Shown: positions 1 to 64,000 of the stretch, in pieces
Position numbering within the stretch: the stretch's first letter is position 1
How the letters are laid out: every line of letters starts with the position of its first letter
NCBI RefSeq assembly: GCF_040529335.1
Contig: NZ_CP159534.1
Span: 7,564,001-7,628,000 of the forward strand
DNA length: 64,000 bases
Reading direction: 5' to 3'
Origin: Streptomyces sp. HUAS MG91
GTDB lineage: Bacteria; Actinomycetota; Actinomycetes; Streptomycetales; Streptomycetaceae
Notes under the pieces: generated by a model
What the model was told of the DNA's origin: nothing
What the model saw: the letters and a program-made list of their open reading frames with translations, nothing else
The model's database searches: none
Made by a program: the position numbers and the translations under genes

Positions 1-1687
1 GGCCGTCCGCCGGGGCATGGCCGCGCCGCAGGGCCAGCAGACACGAGTCGTCCTGCTGCGGCGCGGGCAGCAGCTCCGCGCTGACCGTGTCCACGAGCTG
101 CTGCGGCGACAGACCGCCGTGCCGCTCCACCGCGCACAGCAGCGCGGCCAGCCCGTCGGTGATGTCCTCGTCGCGGCGCTCCACCAGGCCGTCCGTGCAC
201 ATCAGCACGGTGTCGCCGCCGCGCAGCGGCAGCTCGGCGGCCCGGTACGTCACCTCCGGCAGCACCCCGAGCAGCAGCCCGGTGGTCTCGTCCAGCAACG
301 TGGCCTTCCCGTCGCGCAGCAGGACCGGCGGTACATGCCCGGCGCACACCCAGCGCAGCAGCTCACGGTCGGGGTGGTAGCGGCAGACGATCGCGGTGGC
401 GGTGCCGTCGGTGTCGGTGTCGAAGGTGATGCGGTTCAGCCAGGCGGTGAGCTTCTCCACCGGCTGCCCGGTGTGGGCGAGCCCGGCGAGACCGCCGCGC
501 AGGGCCGCCATCCGGGCCACCGCGTCGAGCCCGTGGCCAGCGGCGTCGCCGAGCGCGTACAGGACGCGCCCGTCGGGCAGTGGTTGCACGTTGTACCAGT
601 CGCCGCCGATCGAGGAACGGGTCTCGGCGGGCCGGTACGCGACCGCCGAGGTCACACCCTGCACCGTGATCTCCGGCGGATGGGAGGGCAGCACCGCCTC
701 GCGCAGCCGGGCCGCGACCCGGGCCTCGGCGTCCGCCCGCTGCCGCCGCCGCTCCGCGGCGTGCACCGCCTCGTCCAGCTGCACCCGCCGCAGATAGGAC
801 TTCGACACGTCCCGTACGAGGGCCTGGACGCCCCACACGGGACCGCTCGCCGCCCGCAGCGGCTCCAGGGTGAAGCGGATGTGGCGGGTGTCGTCCGTGA
901 GGCGCAGCCGCAGCTCCAGCTCCACGGGAAGCCCGGACAGCACGTGCTCCAGCGCGACCCGGAACGCGGTGCGGTCCTCCGGCACCAGCCGGCGGGCCAG
1001 CTCACCCAGCGTGAGCGGCGCCGATCCCGGCGGCCTGTCGAAGATCACGTACAGGCCGGGTGACCAGTCGCTGTGCCGCGAGGCCAGCTCCCACTCGCCC
1101 CAGCCGATGAGGCCCCGCTCCTGCACCCGGTCGCTGATCAGCTCGTGCCGGCGGGCCGTGCCGTCGAAGGTCACCACCACATGGCCCCGATGACGCGTCG
1201 CGGTGATCCGCAGCCGCCGGTGCAGCGGCTCGCCGCCGAGCAGCAGGGTCGCGTCCCAGTCGCGGCCGGTCACCGGCTCCCCGGTGGTCAGGACCCGGCG
1301 CAGCGCCGCGAACAGCCCGGAGGCCTCCGATGTCGGCTGGGACACGGTCAGCAGCTGCCCGTGACGGGGCAGTGAGCGCGCCACCAGGGCCCGGCCCGCC
1401 GCGTTCACGGCCACGTCCACGAAGTCCACGACCTGCCCCGTCGCGTCCGTGACCGGGGCGAACACCACGGTCGGCTCGGCGGACGCGTCCACCACCTCAC
1501 ACGCCCAGTCCGGTGGGTCCACCGGCAGCTCGGGCGCGCTCAGGGCGGCGTCGCGCACCGCCTCCCCGCCCAGGAGCCGGAAGGAGTGCCGCAGCGCCTC
1601 GCGGGCCTGCCGCGTGAGCAGCGCGTCGATCTCGGTGAGCTCCGGCGGGGCGGGCGGGTCCGGTGCGCCGGGTGCCGCCTGGGCCAT
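1..1687 (-). CDS. SpoIIE/PP2C-type serine phosphatase with PAS-like sensor region (3' end outside window)
   Basis: Reading back from ATG at 1687 (strong GGAGGAACC ribosome site) gives an open frame of 562 codons that leaves the window at base 1, so the C-terminus is missing. Residues about 1-320 form a variable sensory part with PAS-like segments. From about residue 340 a SpoIIE/PP2C domain follows, with the metal-binding patterns GGDW (about 363) and GDAAGHG, and near the edge a CTDG segment. The family dephosphorylates anti-sigma-factor antagonists, or acts as an aerobic-actinomycete signalling phosphatase, in the cytoplasm. No membrane segment or kinase-like ATPase domain is visible. The gene is divergent from the kinase-like gene at 1872. 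The domain call is secure; the partner protein is unknown. Confidence 0.88.
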   Translation of the reverse strand, partial: MAQAAPGAPDPPAPPELTEIDALLTRQAREALRHSFRLLGGEAVRDAALSAPELPVDPPDWACEVVDASAEPTVVFAPVTDATGQVVDFVDVAVNAAGRALVARSLPRHGQLLTVSQPTSEASGLFAALRRVLTTGEPVTGRDWDATLLLGGEPLHRRLRITATRHRGHVVVTFDGTARRHELISDRVQERGLIGWGEWELASRHSDWSPGLYVIFDRPPGSAPLTLGELARRLVPEDRTAFRVALEHVLSGLPVELELRLRLTDDTRHIRFTLEPLRAASGPVWGVQALVRDVSKSYLRRVQLDEAVHAAERRRQRADAEARVAARLREAVLPSHPPEITVQGVTSAVAYRPAETRSSIGGDWYNVQPLPDGRVLYALGDAAGHGLDAVARMAALRGGLAGLAHTGQPVEKLTAWLNRITFDTDTDGTATAIVCRYHPDRELLRWVCAGHVPPVLLRDGKATLLDETTGLLLGVLPEVTYRAAELPLRGGDTVLMCTDGLVERRDEDITDGLAALLCAVERHGGLSPQQLVDTVSAELLPAPQQDDSCLLALRRGHAPADG

Positions 1688-1871
1688 GGTGGTTCCTCCG
1701 GGTGTCCGGTGGGGCGCGTACGGGCGCGTACCTCCAGTTGACCTTGCTCCGTGGCCGCGCGCACACCGGCGGGGCCACGGCCCGGCCGGTGTGCGGGGAA
1801 AACGGGGTGATCGCCGACCGGTCCCGACGGTAGCCTCGCCCGCCGGATCACCGCTCCAGGGAAAGGCGTCC

Positions 1872-2762
1872 ATGACGACCCCGCGCAAGCTGCACGACGA
1901 CGAGCCGGACATCGACCACGCGCTCGTCGCGGGGCTGCTCGCCGACCAGTTCCCGCGCTGGGCGGGTCTGCCGCTGCGGTACGTGGCGTCGGACGGCACG
2001 TCGAACATGCTGTTCCGGCTCGGTGACCGCCTGGTCGTGCGGATGCCGCGCACCCCGGGGTCCGCGGCGGACGTCCCGGGGGAGCGGGACTGGCTGCGGC
2101 GGCTCGGCCCCGCCCTGCCCGTCCCGGTGCCGGAGCCGGTCGGCGCCGGAGTGCCGGGCCGCGGGTACCCCTGGCAGTGGTCCATCCACCGGTGGATCGA
2201 CGGCGTGCTGCCGACGGTCGGCACCGGCGGACAGCCCGCGCCGTTCGCGCAGGACGTGGCGGACTTCGTACGGGCCCTGTGGCGCGTCGACACCACCGGC
2301 GCCCCGGCGGCGGAGCGGGGCAGTCCGCTCGCCCCGCGCGACGCCCCGACCCGTGCCGCCCTCGACCGGCTCGCCGGCGTCGTCGACAGGGCCGCCGCGC
2401 TCGACCTGTGGGAGAGCGCGCTCGGCGCGCCCCGCCGGGACGGCCCCGACGTCTGGGTCCACGGTGACCTGGAGCCGGGAAACCTGCTGGTCGACCCGGA
2501 CAGCGGACGCCTCGCCGCCGTCATCGACTTCGGCTGTACGGGCGTCGGGGACCCGGCGGTGGACCTGATCGTCGCCTGGTACGTCCTCGACGACTGCCTG
2601 CGCGACACCTTCCGCGCCGCCGTCGGCTGCGACGAGGCCACCTGGACGCGCGGCCGCGGCTGGGCGCTCAGCATCGCCGCGCTCGAACTGTCCTACTACC
2701 GCGGCCGCAACGCCTTCATGGCCGACACCGCGGCACGGGTCATGGGCCGGCTCCTCGGCTGA
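1872..2762 (+). CDS. Aminoglycoside phosphotransferase-family kinase
   Basis: The 296-residue protein starts at ATG 1872 (MTTPRKLHDDEPDIDHALV) behind a weak purine stretch. An upstream in-frame extension lies antisense to the phosphatase gene and is rejected. The catalytic motif HGDLEPGNLL and the metal-binding motif IDFGCTGVGDPAVD are both intact, and the N-lobe contains RLGDRLVVRMPR. Length and motifs match the APH/choline-kinase family, which phosphorylates small hydroxyl compounds with ATP. Chromosomal streptomycete members of this branch often have unknown substrates, so antibiotic resistance cannot be claimed. The gene appears monocistronic and converges on the MscS gene. Confidence 0.85.
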   Translation: MTTPRKLHDDEPDIDHALVAGLLADQFPRWAGLPLRYVASDGTSNMLFRLGDRLVVRMPRTPGSAADVPGERDWLRRLGPALPVPVPEPVGAGVPGRGYPWQWSIHRWIDGVLPTVGTGGQPAPFAQDVADFVRALWRVDTTGAPAAERGSPLAPRDAPTRAALDRLAGVVDRAAALDLWESALGAPRRDGPDVWVHGDLEPGNLLVDPDSGRLAAVIDFGCTGVGDPAVDLIVAWYVLDDCLRDTFRAAVGCDEATWTRGRGWALSIAALELSYYRGRNAFMADTAARVMGRLLG

Positions 2763-2778
2763 CCCGTGCCGCGCGGCC

Positions 2779-3870
2779 TCAGCCGACCTGGCTGTCCACG
2801 CTCACCGACGCGTCGCGCTGCTGCGGGATCAGGATCTGCGGACTGCCCTGCGCGATCGCCACCTGCCGCACCGGCGACGGGATCCGGATCCCCTCGGCCC
2901 GGAAGCGCTGGTGCAGCCGCTTGATGAACTCGTGCTTGATGCGGTACTGGTCGCTGAACTCGCCGACGCCCAGGATCACGTTGAAGCTGATCCGCGAGTC
3001 GCCGAACGTGTGGAAACGCACCAGCGGCTCGTGCTCCGGCATCGCGCCCTCGACGTCCTTCATGACCTCGGTGACGACCTCCACCGTGACCCGCTCGACC
3101 TGCTCCAGGTCGCTGTCGTAGCCGACACCCGCGAGCACGGTCAGGGTCATCTCCTGTTCCGGACGGCTGAAGTTGGTCATGTTCGTGCCCGACAGCTGGG
3201 TGTTCGGGATGATCACAAGGTTGTTGGAGAGCTGCCGCACCACCGTGTTGCGCCAGTTGATGTCGACGACATAGCCCTCCTCGCCGCTGCTGAGCCGGAT
3301 GTAGTCACCGGGCTGCACGGTCTTCGAGGCGAGGATGTGGACGCCCGCGAAGAGGTTCGCCAGCGTGTCCTGGAGCGCGAGCGCCACCGCCAGACCGCCG
3401 ACACCGAGAGCGGTGAGCAGCGGCGCGATGGAGATGCCGAGGGTCTGCAGCACGACGAGGAAGCCCATCGCCAGCACCACGACCCGGGTGATGTTCACGA
3501 AGATCGTCGCCGAGCCGGCCACCGCGGCGCGGGACTGTGCCACGGTGCGGACCAGGCCGGTGATGACGCGGGCCGCCGTCAGCGTCGCCGCGACGATCAC
3601 GAACGCCGTCAGCACCGTGTTCACCGTGCGGCCGGTGCGTGCCGTCAGCGGCAGCACCTCAGCCGCCACCGCGGCGCCGCCGGCGATCGCGGTCCAGGGC
3701 ACGAGGGTGCGCAGGGCGTCCACGATCACGTCGTCGCCGCCCCAGCGGGTGCGGCCGGCCCGGACGCCGAGCCAGCGCAGCAGCATTCGCAGCAGCAGGC
3801 CGGCCAGCAGTCCTCCGCACAGCGCCGCGCCGGTCAGGATCAGGTCGTGGAGGTCGGCCGTGCGGGTCAT
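2779..3870 (-). CDS. MscS-family mechanosensitive ion channel
   Basis: The 363-residue membrane protein starts at ATG 3870. Its N-terminal half has four to five hydrophobic segments, including a glycine/alanine-rich pore-type helix (LGVGGLAVALALQDTLANL, about 155-173) just before the MscS beta domain (QPGDYIRLSSGEEGYV, about 185-200). The cytoplasmic part continues to FRAEGIRIPSPVRQVAI, the usual end of the MscS fold, followed by about 25 variable residues. The family releases solutes under hypo-osmotic shock at the plasma membrane. It stands alone, convergent with the kinase-like gene, and its promoter side faces a repeat-rich gap. Confidence 0.9.
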   Translation of the reverse strand: MTRTADLHDLILTGAALCGGLLAGLLLRMLLRWLGVRAGRTRWGGDDVIVDALRTLVPWTAIAGGAAVAAEVLPLTARTGRTVNTVLTAFVIVAATLTAARVITGLVRTVAQSRAAVAGSATIFVNITRVVVLAMGFLVVLQTLGISIAPLLTALGVGGLAVALALQDTLANLFAGVHILASKTVQPGDYIRLSSGEEGYVVDINWRNTVVRQLSNNLVIIPNTQLSGTNMTNFSRPEQEMTLTVLAGVGYDSDLEQVERVTVEVVTEVMKDVEGAMPEHEPLVRFHTFGDSRISFNVILGVGEFSDQYRIKHEFIKRLHQRFRAEGIRIPSPVRQVAIAQGSPQILIPQQRDASVSVDSQVG

Positions 3871-4035
3871 CTCTCACCTCCGGTGCGGGGGAACACGGTG
3901 GTGGGAGTGCATATGTGATGTTTCGTCAAGTGACACCTGCTGCTCGTTCGAGAGTCTGCCCGTAGCCGGACCGGGGCCATCCTGCCGTACGCGCCCGAAC
4001 CGCCACGCCGACGGGTGCCACCCCATCGAGCCTGG

Positions 4036-4327
4036 TCGCGCAGTTCCCCGCGCCCCTTTTCGGGTCGTCGTCCGGCCGACGGCCGGTGGGGGCCGGTCGC
4101 GCAGTTCCCCGCGCCCCTGGGTTGTCGTTTGTCTGCGGCCCGGTGGGGCTTCTCGCGCAGTTCCCCGCGCCCCTGAGATGCGCACTGCGTGCGCCATCTC
4201 ATCAGAGGCGCGCCACCTGCCCTCCATCAGAGGCGCGCCAGCGGCCATTGATGAGAGGCGCGCGGAGCGCAGCCTCAGGGAGAGGCTGCGCGGAGCGCAT
4301 GCCTCAGGGGCGCGGGGAACTGCGCGA
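4036..4327. repeat. Composite intergenic repeat, copy 1
   Basis: The 497-base gap between the MscS gene and the Gfo/Idh gene is almost filled by repeats and shows no gene. Three direct copies of a 22-bp core (beginning TCGCGCAGTTCCCC and ending GCGCCCCT) lie at 4036-4057, 4097-4118 and 4153-4174, and one inverted copy at 4306-4327. Between them come GAGATGCGCACTGCGTGCGC, then three imperfect short units containing the segment AGAGGCGCGC, then an arm rich in GGAGCGCA. The same order of parts recurs at 9166-9504. Core and inverted core could pair into a long hairpin, so a terminator role is possible. Confidence 0.85.
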
Positions 4328-4367
4328 GAAGAGGCCACCGGGCCGCGGACGACAACGCGCGCGCCCC

Positions 4368-5399
4368 CTAATCGACCCGCACCACACACCCCGTCCGAGC
4401 CGACTCGTACGCCGCCGAAACCACCCGCACGGCACGCAACCCCGCCGCACCGTCCGTCACCCCCACATCCCCCTCCCCGAACAGAAACGCCCGCATCATC
4501 AGCCCGTCCAGATCAACCCCGTACGGAATCTCCACCCCACCCCGAGCCCGCTCGTCGAACCCGTACACCTTCTGGTCGAACGCGTCCATCTCCAGAACGG
4601 CCCGGTCCCCGATCACCTGCATCGACAGCCCGCCCCACGCCGGATGATGCCGGGGCTGGCTCCAGCTGCAGTCCAGCGTGAGCACGGCCCCGTTCGCGTA
4701 CGTGAGGGTGAGCAGCCCCGCCGTCTCCACGGGAACATCGCCCGCGGCCTCGTACAGCACGTTGTTGGTCTGCGCGTAGACCGACGTCACCGGACTGCCC
4801 TCGAAGAGGTCGTCGAGGAGGTCCACGACGTGCACGGTGTGGTCCATGAGCGCGCCGCCCCCGGAGAGGCGCGGATCGACGAACCAGCGGCGCCGCGCCC
4901 CGGGCATGTAGCCGTTGTTGGCACCGGCCACCGCGAGCACGTCACCCGCGGTGCCCACCCGCACGGCGTCCCGTACCGCGAGGTACGCCGGGCTGAACCG
5001 CACCGGATGAGCCACCGCAAGCCGCACCCCGGCCGCCCGGCACGCCTCGACCATGGCCGCGGCGTCCTCGGGCGTGGTCGCGAGCGGCTTCTCGCACAGG
5101 ACGTCGGCACCGTGCGCGGCGGCCCGCTCGACCAGCGGCCGGTGCCGGACGTTCTCCGCGCAGACCACGACCTTGTCCGGGCCCCAGGCGAACAACTCCT
5201 CGTACGTGTCGACGTGGTCGACGCCGAGGCGGGCCGCGAACCCCTTGCCGCGCAGCTCGTCCGGCGCCGCCGGGTCCGGGTCCGGGTCGGAGGTCAGCAC
5301 CTCCACCCCGTCCATGGCGGCGAGGAGCCGCGCGAACCCGCCCGCGTGGACGTGCGCGAACGACAGCACGCCGACCTTCAGATGCGTCGTCTCCGTCAC
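4368..5399 (-). CDS. Gfo/Idh/MocA-family NAD(P)-dependent oxidoreductase (downstream gene of pair)
   Basis: The 343-residue protein begins at GTG 5399, which overlaps the stop of the upstream dehydrogenase in a GTGA arrangement, so translation is probably coupled. The N-terminus carries a Rossmann strand (KVGVLSFAHVHAGGFARLL), and the EKPLATT segment about 90 residues in is the family signature after the nucleotide-binding domain. The C-terminal domain has the usual GGGALMDHTVHVVDLL helix with the family histidine. The family oxidises or reduces sugars, inositols or their acids in the cytoplasm. The substrate is not readable from sequence; ROK control suggests a carbohydrate. Confidence 0.9.
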   Translation of the reverse strand: MTETTHLKVGVLSFAHVHAGGFARLLAAMDGVEVLTSDPDPDPAAPDELRGKGFAARLGVDHVDTYEELFAWGPDKVVVCAENVRHRPLVERAAAHGADVLCEKPLATTPEDAAAMVEACRAAGVRLAVAHPVRFSPAYLAVRDAVRVGTAGDVLAVAGANNGYMPGARRRWFVDPRLSGGGALMDHTVHVVDLLDDLFEGSPVTSVYAQTNNVLYEAAGDVPVETAGLLTLTYANGAVLTLDCSWSQPRHHPAWGGLSMQVIGDRAVLEMDAFDQKVYGFDERARGGVEIPYGVDLDGLMMRAFLFGEGDVGVTDGAAGLRAVRVVSAAYESARTGCVVRVD

Positions 5400-6430
5400 A
5401 GCCCGGCCTCCTCGATCACCTTCGGTCCGACAAGCCCGGCGGGTTCCACGGGTTCGCCGGTGCGCGCCGACTCGACCGCCGCCACCGCGATCCGCACCGC
5501 CTCGACACCGTCCCGCGCCGACACCCGGGGCGCGGGCCCTCCGCTGACGGCCGCGGCGAACTCCCGCAGCTCGGTGAGGTAGGGGCTCTCCGTCATGGGG
5601 CTGCCGGGGATGCCCTCGCCGAGGGGGCGCCGGCCCTGGGCCAGAACGCGGAACCCGGTGGCGGCGGTCGAGTCGTGTTCGAGCATCCCGTCGGGCCCGG
5701 CGACCCTGAACGTCGTACGGAACGGCAGGTCCGGCGGCCCCCACACCCCGAGGACATGGCTGATCGCGCCGGAAGCGTGGGTGAGGACGACGGTGCCGGT
5801 GGTCACGGCGCCCTCCGGCGAATCCGGCGCCCGGTGGCCGCGGACCTGGGCGTGCACCCGTACGACATCGCCCGCCAGCAGCCGCGCGATGTCGAGGTCG
5901 TGGATCATCTGGTCGACGAGGATGCCGCCGGACAGCGCCGGATCGGCGAACCAGGGTGCCCACACCGGGAAGCGGCCGGAGCGGGTCAGACGCAGCACCG
6001 CGGGAGCGCCGACGCGGCCCGCCGCCACGGCCTCGGCCAGTCCTGCGTACGCGGGGAAGTAGCGGACGACGTGCGCCGGGAAGAGCAGCACCCCGGCTGC
6101 CTCGGCGGCGTCCGCCATCTCCCGCGCCTCGGCGACGGTGAGCGCGAGCGGCTTCTCGCACACCACGTGCCGGCCCGCGGCGATGGCGCCGAGGGTGAGT
6201 TCGTGATGGGTGAAGGTCGGTGTGCACACATCGACGACGGTGCAGCGGTCGAGGAGTTCGGGGAGCGAGTCCACGGCCGTCACACCGAACTCGGCGTACT
6301 GAGAGGCGAGTTGTTCCGCGTTTCCGTCGGTGGACAGGATCGTGACGCGCGCGCCGAGCGCGGTCCAGGCGGGCAGGTGCGCGCGGGCGATGCCGCCCGC
6401 GCCGATCAGTCCCACGTCGAGGTCTGCCAT
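5396..6430 (-). CDS. Gfo/Idh/MocA-family NAD(P)-dependent oxidoreductase (upstream gene of pair)
   Basis: The 344-residue protein starts at ATG 6430. Its dinucleotide-binding motif GLIGAGGIARAHLPAW is canonical, CEKPLALTVAEA follows near residue 95, and GGILVDQMIHDLDIARLL matches the C-terminal domain signature. The stop overlaps the start of a second family member by four bases. The ROK regulator ends 25 bases upstream on the same strand, so the three genes probably form one operon, regulator first. Two paralogous dehydrogenases in tandem fit a two-step sugar or inositol oxidation-reduction route; that is inference. Confidence 0.9.
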   Translation of the reverse strand: MADLDVGLIGAGGIARAHLPAWTALGARVTILSTDGNAEQLASQYAEFGVTAVDSLPELLDRCTVVDVCTPTFTHHELTLGAIAAGRHVVCEKPLALTVAEAREMADAAEAAGVLLFPAHVVRYFPAYAGLAEAVAAGRVGAPAVLRLTRSGRFPVWAPWFADPALSGGILVDQMIHDLDIARLLAGDVVRVHAQVRGHRAPDSPEGAVTTGTVVLTHASGAISHVLGVWGPPDLPFRTTFRVAGPDGMLEHDSTAATGFRVLAQGRRPLGEGIPGSPMTESPYLTELREFAAAVSGGPAPRVSARDGVEAVRIAVAAVESARTGEPVEPAGLVGPKVIEEAGL

Positions 6431-6455
6431 GAACGTCCCTTCGGGGAGGCCGGAT

Positions 6456-7628
6456 TCAGGCGTCGTGCGGTCCGCTGCGGGTGGTGCCGTGCTGTCGGCC
6501 GGAGAGCCGCGCCTCGACCGCGTCGAGGGCACGGCGTACACCGCCCAGGGCCACGCCCTCGCGGCCGAGCGTGCTGACCGCGAGCTGCGGCACGTGAAGG
6601 GTGAGCGGACCGAGGTGTGCGGACAGGAGAGGGGTGAGCGGATCGCCCACGCGGGCCAACGTCCCTGACAGGACGACGAGTTCGGGATCCAGGGCGAGCA
6701 CGAGTGCGGCGACCGCCGGCGCGACTCCGGCCAGGAACCGGTCGAGTACGTCGAGCGCTCCCGCCTCCCCGGAGCGCACGGCCCGGGCCAGCGCGTCCGT
6801 CGCCGACTCGCCCGGCAGTCGTTCACCGGCCCAGGCGAAACCCTTCTGCACTTGTTCCAGGCCCAGTTGGGGCAGGATGCCGAGTTCACCGGCCCCGCCG
6901 CGGCGGCCCCGGTGCAGCCGCCCGTCGATCATCAGGCCGCAGGAGATGCGCGGCCCGAGCCGGACACAGGCCACGTCGTCCGCGAGCCGGGCGGCGCCGC
7001 GCCAGTGCTCGGCGAGCACCGCGAGGTTCACATCGTTCTCGACCAGGATCCGGTCCGTGCCGGGGAAGTCGTCCGCGAGGCGTCGCGCCAGATCCAGATC
7101 GGTCCAGTCCGGCACGATCACCGACCGGATCCGCCCGGTCTCGCCGACCATGCCCGGCACCCCGATCCCCACGCTCCACACGTCGTGCGGGGCGAGCCCC
7201 TGTCCGGCGAGGAAGTGCCGCAGCCGCCCGCGCAGCAGCTCGATGCGCTCCGCGCCCGTCGCCTCCGAGGGGATGTCGTGCCGCGCGCGGGCCACGATCT
7301 CGCCGTCGAGCCGCGCGAGCAGCAGCACGATCCGCTTCAGCCCGATGTCGACCCCGACCACGTGCCCGGCCTCGGCGCGGAACCGGTACCGGCGCGCGGG
7401 CCGTCCCGGTGCCCGCCCGGTCGCAGGGACGGCCGCCTCGGTGATCCAGCCCCGTGCGGCGAGCTGTTCGACGAGCGCCTCGACCGTCGGCCGGGACAGG
7501 CCTGTGGCACCGGCGAGTCCGCTCACCGTGCGCGGACTCTCCCGCCGCAACTCCCTCAGCACCACGGAACTGTTGAGATCACGCAGCGCCGCGAGATCGT
7601 GCCCCCTCGACCGGTCGTGCACCGCCAC
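6456..7628 (-). CDS. ROK-family transcriptional repressor
   Basis: The chosen start is GTG 7628, six bases after GGAGGGA, giving 390 residues; the longer open frame upstream has no better ribosome site. Residues about 15-70 form a winged helix-turn-helix (VSGLAGATGLSRPTVEALVEQLA). From about 90 a ROK sugar-kinase-like domain follows, with the ATP-phosphate loop VVGVDIGLKR, LVENDVNLAVLAEH and GAGELGILPQLG. The CxCGxxGCxE zinc motif of many ROK proteins is not evident. The family represses sugar-catabolic operons and is released by a sugar ligand. It precedes and probably controls the two dehydrogenase genes. Confidence 0.88.
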   Translation of the reverse strand: MAVHDRSRGHDLAALRDLNSSVVLRELRRESPRTVSGLAGATGLSRPTVEALVEQLAARGWITEAAVPATGRAPGRPARRYRFRAEAGHVVGVDIGLKRIVLLLARLDGEIVARARHDIPSEATGAERIELLRGRLRHFLAGQGLAPHDVWSVGIGVPGMVGETGRIRSVIVPDWTDLDLARRLADDFPGTDRILVENDVNLAVLAEHWRGAARLADDVACVRLGPRISCGLMIDGRLHRGRRGGAGELGILPQLGLEQVQKGFAWAGERLPGESATDALARAVRSGEAGALDVLDRFLAGVAPAVAALVLALDPELVVLSGTLARVGDPLTPLLSAHLGPLTLHVPQLAVSTLGREGVALGGVRRALDAVEARLSGRQHGTTRSGPHDA

Positions 7629-7831
7629 GGATTCTCCCTCCACGGGATGGAGCACGCGTGTCCGAATACGCAGGACTGTTGCAGAACCGTCCGCGCTTGG
7701 GAACCCCGCCCGCACGGAAATTACGCAGAACTCCTGCACATCGTGGAAGCGCGCACGGTGGGGGCGCACACGGCGGAGCGCCACACATGACCCATTGACG
7801 CCTCTTCGGCCCGGCGTTGACGCTGGGGGGC

Positions 7832-9082
7832 ATGACCCAACTGTCCGAGCATTTGCGTCAGGCCACTCCCGTCGTCGCACAGCGGGGGGAGGGCGTTCAT
7901 CTGTACGGGATCGACGGCCGCCGGTATCTGGACTTCACGGCGGGGATCGGGGTGACGAGCACCGGCCACTGCCATCCACGGGTGGTGGCGGCCGCGCAGG
8001 AGCAGGTGGCCACGCTCATCCACGGCCAGTACACGACGGTGATGCACGAGCCGTTGCGGCGGCTGGTGGAGAAGCTCGGCGGCGTCCTGCCCGAGGGGCT
8101 GGACAGTCTGTTCTTCGTGAACTCGGGCAGCGAGGCGGTGGAGGCCGCGCTGCGCCTCGCCCGGCAGGCGACGGGCCGGCCGAACATCGTGGTGGCGCAC
8201 GGCGGCTTCCACGGCAGGACCGTCGCGGCGGCCTCCCTGACGACCTCCGGCACGAAGATCCGCACCGGGTTCGGGCCGCTGATGGCGGGCGTGGCGATCA
8301 CACCGTTCCCGAACGCCTTCCACTACGGCTGGGACGAGGAGACCGCGACCCGGTTCGCCCTGCGCGAGCTGGACCATCTCCTCGCCACCGTGTCGGACCC
8401 CGACGACACGGCGGCGATCCTCGTCGAGCCGGTGCTCGGCGAGGGCGGGTACGTGCCCGCCAACTCGGCGTTCCTGCAGGGGCTGCGGGAGCGGGCCGAC
8501 CGGTACGGGATCCTGCTGATCCTGGACGAGATCCAGACCGGCGTCGGGCGCACCGGACGCTTCTGGGGCCATGACCACTTCGGCGTACGCCCCGATGTGC
8601 TGATCACGGCGAAGGGGCTCGCCTCCGGGTTCCCGCTGTCCGGGATCGCGGCGTCGCAGGAGCTGATGAGCAAGGCGCGGCCCGGTTCGCAGGGCGGCAC
8701 CTACGGCGGCAACGCCGTCGCCTGCGCCGCGGCCTGCGCCACGCTCGACGTCATCGAGGAGGAGTCGCTGGTCGCGAACGCGGCGGCGATGGGGGCGCGG
8801 TTGCGGGCCGGGCTCGAGGAGGTCGGGGCCAAGACGCCGGGGATCGGTGACGTACGGGGGCTGGGGCTGATGCTGGCCAGTGAGTTCACGACGCCGGACG
8901 GTGAGCCCGACCCGGCGACGGCGCTCCGGGCGCAGCAGGCTGCCGCCGATGCCGGGTTGCTCCTGCTGACCTGCGGTCCCTGGGGCAACGTGGTCCGCAT
9001 GATCCCGGCGCTGGTCGTCTCCGAGCAGCAGGTGGACGAGGCGCTGTCCTTGTGGAGCACGGCGGTCTCGACGGCCACGTAG
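7832..9082 (+). CDS. Class-III PLP aminotransferase, 4-aminobutyrate-transaminase-like
   Basis: The start is set at ATG 7832 (MTQLSEHLRQATPVV) close behind a run of G; a TTG 15 bases upstream is an alternative. The 416-residue length and motifs fit class-III aminotransferases: the N-terminal substrate loop YLDFTAGIGVTSTGHCHP, the cofactor-binding GSEAVEAALRLARQATGR, the ILDEIQTGVGRTG strand with its aspartate, and the Schiff-base lysine K261 in ITAKGLASGFPLSG. GABA, ornithine and similar omega-amino groups are typical donors. The succinate-semialdehyde-dehydrogenase-like gene follows on the same strand about 490 bases on, which supports a GABA-shunt role but does not prove it. Confidence 0.88.
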   Translation: MTQLSEHLRQATPVVAQRGEGVHLYGIDGRRYLDFTAGIGVTSTGHCHPRVVAAAQEQVATLIHGQYTTVMHEPLRRLVEKLGGVLPEGLDSLFFVNSGSEAVEAALRLARQATGRPNIVVAHGGFHGRTVAAASLTTSGTKIRTGFGPLMAGVAITPFPNAFHYGWDEETATRFALRELDHLLATVSDPDDTAAILVEPVLGEGGYVPANSAFLQGLRERADRYGILLILDEIQTGVGRTGRFWGHDHFGVRPDVLITAKGLASGFPLSGIAASQELMSKARPGSQGGTYGGNAVACAAACATLDVIEEESLVANAAAMGARLRAGLEEVGAKTPGIGDVRGLGLMLASEFTTPDGEPDPATALRAQQAAADAGLLLLTCGPWGNVVRMIPALVVSEQQVDEALSLWSTAVSTAT

Positions 9083-9165
9083 GGCTGCCGCCGCGTTCGT
9101 CGCCGAGTGCGGGCGCGCGACCGGCAGTTCCGGTTGTCGCTCGCCCGCACCCCGGTGGCCGCTTC

Positions 9166-9504
9166 TCGCGCAGTTCCCCGCGCCCCTGGGTGGTTCGTTC
9201 ACCCGCGGCCCGGCGGCCGCTTCTCGCGCAGTTCCCCGCGCCCCTGAGATGCGCACTGCGTGCGCCATCTCATCAAGAGAGGCGCTCCCGTGCGGTAGCC
9301 CATCGAGAGATGTGCGCCTTGTGCGGTAGCCCATCGAGAGGTGCGCCCCCGTGCGGTAGCCATCAATGGAGGCGCGCCCCGTGCGGTAGCCCACCGAGAG
9401 AGGTGCCCCCGTGCGGCAGCTCATCGAGGGAGGCGCGGCGGAGCCGCAGCCTCAGGGGGAGGCTGCGCGCAGCGCATGCCTCAGGGGCGCGGGGAACTGC
9501 GCGA
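9166..9504. repeat. Composite intergenic repeat, copy 2, with internal 30-bp tandem units
   Basis: This fills most of the gap between the aminotransferase and dehydrogenase genes. Two direct copies of the 22-bp core (9166-9187, 9224-9245) are followed by GAGATGCGCACTGCGTGCGC, as in copy 1. About six imperfect units of 29-31 bp follow (9271-9450), most containing GTGCGGTAGCC and CATCGAGAG, then the GCAGCCTCAG...GCATGCCTC arm and an inverted core at 9483-9504. The units stay open in several frames because their length is near a multiple of three, but no ribosome site or conserved product is seen. I treat it as non-coding. Confidence 0.85.
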
Positions 9505-9572
9505 CCAGCCACCCACCCACCCGCAGCCGACCCACCCGCCCCAACCACCCCTCACCCCAGGGAGCCCGCACC

Positions 9573-11033
9573 ATGACCACGCCCCCCGTCATCACCGCCG
9601 TACCGAAAAACCTCCACATCAACGGCACCTGGCCCCCGGCGACAGCCCACCGCACGATGCCCGTCGACAACCCCGCGACCAACACCACCCTCTGCCACGT
9701 CGCGGACGCCGGCCCCGACGACGCCGCCCTCGCCCTGACGGCGGCGACCCGGGCCCAGCCGGCCTGGGCCGCCACCGCCCCCAGGGAACGCTCCGAGATC
9801 CTGCGTCGAGCCCACGAACTCCTCCTGGACCGCACCGAGGACCTGGCCCTGCTGATGACCCTGGAGATGGGCAAGCCCCTCGCGGAGGCCCGCGGAGAAG
9901 TGGCGTACGCGGCGGAGTTCTTCCGCTGGTTCGCCGAGGAGGCGGTCCGGATCGACGGCGGTTACGCCACCAGCCCGGACGGCCGCAACCGCCACCTGGT
10001 GCTGCGTCAGCCCGTCGGCCCCTGCCTGCTGATCACCCCGTGGAACTTCCCGCTGGCCATGGGCACCCGCAAGATAGGCCCCGCCGTCGCCGCGGGCTGC
10101 ACCATGATCCTCAAGCCGGCCCCGCAGACCCCCCTGTCCACCCTCGCGCTGACCGGCATCCTCACCGAGGCGGGACTGCCCCCGGGCGTCCTGAACGTCC
10201 TGACCACCTCCGACGCGGCGGGCGTGGTCGAACCCCTGCTGCGCGGCGGCGGCATCCGCAAGCTGTCCTTCACCGGCTCCACCCAGGTGGGCCGCATCCT
10301 GCTCGCCCAGTGCGCCGACACCGTCGTACGCACCTCGCTCGAACTCGGCGGCAACGCCCCGCTGATCGTGTTCGAGGACGCCGACCTGGACGCCGCCGTG
10401 AACGGGGCCATGGTCGCCAAGATGCGGAACATGGGGGAGGCCTGCACGGCCGCCAACCGCATCTACGTGCACACGGCCGTCGCCGAGGAGTTCGCCGCCC
10501 GCCTCACGGCCCGCATGGCCGCCCTGAACGTCGGCGACGGCACCGCCCCCGGCACCGACGTCGGCCCCCTCATCGACGGCGCGGGCCGCGACAAGGTCGT
10601 CCGGCTCGTACGCGACGCGGTCGGACGCGGCGCGAAGATCCTCACCGGCGGCGAAGTCCCCGAGGGCGAGGGGAACTTCTACCCGCCGACGGTGCTCGCC
10701 CAGGTGCCCCGCGACGCCGACCTCACCACCACGGAGATCTTCGGCCCGGTCGCAGCCCTGTTCACCTTCGACGACGAGGACGACGTCGTACAGGTCGCCA
10801 ACGACACGGAATGGGGCCTCGTCAGTTACGTCTTCACCCGCGACCTCGACCGCGCGCTGCGCGTCGGCGAACGGCTGGAGACCGGCATGGTCGGCATCAA
10901 CACCGGCCTCGTCTCCAACCCGGCCGCGCCCTTCGGCGGCGTCAAACAGTCGGGCCTCGGCCGCGAGGGCGGACGCGTCGGCATCGAGGAGTTCCTGGAG
11001 TACAAGTACCTCGCGATCCCCACGGGCGCCTAG
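9573..11033 (+). CDS. NAD(P)-dependent aldehyde dehydrogenase, succinate-semialdehyde-dehydrogenase-like
   Basis: ATG 9573 (MTTPPVITAVPKNLHINGTW) gives 486 residues, normal for the family. LLITPWNFPLAM binds the cofactor, FTGSTQVGR is the glycine turn, E257 in LELGGNAP is the general base, and C291 in the GEACTAANR segment is the catalytic thiol. TLEMGKPLAEARGEV is characteristic of GabD-like enzymes. It would oxidise succinate semialdehyde, or a related aldehyde, to the acid in the cytoplasm. The upstream aminotransferase fits the preceding transamination step, although the repeat-filled gap makes a shared transcript uncertain. Confidence 0.9.
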   Translation: MTTPPVITAVPKNLHINGTWPPATAHRTMPVDNPATNTTLCHVADAGPDDAALALTAATRAQPAWAATAPRERSEILRRAHELLLDRTEDLALLMTLEMGKPLAEARGEVAYAAEFFRWFAEEAVRIDGGYATSPDGRNRHLVLRQPVGPCLLITPWNFPLAMGTRKIGPAVAAGCTMILKPAPQTPLSTLALTGILTEAGLPPGVLNVLTTSDAAGVVEPLLRGGGIRKLSFTGSTQVGRILLAQCADTVVRTSLELGGNAPLIVFEDADLDAAVNGAMVAKMRNMGEACTAANRIYVHTAVAEEFAARLTARMAALNVGDGTAPGTDVGPLIDGAGRDKVVRLVRDAVGRGAKILTGGEVPEGEGNFYPPTVLAQVPRDADLTTTEIFGPVAALFTFDDEDDVVQVANDTEWGLVSYVFTRDLDRALRVGERLETGMVGINTGLVSNPAAPFGGVKQSGLGREGGRVGIEEFLEYKYLAIPTGA

Positions 11034-11054
11034 CGCGGGTTTCGAAAGTGCTGG

Positions 11055-11297
11055 TCACGGCCACTCATTGATGGCTGCGACCAGCACCGTTGCTTCGTAG
11101 CGCACCGCCAATTCGTCGAACCTCGTGGCTACTGCGCGGTGCCGTTTCAGCCGGTGGACCCGCACGAGGATGGAGTCGACACTGAAATCCCAGGTGATTA
11201 GGCCATTGGCATCGGCGTCGACCTGCAATTCCTGGAGCAGGCGCTTCCAAGTTCCGTCGCGTTGCCAGCGCCGGAAAAGCCCGTTGACCGTTTCCAT
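11055..11297 (-). pseudogene. Transposase fragment (IS5-like), internally deleted
   Basis: The 80-codon frame starts METVNGLFRRWQRDGTWKRL, the N-terminal region of a common actinomycete IS5-type transposase, and continues through GLITWDFSVDS. It then jumps to RHRAVATRFDELAVRYEATV, which resembles the C-terminal end of the same family. The catalytic core between these pieces is missing, so it is a remnant joined by an internal deletion. The reading frame upstream of the methionine is also lost. It ends 21 bases after the aldehyde dehydrogenase and marks the left edge of the accessory island. Confidence 0.7.
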
Positions 11298-11348
11298 ACC
11301 GGGCTGCCGCCCAGACCAGATCCAAGGTCGACCGGGTTTCTTGTCCAG

Positions 11349-11942
11349 CTACAGGCCACTGGGATGCGCCGAGAGCCAGTCGGGATGAGTTGCCTTCAAG
11401 GAGTCACGCCCGGCGGTGCTGGGGGCAAACACATCCACACCTCCGGGATAGGGACGGAAGACCCAGCGCAGGTCTGGCGGGGCGAGGGTGACCGCGATGC
11501 TGATGTCGACCGCGGCCAGTCGGAGGAGGGGGTCCAGCGAGTTCCCGGTGCGCGCGCGGGAGCTCGCATGCACGTGCTGGTAGACAAGGTCATCCGGGTC
11601 GTCATCGTCGGAGAGCCAACTCTCCCAATGCCGCGCGTGCGGATCGACCCGCTGCAGTTCTGATCTGCGAGGTCCCGGCTCGGGGTGTCCACCCCACTCC
11701 GTGGTGATCACCCACAGTAGGTCGTCATCGGGACCCAGTTCCTCCAAGAGCACGCGTTGACGCTCAAGCACGATGGCATACTCATCCTCGTTCTCGGGAT
11801 ACTCCTTGGAGTCCGGGAGGCTGTGGAAACGCACCCACCGCTCCGGATAGACGTGACGCAGCGAAGCACCCGGCGGAGCCGGCCACTGCCGCTCCCACAG
11901 AATCGACAGGGCGTCGAGGTTTTGTTTCACTCCGCTGATCAT
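11349..11942 (-). CDS. DUF3885-like hypothetical protein
   Basis: ATG 11942 follows AAGGTGG at a suitable distance and gives 197 residues. An upstream extension in the open frame lacks a good start. The protein is soluble and acidic, with tryptophan-rich segments: WVRFHSLPDSKEYPENEDEY near the N-terminus and FRPYPGGVDVFAPSTAGRD near the C-terminus. These fit the DUF3885 family as I remember it; the function is unknown. Several codons end in A or T, unlike the flanking genes, consistent with an acquired segment. It lies between a transposase fragment and other debris. Confidence 0.65.
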   Translation of the reverse strand: MISGVKQNLDALSILWERQWPAPPGASLRHVYPERWVRFHSLPDSKEYPENEDEYAIVLERQRVLLEELGPDDDLLWVITTEWGGHPEPGPRRSELQRVDPHARHWESWLSDDDDPDDLVYQHVHASSRARTGNSLDPLLRLAAVDISIAVTLAPPDLRWVFRPYPGGVDVFAPSTAGRDSLKATHPDWLSAHPSGL

Positions 11943-12104
11943 GCACGACCACCTTAAGGATGCCCAGGGAACCCCGTTCGGTGCAGGTATGACCGGCACT
12001 TTCGAAACAGGTCCCAGGGGTCGTCTTGGACCTGTCCCGTAACTGGTCAGAGTGAGCGACAGCGCCATGGCAACAGCGCTGGCTCAGGTTGCGAGGCGGT
12101 CCAT

Positions 12105-12308
12105 TCACCTGGCTGATCGCATAAGGGTTTCCCGCCACGCGTCTTTCACATCGTGGGAGTCATCTATGGAGGGATCTCGGCTTCCGCCAGGTGCGTAGGC
12201 CGGGGACCGGTCAGCGCGGAGCGGTACATGGGCGCAGTACCAGGCCCGCTCGGCGCTTGCCTTCTCGGCGACCGTTCCGGTCCGTAGATGGTCGAGCAGT
12301 GCGGTCAT
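12105..12308 (-). pseudogene. Short hypothetical ORF, probable gene fragment
   Basis: ATG 12308 opens a 67-codon frame (MTALLDHLRTGTVAEKASAE...). There is no clear ribosome site. The segment around EKASAERAWYCAHVPL and the late KDAWRETLM resemble pieces of longer alpha-helical streptomycete proteins, so I suspect a truncated end rather than a complete gene. A genuine small protein cannot be excluded. It lies in the island between the DUF3885-like gene and the MITE-like element. Confidence 0.3.
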
Positions 12309-12419
12309 GACCCGGCATCGCGTGCCTGCACGACCTCGCACTCACCGGATAGGTCAACGGACGGCACCGCAGCCGACCCTGCCCTCACCAGGTCCAGGAT
12401 CAGTTGCGGGACAAGCCTT

Positions 12420-12564
12420 AAAGGGTGTTGCACAAGGCCCGAGCGATCTCCAGATCCAGCCTGCGGGCCCCGGCCAGGTCGGTGGAAAACGGTGCACAAA
12501 CGGGCAGTTGATCATGCTTGCGGTGGCCGCATCCGGTCGTGATCGCCGTTGTGCAACACCCTTT
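12420..12564. mobile_element. MITE-like element with perfect 16-bp inverted ends
   Basis: AAAGGGTGTTGCACAA at 12420-12435 is exactly complementary to the sequence at 12549-12564, bounding 145 bp with no convincing gene. The inner flanks are weakly similar too (CGAGCGATC near the left end, GTGATCGC near the right). Short length, terminal inverted repeats and the setting among transposase fragments suggest a non-autonomous element derived from an insertion sequence. No clean target-site duplication is visible (CCTTA left, GGACA right). The rest of the 376-base gap 12309-12684 shows nothing else I can name. Confidence 0.6.
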
Positions 12565-12684
12565 GGACAGGCAGATCGATATCCAGGCGTGAGGGGATCG
12601 CTCCCTCGAACAGCGCAGCCAGCAGGCGGCGTGCTGCCTGCCAGGCGACCATGCCAGAAATGGACGGACGTTCGGAGGTGTCCT

Positions 12685-13182
12685 ATGGCGGATGAGCAGC
12701 AGTGGAACCACTCGTCTCCGTCTCCGCAAGGGTGGCAAGTCCCCCCGGGTGCTGCCGGCCGGCAGGCGCCACCGCAGAAAAAGCAGCCCAACAAGTGGAA
12801 GATCGGCTGTCTGGGCTGCGGCGGTCTGATCGTTCTGATCGGGATCATTATCACGATCGTGCTCGTGACCAGTGTCAACCACGAGGCCAACAAGAAGGTG
12901 AAGATCGTTTATAAGGTGACCGGATCTGCTGAGAACGTCTCGGTTACCTACAGCTCGTGGCGGGACGGCGACTGGTCCACAAGCCAGAGCGACGTCAAGC
13001 GCCTGCCATGGACGAAGGAGCAGGAGACGAGCGGGTTGCTGAGGGGCGGCTCGCTGACCGTGACCACCGGGGCATCTGGTGGCACCGCAACCTGCTCCGT
13101 ATCCGTCGACGACGGCAAGCCGAAAACCGCCACAGCATCGGGTACCTATGCCACAGCTGACTGCAACGGGTTCGGCGACTGA
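12685..13182 (+). CDS. MmpS-like membrane-anchored transport accessory protein
   Basis: ATG 12685 follows GGAGGTG and gives 165 residues. Residues 1-38 are hydrophilic and proline-rich. A single membrane helix follows (CGGLIVLIGIIITIVLV, about 47-63), then an exported beta-rich domain with YKVTGSAENVSVTYSS and a glycine/threonine-rich end. This is the plan of actinobacterial MmpS-type proteins, which in mycobacteria assist MmpL export pumps. No MmpL gene is in the window, so the partner is unknown. Codon use is slightly less GC-biased than in the core genes. Confidence 0.72.
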   Translation: MADEQQWNHSSPSPQGWQVPPGAAGRQAPPQKKQPNKWKIGCLGCGGLIVLIGIIITIVLVTSVNHEANKKVKIVYKVTGSAENVSVTYSSWRDGDWSTSQSDVKRLPWTKEQETSGLLRGGSLTVTTGASGGTATCSVSVDDGKPKTATASGTYATADCNGFGD

Positions 13183-13265
13183 CAAGCTGGCAGATTGAGC
13201 TGGCGCTCGAGGCTGGGCTGCTCGCGCACCGATGACACGAGCCCGCCAGCGCCGCGGCCCGCGAG

Positions 13266-13709
13266 CTACCTCGGTTGTCGACTCTCGTCATGCCGCGCTT
13301 GGGTGTCTGTCTTGTGGCGCGGCAGCTCGATGGCAGCGGTGCGGGTGACGGCAGACAGCACTGCCGCGATGTAGACGGATGGGAAGGGGAAGCTGGTGGT
13401 GCGCGTTCCCAGGAGAACTGCTGTCGCGACGGCATCTGCGCACACGGTCGGATTCCATGTGCGGTGCCCGCTTGCAAGCACCCATGGGGCTGGTGTGAGA
13501 CACAGGAGCCCGAGCAGTTTCACTCCGGCTGCTGGTGTGCCGAGCATCCACAAGACAGCGATCTCCAGGTAGCGCAGCGAAGCAAGGCTGGCAATGGCCG
13601 TCGCAGTGGCCAGGGTGACCAGGATGCCATCAGTGGCAGACCGGCGACGGAGACCAATCACCGTACCGATGGCGATGCACAAGCAGATCAGTGCCCCGTA
13701 GACGTACAT
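13266..13709 (-). CDS. Small multi-pass membrane protein, unknown function
   Basis: The 147-residue frame starts at ATG 13709 with only a weak purine stretch (AGAAAG) upstream. About four hydrophobic segments are visible (YGALICLCIAIGTVIGL, LVTLATATAIASLASL, LLGLLCLTPAPWVLA and FPSVYIAAVLSAVT), followed by a charged tail rich in H, D and R. Third positions are visibly less GC-rich than in core genes. I do not recognise a family. Membrane location is inferred from hydrophobicity; the island position suggests horizontal origin. Confidence 0.55.
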   Translation of the reverse strand: MYVYGALICLCIAIGTVIGLRRRSATDGILVTLATATAIASLASLRYLEIAVLWMLGTPAAGVKLLGLLCLTPAPWVLASGHRTWNPTVCADAVATAVLLGTRTTSFPFPSVYIAAVLSAVTRTAAIELPRHKTDTQARHDESRQPR

Positions 13710-13793
13710 GCTGGTTCTTTCTATCGGGAAGGTTCGGGGCGGTTCCGCGCCTGACGGTGCGGAACCGCCCCGTGTCTGTGCTAGTGGCTGTAG

Positions 13794-14108
13794 TTGGGGT
13801 CGGGTGCCTTGTCGGGTGCTCCGCAGAAGATCGCGGAGGAGGGGTCGGTTCCCGGGACAGTGAGCGCGGCGATGCTCCAGGGGGTTGCCCCCACCCCCGG
13901 TGGCCGCTGGTCATATTGCAGGCAGCATACGGGTGCGTCGACTGGTCGGGGCCACCCGCGCGACGCTGCGGCAAAGAAGAAGTGGGGCCTGGCCCTCGGA
14001 AACGGCATCTGGTCGCAGATTCCCAACTACTGCACGCTCTACTGTCATCCCTACGGTCGCGGAAATAAGAAGAAGACGTACTGCGTGTATGTCGACTACG
14101 AGGATTGA
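13794..14108 (+). CDS. Doubtful small cysteine-containing ORF
   Basis: This frame has coding-like third positions only in its last about 50 codons (13960-14108), which read WGLALGNGIWSQIPNYCTLY and end in a short Cys- and Tyr-rich tail. TTG 13794 directly follows a stop; internal GTG and ATG codons are alternatives, none with a good ribosome site. An overlapping minus-strand frame (13781-14026) looks coding-like at its own 3' end. Only one can be right, and the region may be debris. No family is recognised. Confidence 0.25.
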   Translation: MGSGALSGAPQKIAEEGSVPGTVSAAMLQGVAPTPGGRWSYCRQHTGASTGRGHPRDAAAKKKWGLALGNGIWSQIPNYCTLYCHPYGRGNKKKTYCVYVDYED

Positions 14109-14126
14109 ACTTTCAACGGGAAGAAC

Positions 14127-14440
14127 ATGGGTCAGAGGGGGCATTATCACGGCCTATTGGAGCAAGGGGCAGAGCGGCCCGAAGGGACGTGGCACATGCC
14201 TGGCGGAGAAGGACGACTGAACATGCCTCCGGCCTCTCGACGGTACAAACCGGGCGACAGGGTTCGACCGAAAGAGAAGACCGACCACCCTGAGGACCCG
14301 GTCGGCACCGTGCTCATGCGCATCTCAACCGACGAACTCAGCGTGCAATTGGCCCCGTTGTTTAGGGTCTCCAAGTCCGCCGCGGACCGGATCGTCGCCC
14401 ACCTCGGGCCGTTGCTCGCCCTGCGGCCTCGATCCACTTT
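14127..14440 (+). pseudogene. Chimeric remnant: hypothetical N-terminus fused to a transposase fragment
   Basis: An open frame from ATG 14127 (or ATG 14223 behind GGAGAAGG) encodes a basic segment with RRYKPGDRVRPKEKTDHP. It then runs without a stop into RVSKSAADRIVAHLGPLLAL (about 14360-14420), which matches the middle of a DDE transposase family common in streptomycetes. The transposase similarity stops abruptly, and the frame continues antisense into the cupin gene. I read this as an interrupted small gene joined to an insertion-sequence fragment. It marks the right edge of the island. Confidence 0.5.
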
Positions 14441-14482
14441 CGATACACCCCCTGGCGGAACCCAGGACGAGAACGGCGCCGG

Positions 14483-15661
14483 TCACAGTCGTTCCACCGC
14501 CCGGAACCCGGCGAGGCGGGACAGCAATGAGCGGGCGGGCGGGGCGAGTTCGCCCACCAGAACCGTTTCGCCCGCGTTCAACAGGCCGACGACGGCGGAG
14601 AGTTCCGGCGCGGACAGGTCCGTCTCCAGGACATGGCCGCAGGCCGCCACGAGTTGCCGGCCGCCGACCTCGGACCACAGGACGCGCTCGGTCGCCCGTA
14701 CCGCGTCGTCGTCGGTGAAGTAGCCGGGGCGCGCGGGCGGCGGCACCGGGTGCAGGCCGCCGTTGGTGGCCTGGAGCAGTGCCTCGCGGGCCACCCGGCG
14801 CTCCAGGGCCGCGGGCCGCGCCGCCTGCCGGAAGTGGTCGAGCGCCGCCGCGAGCACCGGCGGCAGCCCGGCGGGCAGATCGTCCGGCGGGTCGCCGCCG
14901 GGTACGTGGATGCCGTCACCGCCCCACCCCTCCTGCGGGGAGACGGGGTTCGGGCCCGGCGCGAGGAGCGAGGGCAGCCCGGTGCCGTGGCGCGTCCGCT
15001 CGCGAGGGATGCCGATGTGTACGGTCGCCGTGGCCCCGGAGGCGCCCGGGACGGGATCCGCCGTGTGCCGGTAGCCCGCGGGCCAGTACACGAGATCGCC
15101 GGGGACCGCCTCCGCCGCCGACCAGTGCCCGTCCCGGCCGAGCCGCAGCCGCCGGGCGCCCAGGGCCACGTACAGGAAGCCCGCGCCGCGCCGGACGGCC
15201 GGCGGGGCGGGTACGCAGGATCCGTGCAGGAGGGTCGTCGTCGCGCCGGCGCCCGGCTGGCCCACCTGCTCCCACAGGCCGGTGAGGAAGTCCCGCTCCC
15301 GCGCCCACAGCGGGTGGTGGGCGGAGTGCAGGCACAGGACCATGAGGGAGAACGATTCTCCGGCGAGCTGTCCCGTCACCCGCCGGTCGTAGGCGTCGAA
15401 GGAGGCGTCCTCGGGCCGGGGCAGCAGATCCCCGGGATCCACGAGGTGGCGCTGCCCGGCGCTGAACCGGATCCGGTGCGCCGCGCCGGGCCGCTGCGCC
15501 GCGATGACGGCGCTCTCGAAGAGTTCGTTCGGGTCGAACGGCGGACGGGGCAGTCCCGTGCCGCGGATCAGGACGGGGCGCCGGTCCCAGTACTCGGCGG
15601 CGAAGCGGCGCCAGTCCAGGGTGTCGAGGATCTCCAGGGGCGCCGGGGAGCACGGATTCAT
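14483..15661 (-). CDS. Cupin/JmjC-like protein A (ribosomal-oxygenase-like fold)
   Basis: ATG 15661 overlaps the stop of the upstream cupin gene by four bases (ATGA), giving 392 residues. LDWRRFAAEYWDRRPVLIRG is the typical N-terminal entry of JmjC-type cupins of the YcfD/NO66 group. The barrel core appears as GAGFLYVALGARRLRLG and PGDLVYWPAGYRHTADPVPG. The second-strand histidine is present, but where active enzymes have HxD before the FL strand this protein has AVR, so iron binding and hydroxylase activity are doubtful. A winged-helix-like C-terminal region with an AACGHVLETD segment follows. It pairs with protein B. Confidence 0.75.
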   Translation of the reverse strand: MNPCSPAPLEILDTLDWRRFAAEYWDRRPVLIRGTGLPRPPFDPNELFESAVIAAQRPGAAHRIRFSAGQRHLVDPGDLLPRPEDASFDAYDRRVTGQLAGESFSLMVLCLHSAHHPLWARERDFLTGLWEQVGQPGAGATTTLLHGSCVPAPPAVRRGAGFLYVALGARRLRLGRDGHWSAAEAVPGDLVYWPAGYRHTADPVPGASGATATVHIGIPRERTRHGTGLPSLLAPGPNPVSPQEGWGGDGIHVPGGDPPDDLPAGLPPVLAAALDHFRQAARPAALERRVAREALLQATNGGLHPVPPPARPGYFTDDDAVRATERVLWSEVGGRQLVAACGHVLETDLSAPELSAVVGLLNAGETVLVGELAPPARSLLSRLAGFRAVERL

Positions 15662-16896
15662 GAGCGGCGCTCCGGGCGGTCCGGGGCCGCCGTCAGGGCC
15701 CTCGCGCGGTACGACTCGACGAGCAGGGAGAGGAGTTCGGGGTCGTCGGCCGAGGTGCGGGCGGTGCGGGCCAGTTCCGTGACGGTGACGGCGCGGGGTG
15801 CGGTGCGCAGCAGGGCGAGGACGGCGTCGGCGCCGGCCGGGCGTGCCGTCCAGGCGTGGCCGTTCGCCGCCCACACCGTGTCGCCGCCCTCGCGGGGCAG
15901 CCGGACGATCTCGGCGGCGCGCCGTAATCGGTGCCGGGGCGTGAGCCGGACGGCGGGCCGGCGCGGCGGCGCCGGGTCCAGACCGGCCGCGGAGCGCAGC
16001 GCGGCCCAGCGCAGCAGCAGCGCCCGCTCGGGGCCCGGCCCGGCCAGCGTCTCCGTGAGGAGGGCCGCCGACGCGGCGAGCCGGGGCGGCACGCCGAGCC
16101 GCCCGTCGGGGGCCGCCGGCATCGGGTGCGGCAGGGTGAGCTGCCCGTCCGGGTGCCCGGGGCCGGCACGCATCAGGTCCGCGAGGACGTCGGCCACGAG
16201 CGGCAGCGCCGAGGTGGTCCGCGCGGGGACGCTCAGCCGCAGCGTGGTGCACCGGCCGGGCCGGTGGTCGAGGTGGCTGCCGCCGGCCGGCCAGTGGACC
16301 ATGTCGCCCGCGCGGGCCCGCAGCGCGTACTCGGTGCCGGTGTGCTCGGGGCGCACCCGTACCGTCAGCTCGCCGTCGAGCACCCAGGTCAGCGCGGCCG
16401 CGTCGGTCCGGGCCGCGGTGTCCTCCACGGAATGGTGCCGGTCGCCGACGGCCAGCTCCGCCGTGATGGGCAGCGGGGCCTGCCCGACGTACCGCCACAG
16501 CTCCGCGAGGACGTCCCGCACCCGCGACCAGAGCGTGAAGTCGTGGCTGAGCGGATCGGAGACCGTGAGCAGCCAGCCGTCACCGGCGAGGCGGGGCTCC
16601 CGGGCGAGCCGCTCGGCGTATCCGGCCGGGTCCCGGTCGCCGGGCCCCGGCAGCAGCGGGCCCGGGTCCCGCAGCCAGCCGTCCGCCGTCGCCAGGCGCA
16701 CCTGTCCGGGCGCGGCCGCCGCGATCGCGGCCCGCACCAGGGCGTGGGCGTCGGCCGGGCCGAGGCCCAGCGGCCGGACACCGGGGACCACCACCGGCTC
16801 CCTCGCCCAGTGGACCCGCGCGAAGCGCCGCCAGTCCTGTCCGGGCGCGGGTCCGGACGGGTCGTGGCCTGGAACGGGTGCGGCGCTGGCGTTCAT
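15658..16896 (-). CDS. Cupin/JmjC-like protein B, first gene of cupin pair
   Basis: The 412-residue protein starts at ATG 16896 and shares its layout with protein A: DWRRFARVHWAREPVVVPG at the N-terminus, a barrel strand pair LTWVLDGELTVRVRP and GDMVHWPAGGSHLDHRPG, and an alpha-helical C-terminal part. As in A, the HxD position is not obvious (ARTDAAA precedes the strand), although an HHSVED segment lies upstream and could supply ligands. Two coupled paralogues suggest a heterodimer. The pair is divergent from the bL37-like gene at 17229. The intervening 332 bases show no further gene except that ribosomal protein's leader. Confidence 0.72.
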   Translation of the reverse strand: MNASAAPVPGHDPSGPAPGQDWRRFARVHWAREPVVVPGVRPLGLGPADAHALVRAAIAAAAPGQVRLATADGWLRDPGPLLPGPGDRDPAGYAERLAREPRLAGDGWLLTVSDPLSHDFTLWSRVRDVLAELWRYVGQAPLPITAELAVGDRHHSVEDTAARTDAAALTWVLDGELTVRVRPEHTGTEYALRARAGDMVHWPAGGSHLDHRPGRCTTLRLSVPARTTSALPLVADVLADLMRAGPGHPDGQLTLPHPMPAAPDGRLGVPPRLAASAALLTETLAGPGPERALLLRWAALRSAAGLDPAPPRRPAVRLTPRHRLRRAAEIVRLPREGGDTVWAANGHAWTARPAGADAVLALLRTAPRAVTVTELARTARTSADDPELLSLLVESYRARALTAAPDRPERRS

Positions 16897-17228
16897 CGGG
16901 TCCGGGGGCTCCTGAGTCCCTCATCAAGGGGTTCGACGGGCCCCGCGACCTTGTCAGAGCGTTTCCCGCGCCGTCAACGCCTTAAGGAGAAGATGTGAAC
17001 ATCTGGCGCGGAACAGACGCCTCGCCCCACGCCTCCCACTGGCCCCAAAAGCCCCACGGGCCTCAGACGGCGCTGCCTGCCTTCCGGCCCACCGGCGAAA
17101 GATTCCAGCCATCGAGGCGTGCGGGTGACGCGCGGTGCCGAAGGGGCCGGATCGCGGGCGAGGGGGCCATGTGGAATGGTGGTGGGGCGAAATGCCCTGA
17201 ATGCCCGCTCTCTCCGGAGGAGGTCCTC

Positions 17229-17306
17229 ATGTCCTCGAAGCGCCGACGCAAAAAGAAGGCCCGCCGCAAGCACGCGGCGAACCATGGAAGTCGTCCCCAG
17301 TCCTGA
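17229..17306 (+). CDS. Ribosomal protein bL37 (very small 50S protein)
   Basis: A 25-codon gene starts at ATG 17229 directly behind GGAGGAGGTCCTC. The product begins MSSKRRRKKKARRK and ends ANHGSRPQS: a strongly basic head plus an ANHGxRP tail, which is how I remember the tiny actinobacterial ribosomal protein bL37 first seen in mycobacterial ribosome structures, close to the peptidyl-transferase region of the 50S subunit. The extremely strong ribosome site supports a highly translated gene. It converges on a 58-residue conserved gene and is divergent from two ribosomal-oxygenase-like cupins. Confidence 0.72.
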   Translation: MSSKRRRKKKARRKHAANHGSRPQS

Positions 17307-17327
17307 GGCGGGGCGGTCGCGGGGCGG

Positions 17328-17504
17328 TCAGGCCTTCTGCACGACTCCTTCACCGGTCGCGGCCGCCCATTCCGTCACCAGCGCCTCGTACTCCGCACGG
17401 TCATCGGCGGTCAACTGCCCGCCCGTACGCGCCCAAAGGCCCCGAATCTGCTCGTTGACCACATGGGCGGGACGTGTGGAGCGCGGGGCGGGGGTGGAGG
17501 ACAT
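17328..17504 (-). CDS. Conserved-looking small protein, 58 residues
   Basis: ATG 17504 opens a 59-codon frame with near-uniform GC third positions. The product is soluble: a basic, proline-containing head (MSSTPAPRSTRPAHVVNEQI) followed by an acidic helical part (DDRAEYEALVTEWAAATGEG). It resembles small uncharacterised streptomycete proteins I have seen, without a known function. It converges on the bL37-like gene 21 bases away. The 23 bases directly upstream have no strong Shine-Dalgarno match. Confidence 0.6.
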   Translation of the reverse strand: MSSTPAPRSTRPAHVVNEQIRGLWARTGGQLTADDRAEYEALVTEWAAATGEGVVQKA

Positions 17505-17528
17505 GTGAACGAGCCTAGGGGATCGGTA

Positions 17529-17582
17529 CTACTTTTCGCTCCCGTAGGTGACGTGGGTATCGCCATGTGTGATGTTCGCCAT
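17529..17582 (-). other. Possible 17-residue micro-ORF / leader peptide
   Basis: ATG 17582 starts an 18-codon frame ending at TAG 17529, encoding MANITHGDTHVTYGSEK. An AGGG stretch lies upstream at a rather long distance. It sits in the leader of the 58-residue gene, 24 bases before its start, in an otherwise empty 133-base gap. The composition (repeated TH, G, D) is not typical of random high-GC frames, but such a short frame can arise by chance. Confidence 0.3.
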
Positions 17583-17637
17583 GGTCGTGAACCCTGTGTA
17601 AGCGCTCCCGGTCGCCGCACTCGGCCCGGTCGCCCCA

Positions 17638-18408
17638 TCAGCGCTCTTCGCCGAACGACCCGTGCCGGCCCTCCCCGCCCGTGAACCGCGCGGCCCCCTC
17701 GATCCCCTCGCGCAACACCCGCGTCCCGAGGCCGAGTTCGGCCCGCATCGCCGTCTCCTCGTCGAGCCCGTGCTGCTCCCGTACCGACGCCCGGTCGCTG
17801 CGCAGACACGCCTGCGGGAACTCCGCCAGCCGGGCGGCCAGCTCCTCCGCCGCCGCGCGGGCCCGGCCCGGCGCCACGAGACGGTTGGCCAGCCCCATCG
17901 CGTGGGCCTCCGGTGCCGTGACGGGCCGCCCGGTCAGGATCAGGTCCATGGCCCGGCTCTCGCCGATCAGACGCGGCAGCCGGACCGTGCCGCCGTCGAT
18001 CAGCGGCACGCCCCAGCGGCGGCAGAACACCCCGAACACGGCGTCCTCCTCGACGACCCGCAGATCGCACCAGAGCGCCAGCTCCAGACCGCCCGCCACC
18101 GCGTGGCCGCTCACCGCCGCGATCACCGGCTTGGACAGCCGCAGCCGCGTCGGCCCCATCGGGCCGTCGCCGTCCGCCGCCACCCGGTTGCCGCGCTCCG
18201 TGCCGACGGCCTTCAGATCGGCGCCCGCGCAGAACGTGCCGCCCTCGCCCCACAGCACAGCCACCCGTGCCGTGTCGTCCGCCTCGAACTCCCGGAAGGC
18301 GTCCGCCAGCAGGGCGGCCGTGGCGCCGTCGACCGCGTTGCGGGCCTCGGGCCGGGACAGGATCACCGTGCTGACGTGGGCGGTGTGTTCGACGCGGACG
18401 GACGGCAT
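17638..18408 (-). CDS. Enoyl-CoA hydratase/isomerase family protein
   Basis: ATG 18408 follows GGGAGCAGC and gives 256 residues, the usual length of the crotonase family. SRPEARNAVDG is the N-terminal signature, FCAGADLKAVG forms the first oxyanion-hole strand, and AAVSGHAVAGGLELALWCDL contains the family helix. The second acid residue expected in authentic hydratases falls in RWGVPLIDGGT, where aspartate D is present. Activity on an enoyl-CoA or related acyl-CoA in the cytoplasm is likely; the substrate is unknown. It ends the leftward group that includes the beta-glucosidase upstream (20-base gap), so the two may be co-transcribed. Confidence 0.9.
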   Translation of the reverse strand: MPSVRVEHTAHVSTVILSRPEARNAVDGATAALLADAFREFEADDTARVAVLWGEGGTFCAGADLKAVGTERGNRVAADGDGPMGPTRLRLSKPVIAAVSGHAVAGGLELALWCDLRVVEEDAVFGVFCRRWGVPLIDGGTVRLPRLIGESRAMDLILTGRPVTAPEAHAMGLANRLVAPGRARAAAEELAARLAEFPQACLRSDRASVREQHGLDEETAMRAELGLGTRVLREGIEGAARFTGGEGRHGSFGEER

Positions 18409-18427
18409 GGAGCTGCTCCCGGGAGAA

Positions 18428-20695
18428 CTAGGTGACGTTGAGGGTGAGTTCGGCGTCGGCCGTCGAACTCGTCCCGACGTACAGCTTGAACGTCCCCTCC
18501 TCGACAAGGAACGTGCCGTGCGGATCGTTCGTCCAGAACCCCAGGTCCGCGGCGGCGAGCCGGAACCTGACGGTCGTCGCCGCGCCCGCGCCGAGCGTGA
18601 CCCGCCGGAACCCGCGCAGCCTGCGCACGGGCTGGACGATGCTTGCGGCCACGTCCCGCACGTACAGCTGCACCACCTCGTCGCCGGTGCGGGACCCGGT
18701 GTTGCGCACGGGAACCGACACCTCCACCGTGTCCCCCTGGCGCAGCGCCCGCGCGGACACGCGCGCCCGGCTCAGCTCCGGGGCGCCGAGCGCGAAGGTC
18801 GTGTAGCTGAGGCCGTGCCCGAACGGGAACCGCGGAGTCGGCGGCAGGTCCAGGTACTTGGACGTGTACTTGTTGTCCGCGTCGTAGGGGCGTCCCGTCG
18901 ACTCGTGGTTGTAGTGGACCGGGAGCTGGCCGACCGTCCGCGGGAACGACACCGGCAGCTTCCCGCCCGGGTTGACCGTCCCGAACAGCACGTCCGCGAC
19001 GGCGTGCCCCGCCTCGACGCCGGGATGCCAGGCCTCGACCACGGCGGGCGCCTTGTCCAGCCACGAACCGACCGTCAGCGGACGGCCGTTGACCAGGACG
19101 ACCACGAACGGCCGGCCCGTCTCCGCGATCGCCGCGATCAGCCCCTCCTGCGCGCCCGGCAGCGCGAGGTCGCTCCGCGCCGCCGCCTCCCCGCTCAAGC
19201 CCGCCGGCTCGCCCACGACCACGACCGTCAGCTCCGCCGCCCGCGCCGCCGCGACCGCCGCCCCGATCCCCGCCGTGTCCCCGCCCTCCGGCGCGACACC
19301 CCGGGCGTACGTCACCTTCGTGTCCGGCGCGGCCCTCCTGACGGCGTCCAGGATCCTCACCGCCGGGAACCGCTCGGCCGCCGCGGGCACCACCCACGTA
19401 CCCAGCAGATCCGCCGAGTCGGCGAACGGGCCCACCAGGGCGAGGGATCCGAGGGTCCGGCTCAGCGGCAGGATCCCGCCGTCGTTCTTCAGCAGCACCA
19501 TCGAGCGGGCCGCCGCCGCGCGGGCCGCTTCCCGCGCCTTCGCCGACGGCCCGGTGAGTGCCGCGTCCTCGTCCACGTACGGATCGTCGAAGAGCCCGAG
19601 TGCGTACTTCAGTCGCAGGACCCGCGTCACCGCGTCGTCGACCCGGCGCCGCGAGATCCTCCCCTCGCGCAGCAGCCGTCCGCCGTGGGTGCGGAGGTTC
19701 GTGCTCGTCATCTCCATGTCGACACCCGCGTTCAGGGCGAGCCGCGCCGCGTCCGCGCCGTCCTCGGCGAAGCCGTGCGCGATCAGCTCCTGGACGCCGG
19801 TCCAGTCGCTCACCACCATCCCCTCGAAACCCCACTCCTTCCTGAGGATGTCGGTGAGGGTGTGCGCGTTGCCGTGCCCCGGGACACCGCTGACGGTGTT
19901 GAACGACGCCATCACCGTGGCCGCGCCCGCCTCCAGCGCCGCCTCGAACGGCGGGAGGTACAGATTCCGCAGCCGGGACTCCGACACGTCGACCGTGTTG
20001 TAGTCGCGGCCGCCCTCGGCGCCGCCGTACGCGACGAAGTGCTTGGCGCAGGCCGCGACGGCCGTCTTCGCCGAGAGGTCCGAGCCCTGATAGCCCGTCA
20101 CCTTCGCCGCCGCGTACCGCGCGGTCAGGAAGGGGTCCTCGCCGTTCCCTTCGGCGACGCGGCCCCAGCGCGGCTCGCGCGTGACGTCCATCATCGGCGA
20201 GAACGTCCAGTGCACGCCGTGGGACCGGGCCTCGCGCGCCGACACCTCGGCGTCCGCGCGCGCCACCTCCGGGTCGAAGGCGGCGGCCTGCGCGAGCGGG
20301 ATCGGGAAGGTCGTCCAGAAGCCGTGGATCACGTCCAGACCGAACAGCAGCGGGATGCCGAGCCGCGACTCCTCGACGGCGAGCCGCTGCAGCGCGTTGG
20401 TCGTCCGCGCGCCGAAGACGCTGAGCACCGAACCGAGCCGGCCCGACCGCGCCGCGTCCTCGACCTCCTTCGTCGAACCCGATCCGGGATTCAGGTCGTA
20501 GACCCACGGGAGCTGCTGCAACTGCCCCAGCTTCTCCTGCGGCGTCATCCGCGCGAGCAGCGCCCGCACCTCGTCCTCGTACGGGCCCGCGCGCCGGACG
20601 TCGAGCTCCCGAGCCGCCGGCGCGACCGAGGGCAGGCCCGTCGCGGCCGTGGCGCCGACCGCGGACAGCAACGTACGTCTTCCCAACTCCGGCAC
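18428..20695 (-). CDS. Exported glycoside hydrolase family 3 beta-glucosidase
   Basis: The start is placed at GTG 20695, seven bases after AGGAG, giving 755 residues; GTG 20716 is an alternative, but its leader would overlap the SoxR-type promoter. GRRTLLSAVGATAATG near the N-terminus is a twin-arginine export signal. The GH3 N-domain shows GLDVIHGFWTTFPIPLAQAA and the nucleophile aspartate in VVSDWTGVQE. The C-domain contains FPFGHGLSYTTFALG, followed by a fibronectin-III-like end. Length and order match BglX-type enzymes that release glucose from beta-glucosides outside the membrane. Confidence 0.92.
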   Translation of the reverse strand: MPELGRRTLLSAVGATAATGLPSVAPAARELDVRRAGPYEDEVRALLARMTPQEKLGQLQQLPWVYDLNPGSGSTKEVEDAARSGRLGSVLSVFGARTTNALQRLAVEESRLGIPLLFGLDVIHGFWTTFPIPLAQAAAFDPEVARADAEVSAREARSHGVHWTFSPMMDVTREPRWGRVAEGNGEDPFLTARYAAAKVTGYQGSDLSAKTAVAACAKHFVAYGGAEGGRDYNTVDVSESRLRNLYLPPFEAALEAGAATVMASFNTVSGVPGHGNAHTLTDILRKEWGFEGMVVSDWTGVQELIAHGFAEDGADAARLALNAGVDMEMTSTNLRTHGGRLLREGRISRRRVDDAVTRVLRLKYALGLFDDPYVDEDAALTGPSAKAREAARAAAARSMVLLKNDGGILPLSRTLGSLALVGPFADSADLLGTWVVPAAAERFPAVRILDAVRRAAPDTKVTYARGVAPEGGDTAGIGAAVAAARAAELTVVVVGEPAGLSGEAAARSDLALPGAQEGLIAAIAETGRPFVVVLVNGRPLTVGSWLDKAPAVVEAWHPGVEAGHAVADVLFGTVNPGGKLPVSFPRTVGQLPVHYNHESTGRPYDADNKYTSKYLDLPPTPRFPFGHGLSYTTFALGAPELSRARVSARALRQGDTVEVSVPVRNTGSRTGDEVVQLYVRDVAASIVQPVRRLRGFRRVTLGAGAATTVRFRLAAADLGFWTNDPHGTFLVEEGTFKLYVGTSSTADAELTLNVT

Positions 20696-20719
20696 GTCCT
20701 GGCTCCTCGCATCCACGTG

Positions 20720-20750
20720 TTGACCTCAATATTGGTTGAGGTCCTACTGT
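20720..20750 (+). promoter_or_regulatory. SoxR-type operator inside a 19-bp-spaced promoter
   Basis: GACCTCAA (20722-20729) and TTGAGGTC (20736-20743) form a perfect palindrome with a 6-bp centre. Its inner part is CCTCAA-N6-TTGAGG, the arms and spacing of the SoxR box. It lies between -35 TTGACC (20720-20725) and -10 TACTGT (20745-20750), which are 19 bp apart, the over-long spacing that MerR/SoxR activators correct by DNA distortion. The -10 ends seven bases before ATG 20758, so the transcript is probably leaderless. Confidence 0.82.
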
Positions 20751-20757
20751 CGTCGGC

Positions 20758-22656
20758 ATGAGCATGGAGACCACAGCCTGGACGCAGTTGCACAGCGTCA
20801 TGAACGCCCAGAACGGCGGCTCCCACAACCGCCCCTTCGCCCGCGCGACCCTGCGCCGCATCGGCGCGTTCGCGCGACCGCACCGGCGGCGCATCGTCCA
20901 GTTCGTCCTGTTGAGCGTCCTCACCGCACTGCTGGCCGTCGCGACCCCGGTGCTCGCGGGCGACGTCGTCAACGCCATCGTCGGCGGTAACGACCGGACA
21001 CGCGTGGTGCGACTCGCCGTCCTCATCGCGGTGATCGCCCTCGCCGAGGCCGGCATCGGGCTGCTCGCCCGCTGGCTCTCCGCCAACCTCGGCGAGGGCC
21101 TGATCCTCGATCTCCGTACGGCCGTCTTCGACCATGTGCAGAAGATGCCCGTCGCGTTCTTCACCCGGACCCGCACCGGCGCGCTCGTCAGCCGCCTCAA
21201 CAACGATGTGATCGGCGCACAGCGCGCGTTCAGCAACACTCTTTCGGGTGTCGTCGGCAACGTCGTGACCCTGGTCCTCACCCTGGCCGTCATGCTCACC
21301 CTGTCCTGGCAGATCACCCTGCTCGCACTGGTCCTGCTGCCGGTCTTCGTGATCCCGGCCCGCCGCACGGGCTCCCGGATGGCCCGGATGCAGCGCGAGG
21401 CCGCCGCGCACAACGCGGCCATGGGCACCCGGATGACCGAGCGGTTCTCCGCGCCGGGCGCCACGCTCGTGAAGCTCTTCGGGCGCCCCGAGGAGGAGTC
21501 GCGGGAGTTCGCGGCGCGGGCCCGGCGGGTACGCGACATCGGGGTGCGCACGGCCATGGCGCAGTCCGCGTTCATCACCGCGCTGACCCTCGTCTCCGCC
21601 CTCGCGCTCGCCCTCGTCTACGGTCTCGGCGGCTACTTCGCGCTCGACGGCAGCCTGAAGGCGGGCACCGTCGTCTCCCTCGCGCTGCTCCTCACCCGGC
21701 TGTACGCGCCGCTGACGTCCCTGGCGGGCGCCCGCGTCGAGGTCATGAGCGCCCTGGTCAGCTTCGAGCGGGTCTTCGAGGTGCTCGACCTGAAGCCGCT
21801 CATCGAGGAGAAAGCGGACGCCCGCGAGGTCCCCGAGGGGCCGGTGGCCGTGGAGTTCGACGAGGTCCGCTTCGGCTACCCGTCCGCCGACAAGGTCTCC
21901 CTGGCCTCCCTCGAGGAGGTCGCCTCGCTCGACAACCGCGGCGGCGCCGAGGTCCTGCACGGCGTCTCCTTCCGCGCCGAACCCGGCCGGACCATCGCCC
22001 TCGTCGGCTCCTCGGGCGCCGGCAAGTCGACCGTCGCGCAACTGCTGCCCCGCCTCTACGACACCGACGCGGGCGCCGTACGGATCGGCGGCGTCGACGT
22101 ACGCGACCTGAGCGCCACATCGATCCGCGCCACCCTCGGCATGGTCACCCAGGACGGCCACCTCTTCCACGACAGCGTCCGCGCCAACCTGCTGCTCGCC
22201 CGGCCGGAGGCGACCGAGGACGAACTGTGGGACGTGCTGCGCCGGGCCCGCCTGGAGACCCTGGTGCGCGACCTGCCCGACGGGCTCGACACGGTGGTCG
22301 GCGAGCGCGGCTACCGGCTGTCCGGCGGCGAACGCCAGCGCATGACCATCGCCCGGCTGCTCCTCGCCCGCCAGCGCGTCGTCATCCTCGACGAGGCCAC
22401 CGCCCACCTCGACAACACCTCCGAGGCCGCGGTGCAGGAGGCCCTGGCGGAGGCCCTCGACGGACGCACCGCCATCGTCATCGCCCACCGGCTCTCCACG
22501 ATCCGCTCCGCCGACCAGATCCTGGTCGTGGAGAACGGCCGGATCGTGGAGCGCGGCACGCACGACGAACTCGTCGCCGTCGAGGGACGGTACGCGCAGC
22601 TGTACCGGACGCAGTTCGCGCACGGGGAGCCGGAGACGGTGGCGGAAGTGGTCTGA
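20758..22656 (+). CDS. ABC-type exporter, fused membrane and ATPase domains, SoxR-regulated
   Basis: The 632-residue half-transporter begins at ATG 20758. Residues about 45-345 contain six hydrophobic helices of the ABC exporter type. The nucleotide-binding domain follows, with Walker A GSSGAGKST, a Q-loop glutamine in VTQDG, signature LSGGERQRM, Walker B VVILDEAT and the switch histidine in IAHRLST. It would work as a homodimer in the plasma membrane, exporting a hydrophobic or redox-active compound. An ABC transporter is among the known SoxR targets of S. coelicolor (SCO7008 by memory); this may be its counterpart. A strong hairpin follows the stop. Confidence 0.93.
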   Translation: MSMETTAWTQLHSVMNAQNGGSHNRPFARATLRRIGAFARPHRRRIVQFVLLSVLTALLAVATPVLAGDVVNAIVGGNDRTRVVRLAVLIAVIALAEAGIGLLARWLSANLGEGLILDLRTAVFDHVQKMPVAFFTRTRTGALVSRLNNDVIGAQRAFSNTLSGVVGNVVTLVLTLAVMLTLSWQITLLALVLLPVFVIPARRTGSRMARMQREAAAHNAAMGTRMTERFSAPGATLVKLFGRPEEESREFAARARRVRDIGVRTAMAQSAFITALTLVSALALALVYGLGGYFALDGSLKAGTVVSLALLLTRLYAPLTSLAGARVEVMSALVSFERVFEVLDLKPLIEEKADAREVPEGPVAVEFDEVRFGYPSADKVSLASLEEVASLDNRGGAEVLHGVSFRAEPGRTIALVGSSGAGKSTVAQLLPRLYDTDAGAVRIGGVDVRDLSATSIRATLGMVTQDGHLFHDSVRANLLLARPEATEDELWDVLRRARLETLVRDLPDGLDTVVGERGYRLSGGERQRMTIARLLLARQRVVILDEATAHLDNTSEAAVQEALAEALDGRTAIVIAHRLSTIRSADQILVVENGRIVERGTHDELVAVEGRYAQLYRTQFAHGEPETVAEVV

Positions 22657-22673
22657 GAGCCACCCGGCCACGG

Positions 22674-22711
22674 CCGCCGCGACCGGGCCCGGCCGGGCCC
22701 GGTCGCGGCGG
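22674..22711 (+). terminator. Strong hairpin after the ABC exporter gene
   Basis: CCGCCGCGACCGGGCC (22674-22689) pairs perfectly with 22696-22711 across a 6-base loop CGGCCG, giving a 16-bp GC stem that starts 18 bases after the stop codon. No U-run follows, which is normal for streptomycete terminators. It separates the SoxR-controlled exporter from the regulator gene at 22747. Confidence 0.75.
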
Positions 22712-22746
22712 GACGCCGTCGCGCGCGCCGCGGTTACCCTGGCCGC

Positions 22747-25506
22747 ATGCTGCTGGGGCGGACAGCGGAGTGCGCACGGCTCGACGACCTGGTCGACGCG
22801 GCACGCGGCGGGCGCAGCGCGGCCCTCGTCGTGCGGGGCGAGGCGGGGATCGGCAAGTCCAGCCTCCTCGCCTACGCGGCGTCGGTCGCCGGAGACCTGA
22901 CGCAGCTGCGCACCCACGGCATCGAGGCCGAGACCGCACTGCCGTACGTGGGACTCGCCGATCTCTTCCGGCCGGTCACCGACCTCCTCGACCGGATCCC
23001 GGAACGGCAGGCCGCCGCCCTCACCGGCGCCCTCGCGCTCGGCCCGGCCGTCGACCAGGACCGGTTCGCCGTCGCCGCGGGCACCCTGAGCCTGCTCGGC
23101 GCGGTCAGCGAGACGGGCCCCGTCCTGATGGTCGTCGACGACGCGCACTGGCTCGACCCGTACTCCCTCGACGCCCTCGCCTTCGCCACCCGCAGGCTCA
23201 AGCGGGAAGGCGTCGCCGCCCTGTACGCCACCCGCGACGGCGACGGGACCGCCTCCCGGCTCGCACCCGTGGAGACCCTGACTTTGGGCGGCCTCGACGC
23301 CGACTCCGCGCGCCGCCTCGTCGCCGGCGAACCGCTCTCCGCGCACGACGTCGACCGGCTGCTCGCCGAGGCCCGCGGCAACCCCCTCGCCCTCGTCGAA
23401 CTCCCCGCGCTGCTGGCCCGCGGCGGCCACCGGCCCGACACCGGCGCCCCGCTGCCCATCGGCGACATGCTCACCCGCACCTTCCACAGCGCCGTCGCCC
23501 GGCTCCCCGCGCGCACCCAGGACGCCGTGCTGCTGCTCGCCGTCCTCGGGCCGCGCCCCCTCGCTGGCACCGAACGCGTCCTGCGCGCCCACGAGTTGAC
23601 CTACGCGGCGCTCGAACCCGCCGAGCGGGCCGGGCTGCTGACCGTGGAGGAGGGCGCGTACGTCTTCCGGCATCCGCTGGTGCGCTCCAGCGTCTATCAC
23701 GGGGCGAGCGCCGTGCGCCGCTGGCAGGCCCATCGCACCGTCGCCCACGCCCTGCGGGACGCCACGGCCCCCACCGCCGTCGAACGCTACGCCTGGCACC
23801 TGGCCGAGTCCGGTGCCGACCCCGACGAAGAGGTGGCCGCCGCGCTGGAGCGCGCCGCCTCCGGCGGGCCCGGCAGTCTCACCCTGCCGCTCGCCGCCCG
23901 GCTGTACGCCCACGCCGCCCGCTTCACCCCCGAGGACGAGCACCGGGCGCGCCGGCTGCTCGCCGCCGCCCGCGCCGCCCAGGCCGCCGGTTCCCTCGAC
24001 GAGGCCGCCGACCTGCTCGACCGCGCCCTCGCCCACGCCGCCCACGAACGCACCCGCCTCGACATCCGCCAGGTGCGCTGCTACGTCGACATCCAGCGCG
24101 GCCGCACGGCACTCGCCCGCGACCAGTTGCGCGCCGCCGTCGAGGACGCCCGGCACGTCGATCCCGCGCTCGCCGCCGTCATGCTCGGCGGCGTCACCTT
24201 CACCGAACTCGCCATCGGCGACCTCACCGCGGCGCGCGCCGCCTCCGCCGAGTCGATGCGGCTCGCCGACGCGTTCGGCGACCCTTCCACCGCGCTGCCC
24301 GTACGTCTCCTGCACGCGCTCGTCGAACTCCTCGGCGGCGACGCGGAGAAGGGCCGCTCGCTCCTGCACGACCTGGAGAAGCCGCTCGCCGCACCGGACC
24401 CGGCGTTCCCGTACCCGGTCTCCGGCGTCGGCGGCCTGTGCCATCTCGCCGCCGAGGAGCTGGACGCGGGGAACGCCCTGCTCGACCGCGCCGTGCACGC
24501 CGCGCGCGCCTCCAGCACCGTGGGCCTCCTCGCCCATCTCCTCGGCACGGCCGCCGTGCTGGAGTTCTGGGGCGGCCGCTGGAACGCCTCCCTCGCGCAC
24601 GCCGACGAGGCCGTCCGGCTCGGCGAGGACACCGGACGCGTCCTGGAGGTGTGCCGGGCGCTCGCCGCCCAGGCCAGGACCGAGGCGGCCCGCGGCAAGG
24701 AGGCCGACTGCCGGCGGCACGCGGCGCGGGCCGTGTCCCTCGCGGCCGTCACCGGGCTCCCCATGGACGCGGCCCGCGCCCACGGCGCGCTCGGCCTGCT
24801 CGAACTCGGTCTCGGCCGCTTCGAGGAATCGGCCCGGCACCTGGAGCAGGTCAGGGACTTCTCCGTCGTCAACGGCCGCGGCGACGGCCTCTATCTGTGC
24901 TGGGCCGCCGATCTCGCCGACGCCTATGTCCATCTCCACCGCACCGACGAGGCGTACGACGTCCTGCGCGTCCTCGACCACGAGGCGGGCCGGGGCGACC
25001 GTCCCGTCACCGCCGCCGCGGCCCGGGTGCGCGGCATGCTCGAACCGGCCCGCGCCGACCTCCACATGGACCGCGCCCTGGCCCGGCTCGACGACGTGAC
25101 GGCCCCGTTCGAGCGGGCACGCACCGAGTTCGCCCGGGGCGAGCTGCTGCGCAGGCAGGGGCGGCGCGGTGAGGCCCGGCGCCGGCTGCGGCTCGGGCTC
25201 GCCCTCTTCGAACGGCTCGGCGCGAGCGGCTGGGCGGACCGTGCCGCCGCCGAACTCCGCGCCGCGGGCGGCGACGGTGTCCGCGCCGGAGGCGCGGGAC
25301 ACACCCCGCTCGACGGGCTCACCCCGCAGGAACTGCGTGTCGCGCTCGCCGTCGGCCGCGGAGTCACCAACCACGAGGTCGCCGAACAGCTCTTCCTCAG
25401 CGTCAAGACGGTCGAGTTCCACCTCGGCAACATCTACCGCAAGCTCGCCGGCGTGCACCGCAGGGCCCAGCTCGTGCGCCTCATCAGCCGCTCGGCGGAC
25501 ACCTGA
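22747..25506 (+). CDS. Large ATP-binding LuxR-family (LAL) transcriptional regulator
   Basis: ATG 22747 (MLLGRTAECARLDDLV) starts a 919-residue protein. Residues 1-300 form an AAA-like ATPase with Walker A GEAGIGKSSLL (about 33-43) and Walker B LMVVDDAHWLDP. The long middle is helical and tetratricopeptide-like. The C-terminal 65 residues are a LuxR helix-turn-helix (LTPQELRVALAVGRGVTNHE, SVKTVEFHLGNIYRKL). LAL regulators usually activate catabolic or specialised-metabolite genes after binding ATP and an inducer. Its direct target is not evident; it sits between the exporter and STAS genes, followed by strong hairpins. Confidence 0.92.
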   Translation: MLLGRTAECARLDDLVDAARGGRSAALVVRGEAGIGKSSLLAYAASVAGDLTQLRTHGIEAETALPYVGLADLFRPVTDLLDRIPERQAAALTGALALGPAVDQDRFAVAAGTLSLLGAVSETGPVLMVVDDAHWLDPYSLDALAFATRRLKREGVAALYATRDGDGTASRLAPVETLTLGGLDADSARRLVAGEPLSAHDVDRLLAEARGNPLALVELPALLARGGHRPDTGAPLPIGDMLTRTFHSAVARLPARTQDAVLLLAVLGPRPLAGTERVLRAHELTYAALEPAERAGLLTVEEGAYVFRHPLVRSSVYHGASAVRRWQAHRTVAHALRDATAPTAVERYAWHLAESGADPDEEVAAALERAASGGPGSLTLPLAARLYAHAARFTPEDEHRARRLLAAARAAQAAGSLDEAADLLDRALAHAAHERTRLDIRQVRCYVDIQRGRTALARDQLRAAVEDARHVDPALAAVMLGGVTFTELAIGDLTAARAASAESMRLADAFGDPSTALPVRLLHALVELLGGDAEKGRSLLHDLEKPLAAPDPAFPYPVSGVGGLCHLAAEELDAGNALLDRAVHAARASSTVGLLAHLLGTAAVLEFWGGRWNASLAHADEAVRLGEDTGRVLEVCRALAAQARTEAARGKEADCRRHAARAVSLAAVTGLPMDAARAHGALGLLELGLGRFEESARHLEQVRDFSVVNGRGDGLYLCWAADLADAYVHLHRTDEAYDVLRVLDHEAGRGDRPVTAAAARVRGMLEPARADLHMDRALARLDDVTAPFERARTEFARGELLRRQGRRGEARRRLRLGLALFERLGASGWADRAAAELRAAGGDGVRAGGAGHTPLDGLTPQELRVALAVGRGVTNHEVAEQLFLSVKTVEFHLGNIYRKLAGVHRRAQLVRLISRSADT

Positions 25507-25541
25507 ACGGCACCGGGGAGGGGGCGGGGAGGGCCTGAGGA

Positions 25542-25605
25542 GGCCCGGCGGACCACCACGACCGCCGGGCCGGAACAGCGGGGGTGCCCGTTGCGGACAC
25601 CCCCG
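25542..25605 (+). terminator. Two successive hairpins after the LAL regulator
   Basis: GGCCCGGCGG (25542-25551) pairs with CCGCCGGGCC (25562-25571). CGGGGGTG (25579-25586) pairs with CACCCCCG (25598-25605). Both fall within 100 bases after the stop at 25506. The rest of the 349-base gap to 25855 shows no gene or clear promoter element. Confidence 0.65.
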
Positions 25606-25855
25606 TTCCCCCGTGTTCCCCCATGTACGAAAGCCCCCGTCAACTTCCGTGCCCTCCACGATGACGCGTCGGCGGCGCCCCGGCCACGGTGAAAACCCTG
25701 GGATCGCGTACCAGGCGCCTACGGCGTCCGCTGTAGTCGGCGCGCGCCGGGATGCGGGGCCGACCGGCCCCGCGGGTGAGGGCCGAGTGGCCCCTCCCGC
25801 GGGGCCGTGCGCGGCGCCACGTTGGGTTTTCGCCGAGCCCAGGGGGGTGGGCGCC

Positions 25856-26578
25856 ATGGCATGGAGCCCCGTGCTCCGGCTCCGCCGCCGGACACCAGCG
25901 CCCGTGCTGGTGCGACGCGTCGGCGGATGCGTGGTGATCGAGGTACGGGCCGCACTCGGACCGGCCGCCGAGGCGCCGGTCGGCCGGCTGCTGCACGAGG
26001 CGATCCGGCCCGGCGGCACCGGCGTCCTCGTCGACCTGCGGCACACCGGGCGGCTCGGCGCCGCGGGCGTCAGCGTGCTGTGGCTGGCCCGGACCCTGGC
26101 CGACCGCTACGGCCTGCCGTTCGGGCTGGTCGGAGCGCGGGCCGAACTCCTGCCCGCCGAAGGGGAGTCGCCGGTCGGGCGGAGGTCACCCCGCGGCCTC
26201 CCGGGCGCCCCGTTCCATGGCCTCCGCCAGGGTCGGCAGCGGATCGAACCGGTCGAGCAGGCCGCCCGCGCGCAGCAGCTTCAGGATGTTCCGGTGGGCG
26301 CAGACGACGAGCAGCCGGCCGCCCCGGGCGACGACGCGGTCCTGCGCCCGGCACAGCAGCCGCAGCGCGTAGACGTCGAAGAACGTGACCGGGCCCAGGT
26401 CGAGCACCACGGTCCGTCCGTCGTCGCAGGTGGCCGCGTCGAGCGCCGGGAGGGCTTCCAGCGCGGTGGCGATGTCGAACTCGCCGTGCAGCTCGATCAC
26501 ACCGATGCCGTGGACCTGGCGGACCCGGATCTGCCCGACGGGCCATGCGTTGTCTTTCAGCACGGCGACTTCCCCTAG
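25856..26578 (+). CDS. STAS-domain protein whose frame runs on antisense to the next gene
   Basis: ATG 25856 follows a GGGGGG stretch. Residues about 15-105 look like a STAS fold (VVIEVRAALGPAA, VLVDLRHTGRLGAAGVSVLW), the type of anti-sigma-factor antagonists. A STAS protein normally ends there, but this frame has no stop until 26578. The last about 130 codons are therefore the complement of the convergent STAS gene and have a shadow-like composition (many Q, R, P). Either the stop was lost by mutation or the gene is broken. The N-terminal domain call is fair; the long tail is probably not functional. Confidence 0.5.
   Translation: MAWSPVLRLRRRTPAPVLVRRVGGCVVIEVRAALGPAAEAPVGRLLHEAIRPGGTGVLVDLRHTGRLGAAGVSVLWLARTLADRYGLPFGLVGARAELLPAEGESPVGRRSPRGLPGAPFHGLRQGRQRIEPVEQAARAQQLQDVPVGADDEQPAAPGDDAVLRPAQQPQRVDVEERDRAQVEHHGPSVVAGGRVERREGFQRGGDVELAVQLDHTDAVDLADPDLPDGPCVVFQHGDFP
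26186..26563 (-). CDS. STAS-domain anti-sigma-factor-antagonist-like protein
   Basis: GTG 26563 lies five bases after AGGGGAAG and gives 125 residues. The STAS core is clear: GIGVIELHGEFDIATALEAL, then TVVLDLGPVTFFDVYALRLL with the strand and helix that normally carry the phosphorylatable serine or threonine. Here that position reads FDVYALR, with no serine, so control by phosphorylation is doubtful. LVVCAHRNILKLLRAGGLLD completes the fold. Cytoplasmic regulation of an unidentified anti-sigma factor is the family role. It is convergent with, and fully antisense to the tail of, the STAS frame at 25856. Confidence 0.82.
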   Translation of the reverse strand: MLKDNAWPVGQIRVRQVHGIGVIELHGEFDIATALEALPALDAATCDDGRTVVLDLGPVTFFDVYALRLLCRAQDRVVARGGRLLVVCAHRNILKLLRAGGLLDRFDPLPTLAEAMERGAREAAG

Positions 26579-26677
26579 GTCGATCGGACGTCCGCGGAGG
26601 TCCGGGAAGCGACGGGATTCGGCCAACGGGGTCAGGGACGGCCTGGACGAACAGATTACGGCCAAGGAACACTTTCC

Positions 26678-27442
26678 GTGCCTGCAATGACACACTCCGG
26701 CACCGAATCACCCATGACGGATGAGGCCGCCCGCCCGGGCCTCTGCTGCGGTCTGCGGATGATGCCTGCCTACGCGGACGCCCTCACCGGATTCGTGGCA
26801 CGGGGGACGCGGCGCGCCCGGGACACGGTGGAGTCGCTCACCGGCGCCGTGCTGCGCGGCGCGGTCGGCCTCGTCCTCGACCGGCTGGACCTGGACGCCG
26901 TGGCCGCCCGGTTGGACATCGGCCGGATCGTGGCCCGGGTCGACGTGAACGCGATCGCGGCCAGGGTGGACGTCGACGCCGTCGCGGCCCGGATCGACGT
27001 GAACGCGATCGCCGGGCGGGTGGACGCGGCGGCGATCGTCGATCGGGTCGATGTCGATGCCATCGCGGCCCGCGTCGACGTGAACGCCGTTGCCGCCCGG
27101 GTCGACGTGAACGCGATCGCCGCCCGGGTCGACGCCGACCGCGTCGCGGCCGGTGTGGACGTCGACGCGATCGCCGACCGCGTCTCCGTCGCCCCCATCG
27201 CGGCCCGCGTCGACGTGAACGGCATCGCCGACCGCGTCGACATCGGCCGGATCATCGCCCGCATCGACCTCGTGGGACTCACCCGTGACGTGCTGCGGGA
27301 GATCGATCTCGGGCGGATCGTGCGGGACACCGGGGGCGGGATGGCCGCGGAGACCGGCGCCGCCGTGCGGGGGGTCGGGCGGCGCGGGGACCGTGAGGTG
27401 AACCGGATCGCCGATCGGCTGCTGCGGCGCGGCGATGAGTGA
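26678..27442 (+). CDS. Nonapeptide-repeat protein of unknown function
   Basis: GTG 26678 lies eight bases after AAGGAA and gives 254 residues. From about residue 67 to 200 the protein is built of roughly fifteen 9-residue units of the type RVDVNAIAA, each with an R/V start, an aspartate, and hydrophobic residues at fixed positions. A less regular LREIDLGRIVRDTGGG follows, then a basic C-terminus. The underlying 27-bp DNA repeats are diverged. Similar repeat proteins next to RDD genes occur in actinobacteria, by my recollection, without a known role. The stop overlaps the RDD start by eight bases, so the two products are translationally coupled and may interact. Confidence 0.75.
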   Translation: MPAMTHSGTESPMTDEAARPGLCCGLRMMPAYADALTGFVARGTRRARDTVESLTGAVLRGAVGLVLDRLDLDAVAARLDIGRIVARVDVNAIAARVDVDAVAARIDVNAIAGRVDAAAIVDRVDVDAIAARVDVNAVAARVDVNAIAARVDADRVAAGVDVDAIADRVSVAPIAARVDVNGIADRVDIGRIIARIDLVGLTRDVLREIDLGRIVRDTGGGMAAETGAAVRGVGRRGDREVNRIADRLLRRGDE

Positions 27443-27860
27443 GGGGGAGGTGGCGGGGCTCGTCACCAGGGGAGTCGCGGGGCTGCTCGATGTGTCGCTG
27501 GTCGCCCTGACCGGCCTCGTCGTCCAACTCGGCGCGGGATGCGCACGGTTGCTCCTGGTCGGTCCTCCGCTGCGGGTGCCCCACTGGGACGGGCGGCTCG
27601 CCGGTGCGATCGCCTGGACGTTCGCCGTGTGCTATCTCGGCGGGGCCTGGGCGCTGACGGGGCAGAGCGTCGGCGGGCGGATGATGGGGGTGCGGGTCGG
27701 TGACCGGTCCGGGCGGCGCCTCGGACTGCCCCGGGCCCTGCTCAGGGCCGCGCTCAGCGTGTCGTTCCCGCTGGGGCTGCTGTGGATCCCGTTCAGCCGG
27801 CGCCGGGCCGCCGTGCCGGACCTCGTGGTCCGGGCCGCCGTGCGCTACGACGGGCGCTGA
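27435..27860 (+). CDS. RDD-family membrane protein
   Basis: ATG 27435 overlaps the repeat-protein gene by eight bases. The 141-residue protein has RGVAGLLDVSLVALTGLVV with the arginine-aspartate pair of the RDD fold, a second helix around IAWTFAVCYLGGAWAL, the GQSVGGRMMGVRVGDRSG motif typical of RDD proteins, and a third hydrophobic segment. RDD proteins are small plasma-membrane proteins of uncertain, perhaps transport-related, function. Its end overlaps the convergent MFS gene by 16 bases. Confidence 0.87.
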   Translation: MSEGEVAGLVTRGVAGLLDVSLVALTGLVVQLGAGCARLLLVGPPLRVPHWDGRLAGAIAWTFAVCYLGGAWALTGQSVGGRMMGVRVGDRSGRRLGLPRALLRAALSVSFPLGLLWIPFSRRRAAVPDLVVRAAVRYDGR

Positions 27861-29236
27861 CCCGGCCCGTGGGGGAGCCGGGCCGCCGCGGCGAGCCCGC
27901 CGAGCCCGGCCACGGCGAGCACGACGAGCGCCGTCGCGTACGGGCCCACGGCCGGATCGGCGACCAGGATGGTGCCCGCGACCGCCGTGCCCACGGACGA
28001 GCCCAGGTTGGACACACTGCGGGAGAGCCCGGAGATCTCGCCCTGCAGATCCTCGGGGAAACTGGACTGCACGATGTTGACCGACGGGGTGAGCATCACC
28101 CCGAGCCCCAGCCCGATCAGCAGCAGCCCCGGGGTGAACAGCCAGACGTCCGGCGACCCGTGGGCGAGACCGATCAGCACACCGATGCCGCAGACCGTGG
28201 TGACGAACCCGGCCATCACGAGGCTGCGCTGCTCCCTGCGGCGGGCGAACCGCTGCGCTCCCAGGGACGACACCAGCAGCCCGGCCGTCGACGCCGTGAA
28301 GATGACGCCGGTGCTGATCGCGTCGTAGCCGCGGACGACCTGGAGATACGCGGCGACCGTGAAGGAGATGCCCATCAGCAGCAGCCACTGGAGGTGCTGC
28401 GTGATGAGCCCGAGGTTCGAGGTGCGGTCGCGGAACAGGACTGTGGGGAGCAGGGGCTGGGCGCCCGCGCGTTCCCGCGCCCGTACCCAGCGGAAGAACG
28501 CGGCGAGCACCAGGGCCCCGGCCGACACCAGTCCGAGCGTCAGCCAGCCGTTGTCGTCGGCCGCGAGAATGCCCATCACGACCAGGACGAGCCCGGACGC
28601 CGAGAGCACCGCGCCGACCGTGTCGACGTCGCACTCCGGGTCCGGTGGCAGTGGATCGTGGACGCGCCGGCTCAGGCCGATGATCACCACGACGACGAGC
28701 GCCTGGAAGACGAACGCCGCCCGCCAGCTGAGCGCCCAGGTGATCAGCCCGCCGATCAGCGGCCCCGCCGCCGCCCCGATCCCGCCCATCGCCATGATCG
28801 CCCCGAACGCCCGCGCCCGGTCGGCGACTTCGGTGAACAGGAGCGTGGTGAGGATGTACACGGGCGGGATGAGCAGCGCCGTGCCGACACCCTCCAGGAT
28901 CGAGTTGCCGAGGATGAGGACGCCGAGCCCCGGCGCCGCCGCGCTGAGCAGGGCCCCGACCCCGTAGACCGCGAGACCCACGACGAAGCAGCGCTTGCGG
29001 CCGAAGCGGTCGGTGAGGATGCCGCCGGGGATCATCAGCGCGGCCATCACCAGCAGGAACACGGTGATCGCGACCTGCACGCCCTGCACCGTGGTGTCCA
29101 GGTCCGCGCTGATGTCCTTGATCATCACGTTCATGTTCGACCCGGCGAAGCTGCACACGAACTGGGCCAGGGCGAGCGGCGCGAGCACCCGGCGCGGCCA
29201 GGGAGCCGCTGCGCGCGGTGCCGGCGGCACGGTCAT
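27845..29236 (-). CDS. MFS transporter (drug/proton antiporter type)
   Basis: ATG 29236 follows GGAGGCGAGCAG and gives 463 residues with at least twelve hydrophobic segments. GGILTDRFGRKRCFVVG is the loop 2-3 signature of MFS proteins, and GGIGAAAGPLIGGLITWALS is the motif-C-like antiporter segment. Export of a small toxic molecule across the plasma membrane is the family role; the substrate is unknown. It is divergent from the DUF7144-PPK2 operon and shares with it the perfect long palindrome at 29293-29321, so it likely belongs to the cluster regulon. Confidence 0.9.
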   Translation of the reverse strand: MTVPPAPRAAAPWPRRVLAPLALAQFVCSFAGSNMNVMIKDISADLDTTVQGVQVAITVFLLVMAALMIPGGILTDRFGRKRCFVVGLAVYGVGALLSAAAPGLGVLILGNSILEGVGTALLIPPVYILTTLLFTEVADRARAFGAIMAMGGIGAAAGPLIGGLITWALSWRAAFVFQALVVVVIIGLSRRVHDPLPPDPECDVDTVGAVLSASGLVLVVMGILAADDNGWLTLGLVSAGALVLAAFFRWVRARERAGAQPLLPTVLFRDRTSNLGLITQHLQWLLLMGISFTVAAYLQVVRGYDAISTGVIFTASTAGLLVSSLGAQRFARRREQRSLVMAGFVTTVCGIGVLIGLAHGSPDVWLFTPGLLLIGLGLGVMLTPSVNIVQSSFPEDLQGEISGLSRSVSNLGSSVGTAVAGTILVADPAVGPYATALVVLAVAGLGGLAAAARLPHGPGQRPS

Positions 29237-29292
29237 CTGCTCGCCTCCGATCGCGGGCGGGACGGCGGACAGCGTTCCGGAGGACGCCCTCC

Positions 29293-29321
29293 GGGTCGTC
29301 ACCCCCGGAGGGTGACGACCC
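29293..29321. promoter_or_regulatory. Palindromic operator, TCACC-N7-GGTGA site 1 (perfect)
   Basis: The 17-bp core occupies 29299-29315, and symmetry extends to perfect 12-bp arms: GGGTCGTCACCC at 29293-29304 and its complement at 29310-29321. It lies 63 bases upstream of the MFS start and 81 upstream of the DUF7144 start, between divergent genes, so an operator is more likely than a terminator. Confidence 0.7.
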
Positions 29322-29395
29322 ACCCCCGGTACCGGGCGCGACACTCGGGGCACAGCGGTGCGTTCCGCACCGGCACCGAACACGGAGGTAGTGTC

Positions 29396-29815
29396 ATGGC
29401 CACCTCGACGGGGTCGCACCCACGCTCCGACGTCAAAATGGCCGCGGCCGGCGGACTGACCGTCTTCGCCGCCGTGCTGCTGTTCATCTCCGGTTCCCTG
29501 GACTTCTGCCGTGGCCTGTCGGCCGTCCTCAGGGACAAGGTCTTCCTGACGACCCCGAACTACGTCTACGAGTGGGACCTGACCGGCTGGGGCTGGACCC
29601 ACATGGCCCTCGGCGCGATCGCGGTGGCCGTGAGCCTCGGCCTCTTCGTCGCGATGAAGTGGGCCCGGGTCATCGGCGTGATCATCGCCGGACTGATGAT
29701 CATCGCCAACTTCCTCTCCATCCCCTACCACCCCCTGTGGTCCCTGACCCTCATCGCGATGGACGGATTCATCATCTGGGCGCTGTGCGTGGTCCGGCGC
29801 GACACCCTCTTCTGA
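29396..29815 (+). CDS. DUF7144-type four-helix membrane protein (first gene of operon)
   Basis: ATG 29396 follows GGAGGTAGTGTC and gives 139 residues. Four hydrophobic helices are visible, with the conserved-looking FLTTPNYVYEWDLTGWGWTH loop and a FLSIPYHPLWSL segment before helix 4. A paralogue with the same plan is encoded at 45530 in the same cluster. I relate both to the family now called DUF7144, whose function is unknown. It heads a tight rightward run (PPK2, P-type ATPase, SulP) controlled from the palindrome at 29293. Confidence 0.8.
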   Translation: MATSTGSHPRSDVKMAAAGGLTVFAAVLLFISGSLDFCRGLSAVLRDKVFLTTPNYVYEWDLTGWGWTHMALGAIAVAVSLGLFVAMKWARVIGVIIAGLMIIANFLSIPYHPLWSLTLIAMDGFIIWALCVVRRDTLF

Positions 29816-29863
29816 ACCCGCCCCGCGGACAACCGAGTCGGGCCTGACCGGCCGAGGTGACGT

Positions 29864-30843
29864 ATGCGCGAAGGACCTGCACGGACGCCGGACGAACAAG
29901 CCGAGCGGATCGCCGAGTTCATCGCTCCGCTGAAGGTGCGGCCCGGCGCCAAGGTGCATCTGGCGGACGACTTCGACCCCGCCTACCGGGCGGGCGTGAA
30001 GAACAAGAAGGCCGGCCGGGAGCTGCTGCGCACCGGCGTCGAGCTCCTGGCCGACTACCAGCGGCGGCTCGCCGCCGACGGCGCGACCGGGGTGCTGCTC
30101 TGCCTCCAGGCGTTGGACGCGGGCGGCAAGGACGGCACCATCCGCCACGTCATGAGCGGGGTGAACCCGCAGGGCGTCCGCGTGGCGGGCTTCAAGGTGC
30201 CCTCCGCGGACGAGCTCGGCCACGACTACCTGTGGCGCTACGCCCGCAACCTGCCCCACCGAGGAGAGATCGGCATCTTCAACCGGTCCCACTACGAGGA
30301 GGTGCTCGTGGTGCGGGTCCACCCCGAACTCCTCAGCCGCCAGCGGCTGCCGGACACCACCACGGGCCGCAAGCTGTGGCGCCGCCGCTACCGGGAGATC
30401 AACGACTGGGAGCGGTATCTGACCGAGAACGGCTTCCGCGTCGTGAAGCTGTTCCTCAACCTGTCCAAGGAGGAGCAGCGCGTCCGCTTCCTCAAACGGA
30501 TCGACCTGCCCGACCACAACTGGAAGTTCTCGGCGGCGGACGTGCGCGAACGCGGCTGCTGGGACGCCTACCAGAGCGCGTTCTCCGAGATGCTCTCCGC
30601 GACCAGCACCACGTGGGCGCCCTGGTACGTGATCCCCGCGGACCGCAAGTGGTTCGCGCGGATCTGCGCTGCCGCCGTCCTCGCCCACACCCTCATCGAC
30701 ATCGATCCGCGCTACCCGGAGATCGACGACAAGAGCCGCGGCGAACTCGCCCGCGAGAAGAAGAAGCTGGAGCGCGAGGCGCCGGCCGGTTCGGCGGCGG
30801 ACCCCTACGCCGCCGGTCACGGGCGGGATCGGAGGCGGAAGCG

Positions 30844-30847
<4 letters not shown>
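29864..30847 (+). CDS. ppk2: Polyphosphate kinase 2 family protein
   Basis: ATG 29864 follows GAGGTGACGT and gives 327 residues. The Walker A loop DAGGKDGT begins at residue 85, the lid-type arginines follow in PHRGEIGIFNRSHYEEVLVV, and GRKLWRRRYREINDWERYL matches the PPK2 core. PPK2 enzymes transfer phosphate between polyphosphate and nucleotides (ADP, AMP or GDP) in the cytoplasm; the subclass cannot be fixed by eye. Its stop overlaps the P-type ATPase start (ATGA), so nucleotide regeneration and ion pumping are translationally coupled, an attractive but unproven link under energy stress. Confidence 0.92.
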
Positions 30848-33537
<2,690 letters not shown>

Positions 33538-33544
33538 GACCCGC

Positions 33545-35254
33545 ATGGGCTGGGTGCCGCCCGGCGTGCGGACGCTGCGCGACTACCGCCGCGACTGGCT
33601 GGCCAAGGACCTGATCGCCGGCATCGTCCTGAGCACCCTCCTGGTCCCGCAGGGCATGGCGTACGCGGAACTCGCCGGACTGCCGGCCATCACCGGCCTG
33701 TACACGTCCGTGCTCTGCCTGCTCGCCTACGCCGTCTTCGGCCCGTCCCGCATCCTCGTCCTCGGACCCGACTCCTCGCTCGGCCCGATGATCGCGGCGA
33801 CGGTGCTGCCCCTGGTGGCGGCCGGCGGCGATCCGGAACGGGCCGTCGCGCTCGCCTCCGTGCTCGCCCTCATGGTCGGCGCGATCATGGTCCTCGCGGC
33901 GGTTGCCAGGCTCGGCTTCGTCGCCGACCTCGTCTCCAAACCCACGATGATCGGCTACATGAACGGCCTGGCCCTGACCATCCTCGTCGGGCAGCTGCCG
34001 AAACTGTTCGGATTCTCCACCGACGCCAAGGGCATCCCCGCCGAACTCGACGCTTTCGTACGGGCGTTGGCGGACGGCAGGACCGTGCCGGCCGCCCTCG
34101 CCGTCGGGATCGGCTGCCTCGCCCTGATCCTGCTGCTGCAACGGCTGCTGCCGAAGGTGCCCGCCGTGCTCGTCATGGTCGTCCTCGCCATCGCGGCGTC
34201 CGTCGTGTTCCACCTCGACGAGCACGGGGTGCACACCGTGGGCCGGCTGCCCGAAGGGCTCCCGCCGTTCACCGTGCCGCACGTGTCCCTCGGCGACCTC
34301 GGGACGCTGTTCGCGGGCGCCCTGGGCATCGCCCTGGTCTCGCTGGCCGACACCATCTCCAACGCCAGCGCCTTCGCCGCCCGCACCGGGCAGGAGGTGC
34401 GCGGCAACGACGAGATGCTCGCCATCGGCGCGGCGAACCTCGCCGCCGGACTCTTCCAGGGGTTTCCCCTGAGCACCAGCGGATCACGCACCGCCGTCGC
34501 CGAACGGGCCGGGGCCCGCACCCAGCTGACCGGCGTCGTGGGCGCCGGGCTGATCCTGCTCATGCTGGTCCTGCTGCCCGGCCTCTTCCGCGACCTGCCG
34601 CAGCCCGCGCTCGCCGCCGTCGTCGTCACCGCGTCGCTCTCGCTGGCCGACCTGCGCGGGACGCGGCGCCTGTGGCGGCAGCGCAAGGCGGAGTTCTGGC
34701 TGGCCATCGCCGCGTTCCTGGGCGTCGCGCTGCTCGGCGTGCTCCCCGGGATCGGGATCGCCGTCGGACTGTCCATCCTCAATGTCTTCCGGCGCGCCTG
34801 GTGGCCGTACAGCACCGAACTCGGACGGGTGCCCGGCCTCGCGGGCTACCACGACGTGCGCTCGCACCCGCGCGCCGCACACCTGCCGGGGCTGGTCGTC
34901 CTGCGCTTCGACGCTCCGCTGTTCTTCGCCAACGCCAAGTCGTTCCGCGACGAGGTGCTGCGCATCGTGCGGCACACCCCGCGGGTCCGCCAGGTGCTGC
35001 TCGCGGCCGAGCCGGTCACCGACGTGGACACCACCGCCGCCGACGTCCTGCTGGAGCTGGACGCCGCGCTCCAGGAGCAGGGCGTCCAGCTGATGTTCGC
35101 GGAGATGAAGGATCCGGTCCGGGACAAGCTCGCGCGGTACGGGCTGACCCGGACCTTCGAACCCGAGCGGTTCTTCCCCACCCTGGAAGAGGCCGTCCTG
35201 GCGTTCCGGTTGCGCAGCGGCGCCCGCTGGACCGTCGCCCAGGACGAGGAGTGA
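33545..35254 (+). CDS. SulP-family anion transporter with C-terminal STAS domain
   Basis: ATG 33545 gives 569 residues. The N-terminal 400 residues are membranous, with the SulP signature STLLVPQGMAYAELAGLPAI and GPDSSLGPMIAATVL. From about 445 a cytoplasmic STAS domain follows (LVVLRFDAPLFFANAKSFRD, EPVTDVDTTAADVLLELD). SulP proteins carry sulfate, bicarbonate or related anions, often with proton or sodium coupling. It is the last gene of the DUF7144-ppk2-ATPase operon. Its stop codon abuts the convergent GH13 stop, the two sharing TGATCA. Confidence 0.92.
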   Translation: MGWVPPGVRTLRDYRRDWLAKDLIAGIVLSTLLVPQGMAYAELAGLPAITGLYTSVLCLLAYAVFGPSRILVLGPDSSLGPMIAATVLPLVAAGGDPERAVALASVLALMVGAIMVLAAVARLGFVADLVSKPTMIGYMNGLALTILVGQLPKLFGFSTDAKGIPAELDAFVRALADGRTVPAALAVGIGCLALILLLQRLLPKVPAVLVMVVLAIAASVVFHLDEHGVHTVGRLPEGLPPFTVPHVSLGDLGTLFAGALGIALVSLADTISNASAFAARTGQEVRGNDEMLAIGAANLAAGLFQGFPLSTSGSRTAVAERAGARTQLTGVVGAGLILLMLVLLPGLFRDLPQPALAAVVVTASLSLADLRGTRRLWRQRKAEFWLAIAAFLGVALLGVLPGIGIAVGLSILNVFRRAWWPYSTELGRVPGLAGYHDVRSHPRAAHLPGLVVLRFDAPLFFANAKSFRDEVLRIVRHTPRVRQVLLAAEPVTDVDTTAADVLLELDAALQEQGVQLMFAEMKDPVRDKLARYGLTRTFEPERFFPTLEEAVLAFRLRSGARWTVAQDEE

Positions 35255-36742
35255 TCAGCTCCCCGGGGAGGCCACCGAGAACACGTGCGTGCCCCAGGGC
35301 GGCAGATCCACGTAGAGGCCGCTGTCCAGGAGCTCCGCCCCCGAGCGCCCGTACCGGTCGTCGGAGAACAGCAGTTCCGTCAACTCCCAGGTGTCCTGGC
35401 CCAGTTCCGGCCAGGGCAGCGGCACGCGGGCCTGTGCCCGATGGTCCGAGAGGTTGACCACCGTCAGGAAGCGGCCCGCGTCGCCGGTCCAGCAGGAGGC
35501 GATCAGGTCGAGCCCCGACGTGTTGTCCGGCCACAGCCGGGACTCCAGGAGCCGCCAGTGCCCGGTCCGCATGCCGCTGCGGTGGACCCGGGCCAGCAGC
35601 CGCTCGTGGAACGCGCGCAGGCCCTGGTCCGGCGGCTCGTCGACGCGGCGGTCCAGGAACACCGGCAGATGGATCCGGCGCCCGGTGAACTGGCCCTCGT
35701 GCCACAGCGTCGCGCCGGGCAGCGTGGCGATCAGGACGGCCGCCGCCCGTTCCTTGTCCGGCGACATGGTCTGCGCGGCCCGCGGCTCGTCATGGTTCTC
35801 CAGGAAGCGGACCAGACGGCGCTGATAGGTCTCGTCGGCCCGCAGGTGGGCGCGGACGGAACCGGCGCTCTCGTGCAGGATCCGGTCGTAGAGGCGCTTG
35901 TCGTAGCAGAAGTCGAACCCCTGCTCCTGAAGGGCCCATTCGCGGTCCCAGTACGCCTCGGCGGCGAACAGCATGCGCGGATGGCGCCCGCGGACCCCGG
36001 CGAGGACCTCCGACCAGAAGTCCTGCTCGGGCGGCGGGCCCACCCGCGCGCCCCAGGTCCGCGCGAAGACCTCGTTCATCATCAGCATCGCCATGTCGCA
36101 GCGCACCCCGTCGCACATCTCGCCGATGGCCGTCAGCACCTCGGTCGTGGCCCGGCGCAGCTCGGGCGCGAACGCGTCGAGCTGGACGACGTCGGGCCAG
36201 GGCGGGAAGAACGGGTCGCGGCCACGCGCGAGCACCGACCGCCCGGTGTCGAGGAACGCCGCCGGGTCCCGGCGCACGTCGTCGGCGTCCCCCCGCACGA
36301 AGTACTCGGGGTGCTCCGCGACCCACGGGCTGTCCGGCGCCACATGGTTCGGCACGTAGTCGAGGAGCAGGCCGACGCCCCGGCGGCCGAGGGCGGCGCG
36401 GGCGGCCGCGAGGCCCTCGGCGCCGCCCAGCGCCTCGTCCACCGCGTAGCGGCGGATGCAGTAGGGCGACCCGGCGATGTCCTCCTCGCGCGTCCCGGGA
36501 ACCGCCGCGTCGAACGACGCGCGCAGCACCGGATCGCCCAGGGCGATGGAGCGCCCCAGCGGGCTGCGCTCCCACACCCCCATCAGCCAGACCACGTCGA
36601 CCCCGGCCGGGGTCAGTTCGTCCCACGCGTCCTTCGGCACCTCGGCGAGCCCCGGGGGCCGGCCGGTGCGCGGCCCCAGCTCCCGCAGCCACACCCGGGT
36701 GTTGACCTCGTGGACGACGGGCTGTGCGGGCATCTCGGTCAT
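35255..36742 (-). CDS. GH13 (alpha-amylase family) glycosidase
   Basis: The 495-residue protein starts at ATG 36742, overlapping the stop of the GH63 gene (ATGA). The four GH13 regions are visible: DYVPNHV (I), GVRCDMAML with the nucleophile aspartate (II), AAEAYWD with the acid-base glutamate (III) and FLENHDE (IV). There is no export signal, so it acts in the cytoplasm on an alpha-glucoside. The barrel is followed by a beta domain ending WGTHVFSVAS. Coupling to a GH63 enzyme suggests joint turnover of a glucosyl osmolyte or storage sugar. Confidence 0.9.
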   Translation of the reverse strand: MTEMPAQPVVHEVNTRVWLRELGPRTGRPPGLAEVPKDAWDELTPAGVDVVWLMGVWERSPLGRSIALGDPVLRASFDAAVPGTREEDIAGSPYCIRRYAVDEALGGAEGLAAARAALGRRGVGLLLDYVPNHVAPDSPWVAEHPEYFVRGDADDVRRDPAAFLDTGRSVLARGRDPFFPPWPDVVQLDAFAPELRRATTEVLTAIGEMCDGVRCDMAMLMMNEVFARTWGARVGPPPEQDFWSEVLAGVRGRHPRMLFAAEAYWDREWALQEQGFDFCYDKRLYDRILHESAGSVRAHLRADETYQRRLVRFLENHDEPRAAQTMSPDKERAAAVLIATLPGATLWHEGQFTGRRIHLPVFLDRRVDEPPDQGLRAFHERLLARVHRSGMRTGHWRLLESRLWPDNTSGLDLIASCWTGDAGRFLTVVNLSDHRAQARVPLPWPELGQDTWELTELLFSDDRYGRSGAELLDSGLYVDLPPWGTHVFSVASPGS

Positions 36743-39438
36743 CGGCCGTGCCTCCTCGGTGCGTCGGGACGGAACGCGTCGGGACCGAGCGTGCCGAAGA
36801 TCTTCATCAGCGGGGCGATCAAACCGGTCCAGCCCGTCTGGTGCGAGGCGCCGATCCCGGCGCCGTTGTCCCCGTGGAAGTACTCGTGGAACAGGATCAG
36901 GTCACGCCAGTGCGGATCGTCGCGGAACTTCGTCTGACCCCCGAAGACGGGCCGCCGCCCGTCCTCGCCGCGCAGGAAGATCCGCGTCAGCCGCGCCGTG
37001 ATCTCCTCGGCGACCTCGAACAGGTTCTTGTGCACGCCCGAGCCCGTCGGGCACTCCACGGTGAACTCGTCGCCGTAGAAGCCGTACAGGTTGATCAGGG
37101 CGCGCACCACGAGCGCGTTCATCGGCAGCCACACCGGGCCGCGCCAGTTCGAGTTGCCGCCGAACATGCCGGTGTCCGACTCGGCCGGCAGATAGCCGAC
37201 CCGGTACTCCTGGCCGCCCGCCCAGAACGTGTACGGGTGCTCGGCGTGATGGCGCGACAGCGCGCGCACCCCGTACGGGCTGAGGAACTCGTCCTCGGAG
37301 AGCAGATGCCCGAGGACGCGGACGAGCTTCTTCTCGTCCAGGATCGACAGCAGCCGCGGCCCGCCCGCCGTGCCGGACTGCGCCGCGCTGAGCGTCACCG
37401 ACAGGGAGGGGTGGCGGGCGGCGAACCGCTGGAGCCGCTCGCCGAGACCCGACAGATGGGCCAGCTGCTCGGGGCGGAACACCGTGGAGGCGCACAGCGG
37501 CAGCAGCCCCACCATCGAGCGCACCTTCAGCCGGACCGCCTGCCCGTCGGGCAGCCGCAGCACGTCGTAGAAGAAGCCGTCCTCCTCGTCCCACAGTTCG
37601 TCGCCGAGGTCGCCGATCCGGTCCATCGAGGCCGCGATCCACAGGTAGTGCTCGACGAACTTGAGGACCAGCTCGTCGTAGGCGTCGTTGTGCTGGGCGA
37701 GTTCGAGCGCGATCTGCAGCATCGACTGGCAGTACAGCGCCATCCACGCGGTGCCGTCGGCCTGCTCCAGCGTGCCGCCGGTGGGCAGCGGGGCGCTGCG
37801 GTCGAAGACGCCGATGTTGTCCAGGCCGAGGAAGCCGCCCTGGAAGACGTTGCGGCCCGACGGATCCTTGCGGTTGACCCACCAGGTGAAGTTCGTCAGC
37901 AGCTTCTGGAAGGTGCGCTCCAGGAACGCGATGTCCGTGCGGCCCGTCGTGCGCTCCTCCATCAGATGCACGAAGTACGCGGCCCAGGCGTGCACCGGCG
38001 GATTCACGTCGCCGAAGTTCCATTCGTACGCGGGGATCTGCCCGTTGGGGTGCAAGTAGCTGTCGCGCAGCAGGAGTTCGAGCTGCTGCTTGGCGAACTC
38101 GACGTCGACGACGGAGAGCGCCACCGTGTGGAACGCCAGGTCCCAGGCGGCGAACCACGGGTACTCCCACTTGTCCGGCATCGAGATGATGTCGTCGTTG
38201 ATCATGTGGAACCACTCGCGGTTGCGCACCCCGGGCCGCGGCAGACTCCACGGCGACAGATGGTGCTCGGCCAGCCAGGTCTCCAGGTCGAAGGCGTAGT
38301 ACTGCTTCGACCAGAGCATCCCGGCGAGCGCCTGGCGCAGCACCCGCGCCTCGTCCTCGCTCGCCCGGGGCGGGGTCAGCTCCCGGTAGAAGTCGTCCGC
38401 CTCGGAGATGCGCTGCCTGAACACCGAGTCGAAGCCGCGGGCCAGCGACAGCTGCCCGCCCGCGGGGCCGAGGCGCAGCCGCAGCGTCTCGGATCCGCCC
38501 GGGGGGACCACCACCGTGTAGTGCGCCGCCGCCTTGGTGCCCTCCCGGGCGGGATTCACGGCCGTCCCCTCGCCCTCCACGACGTACCGGTTGATGCCGT
38601 CCTTCACGTAGGGGGAGGCGTTCGGGGTCTGGAACAGGCGCTCGGTGTTCGTCTCGTTCTCCGTGAACAGCAGCCGGGGCGCCCCCGCGCACCGCAGGTC
38701 GTAGGAGCCGAGTCCGGGATGGTCGGCGCGCACGGTGGAGACCTGCCGGGGGCCTTCGGCCGCGCGCAGCCGCGGCGCGGGATCCGGTGCGCGCCCGTCG
38801 CCCCAGGACCAGGTGTTGCGCAGCCACAGCGTCGGCAGCACGTGCAGCGTCGCCTCGTCGGGGCCCCGGTTCTCCACCGTGATCCGCATCAGGATGTCGT
38901 CGTGGTCCGCCTTCGCGTACTCCACCGTCACGTCGAAGTAGCGGTTCTCGTCGAAGATCCCCGTGTCCATCAGCTCGTACTCGAACTCCTGCCGGCCGCG
39001 GGCGCGGTTGACCGACAGGAGCATGTCGTAGGGATAGGCGGCCTGCGGGTACTTGTACAGGTAGCGCAGGTAGGAGTGGCTGGGCGTGCTGTCGAGGTAG
39101 AAGTAGTACTCCTTGACGTCCTCGCCGTGGTTGCCCTCGCCGTTGGTGAGGCCGAAGGCGCGCTCCTTCAGGATCGGGTCCTGCCCGTTCCACAGGGCGA
39201 TCGCCAGACACAGCCGCTGCTTGTCGTCGCAGATGCCGCCGAGCCCGTCCTCGCCCCAGCGGTAGGCACGGGAACGCGCGTGGTCGTGCGGGAAGTACGA
39301 CCACGCGTCACCGCCCGGGCTGTAGTCCTCGCGGACCGTGCCCCACTGCCGCTCGCTCAGGTACGGCCCCCACAGCCGCGCCCGCGCGTTCCCGGTGGCC
39401 GTCGGCCCCACGCCCGCGCCCTGCTCCTGTTTCTTCAT
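36739..39438 (-). CDS. GH63 / MGH1-like glucosidase
   Basis: ATG 39438 gives 899 residues. The N-terminal 350 residues form a beta-rich supersandwich. The C-terminal (alpha/alpha)6 part has WYPWFAAWD-like EYPWFAAWDLAFHTVALSVV, and near its end GGNSNWRGPVWLPMN, the hallmark of GH63 and mannosyl- or glucosylglycerate hydrolases. No export signal is seen. The likely role is cytoplasmic hydrolysis of an alpha-glucoside such as glucosylglycerate or another compatible solute; inference only. It shares an operon with the GH13 gene, and a regulon palindrome lies 64 bases upstream of its start, inside the 3' end of the neighbouring gene. Confidence 0.87.
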   Translation of the reverse strand: MKKQEQGAGVGPTATGNARARLWGPYLSERQWGTVREDYSPGGDAWSYFPHDHARSRAYRWGEDGLGGICDDKQRLCLAIALWNGQDPILKERAFGLTNGEGNHGEDVKEYYFYLDSTPSHSYLRYLYKYPQAAYPYDMLLSVNRARGRQEFEYELMDTGIFDENRYFDVTVEYAKADHDDILMRITVENRGPDEATLHVLPTLWLRNTWSWGDGRAPDPAPRLRAAEGPRQVSTVRADHPGLGSYDLRCAGAPRLLFTENETNTERLFQTPNASPYVKDGINRYVVEGEGTAVNPAREGTKAAAHYTVVVPPGGSETLRLRLGPAGGQLSLARGFDSVFRQRISEADDFYRELTPPRASEDEARVLRQALAGMLWSKQYYAFDLETWLAEHHLSPWSLPRPGVRNREWFHMINDDIISMPDKWEYPWFAAWDLAFHTVALSVVDVEFAKQQLELLLRDSYLHPNGQIPAYEWNFGDVNPPVHAWAAYFVHLMEERTTGRTDIAFLERTFQKLLTNFTWWVNRKDPSGRNVFQGGFLGLDNIGVFDRSAPLPTGGTLEQADGTAWMALYCQSMLQIALELAQHNDAYDELVLKFVEHYLWIAASMDRIGDLGDELWDEEDGFFYDVLRLPDGQAVRLKVRSMVGLLPLCASTVFRPEQLAHLSGLGERLQRFAARHPSLSVTLSAAQSGTAGGPRLLSILDEKKLVRVLGHLLSEDEFLSPYGVRALSRHHAEHPYTFWAGGQEYRVGYLPAESDTGMFGGNSNWRGPVWLPMNALVVRALINLYGFYGDEFTVECPTGSGVHKNLFEVAEEITARLTRIFLRGEDGRRPVFGGQTKFRDDPHWRDLILFHEYFHGDNGAGIGASHQTGWTGLIAPLMKIFGTLGPDAFRPDAPRRHGR

Positions 39439-39458
39439 GCGCGTACTCCCTGCCTCGG

Positions 39459-40883
39459 TCAGCCGGATGCGCCAGTCTTCGCGGGGCCCGCACCGCCCGC
39501 CTCACCTGCCGGGGGTGAGCCGGCGTCGCGGGCGAGCAGCGTGACCGCGATCTCGTACGCGGCCAGCAGCGCGCCGACCACGAACAGCGCGGGCCACGTG
39601 GACAGCAACAGCACGACCAGGACGGCGACGAGCGCGCCGCCCACCCGCAGCACATCGGCGTGCCGGGCGATCCACGTCCGCATCGTCCGGTCCGTGCCGA
39701 TCCGCGTGCCGGTCCGGGCCGCGAACTGCCCGCCGGCGCGCACCCCTTGAGCGGCGCGGCGGCGCAGCGCCACCGGCAGCCGTCCGGGACCGATCAGATA
39801 CATGAGCACCGCGAGACCTGCCCCCAGCCACAGCAGCAGGTCGCCGAGGTCGCGCAACGTCGTGAACACCGTCCACAGCGCGGCGCGCAGCCCGTCCCGG
39901 TAGACGCCCTGCGGCACCTGCCCGAGCAGCTGCCCGCGCACGACGCGCAGCACCGCGTGCAGCGCGGTCACCGTCACCACCAGCCACACGCCCAGCTGGA
40001 GGAGGGTGCGGCGCCGGTCCGGAGCGGCCCACAGCGCGAGCGCGAGCAGCACCGGCACGGCGATGAGCAGCGCCACCAGTGCCCGCTTGCACACCACGAC
40101 CGTCTGCTGGAGCCGGCCCAGATCGTGCCGGTTGTAGAGGCGGATCTGCGCGAAGTCGTCCGGGAGCCGCACGCCCAGCGCCTTCTCGATGCGGTCGTGC
40201 AGTCCCGGGGGCAGTTCGCCCGAGGTGAGCGTCGGCAGGTTCAGCTTCTTGCCGAACAGTGAAGGGAGCTGTGCTTCCAGGGAGTTGAGCAGGTTGTTGG
40301 CCATCGGCAGCAGGTTCAGGGTGACCGTGTCGCCCTGCACCCGTACGTTCGTGTCGCGCTTTTCGGCGACGGCGACGATCTTCTCGTGGGCCAGCCGGTT
40401 GGCGCCCTCCCACAGCGCCCGGAACTGATCCGTGGCCAGCAGCTTCGACACCGACCGCCCCATGGAGTCGTGGACGGCCCCCGAGACCGGGCCCGCGAGG
40501 AACGCCGCGCGTGGCGGCAGCGCGTCGGACAGCTTCTTCCGCACGTCGAGCTGGTCGAAGATCTGGTCGGTGAGATAGACGGACACGGCCTTGTTCACCG
40601 CCGGATCCTGCGGCAGCGGGCCCACGGCCGACACCCAGCGGTCCGTGTTCAGCGCCGTACGCGCCCCCCACAGCCCCACCACCGACGTCACCCCCACCAC
40701 GGCGACCAGCGCGATCAGTACCGCCGCGAGGGTCCTGCGCACCAGCAGCAGCCGCGCCCGGCGCCGCCGCTCGGACCCCACCCGGTCGCGCAGCTCGGCG
40801 ACCTCGGCGCGCAGCCGCTCCACCTCGCCCGCCTCGGCCGCCCGGGCCGGTTCGGCGGGGCCCGGAGCCTGCTCCTGGGACAT
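39459..40883 (-). CDS. Multi-pass membrane protein with coiled-coil N-terminus, unknown function
   Basis: ATG 40883 follows GGAGGTGACGCC and gives 474 residues. Residues about 15-45 are charged and heptad-like (VERLRAEVAELRDRVGSERR). A membrane helix follows (LAAVLIALVAVVGVTSVVGL), then an external domain of about 180 residues (YLTDQIFDQLDVRKKLSDAL, GLHDRIEKALGVRLPDDF), and at least four more hydrophobic segments before a Gly/Pro-rich tail. The plan resembles uncharacterised actinobacterial integral membrane proteins. It is divergent from DUF6325-DUF1269 and shares the regulon site at 40931. Confidence 0.75.
   Translation of the reverse strand: MSQEQAPGPAEPARAAEAGEVERLRAEVAELRDRVGSERRRRARLLLVRRTLAAVLIALVAVVGVTSVVGLWGARTALNTDRWVSAVGPLPQDPAVNKAVSVYLTDQIFDQLDVRKKLSDALPPRAAFLAGPVSGAVHDSMGRSVSKLLATDQFRALWEGANRLAHEKIVAVAEKRDTNVRVQGDTVTLNLLPMANNLLNSLEAQLPSLFGKKLNLPTLTSGELPPGLHDRIEKALGVRLPDDFAQIRLYNRHDLGRLQQTVVVCKRALVALLIAVPVLLALALWAAPDRRRTLLQLGVWLVVTVTALHAVLRVVRGQLLGQVPQGVYRDGLRAALWTVFTTLRDLGDLLLWLGAGLAVLMYLIGPGRLPVALRRRAAQGVRAGGQFAARTGTRIGTDRTMRTWIARHADVLRVGGALVAVLVVLLLSTWPALFVVGALLAAYEIAVTLLARDAGSPPAGEAGGAGPAKTGASG
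39502..39518 (-). promoter_or_regulatory. TCACC-N7-GGTGA site 2 (perfect), upstream of GH63-GH13 operon
   Basis: TCACC (39502-39506) and GGTGA (39514-39518) flank TGCCGGG. The site lies 64-80 bases upstream of ATG 39438 and inside the last codons of the upstream membrane-protein gene, implying a promoter embedded in that gene. Confidence 0.68.
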
Positions 40884-40930
40884 GGCGTCACCTCCGCGCC
40901 CCACCGTCGCGGCCCGCCGGGCCCCCTCCC

Positions 40931-40947
40931 TCACCTGCGGCGGGTGA
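40931..40947. promoter_or_regulatory. TCACC-N7-GGTGA site 3 (perfect), between divergent genes
   Basis: TCACC (40931-40935) and GGTGA (40943-40947) flank TGCGGCG. The site lies 48 bases upstream of the membrane-protein start on the minus strand and 70 upstream of the DUF6325 start on the plus strand. Confidence 0.7.
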
Positions 40948-41016
40948 CGCGGCACTGCCCGCACAGCCGCTGTGATGACGGTCGTGACGGGGGCCGCTAC
41001 GTGGAAGGGAGACACG

Positions 41017-41571
41017 ATGGCCGGGATCGGACCGGTGCAGCTCCTGACGGTCGAGTTCGGGCCGGAAGCCAAGTTCGAGGGCCGGATCATGGAAGAGCTG
41101 TCGATCCTTGAGGCGAACGGTCAGATCCGCGTCCTCGACATGCTCTTCGTCAGCAAGGAACCCGGTGGCGACCTGTTCACCATGGACTTCCAGGCAGAGG
41201 GCATGGGGGAGACCGTCGCCGCGCTGCTGGGCATCTCCGGCGAGAAGGTCAAGGCGGCCCAGAAGGAGTACCCGAGCCTCGCCGAGGGCAACGCCTTCGG
41301 CCTGAGCCTGGGCGAGATCAGGGAGATGGCCGACGCCCTCGACCCGGGCACGGCCGCGGCGTTCGTCCTCCTGGAGCACGTCTGGGCGAAGTACCTGCGC
41401 ACAGCGATCCGCGACGCGGGCGGCGTGCCCGTCGCGGAAGGCTTCCTCACCGAGGAGGCACTCGAACCCGTCACCGTCCAGGTCACCGCGGCGGCAGAAC
41501 GGCTCGGTGACCCCGTCGCCCCGAACGGCGGCGGGAACCGGACGGCCAAACACCACCCCAGGAGGCCCTGA
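41017..41571 (+). CDS. DUF6325-like protein
   Basis: ATG 41017 follows GGAAGGGAG and gives 184 residues. It opens GPVQLLTVEFGPEAKFEGRI and has FVLLEHVWAKYLRTAIRDAG in the second half, the pattern of small soluble actinobacterial proteins grouped, to my memory, as DUF6325 and related to DUF1269. No catalytic motif is visible. The stop shares one base with the DUF1269 start (TGATG), so the two are translationally coupled and may form a complex. A regulon site lies upstream. Confidence 0.75.
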   Translation: MAGIGPVQLLTVEFGPEAKFEGRIMEELSILEANGQIRVLDMLFVSKEPGGDLFTMDFQAEGMGETVAALLGISGEKVKAAQKEYPSLAEGNAFGLSLGEIREMADALDPGTAAAFVLLEHVWAKYLRTAIRDAGGVPVAEGFLTEEALEPVTVQVTAAAERLGDPVAPNGGGNRTAKHHPRRP

Positions 41572-42056
41572 TGGCCGATCTCGTCGTGCTCGGATTCGCG
41601 GACAAGGAGAAGGCGGAGTCGGTGCTCCGCCTGTCCAAGGAGCTGTCCCGCCAGGAGCTCCTCGACCTGGAGGACGCCGCCCTGGCCTGGCGCACCATGG
41701 ACGGCAAGATCCACACGCAGCAGACGTACAGCACCACGGCGGCCGGCGCGGCCGGCGGCGCCCTGTGGGGCTCGCTGTTCGGACTGCTCTTCCTGATGCC
41801 CGTGTTCGGCGCGGCGGTGGGGGCCGCCACCGGCGCCGTGGCCGGCAAGCTCACCGACATCGGCATCAACGACGCGTTCGTCAAGGAGATCGCGGCCACC
41901 CTCGAACCCGGCCACGCGGCCGTCTTCGCCCTCGTCCGCCGCTCCACGCCCGACCGCGTCCGCGACGCGCTGCGCCCCTTCAAGCCCAGCGTGCTCCGCA
42001 CCTCCCTCACCAAGGAGCGAGAGGAGGAGCTGGTCAGCGCCCTGCAAGGGTCGTGA
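41571..42056 (+). CDS. DUF1269-family protein
   Basis: ATG 41571 is coupled to the preceding stop. The 161-residue protein begins MADLVVLGFADKEKAESVL, has a glycine/alanine-rich hydrophobic middle (GGALWGSLFGLLFLMPVFGA) that could enter the membrane, and ends with LVRRSTPDRVRDALRPF. This order is typical of DUF1269 proteins, found in many stress- and envelope-related clusters without a defined function. It is the last gene of the operon begun at 41017. Confidence 0.85.
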   Translation: MADLVVLGFADKEKAESVLRLSKELSRQELLDLEDAALAWRTMDGKIHTQQTYSTTAAGAAGGALWGSLFGLLFLMPVFGAAVGAATGAVAGKLTDIGINDAFVKEIAATLEPGHAAVFALVRRSTPDRVRDALRPFKPSVLRTSLTKEREEELVSALQGS

Positions 42057-42105
42057 TCACACCGTCGTCGGGCAGTCCGGCCGGACGCCGTCGCACACCG
42101 GAACT

Positions 42106-42117
42106 TCACCCGGGTGA
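42106..42117 (+). promoter_or_regulatory. Compact TCACC-N2-GGTGA palindrome upstream of the LuxR gene
   Basis: TCACCCGGGTGA is a perfect 12-bp palindrome 91 bases upstream of ATG 42208. It has the half-sites of the cluster palindrome but a 2-bp instead of a 7-bp centre, half a helical turn closer. It may be a variant site of the same regulator or an independent one. Confidence 0.4.
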
Positions 42118-42207
42118 GATGGCGTCCGCCGGGCCGCCGTTCCGCCCGGGCGGGCCCACACTGTCCTGTGCCGCACCGCAGGCCTTCCCGAGAGCGAGGT
42201 GCCGCCG

Positions 42208-44565
42208 ATGTCCCAGCGGCTCTGCCCCGACAGCGAGGGAGCCGACCACGAGGCATCCCGCACGACGCCCGCGCTGCCCGCCTGGATCGTGGCGCGTCCC
42301 CGGCTGACTGACCGGCTCGCCCGCGCGGTACGCGGCCGGCTGACGGTCGTCGTCGGACCGGTGGGTGCGGGCAAGACGGCCCTCGCCCTGGAGTGGGCGC
42401 ACACCCGGCGCCCCCCGGGCCCGCTGGCCTGGGTGACCTGCGACGGCCGTGCCGAACAGCCCGCCGTGTTCTGGCCCCGGGTCACCTCGGCCCTGCGCGA
42501 CGCGGGCGTCCTGGTGCCGGACGCCGTCGCCACCGGCGAGGGCCCGCTGCTCGTCGCCGCGCTCGCCGCCGAACTCAACCGGCGCACCGAACCGGTGGTG
42601 CTGCTCCTCGACGACTTCCAGCCCGCACCCAACTCACCGATCGCGGACGGCGTCAGCAGCCTGCTGCGGCACACCTCCGGCGTGCTGCGCCTGGTCGTCC
42701 TGGCCCGCCGTGACCCGCCGCTGCACCTGCGCCGCGACCGGCTCGCCAGCGACCTGACCGAACTGCGCACCGCCGACCTCGCCTTCGACGAACGGGAGAC
42801 CGCCGCCCTGCTCGCGCAGCACGGCATCGACGTGCCCAAACAGACCGTGAGCGTGCTGTGCCGGCGCACCGACGGCTGGGCCGCGGGCATCCGGCTCGCC
42901 GCGATGTCCATGGAGAAGCTGGAGCGGCACGGCGAACCCGAGCGGTTCGTCGACCGGTTCGCCGGGGACGACGAGGCGGTCGCCAGCTACCTCGTCGAAG
43001 AGGTGCTCGACCTGCAACCGGCCGCGATGCGCCGCCTCCTGCTCACCACCAGCGTCCTGGACCGGGTCAACGCCGAACTGGCCGGCGCGCTCTGCGGCGA
43101 CGACATCGGCGGGCACTTCGCCGACCTCGTCCGCGAGAACTCCTTCCTGCACCCGCTCGGCCACGGCTGGTACCGCTGCCACCAGATGTTCGCCGACGTG
43201 CTGCGGATGTGCCTGCGCCACGAGACACCGGGCCTGGTCGTCCCACTGCACCGCCGCGCCGCGGCCTGGCTCGGCGCCCACGGCCGGCTCGCCGAGGCCG
43301 TCGGGCATCTGCTCGCCGCCGACGATCGCGACCTGGCGGCGGAACTGATTGTGCGTCACCTCGCGATCGGCCAGGTTCTCGGCCTGTCCAGGTCCCCGCT
43401 GCCGGACGGCCTCACGCGCGGCGGCCCGCAGGAGGAGGGGAGCGGCGTCCGGCCGGAGCCGGTCCTGCTCGCCGCGGCGGTCGCCCGGGTCCGCGGCGAC
43501 GACCAGGCGTGCGGCCGCCACCTCGCGCTCGCGCAGCGGCTCCTGGCCGAACCCCCGCACGACGGCCCGGAGGGCGACGGCGACGACCCCGACGGCCAGG
43601 GACAGGACGACCGGGACCGGGCCGACCGGCGGGCCCGCTGCCGGCTGGCGCACGCCGTGATCCGCATGGAACGGCTGCGCGCCGGCGCCCCCGAGCAGGC
43701 GTACGCCGCCGCCCTGGAGGTGGAGGAGATCGGGCCGCTGCTGCCGCACGCCGCGCTCGCCCAGCACCCCGAGATCCCCGCGCTCACCCTCGCGGTGCGC
43801 GGCGCCTACGAGATCAGGGCCGGCCACCTCAAGGCCGCGGAGACCTCCCTCACCGGCGCGCTGAAGGCGGCGGGCGCCGCGGGCAACGGAGCGCTGCGCC
43901 GGGACTGCCTCGTCGAACTCGCGCTCCTGGAGGCGGTACGCGGCCGGTTCCGGGCCGCCGACGAACTCGCCGCCCACGCCACCCAGCCGCCGCTGCCCAG
44001 CTGGTGCGCCGCCGAACGCTCACAGGCGGCCCTGCACTTGGTGCGCGCCTGGGTCGAGCTGGCCCGCGGCGAGCCCGGCCGGGCCCGGCACGAACTCGCC
44101 CGCGCCGACGCCGTGCTGCGGACCTCCCCGGACGTGTTCCTCGCCGAGCTGCGGGCCCTCGCCGGGGGCGTCGCCGCGGCGGTGGAGCGCGGCGGCCCCT
44201 TCGGCTGCGGCCCGAAGGCCTTGGACGGACTGGTCCGCGCCGCCCGGCTGCCGGTGACCGTGCTGCGCACCCTGACCCCGGCCTGCGCCTTCGTGCTCGA
44301 CGCGGCGGCCCGGGGCGGCCGCGCCCCCGGCGCGGCCGTACCGGACCGTGCGGGCGGACGGCCCGCCCGCACGGAGCAGTTGAGCCCGCGCGAGCGCGAT
44401 GTGCTGAACCGTCTCGCCCAGATGATGACCACCGAGGAGATCGCCGCGGAGCTGTATCTCTCGGTGAACACGGTCAAGACGCACCTCAAGAGCGTCTACC
44501 GCAAGCTCGCCGTGACGCGGCGCTCGGCCGCGGTGCGGCGGGCACGCGAACTCCAGATCCTGTGA
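42208..44565 (+). CDS. MalT-like LuxR-family ATP-dependent regulator
   Basis: ATG 42208 lies behind GAGCGAGG; a GTG nine bases upstream is possible. The 785-residue protein has Walker A GPVGAGKTALALEW (about 50-63), a Walker B-like VVLLLDDFQPAP, and MalT-type segments such as RRTDGWAAGIRLAAMSMEKL and HQMFADVLRMCL. The C-terminal LuxR helix-turn-helix reads LSPRERDVLNRLAQMMTTEE and STNTVKTHLKSVYRKL-like SVNTVKTHLKSVYRKL. ATP- and ligand-dependent activation is the family mode. Its central place in the cluster and the palindrome in front of it make it a prime candidate for the cluster regulator. Confidence 0.9.
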   Translation: MSQRLCPDSEGADHEASRTTPALPAWIVARPRLTDRLARAVRGRLTVVVGPVGAGKTALALEWAHTRRPPGPLAWVTCDGRAEQPAVFWPRVTSALRDAGVLVPDAVATGEGPLLVAALAAELNRRTEPVVLLLDDFQPAPNSPIADGVSSLLRHTSGVLRLVVLARRDPPLHLRRDRLASDLTELRTADLAFDERETAALLAQHGIDVPKQTVSVLCRRTDGWAAGIRLAAMSMEKLERHGEPERFVDRFAGDDEAVASYLVEEVLDLQPAAMRRLLLTTSVLDRVNAELAGALCGDDIGGHFADLVRENSFLHPLGHGWYRCHQMFADVLRMCLRHETPGLVVPLHRRAAAWLGAHGRLAEAVGHLLAADDRDLAAELIVRHLAIGQVLGLSRSPLPDGLTRGGPQEEGSGVRPEPVLLAAAVARVRGDDQACGRHLALAQRLLAEPPHDGPEGDGDDPDGQGQDDRDRADRRARCRLAHAVIRMERLRAGAPEQAYAAALEVEEIGPLLPHAALAQHPEIPALTLAVRGAYEIRAGHLKAAETSLTGALKAAGAAGNGALRRDCLVELALLEAVRGRFRAADELAAHATQPPLPSWCAAERSQAALHLVRAWVELARGEPGRARHELARADAVLRTSPDVFLAELRALAGGVAAAVERGGPFGCGPKALDGLVRAARLPVTVLRTLTPACAFVLDAAARGGRAPGAAVPDRAGGRPARTEQLSPRERDVLNRLAQMMTTEEIAAELYLSVNTVKTHLKSVYRKLAVTRRSAAVRRARELQIL

Positions 44566-44589
44566 TCACGAGGGACCTGCCGCTGTCGG

Positions 44590-45039
44590 TCACGCTCCGC
44601 CCGGCCCCCTCTCCCGAGACCCCGGTACGGGCCCGACGAGGCCCAGCTCACGGCCGCACCGAACGGCCTCGGCCCGCGAACTCGCGCCCAGCTTCCGGTA
44701 CACGGCGCGGACATGGGTCTTGACCGTGTTGTGTGACACGTACAGCAGGTCGGCGATCTGCCGCAGCGACACCTCCTCCTCCTGAAGCAGTGCGAGCACC
44801 GCCAACTGGCGTTCGGTCAGCGGCTGGACGGGCGTCGCCCCCGGCCGCTGGGAGTTCTCGCGCGGGACCGCGGCCAGCACGGCGGCCGCCTCGTCGACGA
44901 GGACCACGGCGCTGCGTGGATCGGCCACGGCGCCGGCGACTCTGACCAGCGTGCCCGCGACCCACACCAGGCAGGCCGTCAGGGTCGGGCCCGGCGCGGT
45001 GCCGGATCTCGACTGCCGGTCGTACAGGACTGCGGGCAT
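44590..45039 (-). CDS. Small LuxR-type helix-turn-helix regulator
   Basis: ATG 45039 lies eight bases after GGAGG and gives 149 residues. Residues 1-75 contain no receiver signature: an alanine/valine-rich stretch around LVWVAGTLVRVAGAVADPRS. The C-terminal half is a LuxR/NarL-type DNA-binding domain (LTERQLAVLALLQEEEVSLR, SHNTVKTHVRAVYRKLGASS). It may respond to a partner or to an unidentified ligand. It converges on the MalT-like regulator, and a long nested palindrome (45041-45085) covers its ribosome site and leader. It is the second candidate regulator of the cluster. Confidence 0.85.
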   Translation of the reverse strand: MPAVLYDRQSRSGTAPGPTLTACLVWVAGTLVRVAGAVADPRSAVVLVDEAAAVLAAVPRENSQRPGATPVQPLTERQLAVLALLQEEEVSLRQIADLLYVSHNTVKTHVRAVYRKLGASSRAEAVRCGRELGLVGPVPGSRERGPGGA

Positions 45040-45040
45040 G

Positions 45041-45085
45041 CCCCTCACCTCCCCATGTGGAGGGCACCACCTCCACGGTGAGGGG
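45041..45085 (-). promoter_or_regulatory. Nested inverted repeats upstream of the small LuxR gene
   Basis: CCCCTCACC (45041-45049) is matched by GGTGAGGGG (45077-45085). Inside, GTGGAGG (45058-45064) is matched by CCTCCAC (45070-45076). The outer arm nearest the gene includes its Shine-Dalgarno, so the structure could be an operator or, in RNA, a hairpin that hides the ribosome site. Confidence 0.45.
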
Positions 45086-45164
45086 CGTCGCCGCGGTCAC
45101 GGAAGAGGCTTGTCGGTCTGTTCGCCGGACGTGCCCGGGATCCGCGCCGCGAGGGACGGACGGT

Positions 45165-45374
45165 TCACGAACAGGCGTCCGGCAACCGGCGCACCTCCAG
45201 CAGTTCCAGACCGAGGGCCTGGATGCGGTCGAGGATCCCGTAGAGGGCGGCCTGGTCGAGTCCGGAACCCACCAGGACCGTCTCCGACGGGTGCAGCACG
45301 ACGGTCAGTTCACCGAACGCCGAACGGAAGGCGTCACCGATCCTGCCGCGCACCCGGATCTCGAAGTCGCCCAT
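45165..45374 (-). CDS. Small conserved-looking protein, 69 residues
   Basis: ATG 45374 follows GGAGGTGTCGGC. The product starts MGDFEIRVRGRIGDAFRSAF, has alternating strands and one helix (DQAALYGILDRIQALGLELL), and a short C-terminal tail. It looks like a compact alpha/beta domain without cysteine pairs or catalytic motifs. I do not know a function. It is divergent from the second DUF7144 gene across regulon site 4, so it likely responds to the same signal. Confidence 0.72.
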   Translation of the reverse strand: MGDFEIRVRGRIGDAFRSAFGELTVVLHPSETVLVGSGLDQAALYGILDRIQALGLELLEVRRLPDACS

Positions 45375-45437
45375 GCCGACACCTCCCGTACGACGGCTCG
45401 GCCCTCGGCCATTGTCGCGGCGGCGCGGGCGGCGGCA

Positions 45438-45454
45438 TCACCTCGTGCGGGTGA
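45438..45454. promoter_or_regulatory. TCACC-N7-GGTGA site 4 (perfect), between divergent genes
   Basis: TCACC (45438-45442) and GGTGA (45450-45454) flank TCGTGCG. The site lies 64 bases upstream of the 69-residue gene and 76 upstream of the DUF7144 gene at 45530. Confidence 0.7.
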
Positions 45455-45529
45455 CGGTGGCCGGCGCGCGGGGCGGGATGCTCCGGAGACCAGGAGGAGC
45501 GGTACTCCGCGACGAGAAGAGGAAGCGAC

Positions 45530-45994
45530 ATGGCCGGGCAGATCTCATCGGGCCCCACCCCGGGCTCCGGCACACCCCCGCAGGAGCCCCACGTCAGTGT
45601 GATGGCGCTCGGCGGAGTCGTCTTCGCCGCCTGCGTCCTGGGCATCCTCGGCGGGTTCCATCTGATCTCGGGGCTCTCCGAGGTCCTGAGCAGCAACTAC
45701 TACCAGGCGCAGCACGACTACGCCTTCGACTTCGACACCAACGGCCGCGGCTGGGTCGAGATGATCACCGGCGCGGTGATGCTCGGCGCGGCCTTCGCCC
45801 TGTTCAAGGGCCGCACCTGGGCCCGCGTGGTCGGTATCGTCATCGCCGGTCTGAGCGCGCTGGAGCACTTCTTCTTCACCCCGTACCACCCGGTGTGGTC
45901 GGCGATCATCATCGTGCTCGACGTGCTGGTGATCTGGTCGCTGACGGCGTACGGACGCCGCGAGGCGCGCAAGGTCTACGAGGCCGGGTCCTAG
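45530..45994 (+). CDS. DUF7144-type membrane protein (second copy)
   Basis: ATG 45530 follows GAAGAGGAAG and gives 154 residues with four hydrophobic helices. The loop YAFDFDTNGRGWVEMITGAV and the FFFTPYHPVWSAIIIVLDVL segment correspond to the same places in the paralogue at 29396. The N-terminus is Gly/Pro-rich and cytoplasmic. The function is unknown. It is monocistronic and controlled from site 4, in parallel with the first copy at site 1. Confidence 0.82.
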   Translation: MAGQISSGPTPGSGTPPQEPHVSVMALGGVVFAACVLGILGGFHLISGLSEVLSSNYYQAQHDYAFDFDTNGRGWVEMITGAVMLGAAFALFKGRTWARVVGIVIAGLSALEHFFFTPYHPVWSAIIIVLDVLVIWSLTAYGRREARKVYEAGS

Positions 45995-46025
45995 GGCGTG
46001 TGTCGCCCCAGCCGCCCGACAGCCG

Positions 46026-47339
46026 TCAGCTCCGCCGGGTCAGGCCCAGTTCGGCGATCGTGCGCCAGTCGAGGGCCGGCCGTTCCCGGTAGCCGCCCGG
46101 CCGGTTCCTAGGCACCATCACGCGGAGCGCGCCCGCCCGGATCTCGCAGCGCACGGGCACGGGCAGCCGCACCGCCTCGCCGTCGAGGCCGACCGGCAGC
46201 TCCGGCCGGTCGGCGTCGACGGTCACCGTGGTCGCGCGCGCCCGGGTCAGCCCCGTCGCCCGGCCGCGCCGCAGCAGCCCCGCGGCCTGGGCGGCGCTGG
46301 TCACGCGGACGCCGACACAGCCGAGGACGCCGCCGTCGACGCGGGGGCGCCGGCCGAGCCCGGCGATGTCCCGCTCGCCGTACGGGTTGTTGCTGACCAG
46401 CAGCGCCTGCGGATCCTCGAAGGTGTGCCCGCCCGCGTGCGCGGTCAGCCGGGCGCCGCGGTGGCCCACGAGCAGATCGGGCAGCAGCTCCAGCGTCGTA
46501 CGGGTCTTGCCGTCCCGGTAGGCGGGGCTCTGCACCACCTCCGCGTACGCGCCGAACGAGACGTTGTTGACGAACGGCCGCCCGGCAGCCCGGCCCAGAT
46601 CCACCCGGAGTTCGACCCCGTCGCGCAGCGCGTCGAGGGCGGTGGCCGGGTCGTCGCGGTCCAGGCCGAGGTCGAGGGCGAAGTGGTTGCGGGTCCCCGC
46701 GGGAACGACGAGGAACGGCAGACCGAGGTCGGCGGCGACCTCGGCGACCAGGGCCTGGGTGCCGTCACCGCCGGCGACGCCGAGCAGATCGGCGCCGCGC
46801 GCCGCGCAGCCGCGGGCCAGGGCCGCGACGTCCGTCTCGCCGTCCGTGTCCAGCAGCACCACCTCGGCACCGAGTTCGCCCGCCCGCTCGCGCAGCCGGA
46901 ACCGCTCCACCTTCCCGCCTCCGGAGCGGGGATTCATGATGAGCACGGGATGCCGGACCTGCGGCGCGGGCCGCTCCCGCGGCGCGGCCGGTGCCGCCCG
47001 CCCGGTCAGCGCCGCCCGCCCGGCGCCCGTGGCCGCCAGCCACAGCGCGCCCGACACCAGCACCACCCAGAGCAGACCGGCCCGCACGTACGCCACGAGC
47101 ACCCAGACCGGCGCGGCGAGCGCGAGCAGCACGGCGAGGTACCGCAGCACCCCCCGGCGGCTGAGGACCCACCACACGGCCGCGAGCGTGAGCACCGCGC
47201 CCGCGAGCCCGACCACGAGCAGCGCGAAGGTGCGCAGCCCGGCGAACACGCCGAGCACCACGAGCGCCGCCGCGGCGGCGAGCAGACAGAGGCGGGCCAG
47301 CCGGCGCCGCCGCCGAAGTCCTCGGATCTCCGGTTCCAT
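46026..47339 (-). CDS. Diacylglycerol-kinase-like lipid kinase with N-terminal membrane helices
   Basis: ATG 47339 gives 437 residues; longer starts would cross regulon site 5. Three to four hydrophobic segments fill residues 18-120. A DAGK catalytic domain follows: VLIMNPRSGGGKVERF, the nucleotide loop GVAGGDGTQALVAEVA, LVVPAGTRNHFALDLGLD and NNVSFGAYAEV. The family phosphorylates diacylglycerol or related lipids (or sphingoid-like bases) with ATP. Membrane helices on the same chain suit a lipid substrate. It is divergent from the DUF2252 gene across two regulon-type sites. Confidence 0.88.
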   Translation of the reverse strand: MEPEIRGLRRRRRLARLCLLAAAAALVVLGVFAGLRTFALLVVGLAGAVLTLAAVWWVLSRRGVLRYLAVLLALAAPVWVLVAYVRAGLLWVVLVSGALWLAATGAGRAALTGRAAPAAPRERPAPQVRHPVLIMNPRSGGGKVERFRLRERAGELGAEVVLLDTDGETDVAALARGCAARGADLLGVAGGDGTQALVAEVAADLGLPFLVVPAGTRNHFALDLGLDRDDPATALDALRDGVELRVDLGRAAGRPFVNNVSFGAYAEVVQSPAYRDGKTRTTLELLPDLLVGHRGARLTAHAGGHTFEDPQALLVSNNPYGERDIAGLGRRPRVDGGVLGCVGVRVTSAAQAAGLLRRGRATGLTRARATTVTVDADRPELPVGLDGEAVRLPVPVRCEIRAGALRVMVPRNRPGGYRERPALDWRTIAELGLTRRS

Positions 47340-47374
47340 GGCGGACAGTCTGCGGCCCGGCGGCCCGCCGCTCC

Positions 47375-47422
47375 TCACCCCCGGCAGGCGACTCGGCGGC
47401 GGACCTCACACCGCCGGGGTGA
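47375..47422. promoter_or_regulatory. Pair of TCACC-N7-GGTGA-like sites (5 and 6), one mismatch each
   Basis: TCACC-N7-GGCGA lies at 47375-47391, 36 bases upstream of the lipid-kinase start. TCACA-N7-GGTGA lies at 47406-47422, 78 upstream of the DUF2252 start. The two are 31 bp apart, about three helical turns, on the same DNA face, one for each divergent gene. Confidence 0.6.
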
Positions 47423-47499
47423 CGCACCGCGGCCCGGGCCGGTCCAGTGTCATGGTCACCGGCGGCCGCCGGACGGGGAGCCGCGAGGGGAGCACTGCC

Positions 47500-48981
47500 A
47501 TGGACGCGACCGAGACGACGAGCACGCACGGACCGGCCACTCCCGCCGAGCGGGCGGCCCGGGGCAGGAGCGCCCGCTCCCGCGTCCCGCGCCCGGCGCA
47601 CGGCGAGTTCGCGCCGCCCGCCGACCGCCCCGACCCGGTCGACGTCCTCGAACAGCAGTCGGCCGACCGGCTCCCCGAGCTGGTGCCGCTGCGCTACGGA
47701 CGTATGACGCAGTCGCCGTTCCGCTTCTTCCGCGGCGCCGCCGCCCTCATGGCGGCCGACCTCGCGGCCACCCCCACCACAGGAATGCGGGCCCAACTGT
47801 GCGGTGACGCGCACCTGTTGAACTTCCGGCTGCTCGCCTCGCCGGAGCGGCGCCTGATGTTCGACATCAACGACTTCGACGAGACGCTGCCGGGCCCGTG
47901 GGAGTGGGACGTCAAACGGCTCGCGGCCAGCCTGGTCATCGCCGGGCGCGGCAACGGCTTCGGCGCGGCACAGCGCCGCCGCGTGGTGCGGGCCACCGTG
48001 GCCGCCTACCGCCGTGCGATGGCGGAGTTCGCCGCCCTGCGCACGCTCGACGTCTGGTACGCGCGGATCGACGCCGACGAGCTGTACGCGAGGCTCTCCG
48101 CCCGTATCGACCCGCGCGCCCGCCGCCGGATGTCCGCCGCGCTCACCAAGGCCCGTACCCGGGACCACCTCCAGGCGCTCGACAAGCTGGCCCGGGTGGT
48201 CGACGGCCAGCTGCGCATCGTCCCCGACCCGCCGCTGATCACCCCGCTCGACATGCTGCTGCCCGGCGTGGAGCGCAAGCACCTGGAGGACCAGCTGCGC
48301 GGACTCGTCGCCCGTTACGCCCGGTCGCTGCCCGCCGACCGGCGGGCTCTGCTGGCCCAGTACCGGGTCGTCGACATGGCGCGCAAGGTCGTCGGCGTGG
48401 GCAGTGTCGGCACCCGCTGCTGGGTGATCCTGCTGCTCGGCCGGGACGCCCGCGACCCGCTGCTGCTCCAGGCGAAGGAGGCGCAGACGTCGGTCCTCGC
48501 CCCGGGCGCCGGCGCGTCGGACCTCGTCAACCAGGGCGAGCGCGTCGTCGCGGGCCAGCGGCTCATGCAGGCCGCCGGGGACATGTTCCTCGGCTGGGAG
48601 CGGGCGGAGGGCTTCGACGGACGGCAACGCGACTTCTACATCCGGCAGTTGCGGGACTGGAAGGCGATCCCGCAGGCCGACCTGATGAGCCCGGACGTCA
48701 TGCTCCTCTTCGGCCGCACCTGCGGCACCACGCTGGCCCGCGCCCACGCGCGCTCCGGTGACCGCATCGCGATCGCCGCCTACCTGGGCCGCTCCGACGC
48801 CTTCGACCGGGCCGTCGCCCGGTTCGCGGAGGCGTACGCGGACCAGAACGAGCGCGACTTCGCGGCGCTCACGGCCGCGGTGAAGGACGGCCGGGTACGG
48901 GCCGAGAAGGAGGAGCCCGACAAGCCGGTCCGGACCGGCAAACCGGCGAAATCCAAGGGCTCCAGGGCCCCGGGGCATTAG
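47500..48981 (+). CDS. DUF2252 family protein
   Basis: ATG 47500 follows GAGGGGAGC; GTG 47452 is a weaker alternative. The 493-residue protein has YGRMTQSPFRFFRGAAALMA, LCGDAHLLNFRLLASPERRL and FDINDFDETLPGPWEWDVKR, the diagnostic blocks of DUF2252. The GDAHLLNF and DINDFDE pieces recall the catalytic and metal sites of aminoglycoside-kinase-like folds, so a phosphotransfer activity is possible but unproven. The tail is lysine-rich. The stop overlaps the convergent YihY/BrkB gene by four bases. Confidence 0.9.
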   Translation: MDATETTSTHGPATPAERAARGRSARSRVPRPAHGEFAPPADRPDPVDVLEQQSADRLPELVPLRYGRMTQSPFRFFRGAAALMAADLAATPTTGMRAQLCGDAHLLNFRLLASPERRLMFDINDFDETLPGPWEWDVKRLAASLVIAGRGNGFGAAQRRRVVRATVAAYRRAMAEFAALRTLDVWYARIDADELYARLSARIDPRARRRMSAALTKARTRDHLQALDKLARVVDGQLRIVPDPPLITPLDMLLPGVERKHLEDQLRGLVARYARSLPADRRALLAQYRVVDMARKVVGVGSVGTRCWVILLLGRDARDPLLLQAKEAQTSVLAPGAGASDLVNQGERVVAGQRLMQAAGDMFLGWERAEGFDGRQRDFYIRQLRDWKAIPQADLMSPDVMLLFGRTCGTTLARAHARSGDRIAIAAYLGRSDAFDRAVARFAEAYADQNERDFAALTAAVKDGRVRAEKEEPDKPVRTGKPAKSKGSRAPGH

Positions 48982-49775
48982 GGATCGGCCGGGCCCGTCC
49001 ACCTCCGTACCCACTCCTCCTGGGCCAGCACCCGCCCGATCGCCACACCGGCCACCACCACGGTGAAGAACACGATCAGCCAGGACAGCAGGGTGAACAC
49101 CGAGCCGAGCGGCCCGTACCGCTCCTCGCTCACCCGCAGCGCCCGCGGCAGCCACAGCCCGGAGGCGACGCAGAAGGCGACCACCCCGCCGCCGGCCAGC
49201 ACCGCGCCCGGCAGCAGCGGCAGCCACGGCACCCGCCCCGCGAGGAGCAGGTGCTGCGTCCACCACCACATCAGAACCGACTCCACCACCTGGAGCGCCA
49301 CCCCGAGCACGGTCCCGGCGCCGAACGCCCGGTGCAGCGACCCCTGGAGCACCAGCACCGCGATCCACACCGCGAGCCACAGCGCCCAGCGCCACGCCAC
49401 GTACCGCACGCCGGACCGGGGGAGCTCCCAGGCACGCTCGCACATCCGTTGCAGGGCCCGGGTGAAGGAGGTGGCCGACAGCAGGGCCACCAGCAGGCCC
49501 GCGGCGCCCCAGTTGTCGAACGAGCCGTCGAAGCCGCGGGTCAGCCCGTCGGTGTCCGCCACCACGGGCCCGCTCGAGCCGATCAGCGTGTGCAGCGACC
49601 GCCGTATCTCGTGCCGCACGGGCGGCGGGCAGAGCGAGGCGACGGCGATCAGCATCGGCAGCGCGGCGAGGAACGCCTGGGCGGCGAGCCGTGTCGACAT
49701 GTCGAGAACGGTGACGCGGACGAGCTGCCGCCCGACGCGGGCCGCGAGCGGCCGGGCGGCTTCGGCGATCGCCAT
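48978..49775 (-). CDS. YihY/BrkB-like membrane protein
   Basis: ATG 49775 follows GGAGAGG and gives 265 residues with about six hydrophobic segments. LDMSTRLAAQAFLAALPMLI at the N-terminus and YGPLGSVFTLLSWLIVFFTV near the C-terminus match the BrkB/YihY family, whose members are plasma-membrane proteins of unclear, perhaps transport, function. A weak copy of the regulon palindrome (CCACC-N7-GGCGA, 49843-49859) lies 68 bases upstream, at the same distance as in the stronger cases. Confidence 0.82.
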   Translation of the reverse strand: MAIAEAARPLAARVGRQLVRVTVLDMSTRLAAQAFLAALPMLIAVASLCPPPVRHEIRRSLHTLIGSSGPVVADTDGLTRGFDGSFDNWGAAGLLVALLSATSFTRALQRMCERAWELPRSGVRYVAWRWALWLAVWIAVLVLQGSLHRAFGAGTVLGVALQVVESVLMWWWTQHLLLAGRVPWLPLLPGAVLAGGGVVAFCVASGLWLPRALRVSEERYGPLGSVFTLLSWLIVFFTVVVAGVAIGRVLAQEEWVRRWTGPADP

Positions 49776-49842
49776 GACGGTGGCCTCTCCTGGCAGGGCA
49801 CGCTCCTGCCGGACACCGTGCGCCGGGCGGCGCCGCTCCGCG

Positions 49843-49859
49843 CCACCCGGCACGGGCGA
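49843..49859 (-). promoter_or_regulatory. Weak TCACC-N7-GGTGA-like site (two mismatches)
   Basis: CCACC-N7-GGCGA matches eight of ten fixed positions and lies 68 bases upstream of the YihY/BrkB start, the distance seen for the strong sites. By sequence alone it would not be called. Confidence 0.3.
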
Positions 49860-49873
49860 CACGGGCGGGCCGG

Positions 49874-50242
49874 TCAGGCCGCGTCGCGCGCCACCTTGCG
49901 GGCCCAGAGCACCAGCGGGATCTGGAGCGGTACCCGGGCCCGCGCCGCGTTCCTGAGCGGGGCGGGCCGCTCGTTCCAGTCGGCGGCCATCTTGATGTTC
50001 GCGGGCACGACGGCGACGAAGAACGCGGCCGCGGCGGTGGCGGCGCGGGCCCGGGTCCCGGGCAGTGCGACGCCCGCCGCCAGCGCCAGTTCCACGGCGC
50101 CGCTGGCCCGGGTCCAGGTGCGCGGCGAGCCGGGCAGCGCGCGCGGCACGATCGCGTCGAAAGGCCTGGGCAGCAGGAAATGGGCGGCCCCCGCTCCGGC
50201 GAGCAGGCCGGCGAGGAGCTGGTGGGACGGTGGGCGGCGCAA
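49874..50242 (-). CDS. DoxX-like small membrane protein
   Basis: The likely start is TTG 50242, five bases after GGAGG, giving 122 residues; no ATG fits better. Hydrophobic segments begin with LLAGLLAGAGAAHFLLP and continue through a glycine/alanine-rich middle (AVELALAAGVALPGTR) and AAAAFFVAVVPANIKMAADW, the DoxX pattern. The function is usually given as membrane-associated, sometimes redox-related. The 18-bp palindrome at 50280-50297 lies 38 bases upstream and should place it under a TetR-type repressor, which is not in the window. Confidence 0.8.
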   Translation of the reverse strand: MRRPPSHQLLAGLLAGAGAAHFLLPRPFDAIVPRALPGSPRTWTRASGAVELALAAGVALPGTRARAATAAAAFFVAVVPANIKMAADWNERPAPLRNAARARVPLQIPLVLWARKVARDAA

Positions 50243-50279
50243 GGGAGCCTCCTGGGACGTCAGCGACAGACAGACGATC

Positions 50280-50297
50280 TTACTTACTGGTAAGTAA
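50280..50297 (-). promoter_or_regulatory. 18-bp TetR-like operator upstream of the DoxX gene
   Basis: TTACTTAC and GTAAGTAA form perfect 8-bp arms around TG. AT-rich arms in this GC-rich gap and the TnAC/GTnA symmetry resemble TetR-family operators. The rest of the 265-base gap to 50507 shows no gene. Confidence 0.72.
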
Positions 50298-50507
50298 TCA
50301 AGTCGAGTACCGCGTCCGCGGTTTGGACGGAAGCGCTTCGTTTTCCGGACGGTTGCGGGGGGTCGCTCCGGCCCGCCGTTCGTTTTGCGGGCTGCGTGGG
50401 GGAGTGCCGCTCGGGATGATAGGGGAGGGGGAGCTGCAGGGCCCCTCGGGTTCTTCGATACCGGTTGTCGCGTCCGTGCCCGCGGAGGCGCTGGAGGGGT
50501 AGTCGTG

Positions 50508-51230
50508 ATGGTGACGGACATGGAACTGGCGGCGCTGGCCGTGCGTCTGACGGACGAGGCCAGCTCCGAGCCGCTCGACGTGGGCAGAGTGCTGACCACG
50601 CTCGTCGAGGGCGTCCGCCGGCTCGTCGGCACCCACGGGGCAGGGGTGCACTACGCACCGCCCGACGGCGCGGCTGTGCGCACGGAGGGCACCAGCACGG
50701 AGCTGCGCGCGCTGACGGCCGACGCCGCCGCCTGGGGAGAAGGCCCCGGCTACGAGGCGCGCACCGCCGGCCGTCCGCTCATCGACCTCGACGTGACCGG
50801 GCGCCCGGCCAGCGTGCGCTGGCCCCGCTGGGTGCCACGGGCCCGCGCCCTCGGGCTCGCCCGCGTCACGGCGCTGCCCCTGTCCGGCGGCGGCGCCACG
50901 GTCGGCGCGCTCATCCTGCACGGCCGCCCGGGCCCGTCCCTGGACGAGCCGGCGCTGCTGCGGGCGCACGCCGTCACCGGAGTGGCCGCGGACATGCTGT
51001 CCCTGGTGGGCGAAGTGCAGCGCAACCGCGCCCTGGTGGCGCAGCTGGAGCACGCGCTCACCAGCCGGATCGTCATCGAGCAGGCCAAGGGGATGCTGTC
51101 CGTCCGGCGGGACGTCAGCGTCGACGAGGCCTTCACCCTTCTGCGTGGCTACGCCCGTTCGCACCGCAGGAAGATCGTGGAGGTCGCCGCCGACATCACC
51201 GAGGGGCGCGCGGACCTCCACGCGCTGTGA
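50508..51230 (+). CDS. GAF-ANTAR domain transcription antiterminator
   Basis: ATG 50508 lies eight bases after GGAGGGG and gives 240 residues. Residues about 20-165 form a GAF domain (VGRVLTTLVEGVRRLVGTHG, ARALGLARVTALPLS). Residues about 175-235 form an ANTAR domain (LEHALTSRIVIEQAKGMLSV, VDEAFTLLRGYARSHRRKIV), which in related proteins binds paired RNA hairpins to prevent termination. The GAF input is unknown; no cysteine cluster for an iron-sulfur centre is evident. It is followed after about 100 bases by an AraC gene on the same strand. Confidence 0.9.
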   Translation: MVTDMELAALAVRLTDEASSEPLDVGRVLTTLVEGVRRLVGTHGAGVHYAPPDGAAVRTEGTSTELRALTADAAAWGEGPGYEARTAGRPLIDLDVTGRPASVRWPRWVPRARALGLARVTALPLSGGGATVGALILHGRPGPSLDEPALLRAHAVTGVAADMLSLVGEVQRNRALVAQLEHALTSRIVIEQAKGMLSVRRDVSVDEAFTLLRGYARSHRRKIVEVAADITEGRADLHAL

Positions 51231-51333
51231 GCCGGAATGCCTGCGCCCCTCCGGCCGGTTGATTACCGTGTGGGGCCAGATGTCCGTACGACGGCATGCG
51301 TGAGCGGAGCGCACCCGGATCGGGGTCGAGCTG

Positions 51334-52299
51334 GTGAGCGGCAAGCCTGTGCAGCCGGCCGAGGCGCGGACGCCCTCGGGGGACGAGGCGCGGAGCCTGA
51401 TGCAGGCGGCCTACGGGCGCAGATTCAGCGCGCAGGACGTGCCCCGGGGCGGGGCGTACGTCATCCGGCACTTCGACACCCCGCACTTCGCGTACCGCGA
51501 GATGGTGCTGCCCGCCCCGCTCGCCTTCACCAAGGAACCCCGGGACGACCTGGTCGTCGTACGCGTCGTGGGCGGCCGGGCCCGGCGCACCCTCGGACGG
51601 CAGCAGGGCACCTTCGCGGCGGGCGACATCTTCCTCGGCCATGTGCCGGACCGGCCCTGCCACGGATTCACGGTGGACCTGTACGCGTCCGCCATCACCC
51701 TGCCCGGCGCGCTCCTCACGCGGGCCGCGGCCCTCGCCGACCCCCGAGGCGGCCGCCCGCTGCGGTTCACCGGCCTCACCCCGGTCGACCGCCGGCACGC
51801 CGCGCACTGGGACCGCGTCCGCGCCTACGCGCGCAGCGTCTGCGACCTCGGGACCGAGGCGATCCCGCTGATCGTCAGCCCCCTGGCCGATCTGCTGGCG
51901 GGCGCGGTCCTCCAGGTCTTCCCCAACACGGCGGCGGGCCATGAACCGTCCCTGTCCGACACACGGGACGCCACCCACTCGACGGCCGTCCGCGCCACGG
52001 CCTACATCGACGAGCACGCGCACACCGACATAGGCCTCGCGGACATCGCCGACGCCGTCCAGGTCACGCCCCGCGCCCTCCAGTACGCCTTCCGCCGCCA
52101 CCTGGGCACCACGCCCATGGCCTACCTGCGACGCGTACGGCTCGCACACGCCCACAGCGCGCTCAAGGCCGCCGACCCGTTCGCCGGTGCCACCGTCACC
52201 CGGATCGCCGCCCAGTGGGGCTTCCTGCACACGAGCCGCTTCTCCGCCGCCTACCGCGCCGCGTACGGCCAGTCACCCCGGGACACACTGCACGGCTGA
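51334..52299 (+). CDS. AraC-family transcriptional regulator
   Basis: GTG 51334 gives 321 residues. The N-terminal 200 residues are a beta-rich sensing domain (YVIRHFDTPHFAYREMVLPA). The C-terminal HTH pair begins with ATAYIDEHAHTDIGLADIAD and VTPRALQYAFRRHLGTTPMA, and ends IAAQWGFLHTSRFSAAYRAA, complete and canonical. The ligand and targets are unknown. It ends ten bases before the convergent ROK gene. Confidence 0.9.
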   Translation: MSGKPVQPAEARTPSGDEARSLMQAAYGRRFSAQDVPRGGAYVIRHFDTPHFAYREMVLPAPLAFTKEPRDDLVVVRVVGGRARRTLGRQQGTFAAGDIFLGHVPDRPCHGFTVDLYASAITLPGALLTRAAALADPRGGRPLRFTGLTPVDRRHAAHWDRVRAYARSVCDLGTEAIPLIVSPLADLLAGAVLQVFPNTAAGHEPSLSDTRDATHSTAVRATAYIDEHAHTDIGLADIADAVQVTPRALQYAFRRHLGTTPMAYLRRVRLAHAHSALKAADPFAGATVTRIAAQWGFLHTSRFSAAYRAAYGQSPRDTLHG

Positions 52300-52308
52300 C
52301 CGCAGGCC

Positions 52309-53589
52309 CTAGGGGACGGGCCGCAGATACACGGCGTCGAGCGCGAGATGAGCCCCGCCGTGCGCCGCCGCCGCGAACCCCAGTGCCGACAGGCGCACTT
52401 CGCAGCTGCCCGCCAGGGGCGCCATCACGCGCGTACGCAGCATGTCGCGCACCCGGTCCAGGAGAAGATCGCCGATGTACGTGAAGTAGCCGCCCAGGAC
52501 GACCAGTCGGGGGTTGAGGACGTCGGCGAGCAGCGCCAGGCCGAGGCCCAGGTCGTGCGCCACCCGGTCCAGGGCCGCCACGGTGCTCGGATCGCCCGCC
52601 TCGGCGCGGCGGCGCAGGTCCGCCAGGCGCTGTTCGAGGGCGATGTCGGGATCGTGCAGCGGATCGCTGCCGCGTGCCGCGAGCCGCAGGATGGCGTCGA
52701 GGCCCACCATGGTCTCCCAGCAGCCGTGCCGCCCGCAGACGCACGGATTGCGGGCCGGATCGAGCGGCATGTGGCCGACCTCGCCCGCGAATCCGTCGGC
52801 GCCGCGCAACAGCCGCCCGTCGTTGACGATGCCGGCCCCGATGCCGCGCTCCCCGGTGAGCGAGAGCATGTCGCGGACGCCCGAGCCGCGGACCTGCGCG
52901 TACTCGGCCAGCGCGGCCAGCTTGGCGTCGTTCTCCAGGGCGATCGGCGGCAGCGTCGGCACCCCGGCCCGCCGCAGGCGCGAGCGCAGCGCGTCCGCCA
53001 CGGCCACGTCCCGCCAGCCGATGCCCGGGGCGAAGCTCACGGTGGCCGACGCACTGTCGACGACCCCCGGCACCGCGAGCGTCAGACCGACCGGACGCCT
53101 CCCCGCGCGCTCCAGGGCCGCGAGACAGTCAGCGATATGACGTGCCGTCAGATCCAGTACGGCATCGGGCCCTTCGGCCTTGACCGCGAGCGGCACCCGG
53201 TGCGCGTAGACCTGGCTGCCGTCGAGCGCCAGGGCGAGCACATGGACGTAGCTCGTGCTGATCTCCACGCCGAGACCGCAGAGGCCGCCACCGTCCAGGC
53301 GCACCAGCGTGCCCGGCCGGCCCACGGCACCCTCCCGCCGCGCGGGCCCCTCGCTGACCAGGCCGAGGCCGACGAGTTCCGCGACGAGACTCGTCACCGT
53401 CGGCTTCGGCAGGCCGGTGTCGGCGGCTATCCGGGCGCGGGAGCGCGGGCCGCCGTCGCGCAGCAGGCCCAGCACGGCGCCGAGGTTCGTGCGCCGGATC
53501 GAGGCCCGGTCCCGGGTGCCGGAGGCGTCCGCGGGCGCGGCCTGCGACGGCGCCGCCGTACCGAGATCGGTCACTTCGTGCTCACCCAT
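52309..53589 (-). CDS. ROK-family transcriptional repressor with zinc motif
   Basis: ATG 53589 gives 426 residues. The winged helix-turn-helix is at about 30-85 (SRARIAADTGLPKPTVTSLV). The ROK domain carries GLGVEISTSYVHVLALALD, LENDAKLAALAEYAQ, GFAGEVGHMPLDP and the full zinc-binding CVCGRHGCWE. A sugar or sugar phosphate would relieve repression. It is divergent from the secreted-protein gene at 53789; the palindrome at 53711-53735 between them is a plausible operator for this protein. Confidence 0.92.
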   Translation of the reverse strand: MGEHEVTDLGTAAPSQAAPADASGTRDRASIRRTNLGAVLGLLRDGGPRSRARIAADTGLPKPTVTSLVAELVGLGLVSEGPARREGAVGRPGTLVRLDGGGLCGLGVEISTSYVHVLALALDGSQVYAHRVPLAVKAEGPDAVLDLTARHIADCLAALERAGRRPVGLTLAVPGVVDSASATVSFAPGIGWRDVAVADALRSRLRRAGVPTLPPIALENDAKLAALAEYAQVRGSGVRDMLSLTGERGIGAGIVNDGRLLRGADGFAGEVGHMPLDPARNPCVCGRHGCWETMVGLDAILRLAARGSDPLHDPDIALEQRLADLRRRAEAGDPSTVAALDRVAHDLGLGLALLADVLNPRLVVLGGYFTYIGDLLLDRVRDMLRTRVMAPLAGSCEVRLSALGFAAAAHGGAHLALDAVYLRPVP

Positions 53590-53695
53590 GTCCCTTCGTC
53601 GGCCGCGTCCGCCGCGAGAGCCGTCGGTCCCATGATGACAAGTCGCCCGTCGGGCCGTCCGGTTGAGGGGATCCCCAAGCGGTCCCGCGGATCGC

Positions 53696-53735
53696 TTGAC
53701 AGCCCCTGCATTAGTTCGGATTCTAGTCGAACTAA
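53696..53735 (+). promoter_or_regulatory. Consensus -35 with overlapping ROK-type palindrome
   Basis: TTGACA (53696-53701) is a perfect -35. TTAGTTCGG (53711-53719) and TCGAACTAA (53727-53735) form 9-bp arms with one mismatch around ATTCTAG, covering the expected -10 (17-19 bp downstream). A protein bound here would block transcription of the gene at 53789. Similar TTAGTTCG-type sites are known for Streptomyces ROK repressors of sugar genes, by memory. Confidence 0.7.
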
Positions 53736-53788
53736 ATCACGCCACGTGGTGAACGCGCTGCCAACCCCCCACGGTCAGAGGAGCAGTT

Positions 53789-55615
53789 GTGTCCGTTCGT
53801 CCCAGAACCAAGGCCGTGTGCGCGCTGGTTGCCGCGAGCGCGATCCTGCTCGGCACAGTCACCGCCGGACCGGCGTCCGCCGCCGACCCCGCCTACACCG
53901 TCTCCGTCGGGGCCAAGGGCGGGTGGAGCCACCCGGACGACAGCCCCGCCGCCCCGTACATCGACAAGGACGGCACGTTCCACTACCAGTCCGCCCACGC
54001 CCTGTACGGCGCCGACGACCCCCGCGAATGGACCTTCTACCAGGGCGCGGACTTCGACTCGGCGACCCGCGACGCCGCCTTGAGCGACGCCGTGAACCCG
54101 GCGAACCCGGCCGACCGCAACGACGACACCACCTGGCGCTGCGACAACAGCCCCACCGGCCGCGAGGCCACCTTCGCCCCGGACACGTCGAGCTACGCGC
54201 GGAAGAACTACTGCGACCTGATGGGCGTGTGGGTCGACCCCGACTCGGGCGACTGGTACGGCCTGGTCCACAACGAGTTCACCCCGAGCCCGTTCGACGA
54301 CGGGCTGCACTACGACGCGATCGACTACGCCGTCTCGACCGACCGGGGCAGGACGTGGGACATCAAGAGCCACGTCCTCACCTCGCCCTACAGCACCGAC
54401 AGAGGCGACGACACCGCGTTCCCGCACGAGACCTACTCCTACGGCGACGGCGACCCCCGGCTGTTCGTGGACACCGCCTCCGGCTACTTCTACGTCTACT
54501 ACAACTCCCGTGTGATCCCGAAGGGCGGCGTCCCCGGCGGCTGGACCGACGGCAGCCTGGCCCACGTGGCCCGCGCCCCGATGTCCGCGAAGATGGCGCC
54601 CGGCTCCTGGCGGAAGTGGTACGACGGCGCGTGGTCGCAGCCCGGACTCGGCGGCCTGGAGAGCACCATGGAGCCCGTCGACGCCGACCACCCCACCGGG
54701 TACACGGCCGTCGGGCACGACTACGACCCGGACAACGCGGGGACCGTGGCCGAGCAGCAGGCGGCCGGTGAACTGCCTGCCAAGTCGGACCTGTTGACGA
54801 TGAACATCGCCTACGACGCCCATCTCGGCCTGTACATCGGCCAGCCCGAGGCCGTCGTGCAGGACTCCACCGAACCGCAGCGCTTCTACGCCACGGACGA
54901 CCTTGCCACCCAGAAGTGGCGGCTGCTCGGCGACACCGGCGACTACCGGACCGGTTCCTGGTACCGCTGGATGCTCGACTCCGTGAACAGGACCGGCTCG
55001 ACCGTCGTCGGGAAGACGTTCCGCAGCTACTGCTCCTTCCAGTGCTCGAACGGCGCCGACGGCGAGTACTACGAGACCGTCATCGACACCGACACCCCGG
55101 CCGCCCCCGTCACCTCGGGCCGGACCTACACCGTCGCGAGCGGCGACGGCCGCTTCCTCGCCCAGGTCTCCGGCAGCACCCGGACCACCTCCGCCGACGG
55201 CACGGGGAGTCCGGCGCTGAGCCGGTGGGTCTTCACCACCAACGGCGACGGGTCGTACCGCGTCGCCAACGCGGCCACCGGACAACTCCTCGGCGTCGAC
55301 GCCACCGGCGACGCCGGACGCGCCTGGGGCGCCCGGCCCACCGTGACCGACGCGCCGGCCGGCGGCCCCACCGTCGGACAGCAGTGGTTCGTCATCCCCT
55401 CCACCCACGCGGACGGAACACCGGCCGGAACCCACCGCCTGGTCAACCGCTACAGCGGACTCGTCGTCGGACTCTCCGGCGACCCGGACAGGACCGCCGA
55501 GACCACCCCCGTACGGGCCTGGAAGGACACCACCGGCGGGGCCGTCGGCGACGGCCGCACCGCCGCCGAACAGACCCTCACCCTCACCGCCGCGCCCTCG
55601 GCGCACCGCCACTGA
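53789..55615 (+). CDS. Secreted protein with probable beta-propeller and C-terminal trefoil-like domain
   Basis: GTG 53789 follows GAGGAG and gives 608 residues. A Sec signal peptide (AVCALVAASAILLGTVTAGP, cleavage probably after ASA near residue 32) opens it. Residues 40-440 contain repeated aromatic-aspartate segments (DLMGVWVDPDSGDWYGL, DPRLFVDTASGYFYVYYNSR) typical of five-bladed glycosidase propellers. The last 150 residues (SGRTYTVASGDGRFLAQVSG, YRVANAATGQLLGVDATG) resemble a carbohydrate-binding beta-trefoil. A polysaccharide-active enzyme is likely; the family is not certain. ROK control upstream and a strong terminator downstream frame it as a single unit. Confidence 0.75.
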   Translation: MSVRPRTKAVCALVAASAILLGTVTAGPASAADPAYTVSVGAKGGWSHPDDSPAAPYIDKDGTFHYQSAHALYGADDPREWTFYQGADFDSATRDAALSDAVNPANPADRNDDTTWRCDNSPTGREATFAPDTSSYARKNYCDLMGVWVDPDSGDWYGLVHNEFTPSPFDDGLHYDAIDYAVSTDRGRTWDIKSHVLTSPYSTDRGDDTAFPHETYSYGDGDPRLFVDTASGYFYVYYNSRVIPKGGVPGGWTDGSLAHVARAPMSAKMAPGSWRKWYDGAWSQPGLGGLESTMEPVDADHPTGYTAVGHDYDPDNAGTVAEQQAAGELPAKSDLLTMNIAYDAHLGLYIGQPEAVVQDSTEPQRFYATDDLATQKWRLLGDTGDYRTGSWYRWMLDSVNRTGSTVVGKTFRSYCSFQCSNGADGEYYETVIDTDTPAAPVTSGRTYTVASGDGRFLAQVSGSTRTTSADGTGSPALSRWVFTTNGDGSYRVANAATGQLLGVDATGDAGRAWGARPTVTDAPAGGPTVGQQWFVIPSTHADGTPAGTHRLVNRYSGLVVGLSGDPDRTAETTPVRAWKDTTGGAVGDGRTAAEQTLTLTAAPSAHRH

Positions 55616-55633
55616 CCCCGCCCAGCGGCACCC

Positions 55634-55663
55634 GCGGGCGCGTCCCCACCCGGACGCGCCCGC
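55634..55663 (+). terminator. Perfect 12-bp-stem hairpin after the secreted-protein gene
   Basis: GCGGGCGCGTCC (55634-55645) pairs with GGACGCGCCCGC (55652-55663) around CCACCC, 18 bases after the stop at 55615. It separates this gene from the subtilase gene 78 bases further on. Confidence 0.78.
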
Positions 55664-55740
55664 CTCCGAACCGGACGCGCGCCGGACACCCCGCGCGCGC
55701 CGAGTACCACCCCCGCCCCTGCCCCCACCGAAGGAACCCC

Positions 55741-58700
55741 GTGCGCAGACTCGTCACAAGACCCGGCCTCGTCGCGCTGGCCGCCACCGCGGTCGTCGCC
55801 GCGACCGCGACCGCCGCCGTCCCGGCCACCGCCGGTCCCGCCGCGACGGCCGGGAAGCGGCCCACGCAGACCCGCGTCCAACTGATCACCGGTGACGTCG
55901 TCCAGGTGACGGACGGCAAGGTCACCGGCTTCACCCCGGCCGCGGGCCGCGCGAACATACCCGTGCACATCGAGAGCGACGGCGAGCGGTCCCTCGTCGT
56001 CCCCCTCGACGCCCAGCGGCTGATCTCCGACGGCACCCTCGACCAGCGGCTCTTCGACATCGACCAGCTGAACACCGCCGCCGCCCGGAAGCTGTACAAG
56101 AACGGGCTCAAGGTCATCGTCGGCTACCGGGGCGGCGCGGCCGCCGCCCGCGCCGACATCCAGGACACCGGCGCCACGGTCCACCACGGCCTCAAGGCCC
56201 TCAACGCCCAGGCCCTCACCGCCTCGGCCGCCGACCTGCCCGCCCTGTGGAAGTCCCTCACGCGGTCGGACAACGATGTCACGCGGACCACCGCGGCCCA
56301 GGGCGTCGACCACGTCTGGCTCGACGCCCCCGTCAAGGCCCAGCTCGACGTCAGCGTCCCGCAGATCGGCGCGCCCGCGGCCTGGCAGGCTGGCTACGAC
56401 GGCAAGGGCGTGAAGGTCGCCGTCGTCGACACCGGCGTCTACGCCGACCACCCCGACCTGACCGGCAAGGTCGTCGCCGCCAAGAACTTCTCCACCTCGC
56501 CCGACGACGTCGACCACCAGGGCCACGGCACGCACGTCGCCTCCACGATCGCCGGGTCCGGCGCGAAGTCGGGCGGCAAGTACAAGGGCGTGGCGCCCGG
56601 CGCGAGCATCATCGCCGCGAAGGTCCTCGACGACACCGGCAGCGGCGCCGACTCCGACATCATCGCCGGCATCGACTGGTCCGTCGCGCAGGGCGCCGAC
56701 ATCGTCAACATGAGCCTGGGCGGCACCGACACCCCCGACACCGACCCGCTCGAAGCGACCGTCGACCACTACAGCGAGAGCGACGGCGTCCTCTTCGCCG
56801 TCGCCGCGGGCAACGAGGGCCCCGGCGCGGGCACCATCGACACCCCCGGCTCCGCGGACAGCGCGCTCACCGTCGGCGCCGTCGACAGCGGCGACAAGAC
56901 GGCCGACTTCTCCAGCCGGGGCCCGCGCGTCGGGGACGGCGCGATCAAGCCGGACGTGACGGCGCCGGGCGTCGACATCACCGCCGCCTCCTCGCCGGGC
57001 AGCGCCATCGCCCAGGAGGTCGGCGAGAACCCCGAGGGCTACGTCACCATCTCCGGCACGTCCATGGCGACGCCCCATGTCGCGGGCTCCGCCGCCCTGT
57101 TGAAGCAGCAGCACCCGGACTGGAAGGCCGCGCAGCTCAAGGGCGTGCTCACCGCCTCCGCCAAGGACACCGGGTTCGGCGCGTTCGAGCAGGGCGCCGG
57201 CCGAATCCAGGTCGACCACGCCATCACGACCGGCGTGTACGCCGAGCAGACCTCGCTGAACTTCGGCACGGCCGCCTGGCCGCACGACGACGACCAGCCG
57301 ATCACCCGCACCCTGACCTACCGCAACACCGGCACCTCCGACGTCACCCTCGACCTCACCGCGAGCGGCACATCGGCGGACGGAAAGACCGCCCCCGAGG
57401 GCATGTTCACGCTCAGCCCGGCGAAGGTCACCGTGCCGGCCGGGAAGACGGCCGACGTCACCATCGGCGCCGACACCAGGACCGAGGCGCCCGACGGCCG
57501 GTACACCGGAGCCGTCGTCGCGGCCGCCGACGGCCAGAGCGTGCGCACCGCCTTCGCCGTCGAGCGGGAAGTCGCCTCGTACGCGGTCGACCTGCGCCAC
57601 ATCGGCAGGGACGGCAAGGCCGCCGCGCACTTCCAGACCTACGTCAAGGCGCTGACCGGCGACGCCGCGGGCACCGAGTACGCCGTCGACGAGAACAGCG
57701 ACTCCACGACCGTACGGCTGCCCGTCGGCGAGTACAGCGTGCAGGGCGTGATCCTCAAGGACCGCGCCGACTCCGCACAGGGCACCGACTGGATCGCCCA
57801 GCCCAGGCTGACCGTCGACAAGGACCAGCAGGTCACCCTCGACGCCCGTACGGCGAAGCCGGTCGACATCACCGTGCCGGACGCCAGGGCGAAGGCCCAG
57901 CAGGCGTACATGTACTACGCGCTCAAGGAGGGCTCCGCGGACTACCAGTTCGGCTGGCAGCTGCCCTCGTACGCGAACCTGCGCACCGCCCACCTCGGCC
58001 CCGAGATCACCGACGGCTCCCTGCGGCAGCTCTGGGACGCCGACTTCGCCGTCGGCGACGCGAAGCAGTACTCGCTCGTCCACGGCGGGCCCGTCCAGCG
58101 CCTCGCCACCGGCTACACGCGCCACGAGAAGAAGCGGGACCTCGCCGAGGTGAAGGCCTCCCTCGGCACCCCCGTGCCGGGCAAGGACTCGTGGCTGAGC
58201 CCCATCGGCACCGTGCGGGGCTCGCTCATGGGCTACTCGTCGGGCCGGGTCGCCCCCGCGCCGAGCAGCCGGACGCTCTACCTCTCGACCGCCGACGCGG
58301 CCCAGTGGAGCCTCGGCATGGAACAGCTCGCCGCGCCGCTGCCCAACGGCTGGCAGCCGACGGACTCCCACTACGGCGTCTCCTTCGCCTCCTACCGGGC
58401 GGGCCGCACCTACAAGGAGGTCTTCAACACGGGTGTGTTCGGGCCGCTGATGGACGAGAACGACGGCATCGTGCGCGACGGCAACACGCTCTACGCGTTC
58501 CTGCGGATGTTCGACGACGGGCAGGGGCACGACGGGTTCACGACCGTGAAGTCAGCGCACACCACGCTCGTGCGCGACGGCGAGACGCTGGTCGACAACG
58601 ACAAGAGCATCGAGTACGCGTCGTTCGGCGTGCCCGCCGAGGACGGGAACTACACGCTGAGCACCACGGCGACCCGCACCGAGGACGTCGCGCGGGTCGG

Positions 58701-59055
58701 CACCCGGATCGACGCGAGCTGGAGCTTCCGCTCGGCAGCGGGTGACAAGGCGATCCCCGCCTCCGTCGTCCGCTTCCACCCCGACCTGGACCTGGAGTCC
58801 CGGGCGCGGGCCGGCAAGAAGGTGACGATGCCGGTGGAGGTGCAGGGTGCCGCCGCCGGGGACGACCTCAAATCCCTGACGGTGCACGCCTCGTACGACG
58901 ACGGCACCACCTGGCGGAAGCTGACCGTGAAGCACGGCAGCACGACCCTGACGGCCCCCGCGAAGGGCAAGGGGGTCGCGCTGCGCGCCGAGGTCGAGGA
59001 CCGGCAGGGGAACACGTCCACCGTGACGGTGTACAACGCGTTCCTCGGACGCTGA
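55741..59055 (+). CDS. Secreted subtilisin-like serine protease (S8 family)
   Basis: GTG 55741 follows AAGGAA and gives 1104 residues; a longer open frame upstream is an artefact across the terminator. A signal peptide (VALAATAVVAATATAAVPAT) is followed by a propeptide to about 215. The catalytic residues are D230 in VAVVDTGVYADHPDL, H262 in GHGTHVAST, the oxyanion asparagine in AAGNEGPG and S441 in SGTSMATPHVAG. After about 490 come several beta-sandwich domains of unknown binding function. It is a typical large extracellular streptomycete protease that degrades proteins for nutrition. Confidence 0.93.
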   Translation: MRRLVTRPGLVALAATAVVAATATAAVPATAGPAATAGKRPTQTRVQLITGDVVQVTDGKVTGFTPAAGRANIPVHIESDGERSLVVPLDAQRLISDGTLDQRLFDIDQLNTAAARKLYKNGLKVIVGYRGGAAAARADIQDTGATVHHGLKALNAQALTASAADLPALWKSLTRSDNDVTRTTAAQGVDHVWLDAPVKAQLDVSVPQIGAPAAWQAGYDGKGVKVAVVDTGVYADHPDLTGKVVAAKNFSTSPDDVDHQGHGTHVASTIAGSGAKSGGKYKGVAPGASIIAAKVLDDTGSGADSDIIAGIDWSVAQGADIVNMSLGGTDTPDTDPLEATVDHYSESDGVLFAVAAGNEGPGAGTIDTPGSADSALTVGAVDSGDKTADFSSRGPRVGDGAIKPDVTAPGVDITAASSPGSAIAQEVGENPEGYVTISGTSMATPHVAGSAALLKQQHPDWKAAQLKGVLTASAKDTGFGAFEQGAGRIQVDHAITTGVYAEQTSLNFGTAAWPHDDDQPITRTLTYRNTGTSDVTLDLTASGTSADGKTAPEGMFTLSPAKVTVPAGKTADVTIGADTRTEAPDGRYTGAVVAAADGQSVRTAFAVEREVASYAVDLRHIGRDGKAAAHFQTYVKALTGDAAGTEYAVDENSDSTTVRLPVGEYSVQGVILKDRADSAQGTDWIAQPRLTVDKDQQVTLDARTAKPVDITVPDARAKAQQAYMYYALKEGSADYQFGWQLPSYANLRTAHLGPEITDGSLRQLWDADFAVGDAKQYSLVHGGPVQRLATGYTRHEKKRDLAEVKASLGTPVPGKDSWLSPIGTVRGSLMGYSSGRVAPAPSSRTLYLSTADAAQWSLGMEQLAAPLPNGWQPTDSHYGVSFASYRAGRTYKEVFNTGVFGPLMDENDGIVRDGNTLYAFLRMFDDGQGHDGFTTVKSAHTTLVRDGETLVDNDKSIEYASFGVPAEDGNYTLSTTATRTEDVARVGTRIDASWSFRSAAGDKAIPASVVRFHPDLDLESRARAGKKVTMPVEVQGAAAGDDLKSLTVHASYDDGTTWRKLTVKHGSTTLTAPAKGKGVALRAEVEDRQGNTSTVTVYNAFLGR

Positions 59056-59060
59056 TCCCG

Positions 59061-59255
59061 TCAGCTGTTCGGGCCGGGGCCACGGTCCCGGCCCGAGATG
59101 ACGGGGGTGAGACTGCGCAGGGCGAGGCCGGCGGCGATGAGGGTGAATGCGCCGACGACGAGTCCGAGCAGCGCGAGCGGGCTCAGCCCTGTCATGGCGA
59201 GCGCGCCGGTGCCGGCGCCACCGATCATGCCTGCACCGACCGGATTTCCGTACAT
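59061..59255 (-). CDS. LAxTG mini-protein, possible sortase-E-type anchored peptide
   Basis: ATG 59255 follows GAGGAG at nine bases; TTG 59264 directly after that site is less likely. The 64-residue product contains LAMTG (about residues 22-26), then a hydrophobic helix (LALLGLVVGAFTLIAAGLAL) and a charged tail ending SGRDRGPGPNS. LAxTG plus helix plus arginines is the sorting-signal layout used by class E sortases in streptomycetes. No separate N-terminal export signal is visible, so true anchoring is uncertain. It follows a GT2 glycosyltransferase in the leftward direction and may share its transcript. Confidence 0.55.
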   Translation of the reverse strand: MYGNPVGAGMIGGAGTGALAMTGLSPLALLGLVVGAFTLIAAGLALRSLTPVISGRDRGPGPNS

Positions 59256-59273
59256 GGTGGTCAACTCCTCAGA

Positions 59274-59299
59274 GGGAAAGGGGGGGAGGGGGGAGGGGG
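59274..59299 (+). other. G-tract with quadruplex potential
   Basis: Plus-strand runs of 3, 7, 6 and 5 G (59274-59299) are separated by AAA, A and A, a classic four-run quadruplex layout. It lies between the GT2 and mini-protein genes, just upstream of the latter's ribosome site. Confidence 0.6.
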
Positions 59300-59303
59300 C
59301 CGC

Positions 59304-60356
59304 TCACGTGGCGACCCAGCGGGCCTCGCGGCGCAGCGCCAGATCGAACAGCGAGCGGACGAACACGGTCTGCCGGAAGAGGTCGTAGAGCAGTTCCGGG
59401 ACGAGGGGCAGCGCCAGGAGCGTGGCCCGCGGGCCCAGCCGGCGCACGGTCAGGGTGCGTTCCACGACGAAGATCAGCATGATCGCGGACCAGAAGGGCG
59501 AGAAGCCGCCCCAGCCGACCAGCGTGAGGTTCAAGGCCGCGAACAGCAGGAACAGGGCGAGCGCCAGGGCGCCGACGCCGAGCATGAACTGCTGGAAGAA
59601 GTACTTCCTCGTGACCGGCGTCCAGCCGTAGTCGCGCAGATTCTCCAGGGCGCCGCGCTGCCAGCGCAGCCGCTGGTGCCACAGCTTGCCCAGCGACGGC
59701 ATCACCTCCGTGACCAGCCAGCAGCCGTCGGGGGACACCGTGCGGTGGCCGAGCGTCTTGACCGCCTTGGTGATCTCGTCGTCCTCGGTGAGCGACGCCA
59801 GCGAGTAGTAGCTGTCCCCGCCGCCGATGACGCCGTCGAGTCGGGCCTCGCGCACCTGGCGCAGCACGGACGCGCGGAACAGGCTGCCGGTGCCGGTCAG
59901 CACCACGGCCTCGTTGTCCTTTCGGCGGATCTCCAGCGCGTAGCGCTGGTACTCCATGCGCTGCAACTGACCCAGCAGACCGCCGCCCGGCTCCCCGTAG
60001 AAGACACCGCCGACCGCGCCGACCGTCTCGTCCGCCATGGCGTCGACCGCGCACTCCACGAACCCGGGGTTCAGGACGGTGTCCGCGTCCTGCACCAGCA
60101 CCAGCGCCTCGTCGTCGAGATCCGCGAGCAGGGGGACGAGGGCCTGGTTGAGGGCGCCGGCCTTCTTGTCCGCGTTGGCGGTGGGGACGAAGACCTCCGC
60201 GCCGCAGTGGCCGGCGATCCGCGCGGTGTGGTCCGTGCAGTTGTCGGCGACCACGACGATCCGGTCCGGGCGCACCGTCTGCCGGTACAGACCGGCGAGG
60301 GTGGCGACGATACGGTCCTGTTCGTTGTGTGCGGGGATGAGTGCGACGAGGGTCAT
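59304..60356 (-). CDS. GT2-family membrane glycosyltransferase
   Basis: ATG 60356 gives 350 residues; an upstream extension lacks a ribosome site. The GT2 fold starts LVALIPAHNEQDRIVATLAG, with VLVQDADTVLNPGFVE as the metal-binding aspartate pair, the GGGDSYYSLASLTEDDEIT acceptor region with the catalytic ED, and the QRLRWQRGALENL motif that marks processive synthases (QxxRW). Three to four membrane helices follow. It probably builds or exports a cell-surface polysaccharide; the substrate is unknown. Confidence 0.9.
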   Translation of the reverse strand: MTLVALIPAHNEQDRIVATLAGLYRQTVRPDRIVVVADNCTDHTARIAGHCGAEVFVPTANADKKAGALNQALVPLLADLDDEALVLVQDADTVLNPGFVECAVDAMADETVGAVGGVFYGEPGGGLLGQLQRMEYQRYALEIRRKDNEAVVLTGTGSLFRASVLRQVREARLDGVIGGGDSYYSLASLTEDDEITKAVKTLGHRTVSPDGCWLVTEVMPSLGKLWHQRLRWQRGALENLRDYGWTPVTRKYFFQQFMLGVGALALALFLLFAALNLTLVGWGGFSPFWSAIMLIFVVERTLTVRRLGPRATLLALPLVPELLYDLFRQTVFVRSLFDLALRREARWVAT

Positions 60357-60513
60357 CGAGGAGCTGTCCCTTGCTCTGCCGGGGTCCGTCACCGACGGAT
60401 CGTCCGGCGACATCCACGACGGTGGACGCACGGGGGAGCACTCCGGGAGCAGGCGGGTTGCGGGACGGTTGCAGCGGGCCCCGGCGAGCGGAGCGGGACG
60501 TTCGGCCCGGGAC

Positions 60514-61108
60514 CTACGCCGGGTCCGGGCCGGGCACGACGTACCGGTATCCGACTCCCCGTACGGTCTCGATGGGGGCCTTGGCGCCCGTGGCGCGGGT
60601 GATGCCGCGGCGCAGGCGCAGCACGGCGTACTTCACCCGGGACGGATCGCCGTCGGGGCGGGACCGCCATGCGTGGCGCAGCAACTGTTCGGGGGAGAGC
60701 ACTTGTCCCGGATTACGGGCGAGGACGTGCAGCAGGTCGAACTCCAGTGACGTCAGGGGCATGAAGACGCCCCGCACCGTCACCTCGCGGGTCGCGAGGT
60801 CCAGCCGCAGCCAGCCGTCCTCGATGAGCTGCGCGGGCAGGGTCACCGAGGTCGCCCTGCGCAGCCGGGCCAGGATCAGCGCCTTGGCCAGCCCGTCGGG
60901 CATCCCCCACCAGAGCAGGTCGTCGGCGCCGCCCGCCAGCGCGCGCAGCGCCTCGGCCCGCCGGAACGTCCGGTCGACCGCCACGATGCGCAGTTCCTCG
61001 GACATCTCCCGGACCCGCCGGAGCACCTCGAAGGGGCGCGTCGACGGGCGCCGCCACCAGGATCAGCGGCAGCGCCCGGCCCTGCGCGCCCGGCACGGAA
61101 ACCTCCAT
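60514..61108 (-). pseudogene. Winged-helix (OmpR-type) regulator broken by a one-base frameshift
   Basis: ATG 61108 (behind GGGGG) starts MEVSVPGAQGRALPLILVAA, a receiver-like first strand, but the frame is lost at a run of four G (61033-61036, plus strand). Removing one base restores a single 197-residue protein: DAPFEVLRRVREMSEELRI joins the second frame, which carries WWGMPDGLAKALILARL and an intact OmpR-type DNA-binding domain (LTSLEFDLLHVLARNPGQVL, IETVRGVGYRY). The phosphorylatable aspartate of a true receiver is not seen. Either the gene is dead, the base is a sequencing error, or GTG 61026 allows a shorter product. Confidence 0.75.
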
Positions 61109-61177
61109 GCCCCCATGCTCCGGCGGGCCCGGCGCCCTGTCGCGCGGAGCGGGACCCGGCCGGGCACCGGACAGTCC

Positions 61178-61654
61178 CTACGCGGGACGCCATTCCGGTA
61201 CCGGCGGCGCCGCGTGGCGCGCGCCCGCCGCCAGCGCCTCCTCGATCACCCCGGGATCGGCGAGCCGGCCGGCGCGCACGACGACGTCCGCTCCGGCCGG
61301 TGTCACCAGGGACTTGCTGAAGACGATGACCGCCCACGCGTCGTCGGCGCCGACCTCGCGCACTTCCCACTCGCTCGACAGCGCCGCCAGCACGCCGCGC
61401 CCCCGCCAGCGGTAGACCGAGCCCGGGCGGGCGGTCAGCCGGGTGTCCACGCCGCGGATGTGGCGCCGGCGCCCGCCGCGGGTGCGGTAGGCGACGTCGT
61501 CGGTCATCCGCGGGGGGCCCGCGCCGCCCCGCGTCAGCGGGTCGTAGGTGAAGGTGGCGCCCGTGCGCTTCCCGCCCTGCCAGAGCGGGAACGAGGAGCA
61601 CACGATGTGCCAGGTGCCCGCCAGCCGGTCCGGGGTGATGTCGAGACGATCCAT
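61178..61654 (-). CDS. Lipocalin-like small protein
   Basis: ATG 61654 gives 158 residues. DRLAGTWHIVCSSFPLWQGG has the GxW start of lipocalins, and a beta-rich middle (GATFTYDPL, VYRWRGRGVLAALSSEWEVR) follows with little helix. There is no export signal, so it would bind or act on a small hydrophobic ligand in the cytoplasm. The function is unknown. It stands between the broken regulator and a small membrane-protein gene. Confidence 0.65.
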   Translation of the reverse strand: MDRLDITPDRLAGTWHIVCSSFPLWQGGKRTGATFTYDPLTRGGAGPPRMTDDVAYRTRGGRRRHIRGVDTRLTARPGSVYRWRGRGVLAALSSEWEVREVGADDAWAVIVFSKSLVTPAGADVVVRAGRLADPGVIEEALAAGARHAAPPVPEWRPA

Positions 61655-61829
61655 GGCGCGGACCTTACGGCGTACCGCCGACGGCCCGCGCTCACGCTGC
61701 GTGTTCACCCGAGTGGCAGGAGCGACGGAGCGGTCATAGCCTGGCCGTTGTGGCAGCGCCCGGTACGAAGCTGCCACCGGTGCGCGCGGGGGTGCGCCCG
61801 CTCCCAGGCCGGGACACGAGGTGAGAACG

Positions 61830-62024
61830 ATGGACGCCCTGCACCTGCCCGTGATCGTCATCCTGATCGGCGCGGTGTTCTTCCTGCTCCGCAAAGGCGG
61901 AGGGAAGCTCTCCCACATCGCCGTGGGCGCGGCATTCGGCTTCTACCTGGCGGGCACGTCGGCGGCATCGGCCGTGTCCTCGACGCTCGACTCCGCGGTC
62001 ACGGCCATCAGCTCCCTGATGTGA
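61830..62024 (+). CDS. Small two-helix membrane protein, 64 residues
   Basis: ATG 61830 lies behind GAGGTGAGAACG; GTG 61821 is less likely because it is part of the ribosome site. The product starts MDALHLPVIVILIGAVFFLL, a membrane helix, followed by RKGGGKLSHIAVG and a second hydrophobic helix GAAFGFYLAGTSAASAV. Comparable small membrane proteins are common in streptomycetes, including on mobile elements, without a known function. Confidence 0.65.
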   Translation: MDALHLPVIVILIGAVFFLLRKGGGKLSHIAVGAAFGFYLAGTSAASAVSSTLDSAVTAISSLM

Positions 62025-62044
62025 CCGGGACGTGACCGGCCGGG

Positions 62045-62878
62045 TCAGCGCAGTCCGGCGAAGAGATCGTCCTCGGGAAGGGCCGCGCCGGTGGTGTCCT
62101 GGACCCGGACGAAGGTCTCCACGCCCATGAACTCGGCGAACCGCTCCTTGCCCATCTTCAGGAAGAAGATGTTCTCGCCCTGGCTGGCGTGCGCGGCCAG
62201 CGAGTCGAACTTCTGGTCGCTGAACGCGGTGGCGTCGACCCAGGTGGTGATCTCCTCGTCGGGCAGGCCGATCTCGGCCATCGCGGCGGCCTCGGCGGGA
62301 TCCGGCTCCGGCATCTCCGGGTGGAACTCGCGCATGATCTCCCCGAACCGCTGCATCCCCGACCGGGGCATCGTGGTCCAGTACACCTTCGGGGTCAGAT
62401 CGGTCATGGCGACCGCCGCCATCGTGATGCGGTGGGCCTGGATGTGGTCGGGGTGGCCGTAGAAGCCGTTCTCGTCATAGGTGACGACGACATCGGGCCG
62501 GTAGTGCCGCATCAGGTCCGCGAGCCGGGCGGCGCCCGTCTCCACGGGGGTCTGCCAGAAGGCCCCGGGCGCGTCGTTGCTCGGCCAGCCCATCATTCCG
62601 GAGTCGCCGTAGTCGAGCGTCTCCAGGTCGCTGATCTTCAGGACCTCGCGGCTCGCCTCGAGTTCCTGGCGGCGCATCCGGGCGACGGCCGCGGGATCGT
62701 GACCGGGGTCGCCCGGCTTCACCCCTCCCGGCCCGTCACCACAAGCGCCGTCGGTACAGGTCACCAGAACCGTGCGGATGCCCTCGGCCGCGTACCGCGC
62801 GAGGATTCCTCCGGTGCTGGTGGCCTCGTCGTCGGGGTGGGCGTGCACCGCCATGAGCGTCAAAGGCCGGTCAGTCAT
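62045..62878 (-). CDS. PIG-L-family zinc deacetylase
   Basis: ATG 62878 lies behind AAGGACTTG and gives 277 residues; an upstream in-frame start is weaker. The zinc motif VHAHPDDE is at about 12-19, and the third ligand histidine is in YDENGFYGHPDHIQAHR. LVTCTDGACGDGPGG is the loop found in MshB/Mca relatives. The family deacetylates N-acetylglucosaminyl compounds, including mycothiol precursors and conjugates. Dedicated mycothiol function cannot be decided by eye. Confidence 0.88.
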   Translation of the reverse strand: MTDRPLTLMAVHAHPDDEATSTGGILARYAAEGIRTVLVTCTDGACGDGPGGVKPGDPGHDPAAVARMRRQELEASREVLKISDLETLDYGDSGMMGWPSNDAPGAFWQTPVETGAARLADLMRHYRPDVVVTYDENGFYGHPDHIQAHRITMAAVAMTDLTPKVYWTTMPRSGMQRFGEIMREFHPEMPEPDPAEAAAMAEIGLPDEEITTWVDATAFSDQKFDSLAAHASQGENIFFLKMGKERFAEFMGVETFVRVQDTTGAALPEDDLFAGLR

Positions 62879-62979
62879 GAACAAGTCCTTCTGCAGAAGC
62901 CACGTAACGGTCCCAGTGTGCGGCAAGCACACCGGGACCATGGCGCGGGACCGGCTCAGTCCCTCCCGGAACGGGTGAT

Positions 62980-64000
62980 TCAGGGTGCCCAGGGCGCCTC
63001 CACGGCCCAGGTCGTGTCCTCGGTGAACGACTGCGGGCTGTCGGCGGCCCGGGATCCGCCCGGTACGGACAGGTAGACCTCGGCGTTGTAGTGCCGCAGG
63101 TACTGGCCCGGATAGTTCTGCGCCATCAGCCGGACCCCGCCCTGCCCGGGCACCGCGCAGAACGTGGCGTCCGCCTTGAACAGGGCCGAGCCGTCACCGG
63201 CCTCGCGGTGCACCCGGAAGTCGCGGTGGCGCAGGTACTCGCCCGGGTAGTTGCGGGACTCGAACGAGTAGCAGGAGCCGTCGGCGAGCCCCGGCACGAT
63301 CCGCCAGGTGGCGTCGTTCTTCAGCAGGTCCGCGCTCGCGGAGTTGACGACCTCCGTGTAGGCGAGGGCGTCCTTGTGCCGGATGTAGCGGTCGGTGTAA
63401 CCGGGCGTGGTGACCCGCAGCGACTTCAGGCCGGTGGGCAGGGTCGTCGGCCCGCCCGGGTTCGCGGAGGCGGCGATCAGGGCCTGGTTGGCCGCCTTGA
63501 CCCGCGCCGCGTCGACCTTGACCACCTGACGGTCGTACGTCATGAGGCCGTTGACCTCGTTCTCGACATCGGTGATCTCCGTGTACACGGAGGCCGAGAG
63601 CCCGGTCGGCATCTGTTGCAGGCGCAGCGCGTCGATGAGTCCGACGAACCGGTTGTTCAGGTGCGCGGCGTCGGCCTGGTCCTCGTAGCTGAAGCCGTTG
63701 CCCGGCGACCACTCGTGGCCCGGCACCCGCATCCCGAGCCCGCCGTACTCGCCGAGCACGGCCGCCCGGGTCGAGGACGGGCTCGTCACTCCTGGGCCGA
63801 CGTACACGTGATGGTCGATGACGTCGCCGTTGCCGCCGTCGACCGCGCCGCAGCAGTTGATGCCACTCATGTTGTCGACGAGCCGCGAGGGGTCGGCCGC
63901 CTTCACCTTGTCGGCGATGCGGGCCTGGTCGTACTGGCCCCAGCCCTCGTTCTGGTCGACCCACATCACGAGCGACGGGGAACTGCGGTGCTCGTCGATG
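62980..64000 (-). CDS. GH2-type glycoside hydrolase with C-terminal AbfB domain (5' end outside window)
   Basis: The frame enters from the right edge and ends at 62980, giving about 340 C-terminal residues. VMWVDQNEGWGQYDQ carries the GH2 acid-base glutamate, and AVLGEYGGLGMRVPG the nucleophile glutamate. From about 150 residues before the end come three sub-repeats with IRHKDALAYTEVV, YPGEYLRHRDFRVHRE and YPGQYLRHYNAEVYL, the signature of the AbfB (CBM42) arabinose-binding domain. It is likely secreted and acts on plant polysaccharide side chains. The start, signal peptide and sugar-binding N-terminus lie outside the window. Confidence 0.85.
   Translation of the reverse strand, partial: IDEHRSSPSLVMWVDQNEGWGQYDQARIADKVKAADPSRLVDNMSGINCCGAVDGGNGDVIDHHVYVGPGVTSPSSTRAAVLGEYGGLGMRVPGHEWSPGNGFSYEDQADAAHLNNRFVGLIDALRLQQMPTGLSASVYTEITDVENEVNGLMTYDRQVVKVDAARVKAANQALIAASANPGGPTTLPTGLKSLRVTTPGYTDRYIRHKDALAYTEVVNSASADLLKNDATWRIVPGLADGSCYSFESRNYPGEYLRHRDFRVHREAGDGSALFKADATFCAVPGQGGVRLMAQNYPGQYLRHYNAEVYLSVPGGSRAADSPQSFTEDTTWAVEAPWAP

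Follow-up and report, generated by a model that had tools for sequence, protein, structure and literature searches.

The window analysed here, a 64,000-nucleotide stretch of Streptomyces sp. HUAS MG91 (contig NZ_CP159534.1, positions 7,564,001 to 7,628,000), holds a gene island with seven candidate operators, each a perfect or imperfect copy of the 17-bp palindrome TCACC-N7-GGTGA. Operator 1 (29299–29315, perfect) lies between the genes of an MFS transporter (27845–29188, minus strand; PF07690) and a first DUF7144 protein, DUF7144a (29396–29815, plus; PF23636). The PPK2 gene (29864–30847, plus; PF03976) is probably in one operon with DUF7144a, with which it would be co-transcribed, and is followed by genes for a P-type cation ATPase (30844–33537, plus) and a SulP sulfate-type transporter with a STAS domain (33545–35254, plus). 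Operator 2 (39502–39518, perfect, minus) falls in the 3′ end of a gene for a 474-aa protein without a Pfam match (39459–40883, minus) and in the putative promoter of a GH63/MGH1-like hydrolase gene (36739–39438, minus), downstream of which is an alpha-amylase-like gene (35255–36742, minus; PF00128, 26.3 bits over a short stretch). Operator 3 (40931–40947, perfect) separates the 474-aa gene from that of a 184-aa protein (41017–41571, plus), called DUF6325 in an earlier note on this DNA and without a Pfam match here, which precedes a DUF1269 gene (41571–42056, plus; PF06897).

Two regulators occupy the middle of the island: a LAL-type LuxR protein with GerE and AAA domains (42208–44565, plus; 785 aa, or 788 aa from 42199), which we propose as the activator, and a short LuxR protein in which only the HTH was found (44590–45039, minus). 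Operator 4 (45438–45454, perfect) lies between the gene of a 69-aa protein (45165–45374, minus), a member of a 65-aa family, and a second DUF7144 gene, DUF7144b (45530–45994, plus; PF23636). Operators 5 (47375–47391, minus) and 6 (47406–47422, plus), each with one mismatch, face a diacylglycerol-kinase-like gene (DAGK; 46026–47339, minus; PF00781) and a DUF2252 gene (47500–48981, plus; PF10009), respectively, and Operator 7 (49843–49859, minus, two mismatches) lies between codirectional genes, upstream of a YihY/BrkB gene (48978–49775, minus; PF03631).

A rescan of the window confirmed all seven sites where the earlier note had placed them, five of them between divergent genes, and its estimate that the ten fixed bases should be rare by chance was borne out: four perfect copies are present versus 0.09 expected from dinucleotide shuffles, and none of 100 shuffles reaches four. 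Palindromes with up to two mismatches show no excess in the window (25 versus 36 expected), and loose copies are thus meaningless on their own; the weak sites at 47375, 47406, and 49843 are nonetheless upheld by a −10-like element, A-N3-T, at a fixed offset of 40 towards DAGK, DUF2252, and YihY/BrkB. This element is also found at offset 40 from Operator 1 towards MFS (composite at 29271–29315; 42 towards DUF7144a) and from Operator 4 towards DUF7144b (39 towards the 69-aa gene), and at the fixed offset from Operator 3 only towards the 474-aa gene. Overall, 7 of 15 site-directions in the window carry A-N3-T at offset 40 (P = 1e-8); counting 11 directions only, without the two crossed ones at 47375/47406, the one from 26708 towards STAS, and 42106, gives 7 of 11 and a P of 6e-10. 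A one-mismatch palindrome at 26708, absent from the earlier note, was not counted, as A-N3-T is missing at the fixed offset, and 42106, whose half-sites are not separated by N7 and which likewise has no A-N3-T at the offset, was rejected. Distances from site to start, previously put at about 36 to 81 bases, range here from 36 bp (DAGK, so that the low end stands) to 111 bp (MFS); that of DUF7144b is 76 bp from the ATG at 45530 and 145 bp from the gene caller's start at 45599.

The whole 8.6-Mb genome contains 13 perfect copies versus 4 for a reversed-pattern control, and 4 of the 13 lie in the 16 kb of the island. Among the nine perfect copies outside it, the C...G extension to TCACCC-N5-GGGTGA occurs once (7452128, before an alpha/beta hydrolase gene), and five read TCACCG... 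on the plus strand. The 17-letter palindrome marks some nine promoters of a single chromosome region.

The spacing and placement of the motif are conserved across the genus. At 92 DUF7144 loci (96 matches minus the window's own pair and two from G030 and G031 that were weak or partial), palindromes with a spacer of 7 number 58, and those with each other spacer 1 to 18; at 22 of 38 LAL loci, namely those with long matches (Streptomyces and one Kitasatospora), spacer 7 accounts for 48 palindromes versus 0 to 7 for each alternative. Spacer-7 sites lie just upstream of genes in 61 of 62 cases at DUF7144 loci (one site entering twice through the overlapping loci L104 and L126) and in 53 of 53 at LAL loci (25 of 38 used), compared with 19 of 120 and 7 of 33 for palindromes of other spacers and 21 to 22% for random positions. 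Of 208 site-gene pairs, comprising perfect N7 sites and sites within one mismatch of TCACCCN5GGGTGA, 133 have the −10-like A-N3-T 23 or 24 bp after the operator (84 at offset 40 and 49 at 41, versus 0 to 6 at other offsets); near-identical and overlapping loci were kept, and because loci are related, P values come out too small. In 112 nonfacing pairs, A-N3-T occurs 7 times at offset 40 and once at 41. By these sequence statistics, the motif is real, nonrandom, and evidently an operator.

Many other Streptomyces also carry the motif at genes of the same kinds, in support of the regulon that the earlier note had proposed. In the GH63-like family, the site lies 64 to 68 bp away in all five members, and the arms of Operator 2 and its A-N3-T are invariant across five genomes. 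Sites orthologous to Operators 5 and 6 are present in G059 (offset 41 for Operator 5) and NBC_01016, and those orthologous to Operator 7 in G059, G048, and NBC_01016. The sites are conserved at orthologous promoters and are not spread equally through coding sequence, as they would be if the earlier proposal were wrong; the exception is G048, a scan of which found no site at DAGK and none at DUF2252. The 65-aa family is the commonest partner of the LAL gene, occurring in 48 of 59 LAL loci, with a site at 37 of the 48 genes. A structural model of the 65-aa protein is ferredoxin-like, and structure comparison gives generic ferredoxin-like matches only (best E value, 0.014); the S. coelicolor orthologue is perhaps SCO6334, an assumption that goes by size and rough position only.

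Operator and LAL gene co-occur. The composite of operator and −10 element has 81 matches in 28 LAL-positive genomes (26 with at least one; G011 and G018 are LAL positive with no composite match) and 8 matches in 33 genomes in which no LAL was detected (7 with at least one), where LAL scoring was limited to 16 candidates per genome, so that some LAL-negative assignments may be misses; the reversed-pattern control matches once in all 61 genomes. In one tally by locus, sites are present in 21 of 21 loci with LAL and in 9 of 72 without; among the 59 LAL loci, 51 have sites, and the eight without are L170 and L172 (main clade of a LAL tree), L153 and L186 (outside it), and L151, L154, L184, and L191 (not in the tree). 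This tree, made by a quick method from 51 LALs longer than 600 aa and within the family, has no member for L151, L154, L155, L169, L184, L188, L190, and L191 of the 59 loci, and it does not separate LALs with sites from those without (four without, four changes). By hand tally, of 18 SHOCT genes with a site, 17 belong to LAL-positive genomes, and of 4 lacking one, 3 belong to LAL-negative genomes; G008, without a detected LAL, has operator and −10 before a SHOCT gene, and G057, with a partial LAL, has a SHOCT gene without a site.

Away from the LAL gene, matches in LAL-positive genomes precede SHOCT (G003), DAGK (G033), and SHOCT and DUF2252 genes (G058). Of the unlinked loci fetched from these genomes, a member of a known regulon family follows the site only at L234, L235, and L237; none was found at L236, L238, L239, L241 to L244, L249, L252, L156, and L139. 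The first site of L238 precedes a DUF2254 gene, with 65-aa and SHOCT genes adjacent. Of the eight matches in LAL-negative genomes, six were followed to their genes: one each in L245 to L248 and L253 leads to no regulon family, and that in G008 to SHOCT; the remaining two are the G032 match and the second of G055. Operator and LAL might co-occur because island and regulator were inherited together.

The LAL protein has a Walker A motif near its N terminus (G50, G53, G55, and K56 invariant in 20 proteins) and a C-terminal LuxR HTH (GerE, 2.2e-15 at residues 727 to 782 of 788), and a profile of 20 relatives matches the nucleotide-binding domain structure of MalT (8bob; E value, 5.7e-63; positions 25 to 385). 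A MalT-like TPR region fell below the cutoff in L050 and gave no reported match for the window protein. Recurrence at the same kinds of genes, the fixed distance to the −10 element, and co-occurrence with the LAL gene make the palindrome most likely a LAL binding site, and we put at about 75% the probability that TCACCC-N5-GGGTGA is the operator through which the MalT-like protein at 42208–44565 activates its regulon. The ATP-binding LAL, responding to some signal, would bind the palindrome as a paired HTH, and given the fixed A-N3-T distance, the operator would be centered some 43 bp upstream of the transcription start, adjoining the −35 region, as for an activator there. Target promoters would have weak −10 elements (xA-N3-T) and be activated in class II fashion, with one operator common to divergent genes or one each, as at DAGK/DUF2252. 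The window LAL gene has no good site of its own, and 9 of 53 LAL genes have one upstream. Targets in the island are mostly membrane proteins (DUF7144, MFS, and YihY) together with DAGK, DUF2252, PPK2, and glycoside hydrolases, and those in relatives include SHOCT/PLDc_N, DUF308/HdeD-like, ion channel, and Na+/H+ exchanger genes; the regulon probably constitutes a response that maintains envelope or membrane homeostasis, a “stress” role being suggested by gene families only.

BldM is a response regulator with a LuxR/NarL-type HTH, and it or another NarL-type response regulator might read the sites instead, with the LAL gene a passenger or target. The earlier note knew of no described regulon with this operator; its half-site, TCACCC/GGGTGA, is in fact that of the palindromic BldM group I box TCACcCgnncGgGTGA, but the box is published as 16 bp, not 17, with developmental targets (PMC4125116). 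Although island-type sites contain TCACCC, they do not have the N6 spacing between TCACC and GGTGA: spacer 6 is absent from the LAL loci and occurs six times in 1.73 Mb of DUF7144 loci, in no case upstream of a gene, and the window has no match to the 16-bp box with fewer than two mismatches. Moreover, the N6 box occurs irrespective of LAL (4.82 per genome without and 5.36 with), unlike the N7 box (1.15 and 2.54), and we regard a NarL-type reader as unlikely. A factor unlinked to the island is slightly less probable still: it would need to be missing from, or idle in, LAL-negative genomes, and the only families besides LAL that a majority of the 59 LAL loci contain are the 65-aa, DUF7144, and SHOCT ones, with no Pfam DNA-binding domain among them.

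Of the two LuxR proteins that the earlier note had put forward as regulators, co-occurrence favors the large one. The short protein at 44590 is located in the island and has a similar HTH, but it is present in just 8 of the 59 LAL loci, 51 of which have sites; we reject it as the general regulator and consider it very unlikely to act even as a partner of the LAL. That the palindromes are repeat-like or composition driven, without function, draws on the high GC content and the lack of excess among loose matches, but the spacer, upstream, and A-N3-T statistics contradict it so strongly that we give it almost no credence.

Under LAL control of the palindrome, the operator, promoter architecture, and Streptomyces-wide regulon of a stand-alone LAL regulator would be defined, and the uncharacterized DUF7144, 65-aa, SHOCT/PLDc_N, and DUF2252 families would be placed in one response. 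MalT binds direct-repeat boxes. LAL regulators of the MalT type resemble the island protein in their large size, N-terminal ATPase with Walker A, and C-terminal LuxR HTH, and published descriptions of the class come mainly from antibiotic clusters (PMC3282765); no such cluster was noticed in the island. The island operator is a single palindrome, in contrast to the direct repeats of MalT and the heptameric ones described for SARP-LAL regulators (PMC5930380). In our reading, the system consists of an activator of the MalT/LAL type and an island regulon of its own. More tentatively, BldM and the MalT-like LAL, from different LuxR-type classes, may share a half-site in the same cells, their regulons separated by one spacer base, with the constant 65-aa ferredoxin-fold partner as part of the signal input; the spacer contrast would open such half-site sharing to direct test. 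The OsdR/DevR regulator has an HTH of the same class as the island regulator, and the quorum-sensing LuxR box is centered near −42.5, with class II activation, so that the island operator would resemble the latter in position and mode of activation but differs in sequence and regulator class. The OsdR/DevR dormancy regulon is likewise a stress-type gene island with many palindrome copies around its regulator; its box, AGGGCCGATCGGCCCT (PMC5069765), was rejected here, as a search allowing up to three mismatches gave four matches in the window, all with three mismatches and none at an island promoter.

The earlier note placed seven copies of a 17-bp palindrome, TCACC-N7-GGTGA, in the window, and a scan confirmed every coordinate: perfect copies at 29299, 39502, 40931 and 45438, one-mismatch copies at 47375 and 47406, and a two-mismatch copy at 49843. 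Four perfect copies in 64 kb compare with 0.09 expected and were reached in 0 of 100 shuffles. The 8.6-Mb genome as a whole, in which the window occupies 7564001-7628000 of contig 1, contains 13 perfect copies, as against 4 for the same pattern read backwards, and 4 of the 13 fall inside 16 kb. Matches with two mismatches, by comparison, show no excess over chance in the window (25 versus 36 expected), so weak sites require independent support.

The spacer of this operator is strongly preferred over other lengths. Of 61 genomes from the genus, 55 encode DUF7144 (PF23636), with 96 matches in all, and a first set of 92 stretches was fetched around its genes; in these, TCACC-Nn-GGTGA is most frequent at n = 7 (58 copies, versus 1 to 18 at the remaining n from 0 to 15), with 32 copies of the extended TCACCC-N5-GGGTGA, versus 0 to 3 at the remaining spacings. 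A second set of 38 named loci was selected not by DUF7144 but by a regulator protein, the large MalT-like LuxR protein (LAL) encoded in the window at 42208-44565. The 22 of these loci used for the spacer count (Streptomyces and one Kitasatospora, with long matches) yielded 48 copies at n = 7, 0 to 7 at other n, and 26 extended forms versus 0 or 1.

According to gene calls from our own simple script, 61 of 62 n = 7 sites in the first set and window (one site is entered twice, in the overlapping loci L104 and L126) have a called gene starting no more than 250 bp downstream, and no site is solely intragenic, versus 19 of 120 upstream for all other spacers pooled and 21% for random positions. The corresponding figures for 25 loci of the second set are 53 of 53 versus 7 of 33, and all 54 n = 7 sites in loci L166 to L203 are upstream. 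Within the window clade, sites, including the weak ones, are kept at orthologous promoters, except in one genome (G048), where the scan gave no site for DAGK or DUF2252. The GH63 promoters of five genomes share a mean column identity of 73%, with no variation in the operator arms or in the A and T of a downstream A-N3-T element.

In gene-oriented sites, position 40 is A and position 44 is T far above expectation. Among 208 site-gene pairs from 59 LAL loci, A-N3-T begins at offset 40 in 84 and at 41 in 49, versus 0 to 6 at any other offset between 25 and 61, and the 112 pairs without a facing gene have 7 and 1, respectively. Counted by family, offset 40 is found in at least one member of 17 of 34 families and offset 41 in 14 of 34, with ten other offsets examined giving 0 to 5. 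The surrounding consensus, (C/G)-A-C-G-C-T-G, reads as a putative weak -10; if A-N3-T is a -10 element, transcription would start some 6 to 7 nt further on, and the operator centre would lie near -43, the position of a class II activator. In the window, offset 40 is occupied in 7 of the 15 site-directions printed (P 1e-8, this and all P values being too small because the loci are related): those toward MFS, GH63, the gene at 39459-40883, DUF7144b, DAGK (site 47375), DUF2252 (site 47406) and YihY (site 49843). The element stands at 42 for DUF7144a and at 39 for the 69-aa gene, and none occurs at the fixed offset toward the 184-aa gene at 41017, in either direction of 26708, at 42106, or in the two crossed directions at 47375 and 47406; the tandem sites therefore appear to serve one divergent gene each. 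The sequence at 42106-42117, TCACCCGGGTGA, about 90 bp ahead of the LAL start, has both half-sites but no N7 spacer. An operator with A-N3-T also precedes an unlinked alpha/beta hydrolase gene about 140 kb from the island (L139:9929, genome position 7452128).

The distribution of the operator follows that of LAL. In the first set and window, all 21 stretches that contain the LAL gene have a site, compared with 9 of the 72 that lack it. With 16 candidates per genome scored at E 1e-30, LAL was detected in 28 of the 61 genomes, and the composite of operator, 23 to 24 bp and A-N3-T has 81 matches in these versus 8 in the 33 others; at least one composite occurs in 26 of 28 versus 7 of 33, and the reversed control matched once in 61 genomes. 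The first set includes 22 SHOCT genes, 18 of them preceded by a site, with 17 of the 18 in genomes with LAL and three of the four site-less genes in genomes without it (P 0.01); the fourth is in a genome with a partial LAL match (G057). Composites unlinked to LAL stand ahead of SHOCT, DAGK or DUF2252 genes at three loci (L234, L235 and L237), which argues for a regulator acting in trans, although most other fetched unlinked composites have no such gene downstream. In G246, identified through a published primer as belonging to the S. coelicolor group, the single match to the LAL family profile has all three composites within 7 kb downstream. This genome encodes a 908-aa LAL at the SCO7173 primer site; the previously studied SCO7173 is distinct from the profile match and carries another HTH. 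G246 is assigned to the same genus as the window genome, and most named LAL loci come from Streptomyces, which together place the window genome in that genus.

Several results run against LAL as the regulator. Site-less LAL loci occur within the main clade of the LAL tree (L170 and L172) as well as outside it (L153 and L186) or absent from the tree (L151, L154, L184 and L191); two genomes with LAL have no composite (G011 and G018), and one without LAL has one (G008). The window LAL has no good site directly ahead and may be co-transcribed from the operator at 40931. 

The other LuxR gene singled out in the earlier note, the short one at 44590-45039, is an unlikely general regulator, being found in 8 of 59 LAL loci. 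A similar 16-bp BldM-type box, TCACCCN4GGGTGA, is present in 60 of 61 genomes (maximum 12 per genome) and is independent of LAL, at 5.36 per genome with LAL versus 4.82 without. The window LAL has AAA and GerE domains, a Walker A motif invariant across 20 relatives and a nucleotide-binding domain homologous to that of MalT (8bob, 5.7e-63); in these features it fits the definition of an LAL, and it is a putative operator-binding protein. Among the matches listed, mainly from the open literature, we provisionally found neither a publication on the 17-bp operator nor a comparable LAL regulon; the sources consulted were PMC4125116, PMC5069765, PMC8914203, PMC3282765, PMC13118837 and PMC5537264.

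Across the 59 LAL loci, the most widespread family is a 65-aa protein (48 loci; 37 of 48 genes with a site), followed by DUF7144 (40 loci; 16 of 42), SHOCT/PLDc_N (34; 35 of 37), MFS (22; 14 of 26), DUF2252 (19; 12 of 19), DUF308/HdeD-like (18; 13 of 18), DAGK (17; 6 of 18), ion channel (12; 8 of 12), YihY (9; 3 of 9) and GH63 (5; 5 of 5). Membrane proteins make up the majority of these families, and we infer an envelope or membrane response. The 65-aa family (45165-45374 in the window; L050:14505-14702) has zero Pfam hits and 503 homologues, the organisms named among the best 120 being Streptomyces, and is modeled with a predicted beta-alpha-beta-beta-alpha-beta fold (pLDDT 84.6).

Directly upstream of the short LuxR start, 45040-45086 contains a ten-base perfect inverted repeat, GCCCCTCACC / GGTGAGGGGC, whose spacing is unlike that of the operator. 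A second large LuxR regulator, of 919 aa with AAA_16 and GerE domains, is encoded at 22747-25506 and falls outside the LAL family; its homologue in G059 adjoins the same island (L104:3250-6012). Between 25506 and 26186, a stretch without called genes, two OsdR-like boxes lie 23 bp apart at 25756-25794, each with 3 mismatches to AGGGCCGATCGGCCCT; the window holds 4 such boxes versus 1.3 expected, a number reached in 2 of 100 shuffles.
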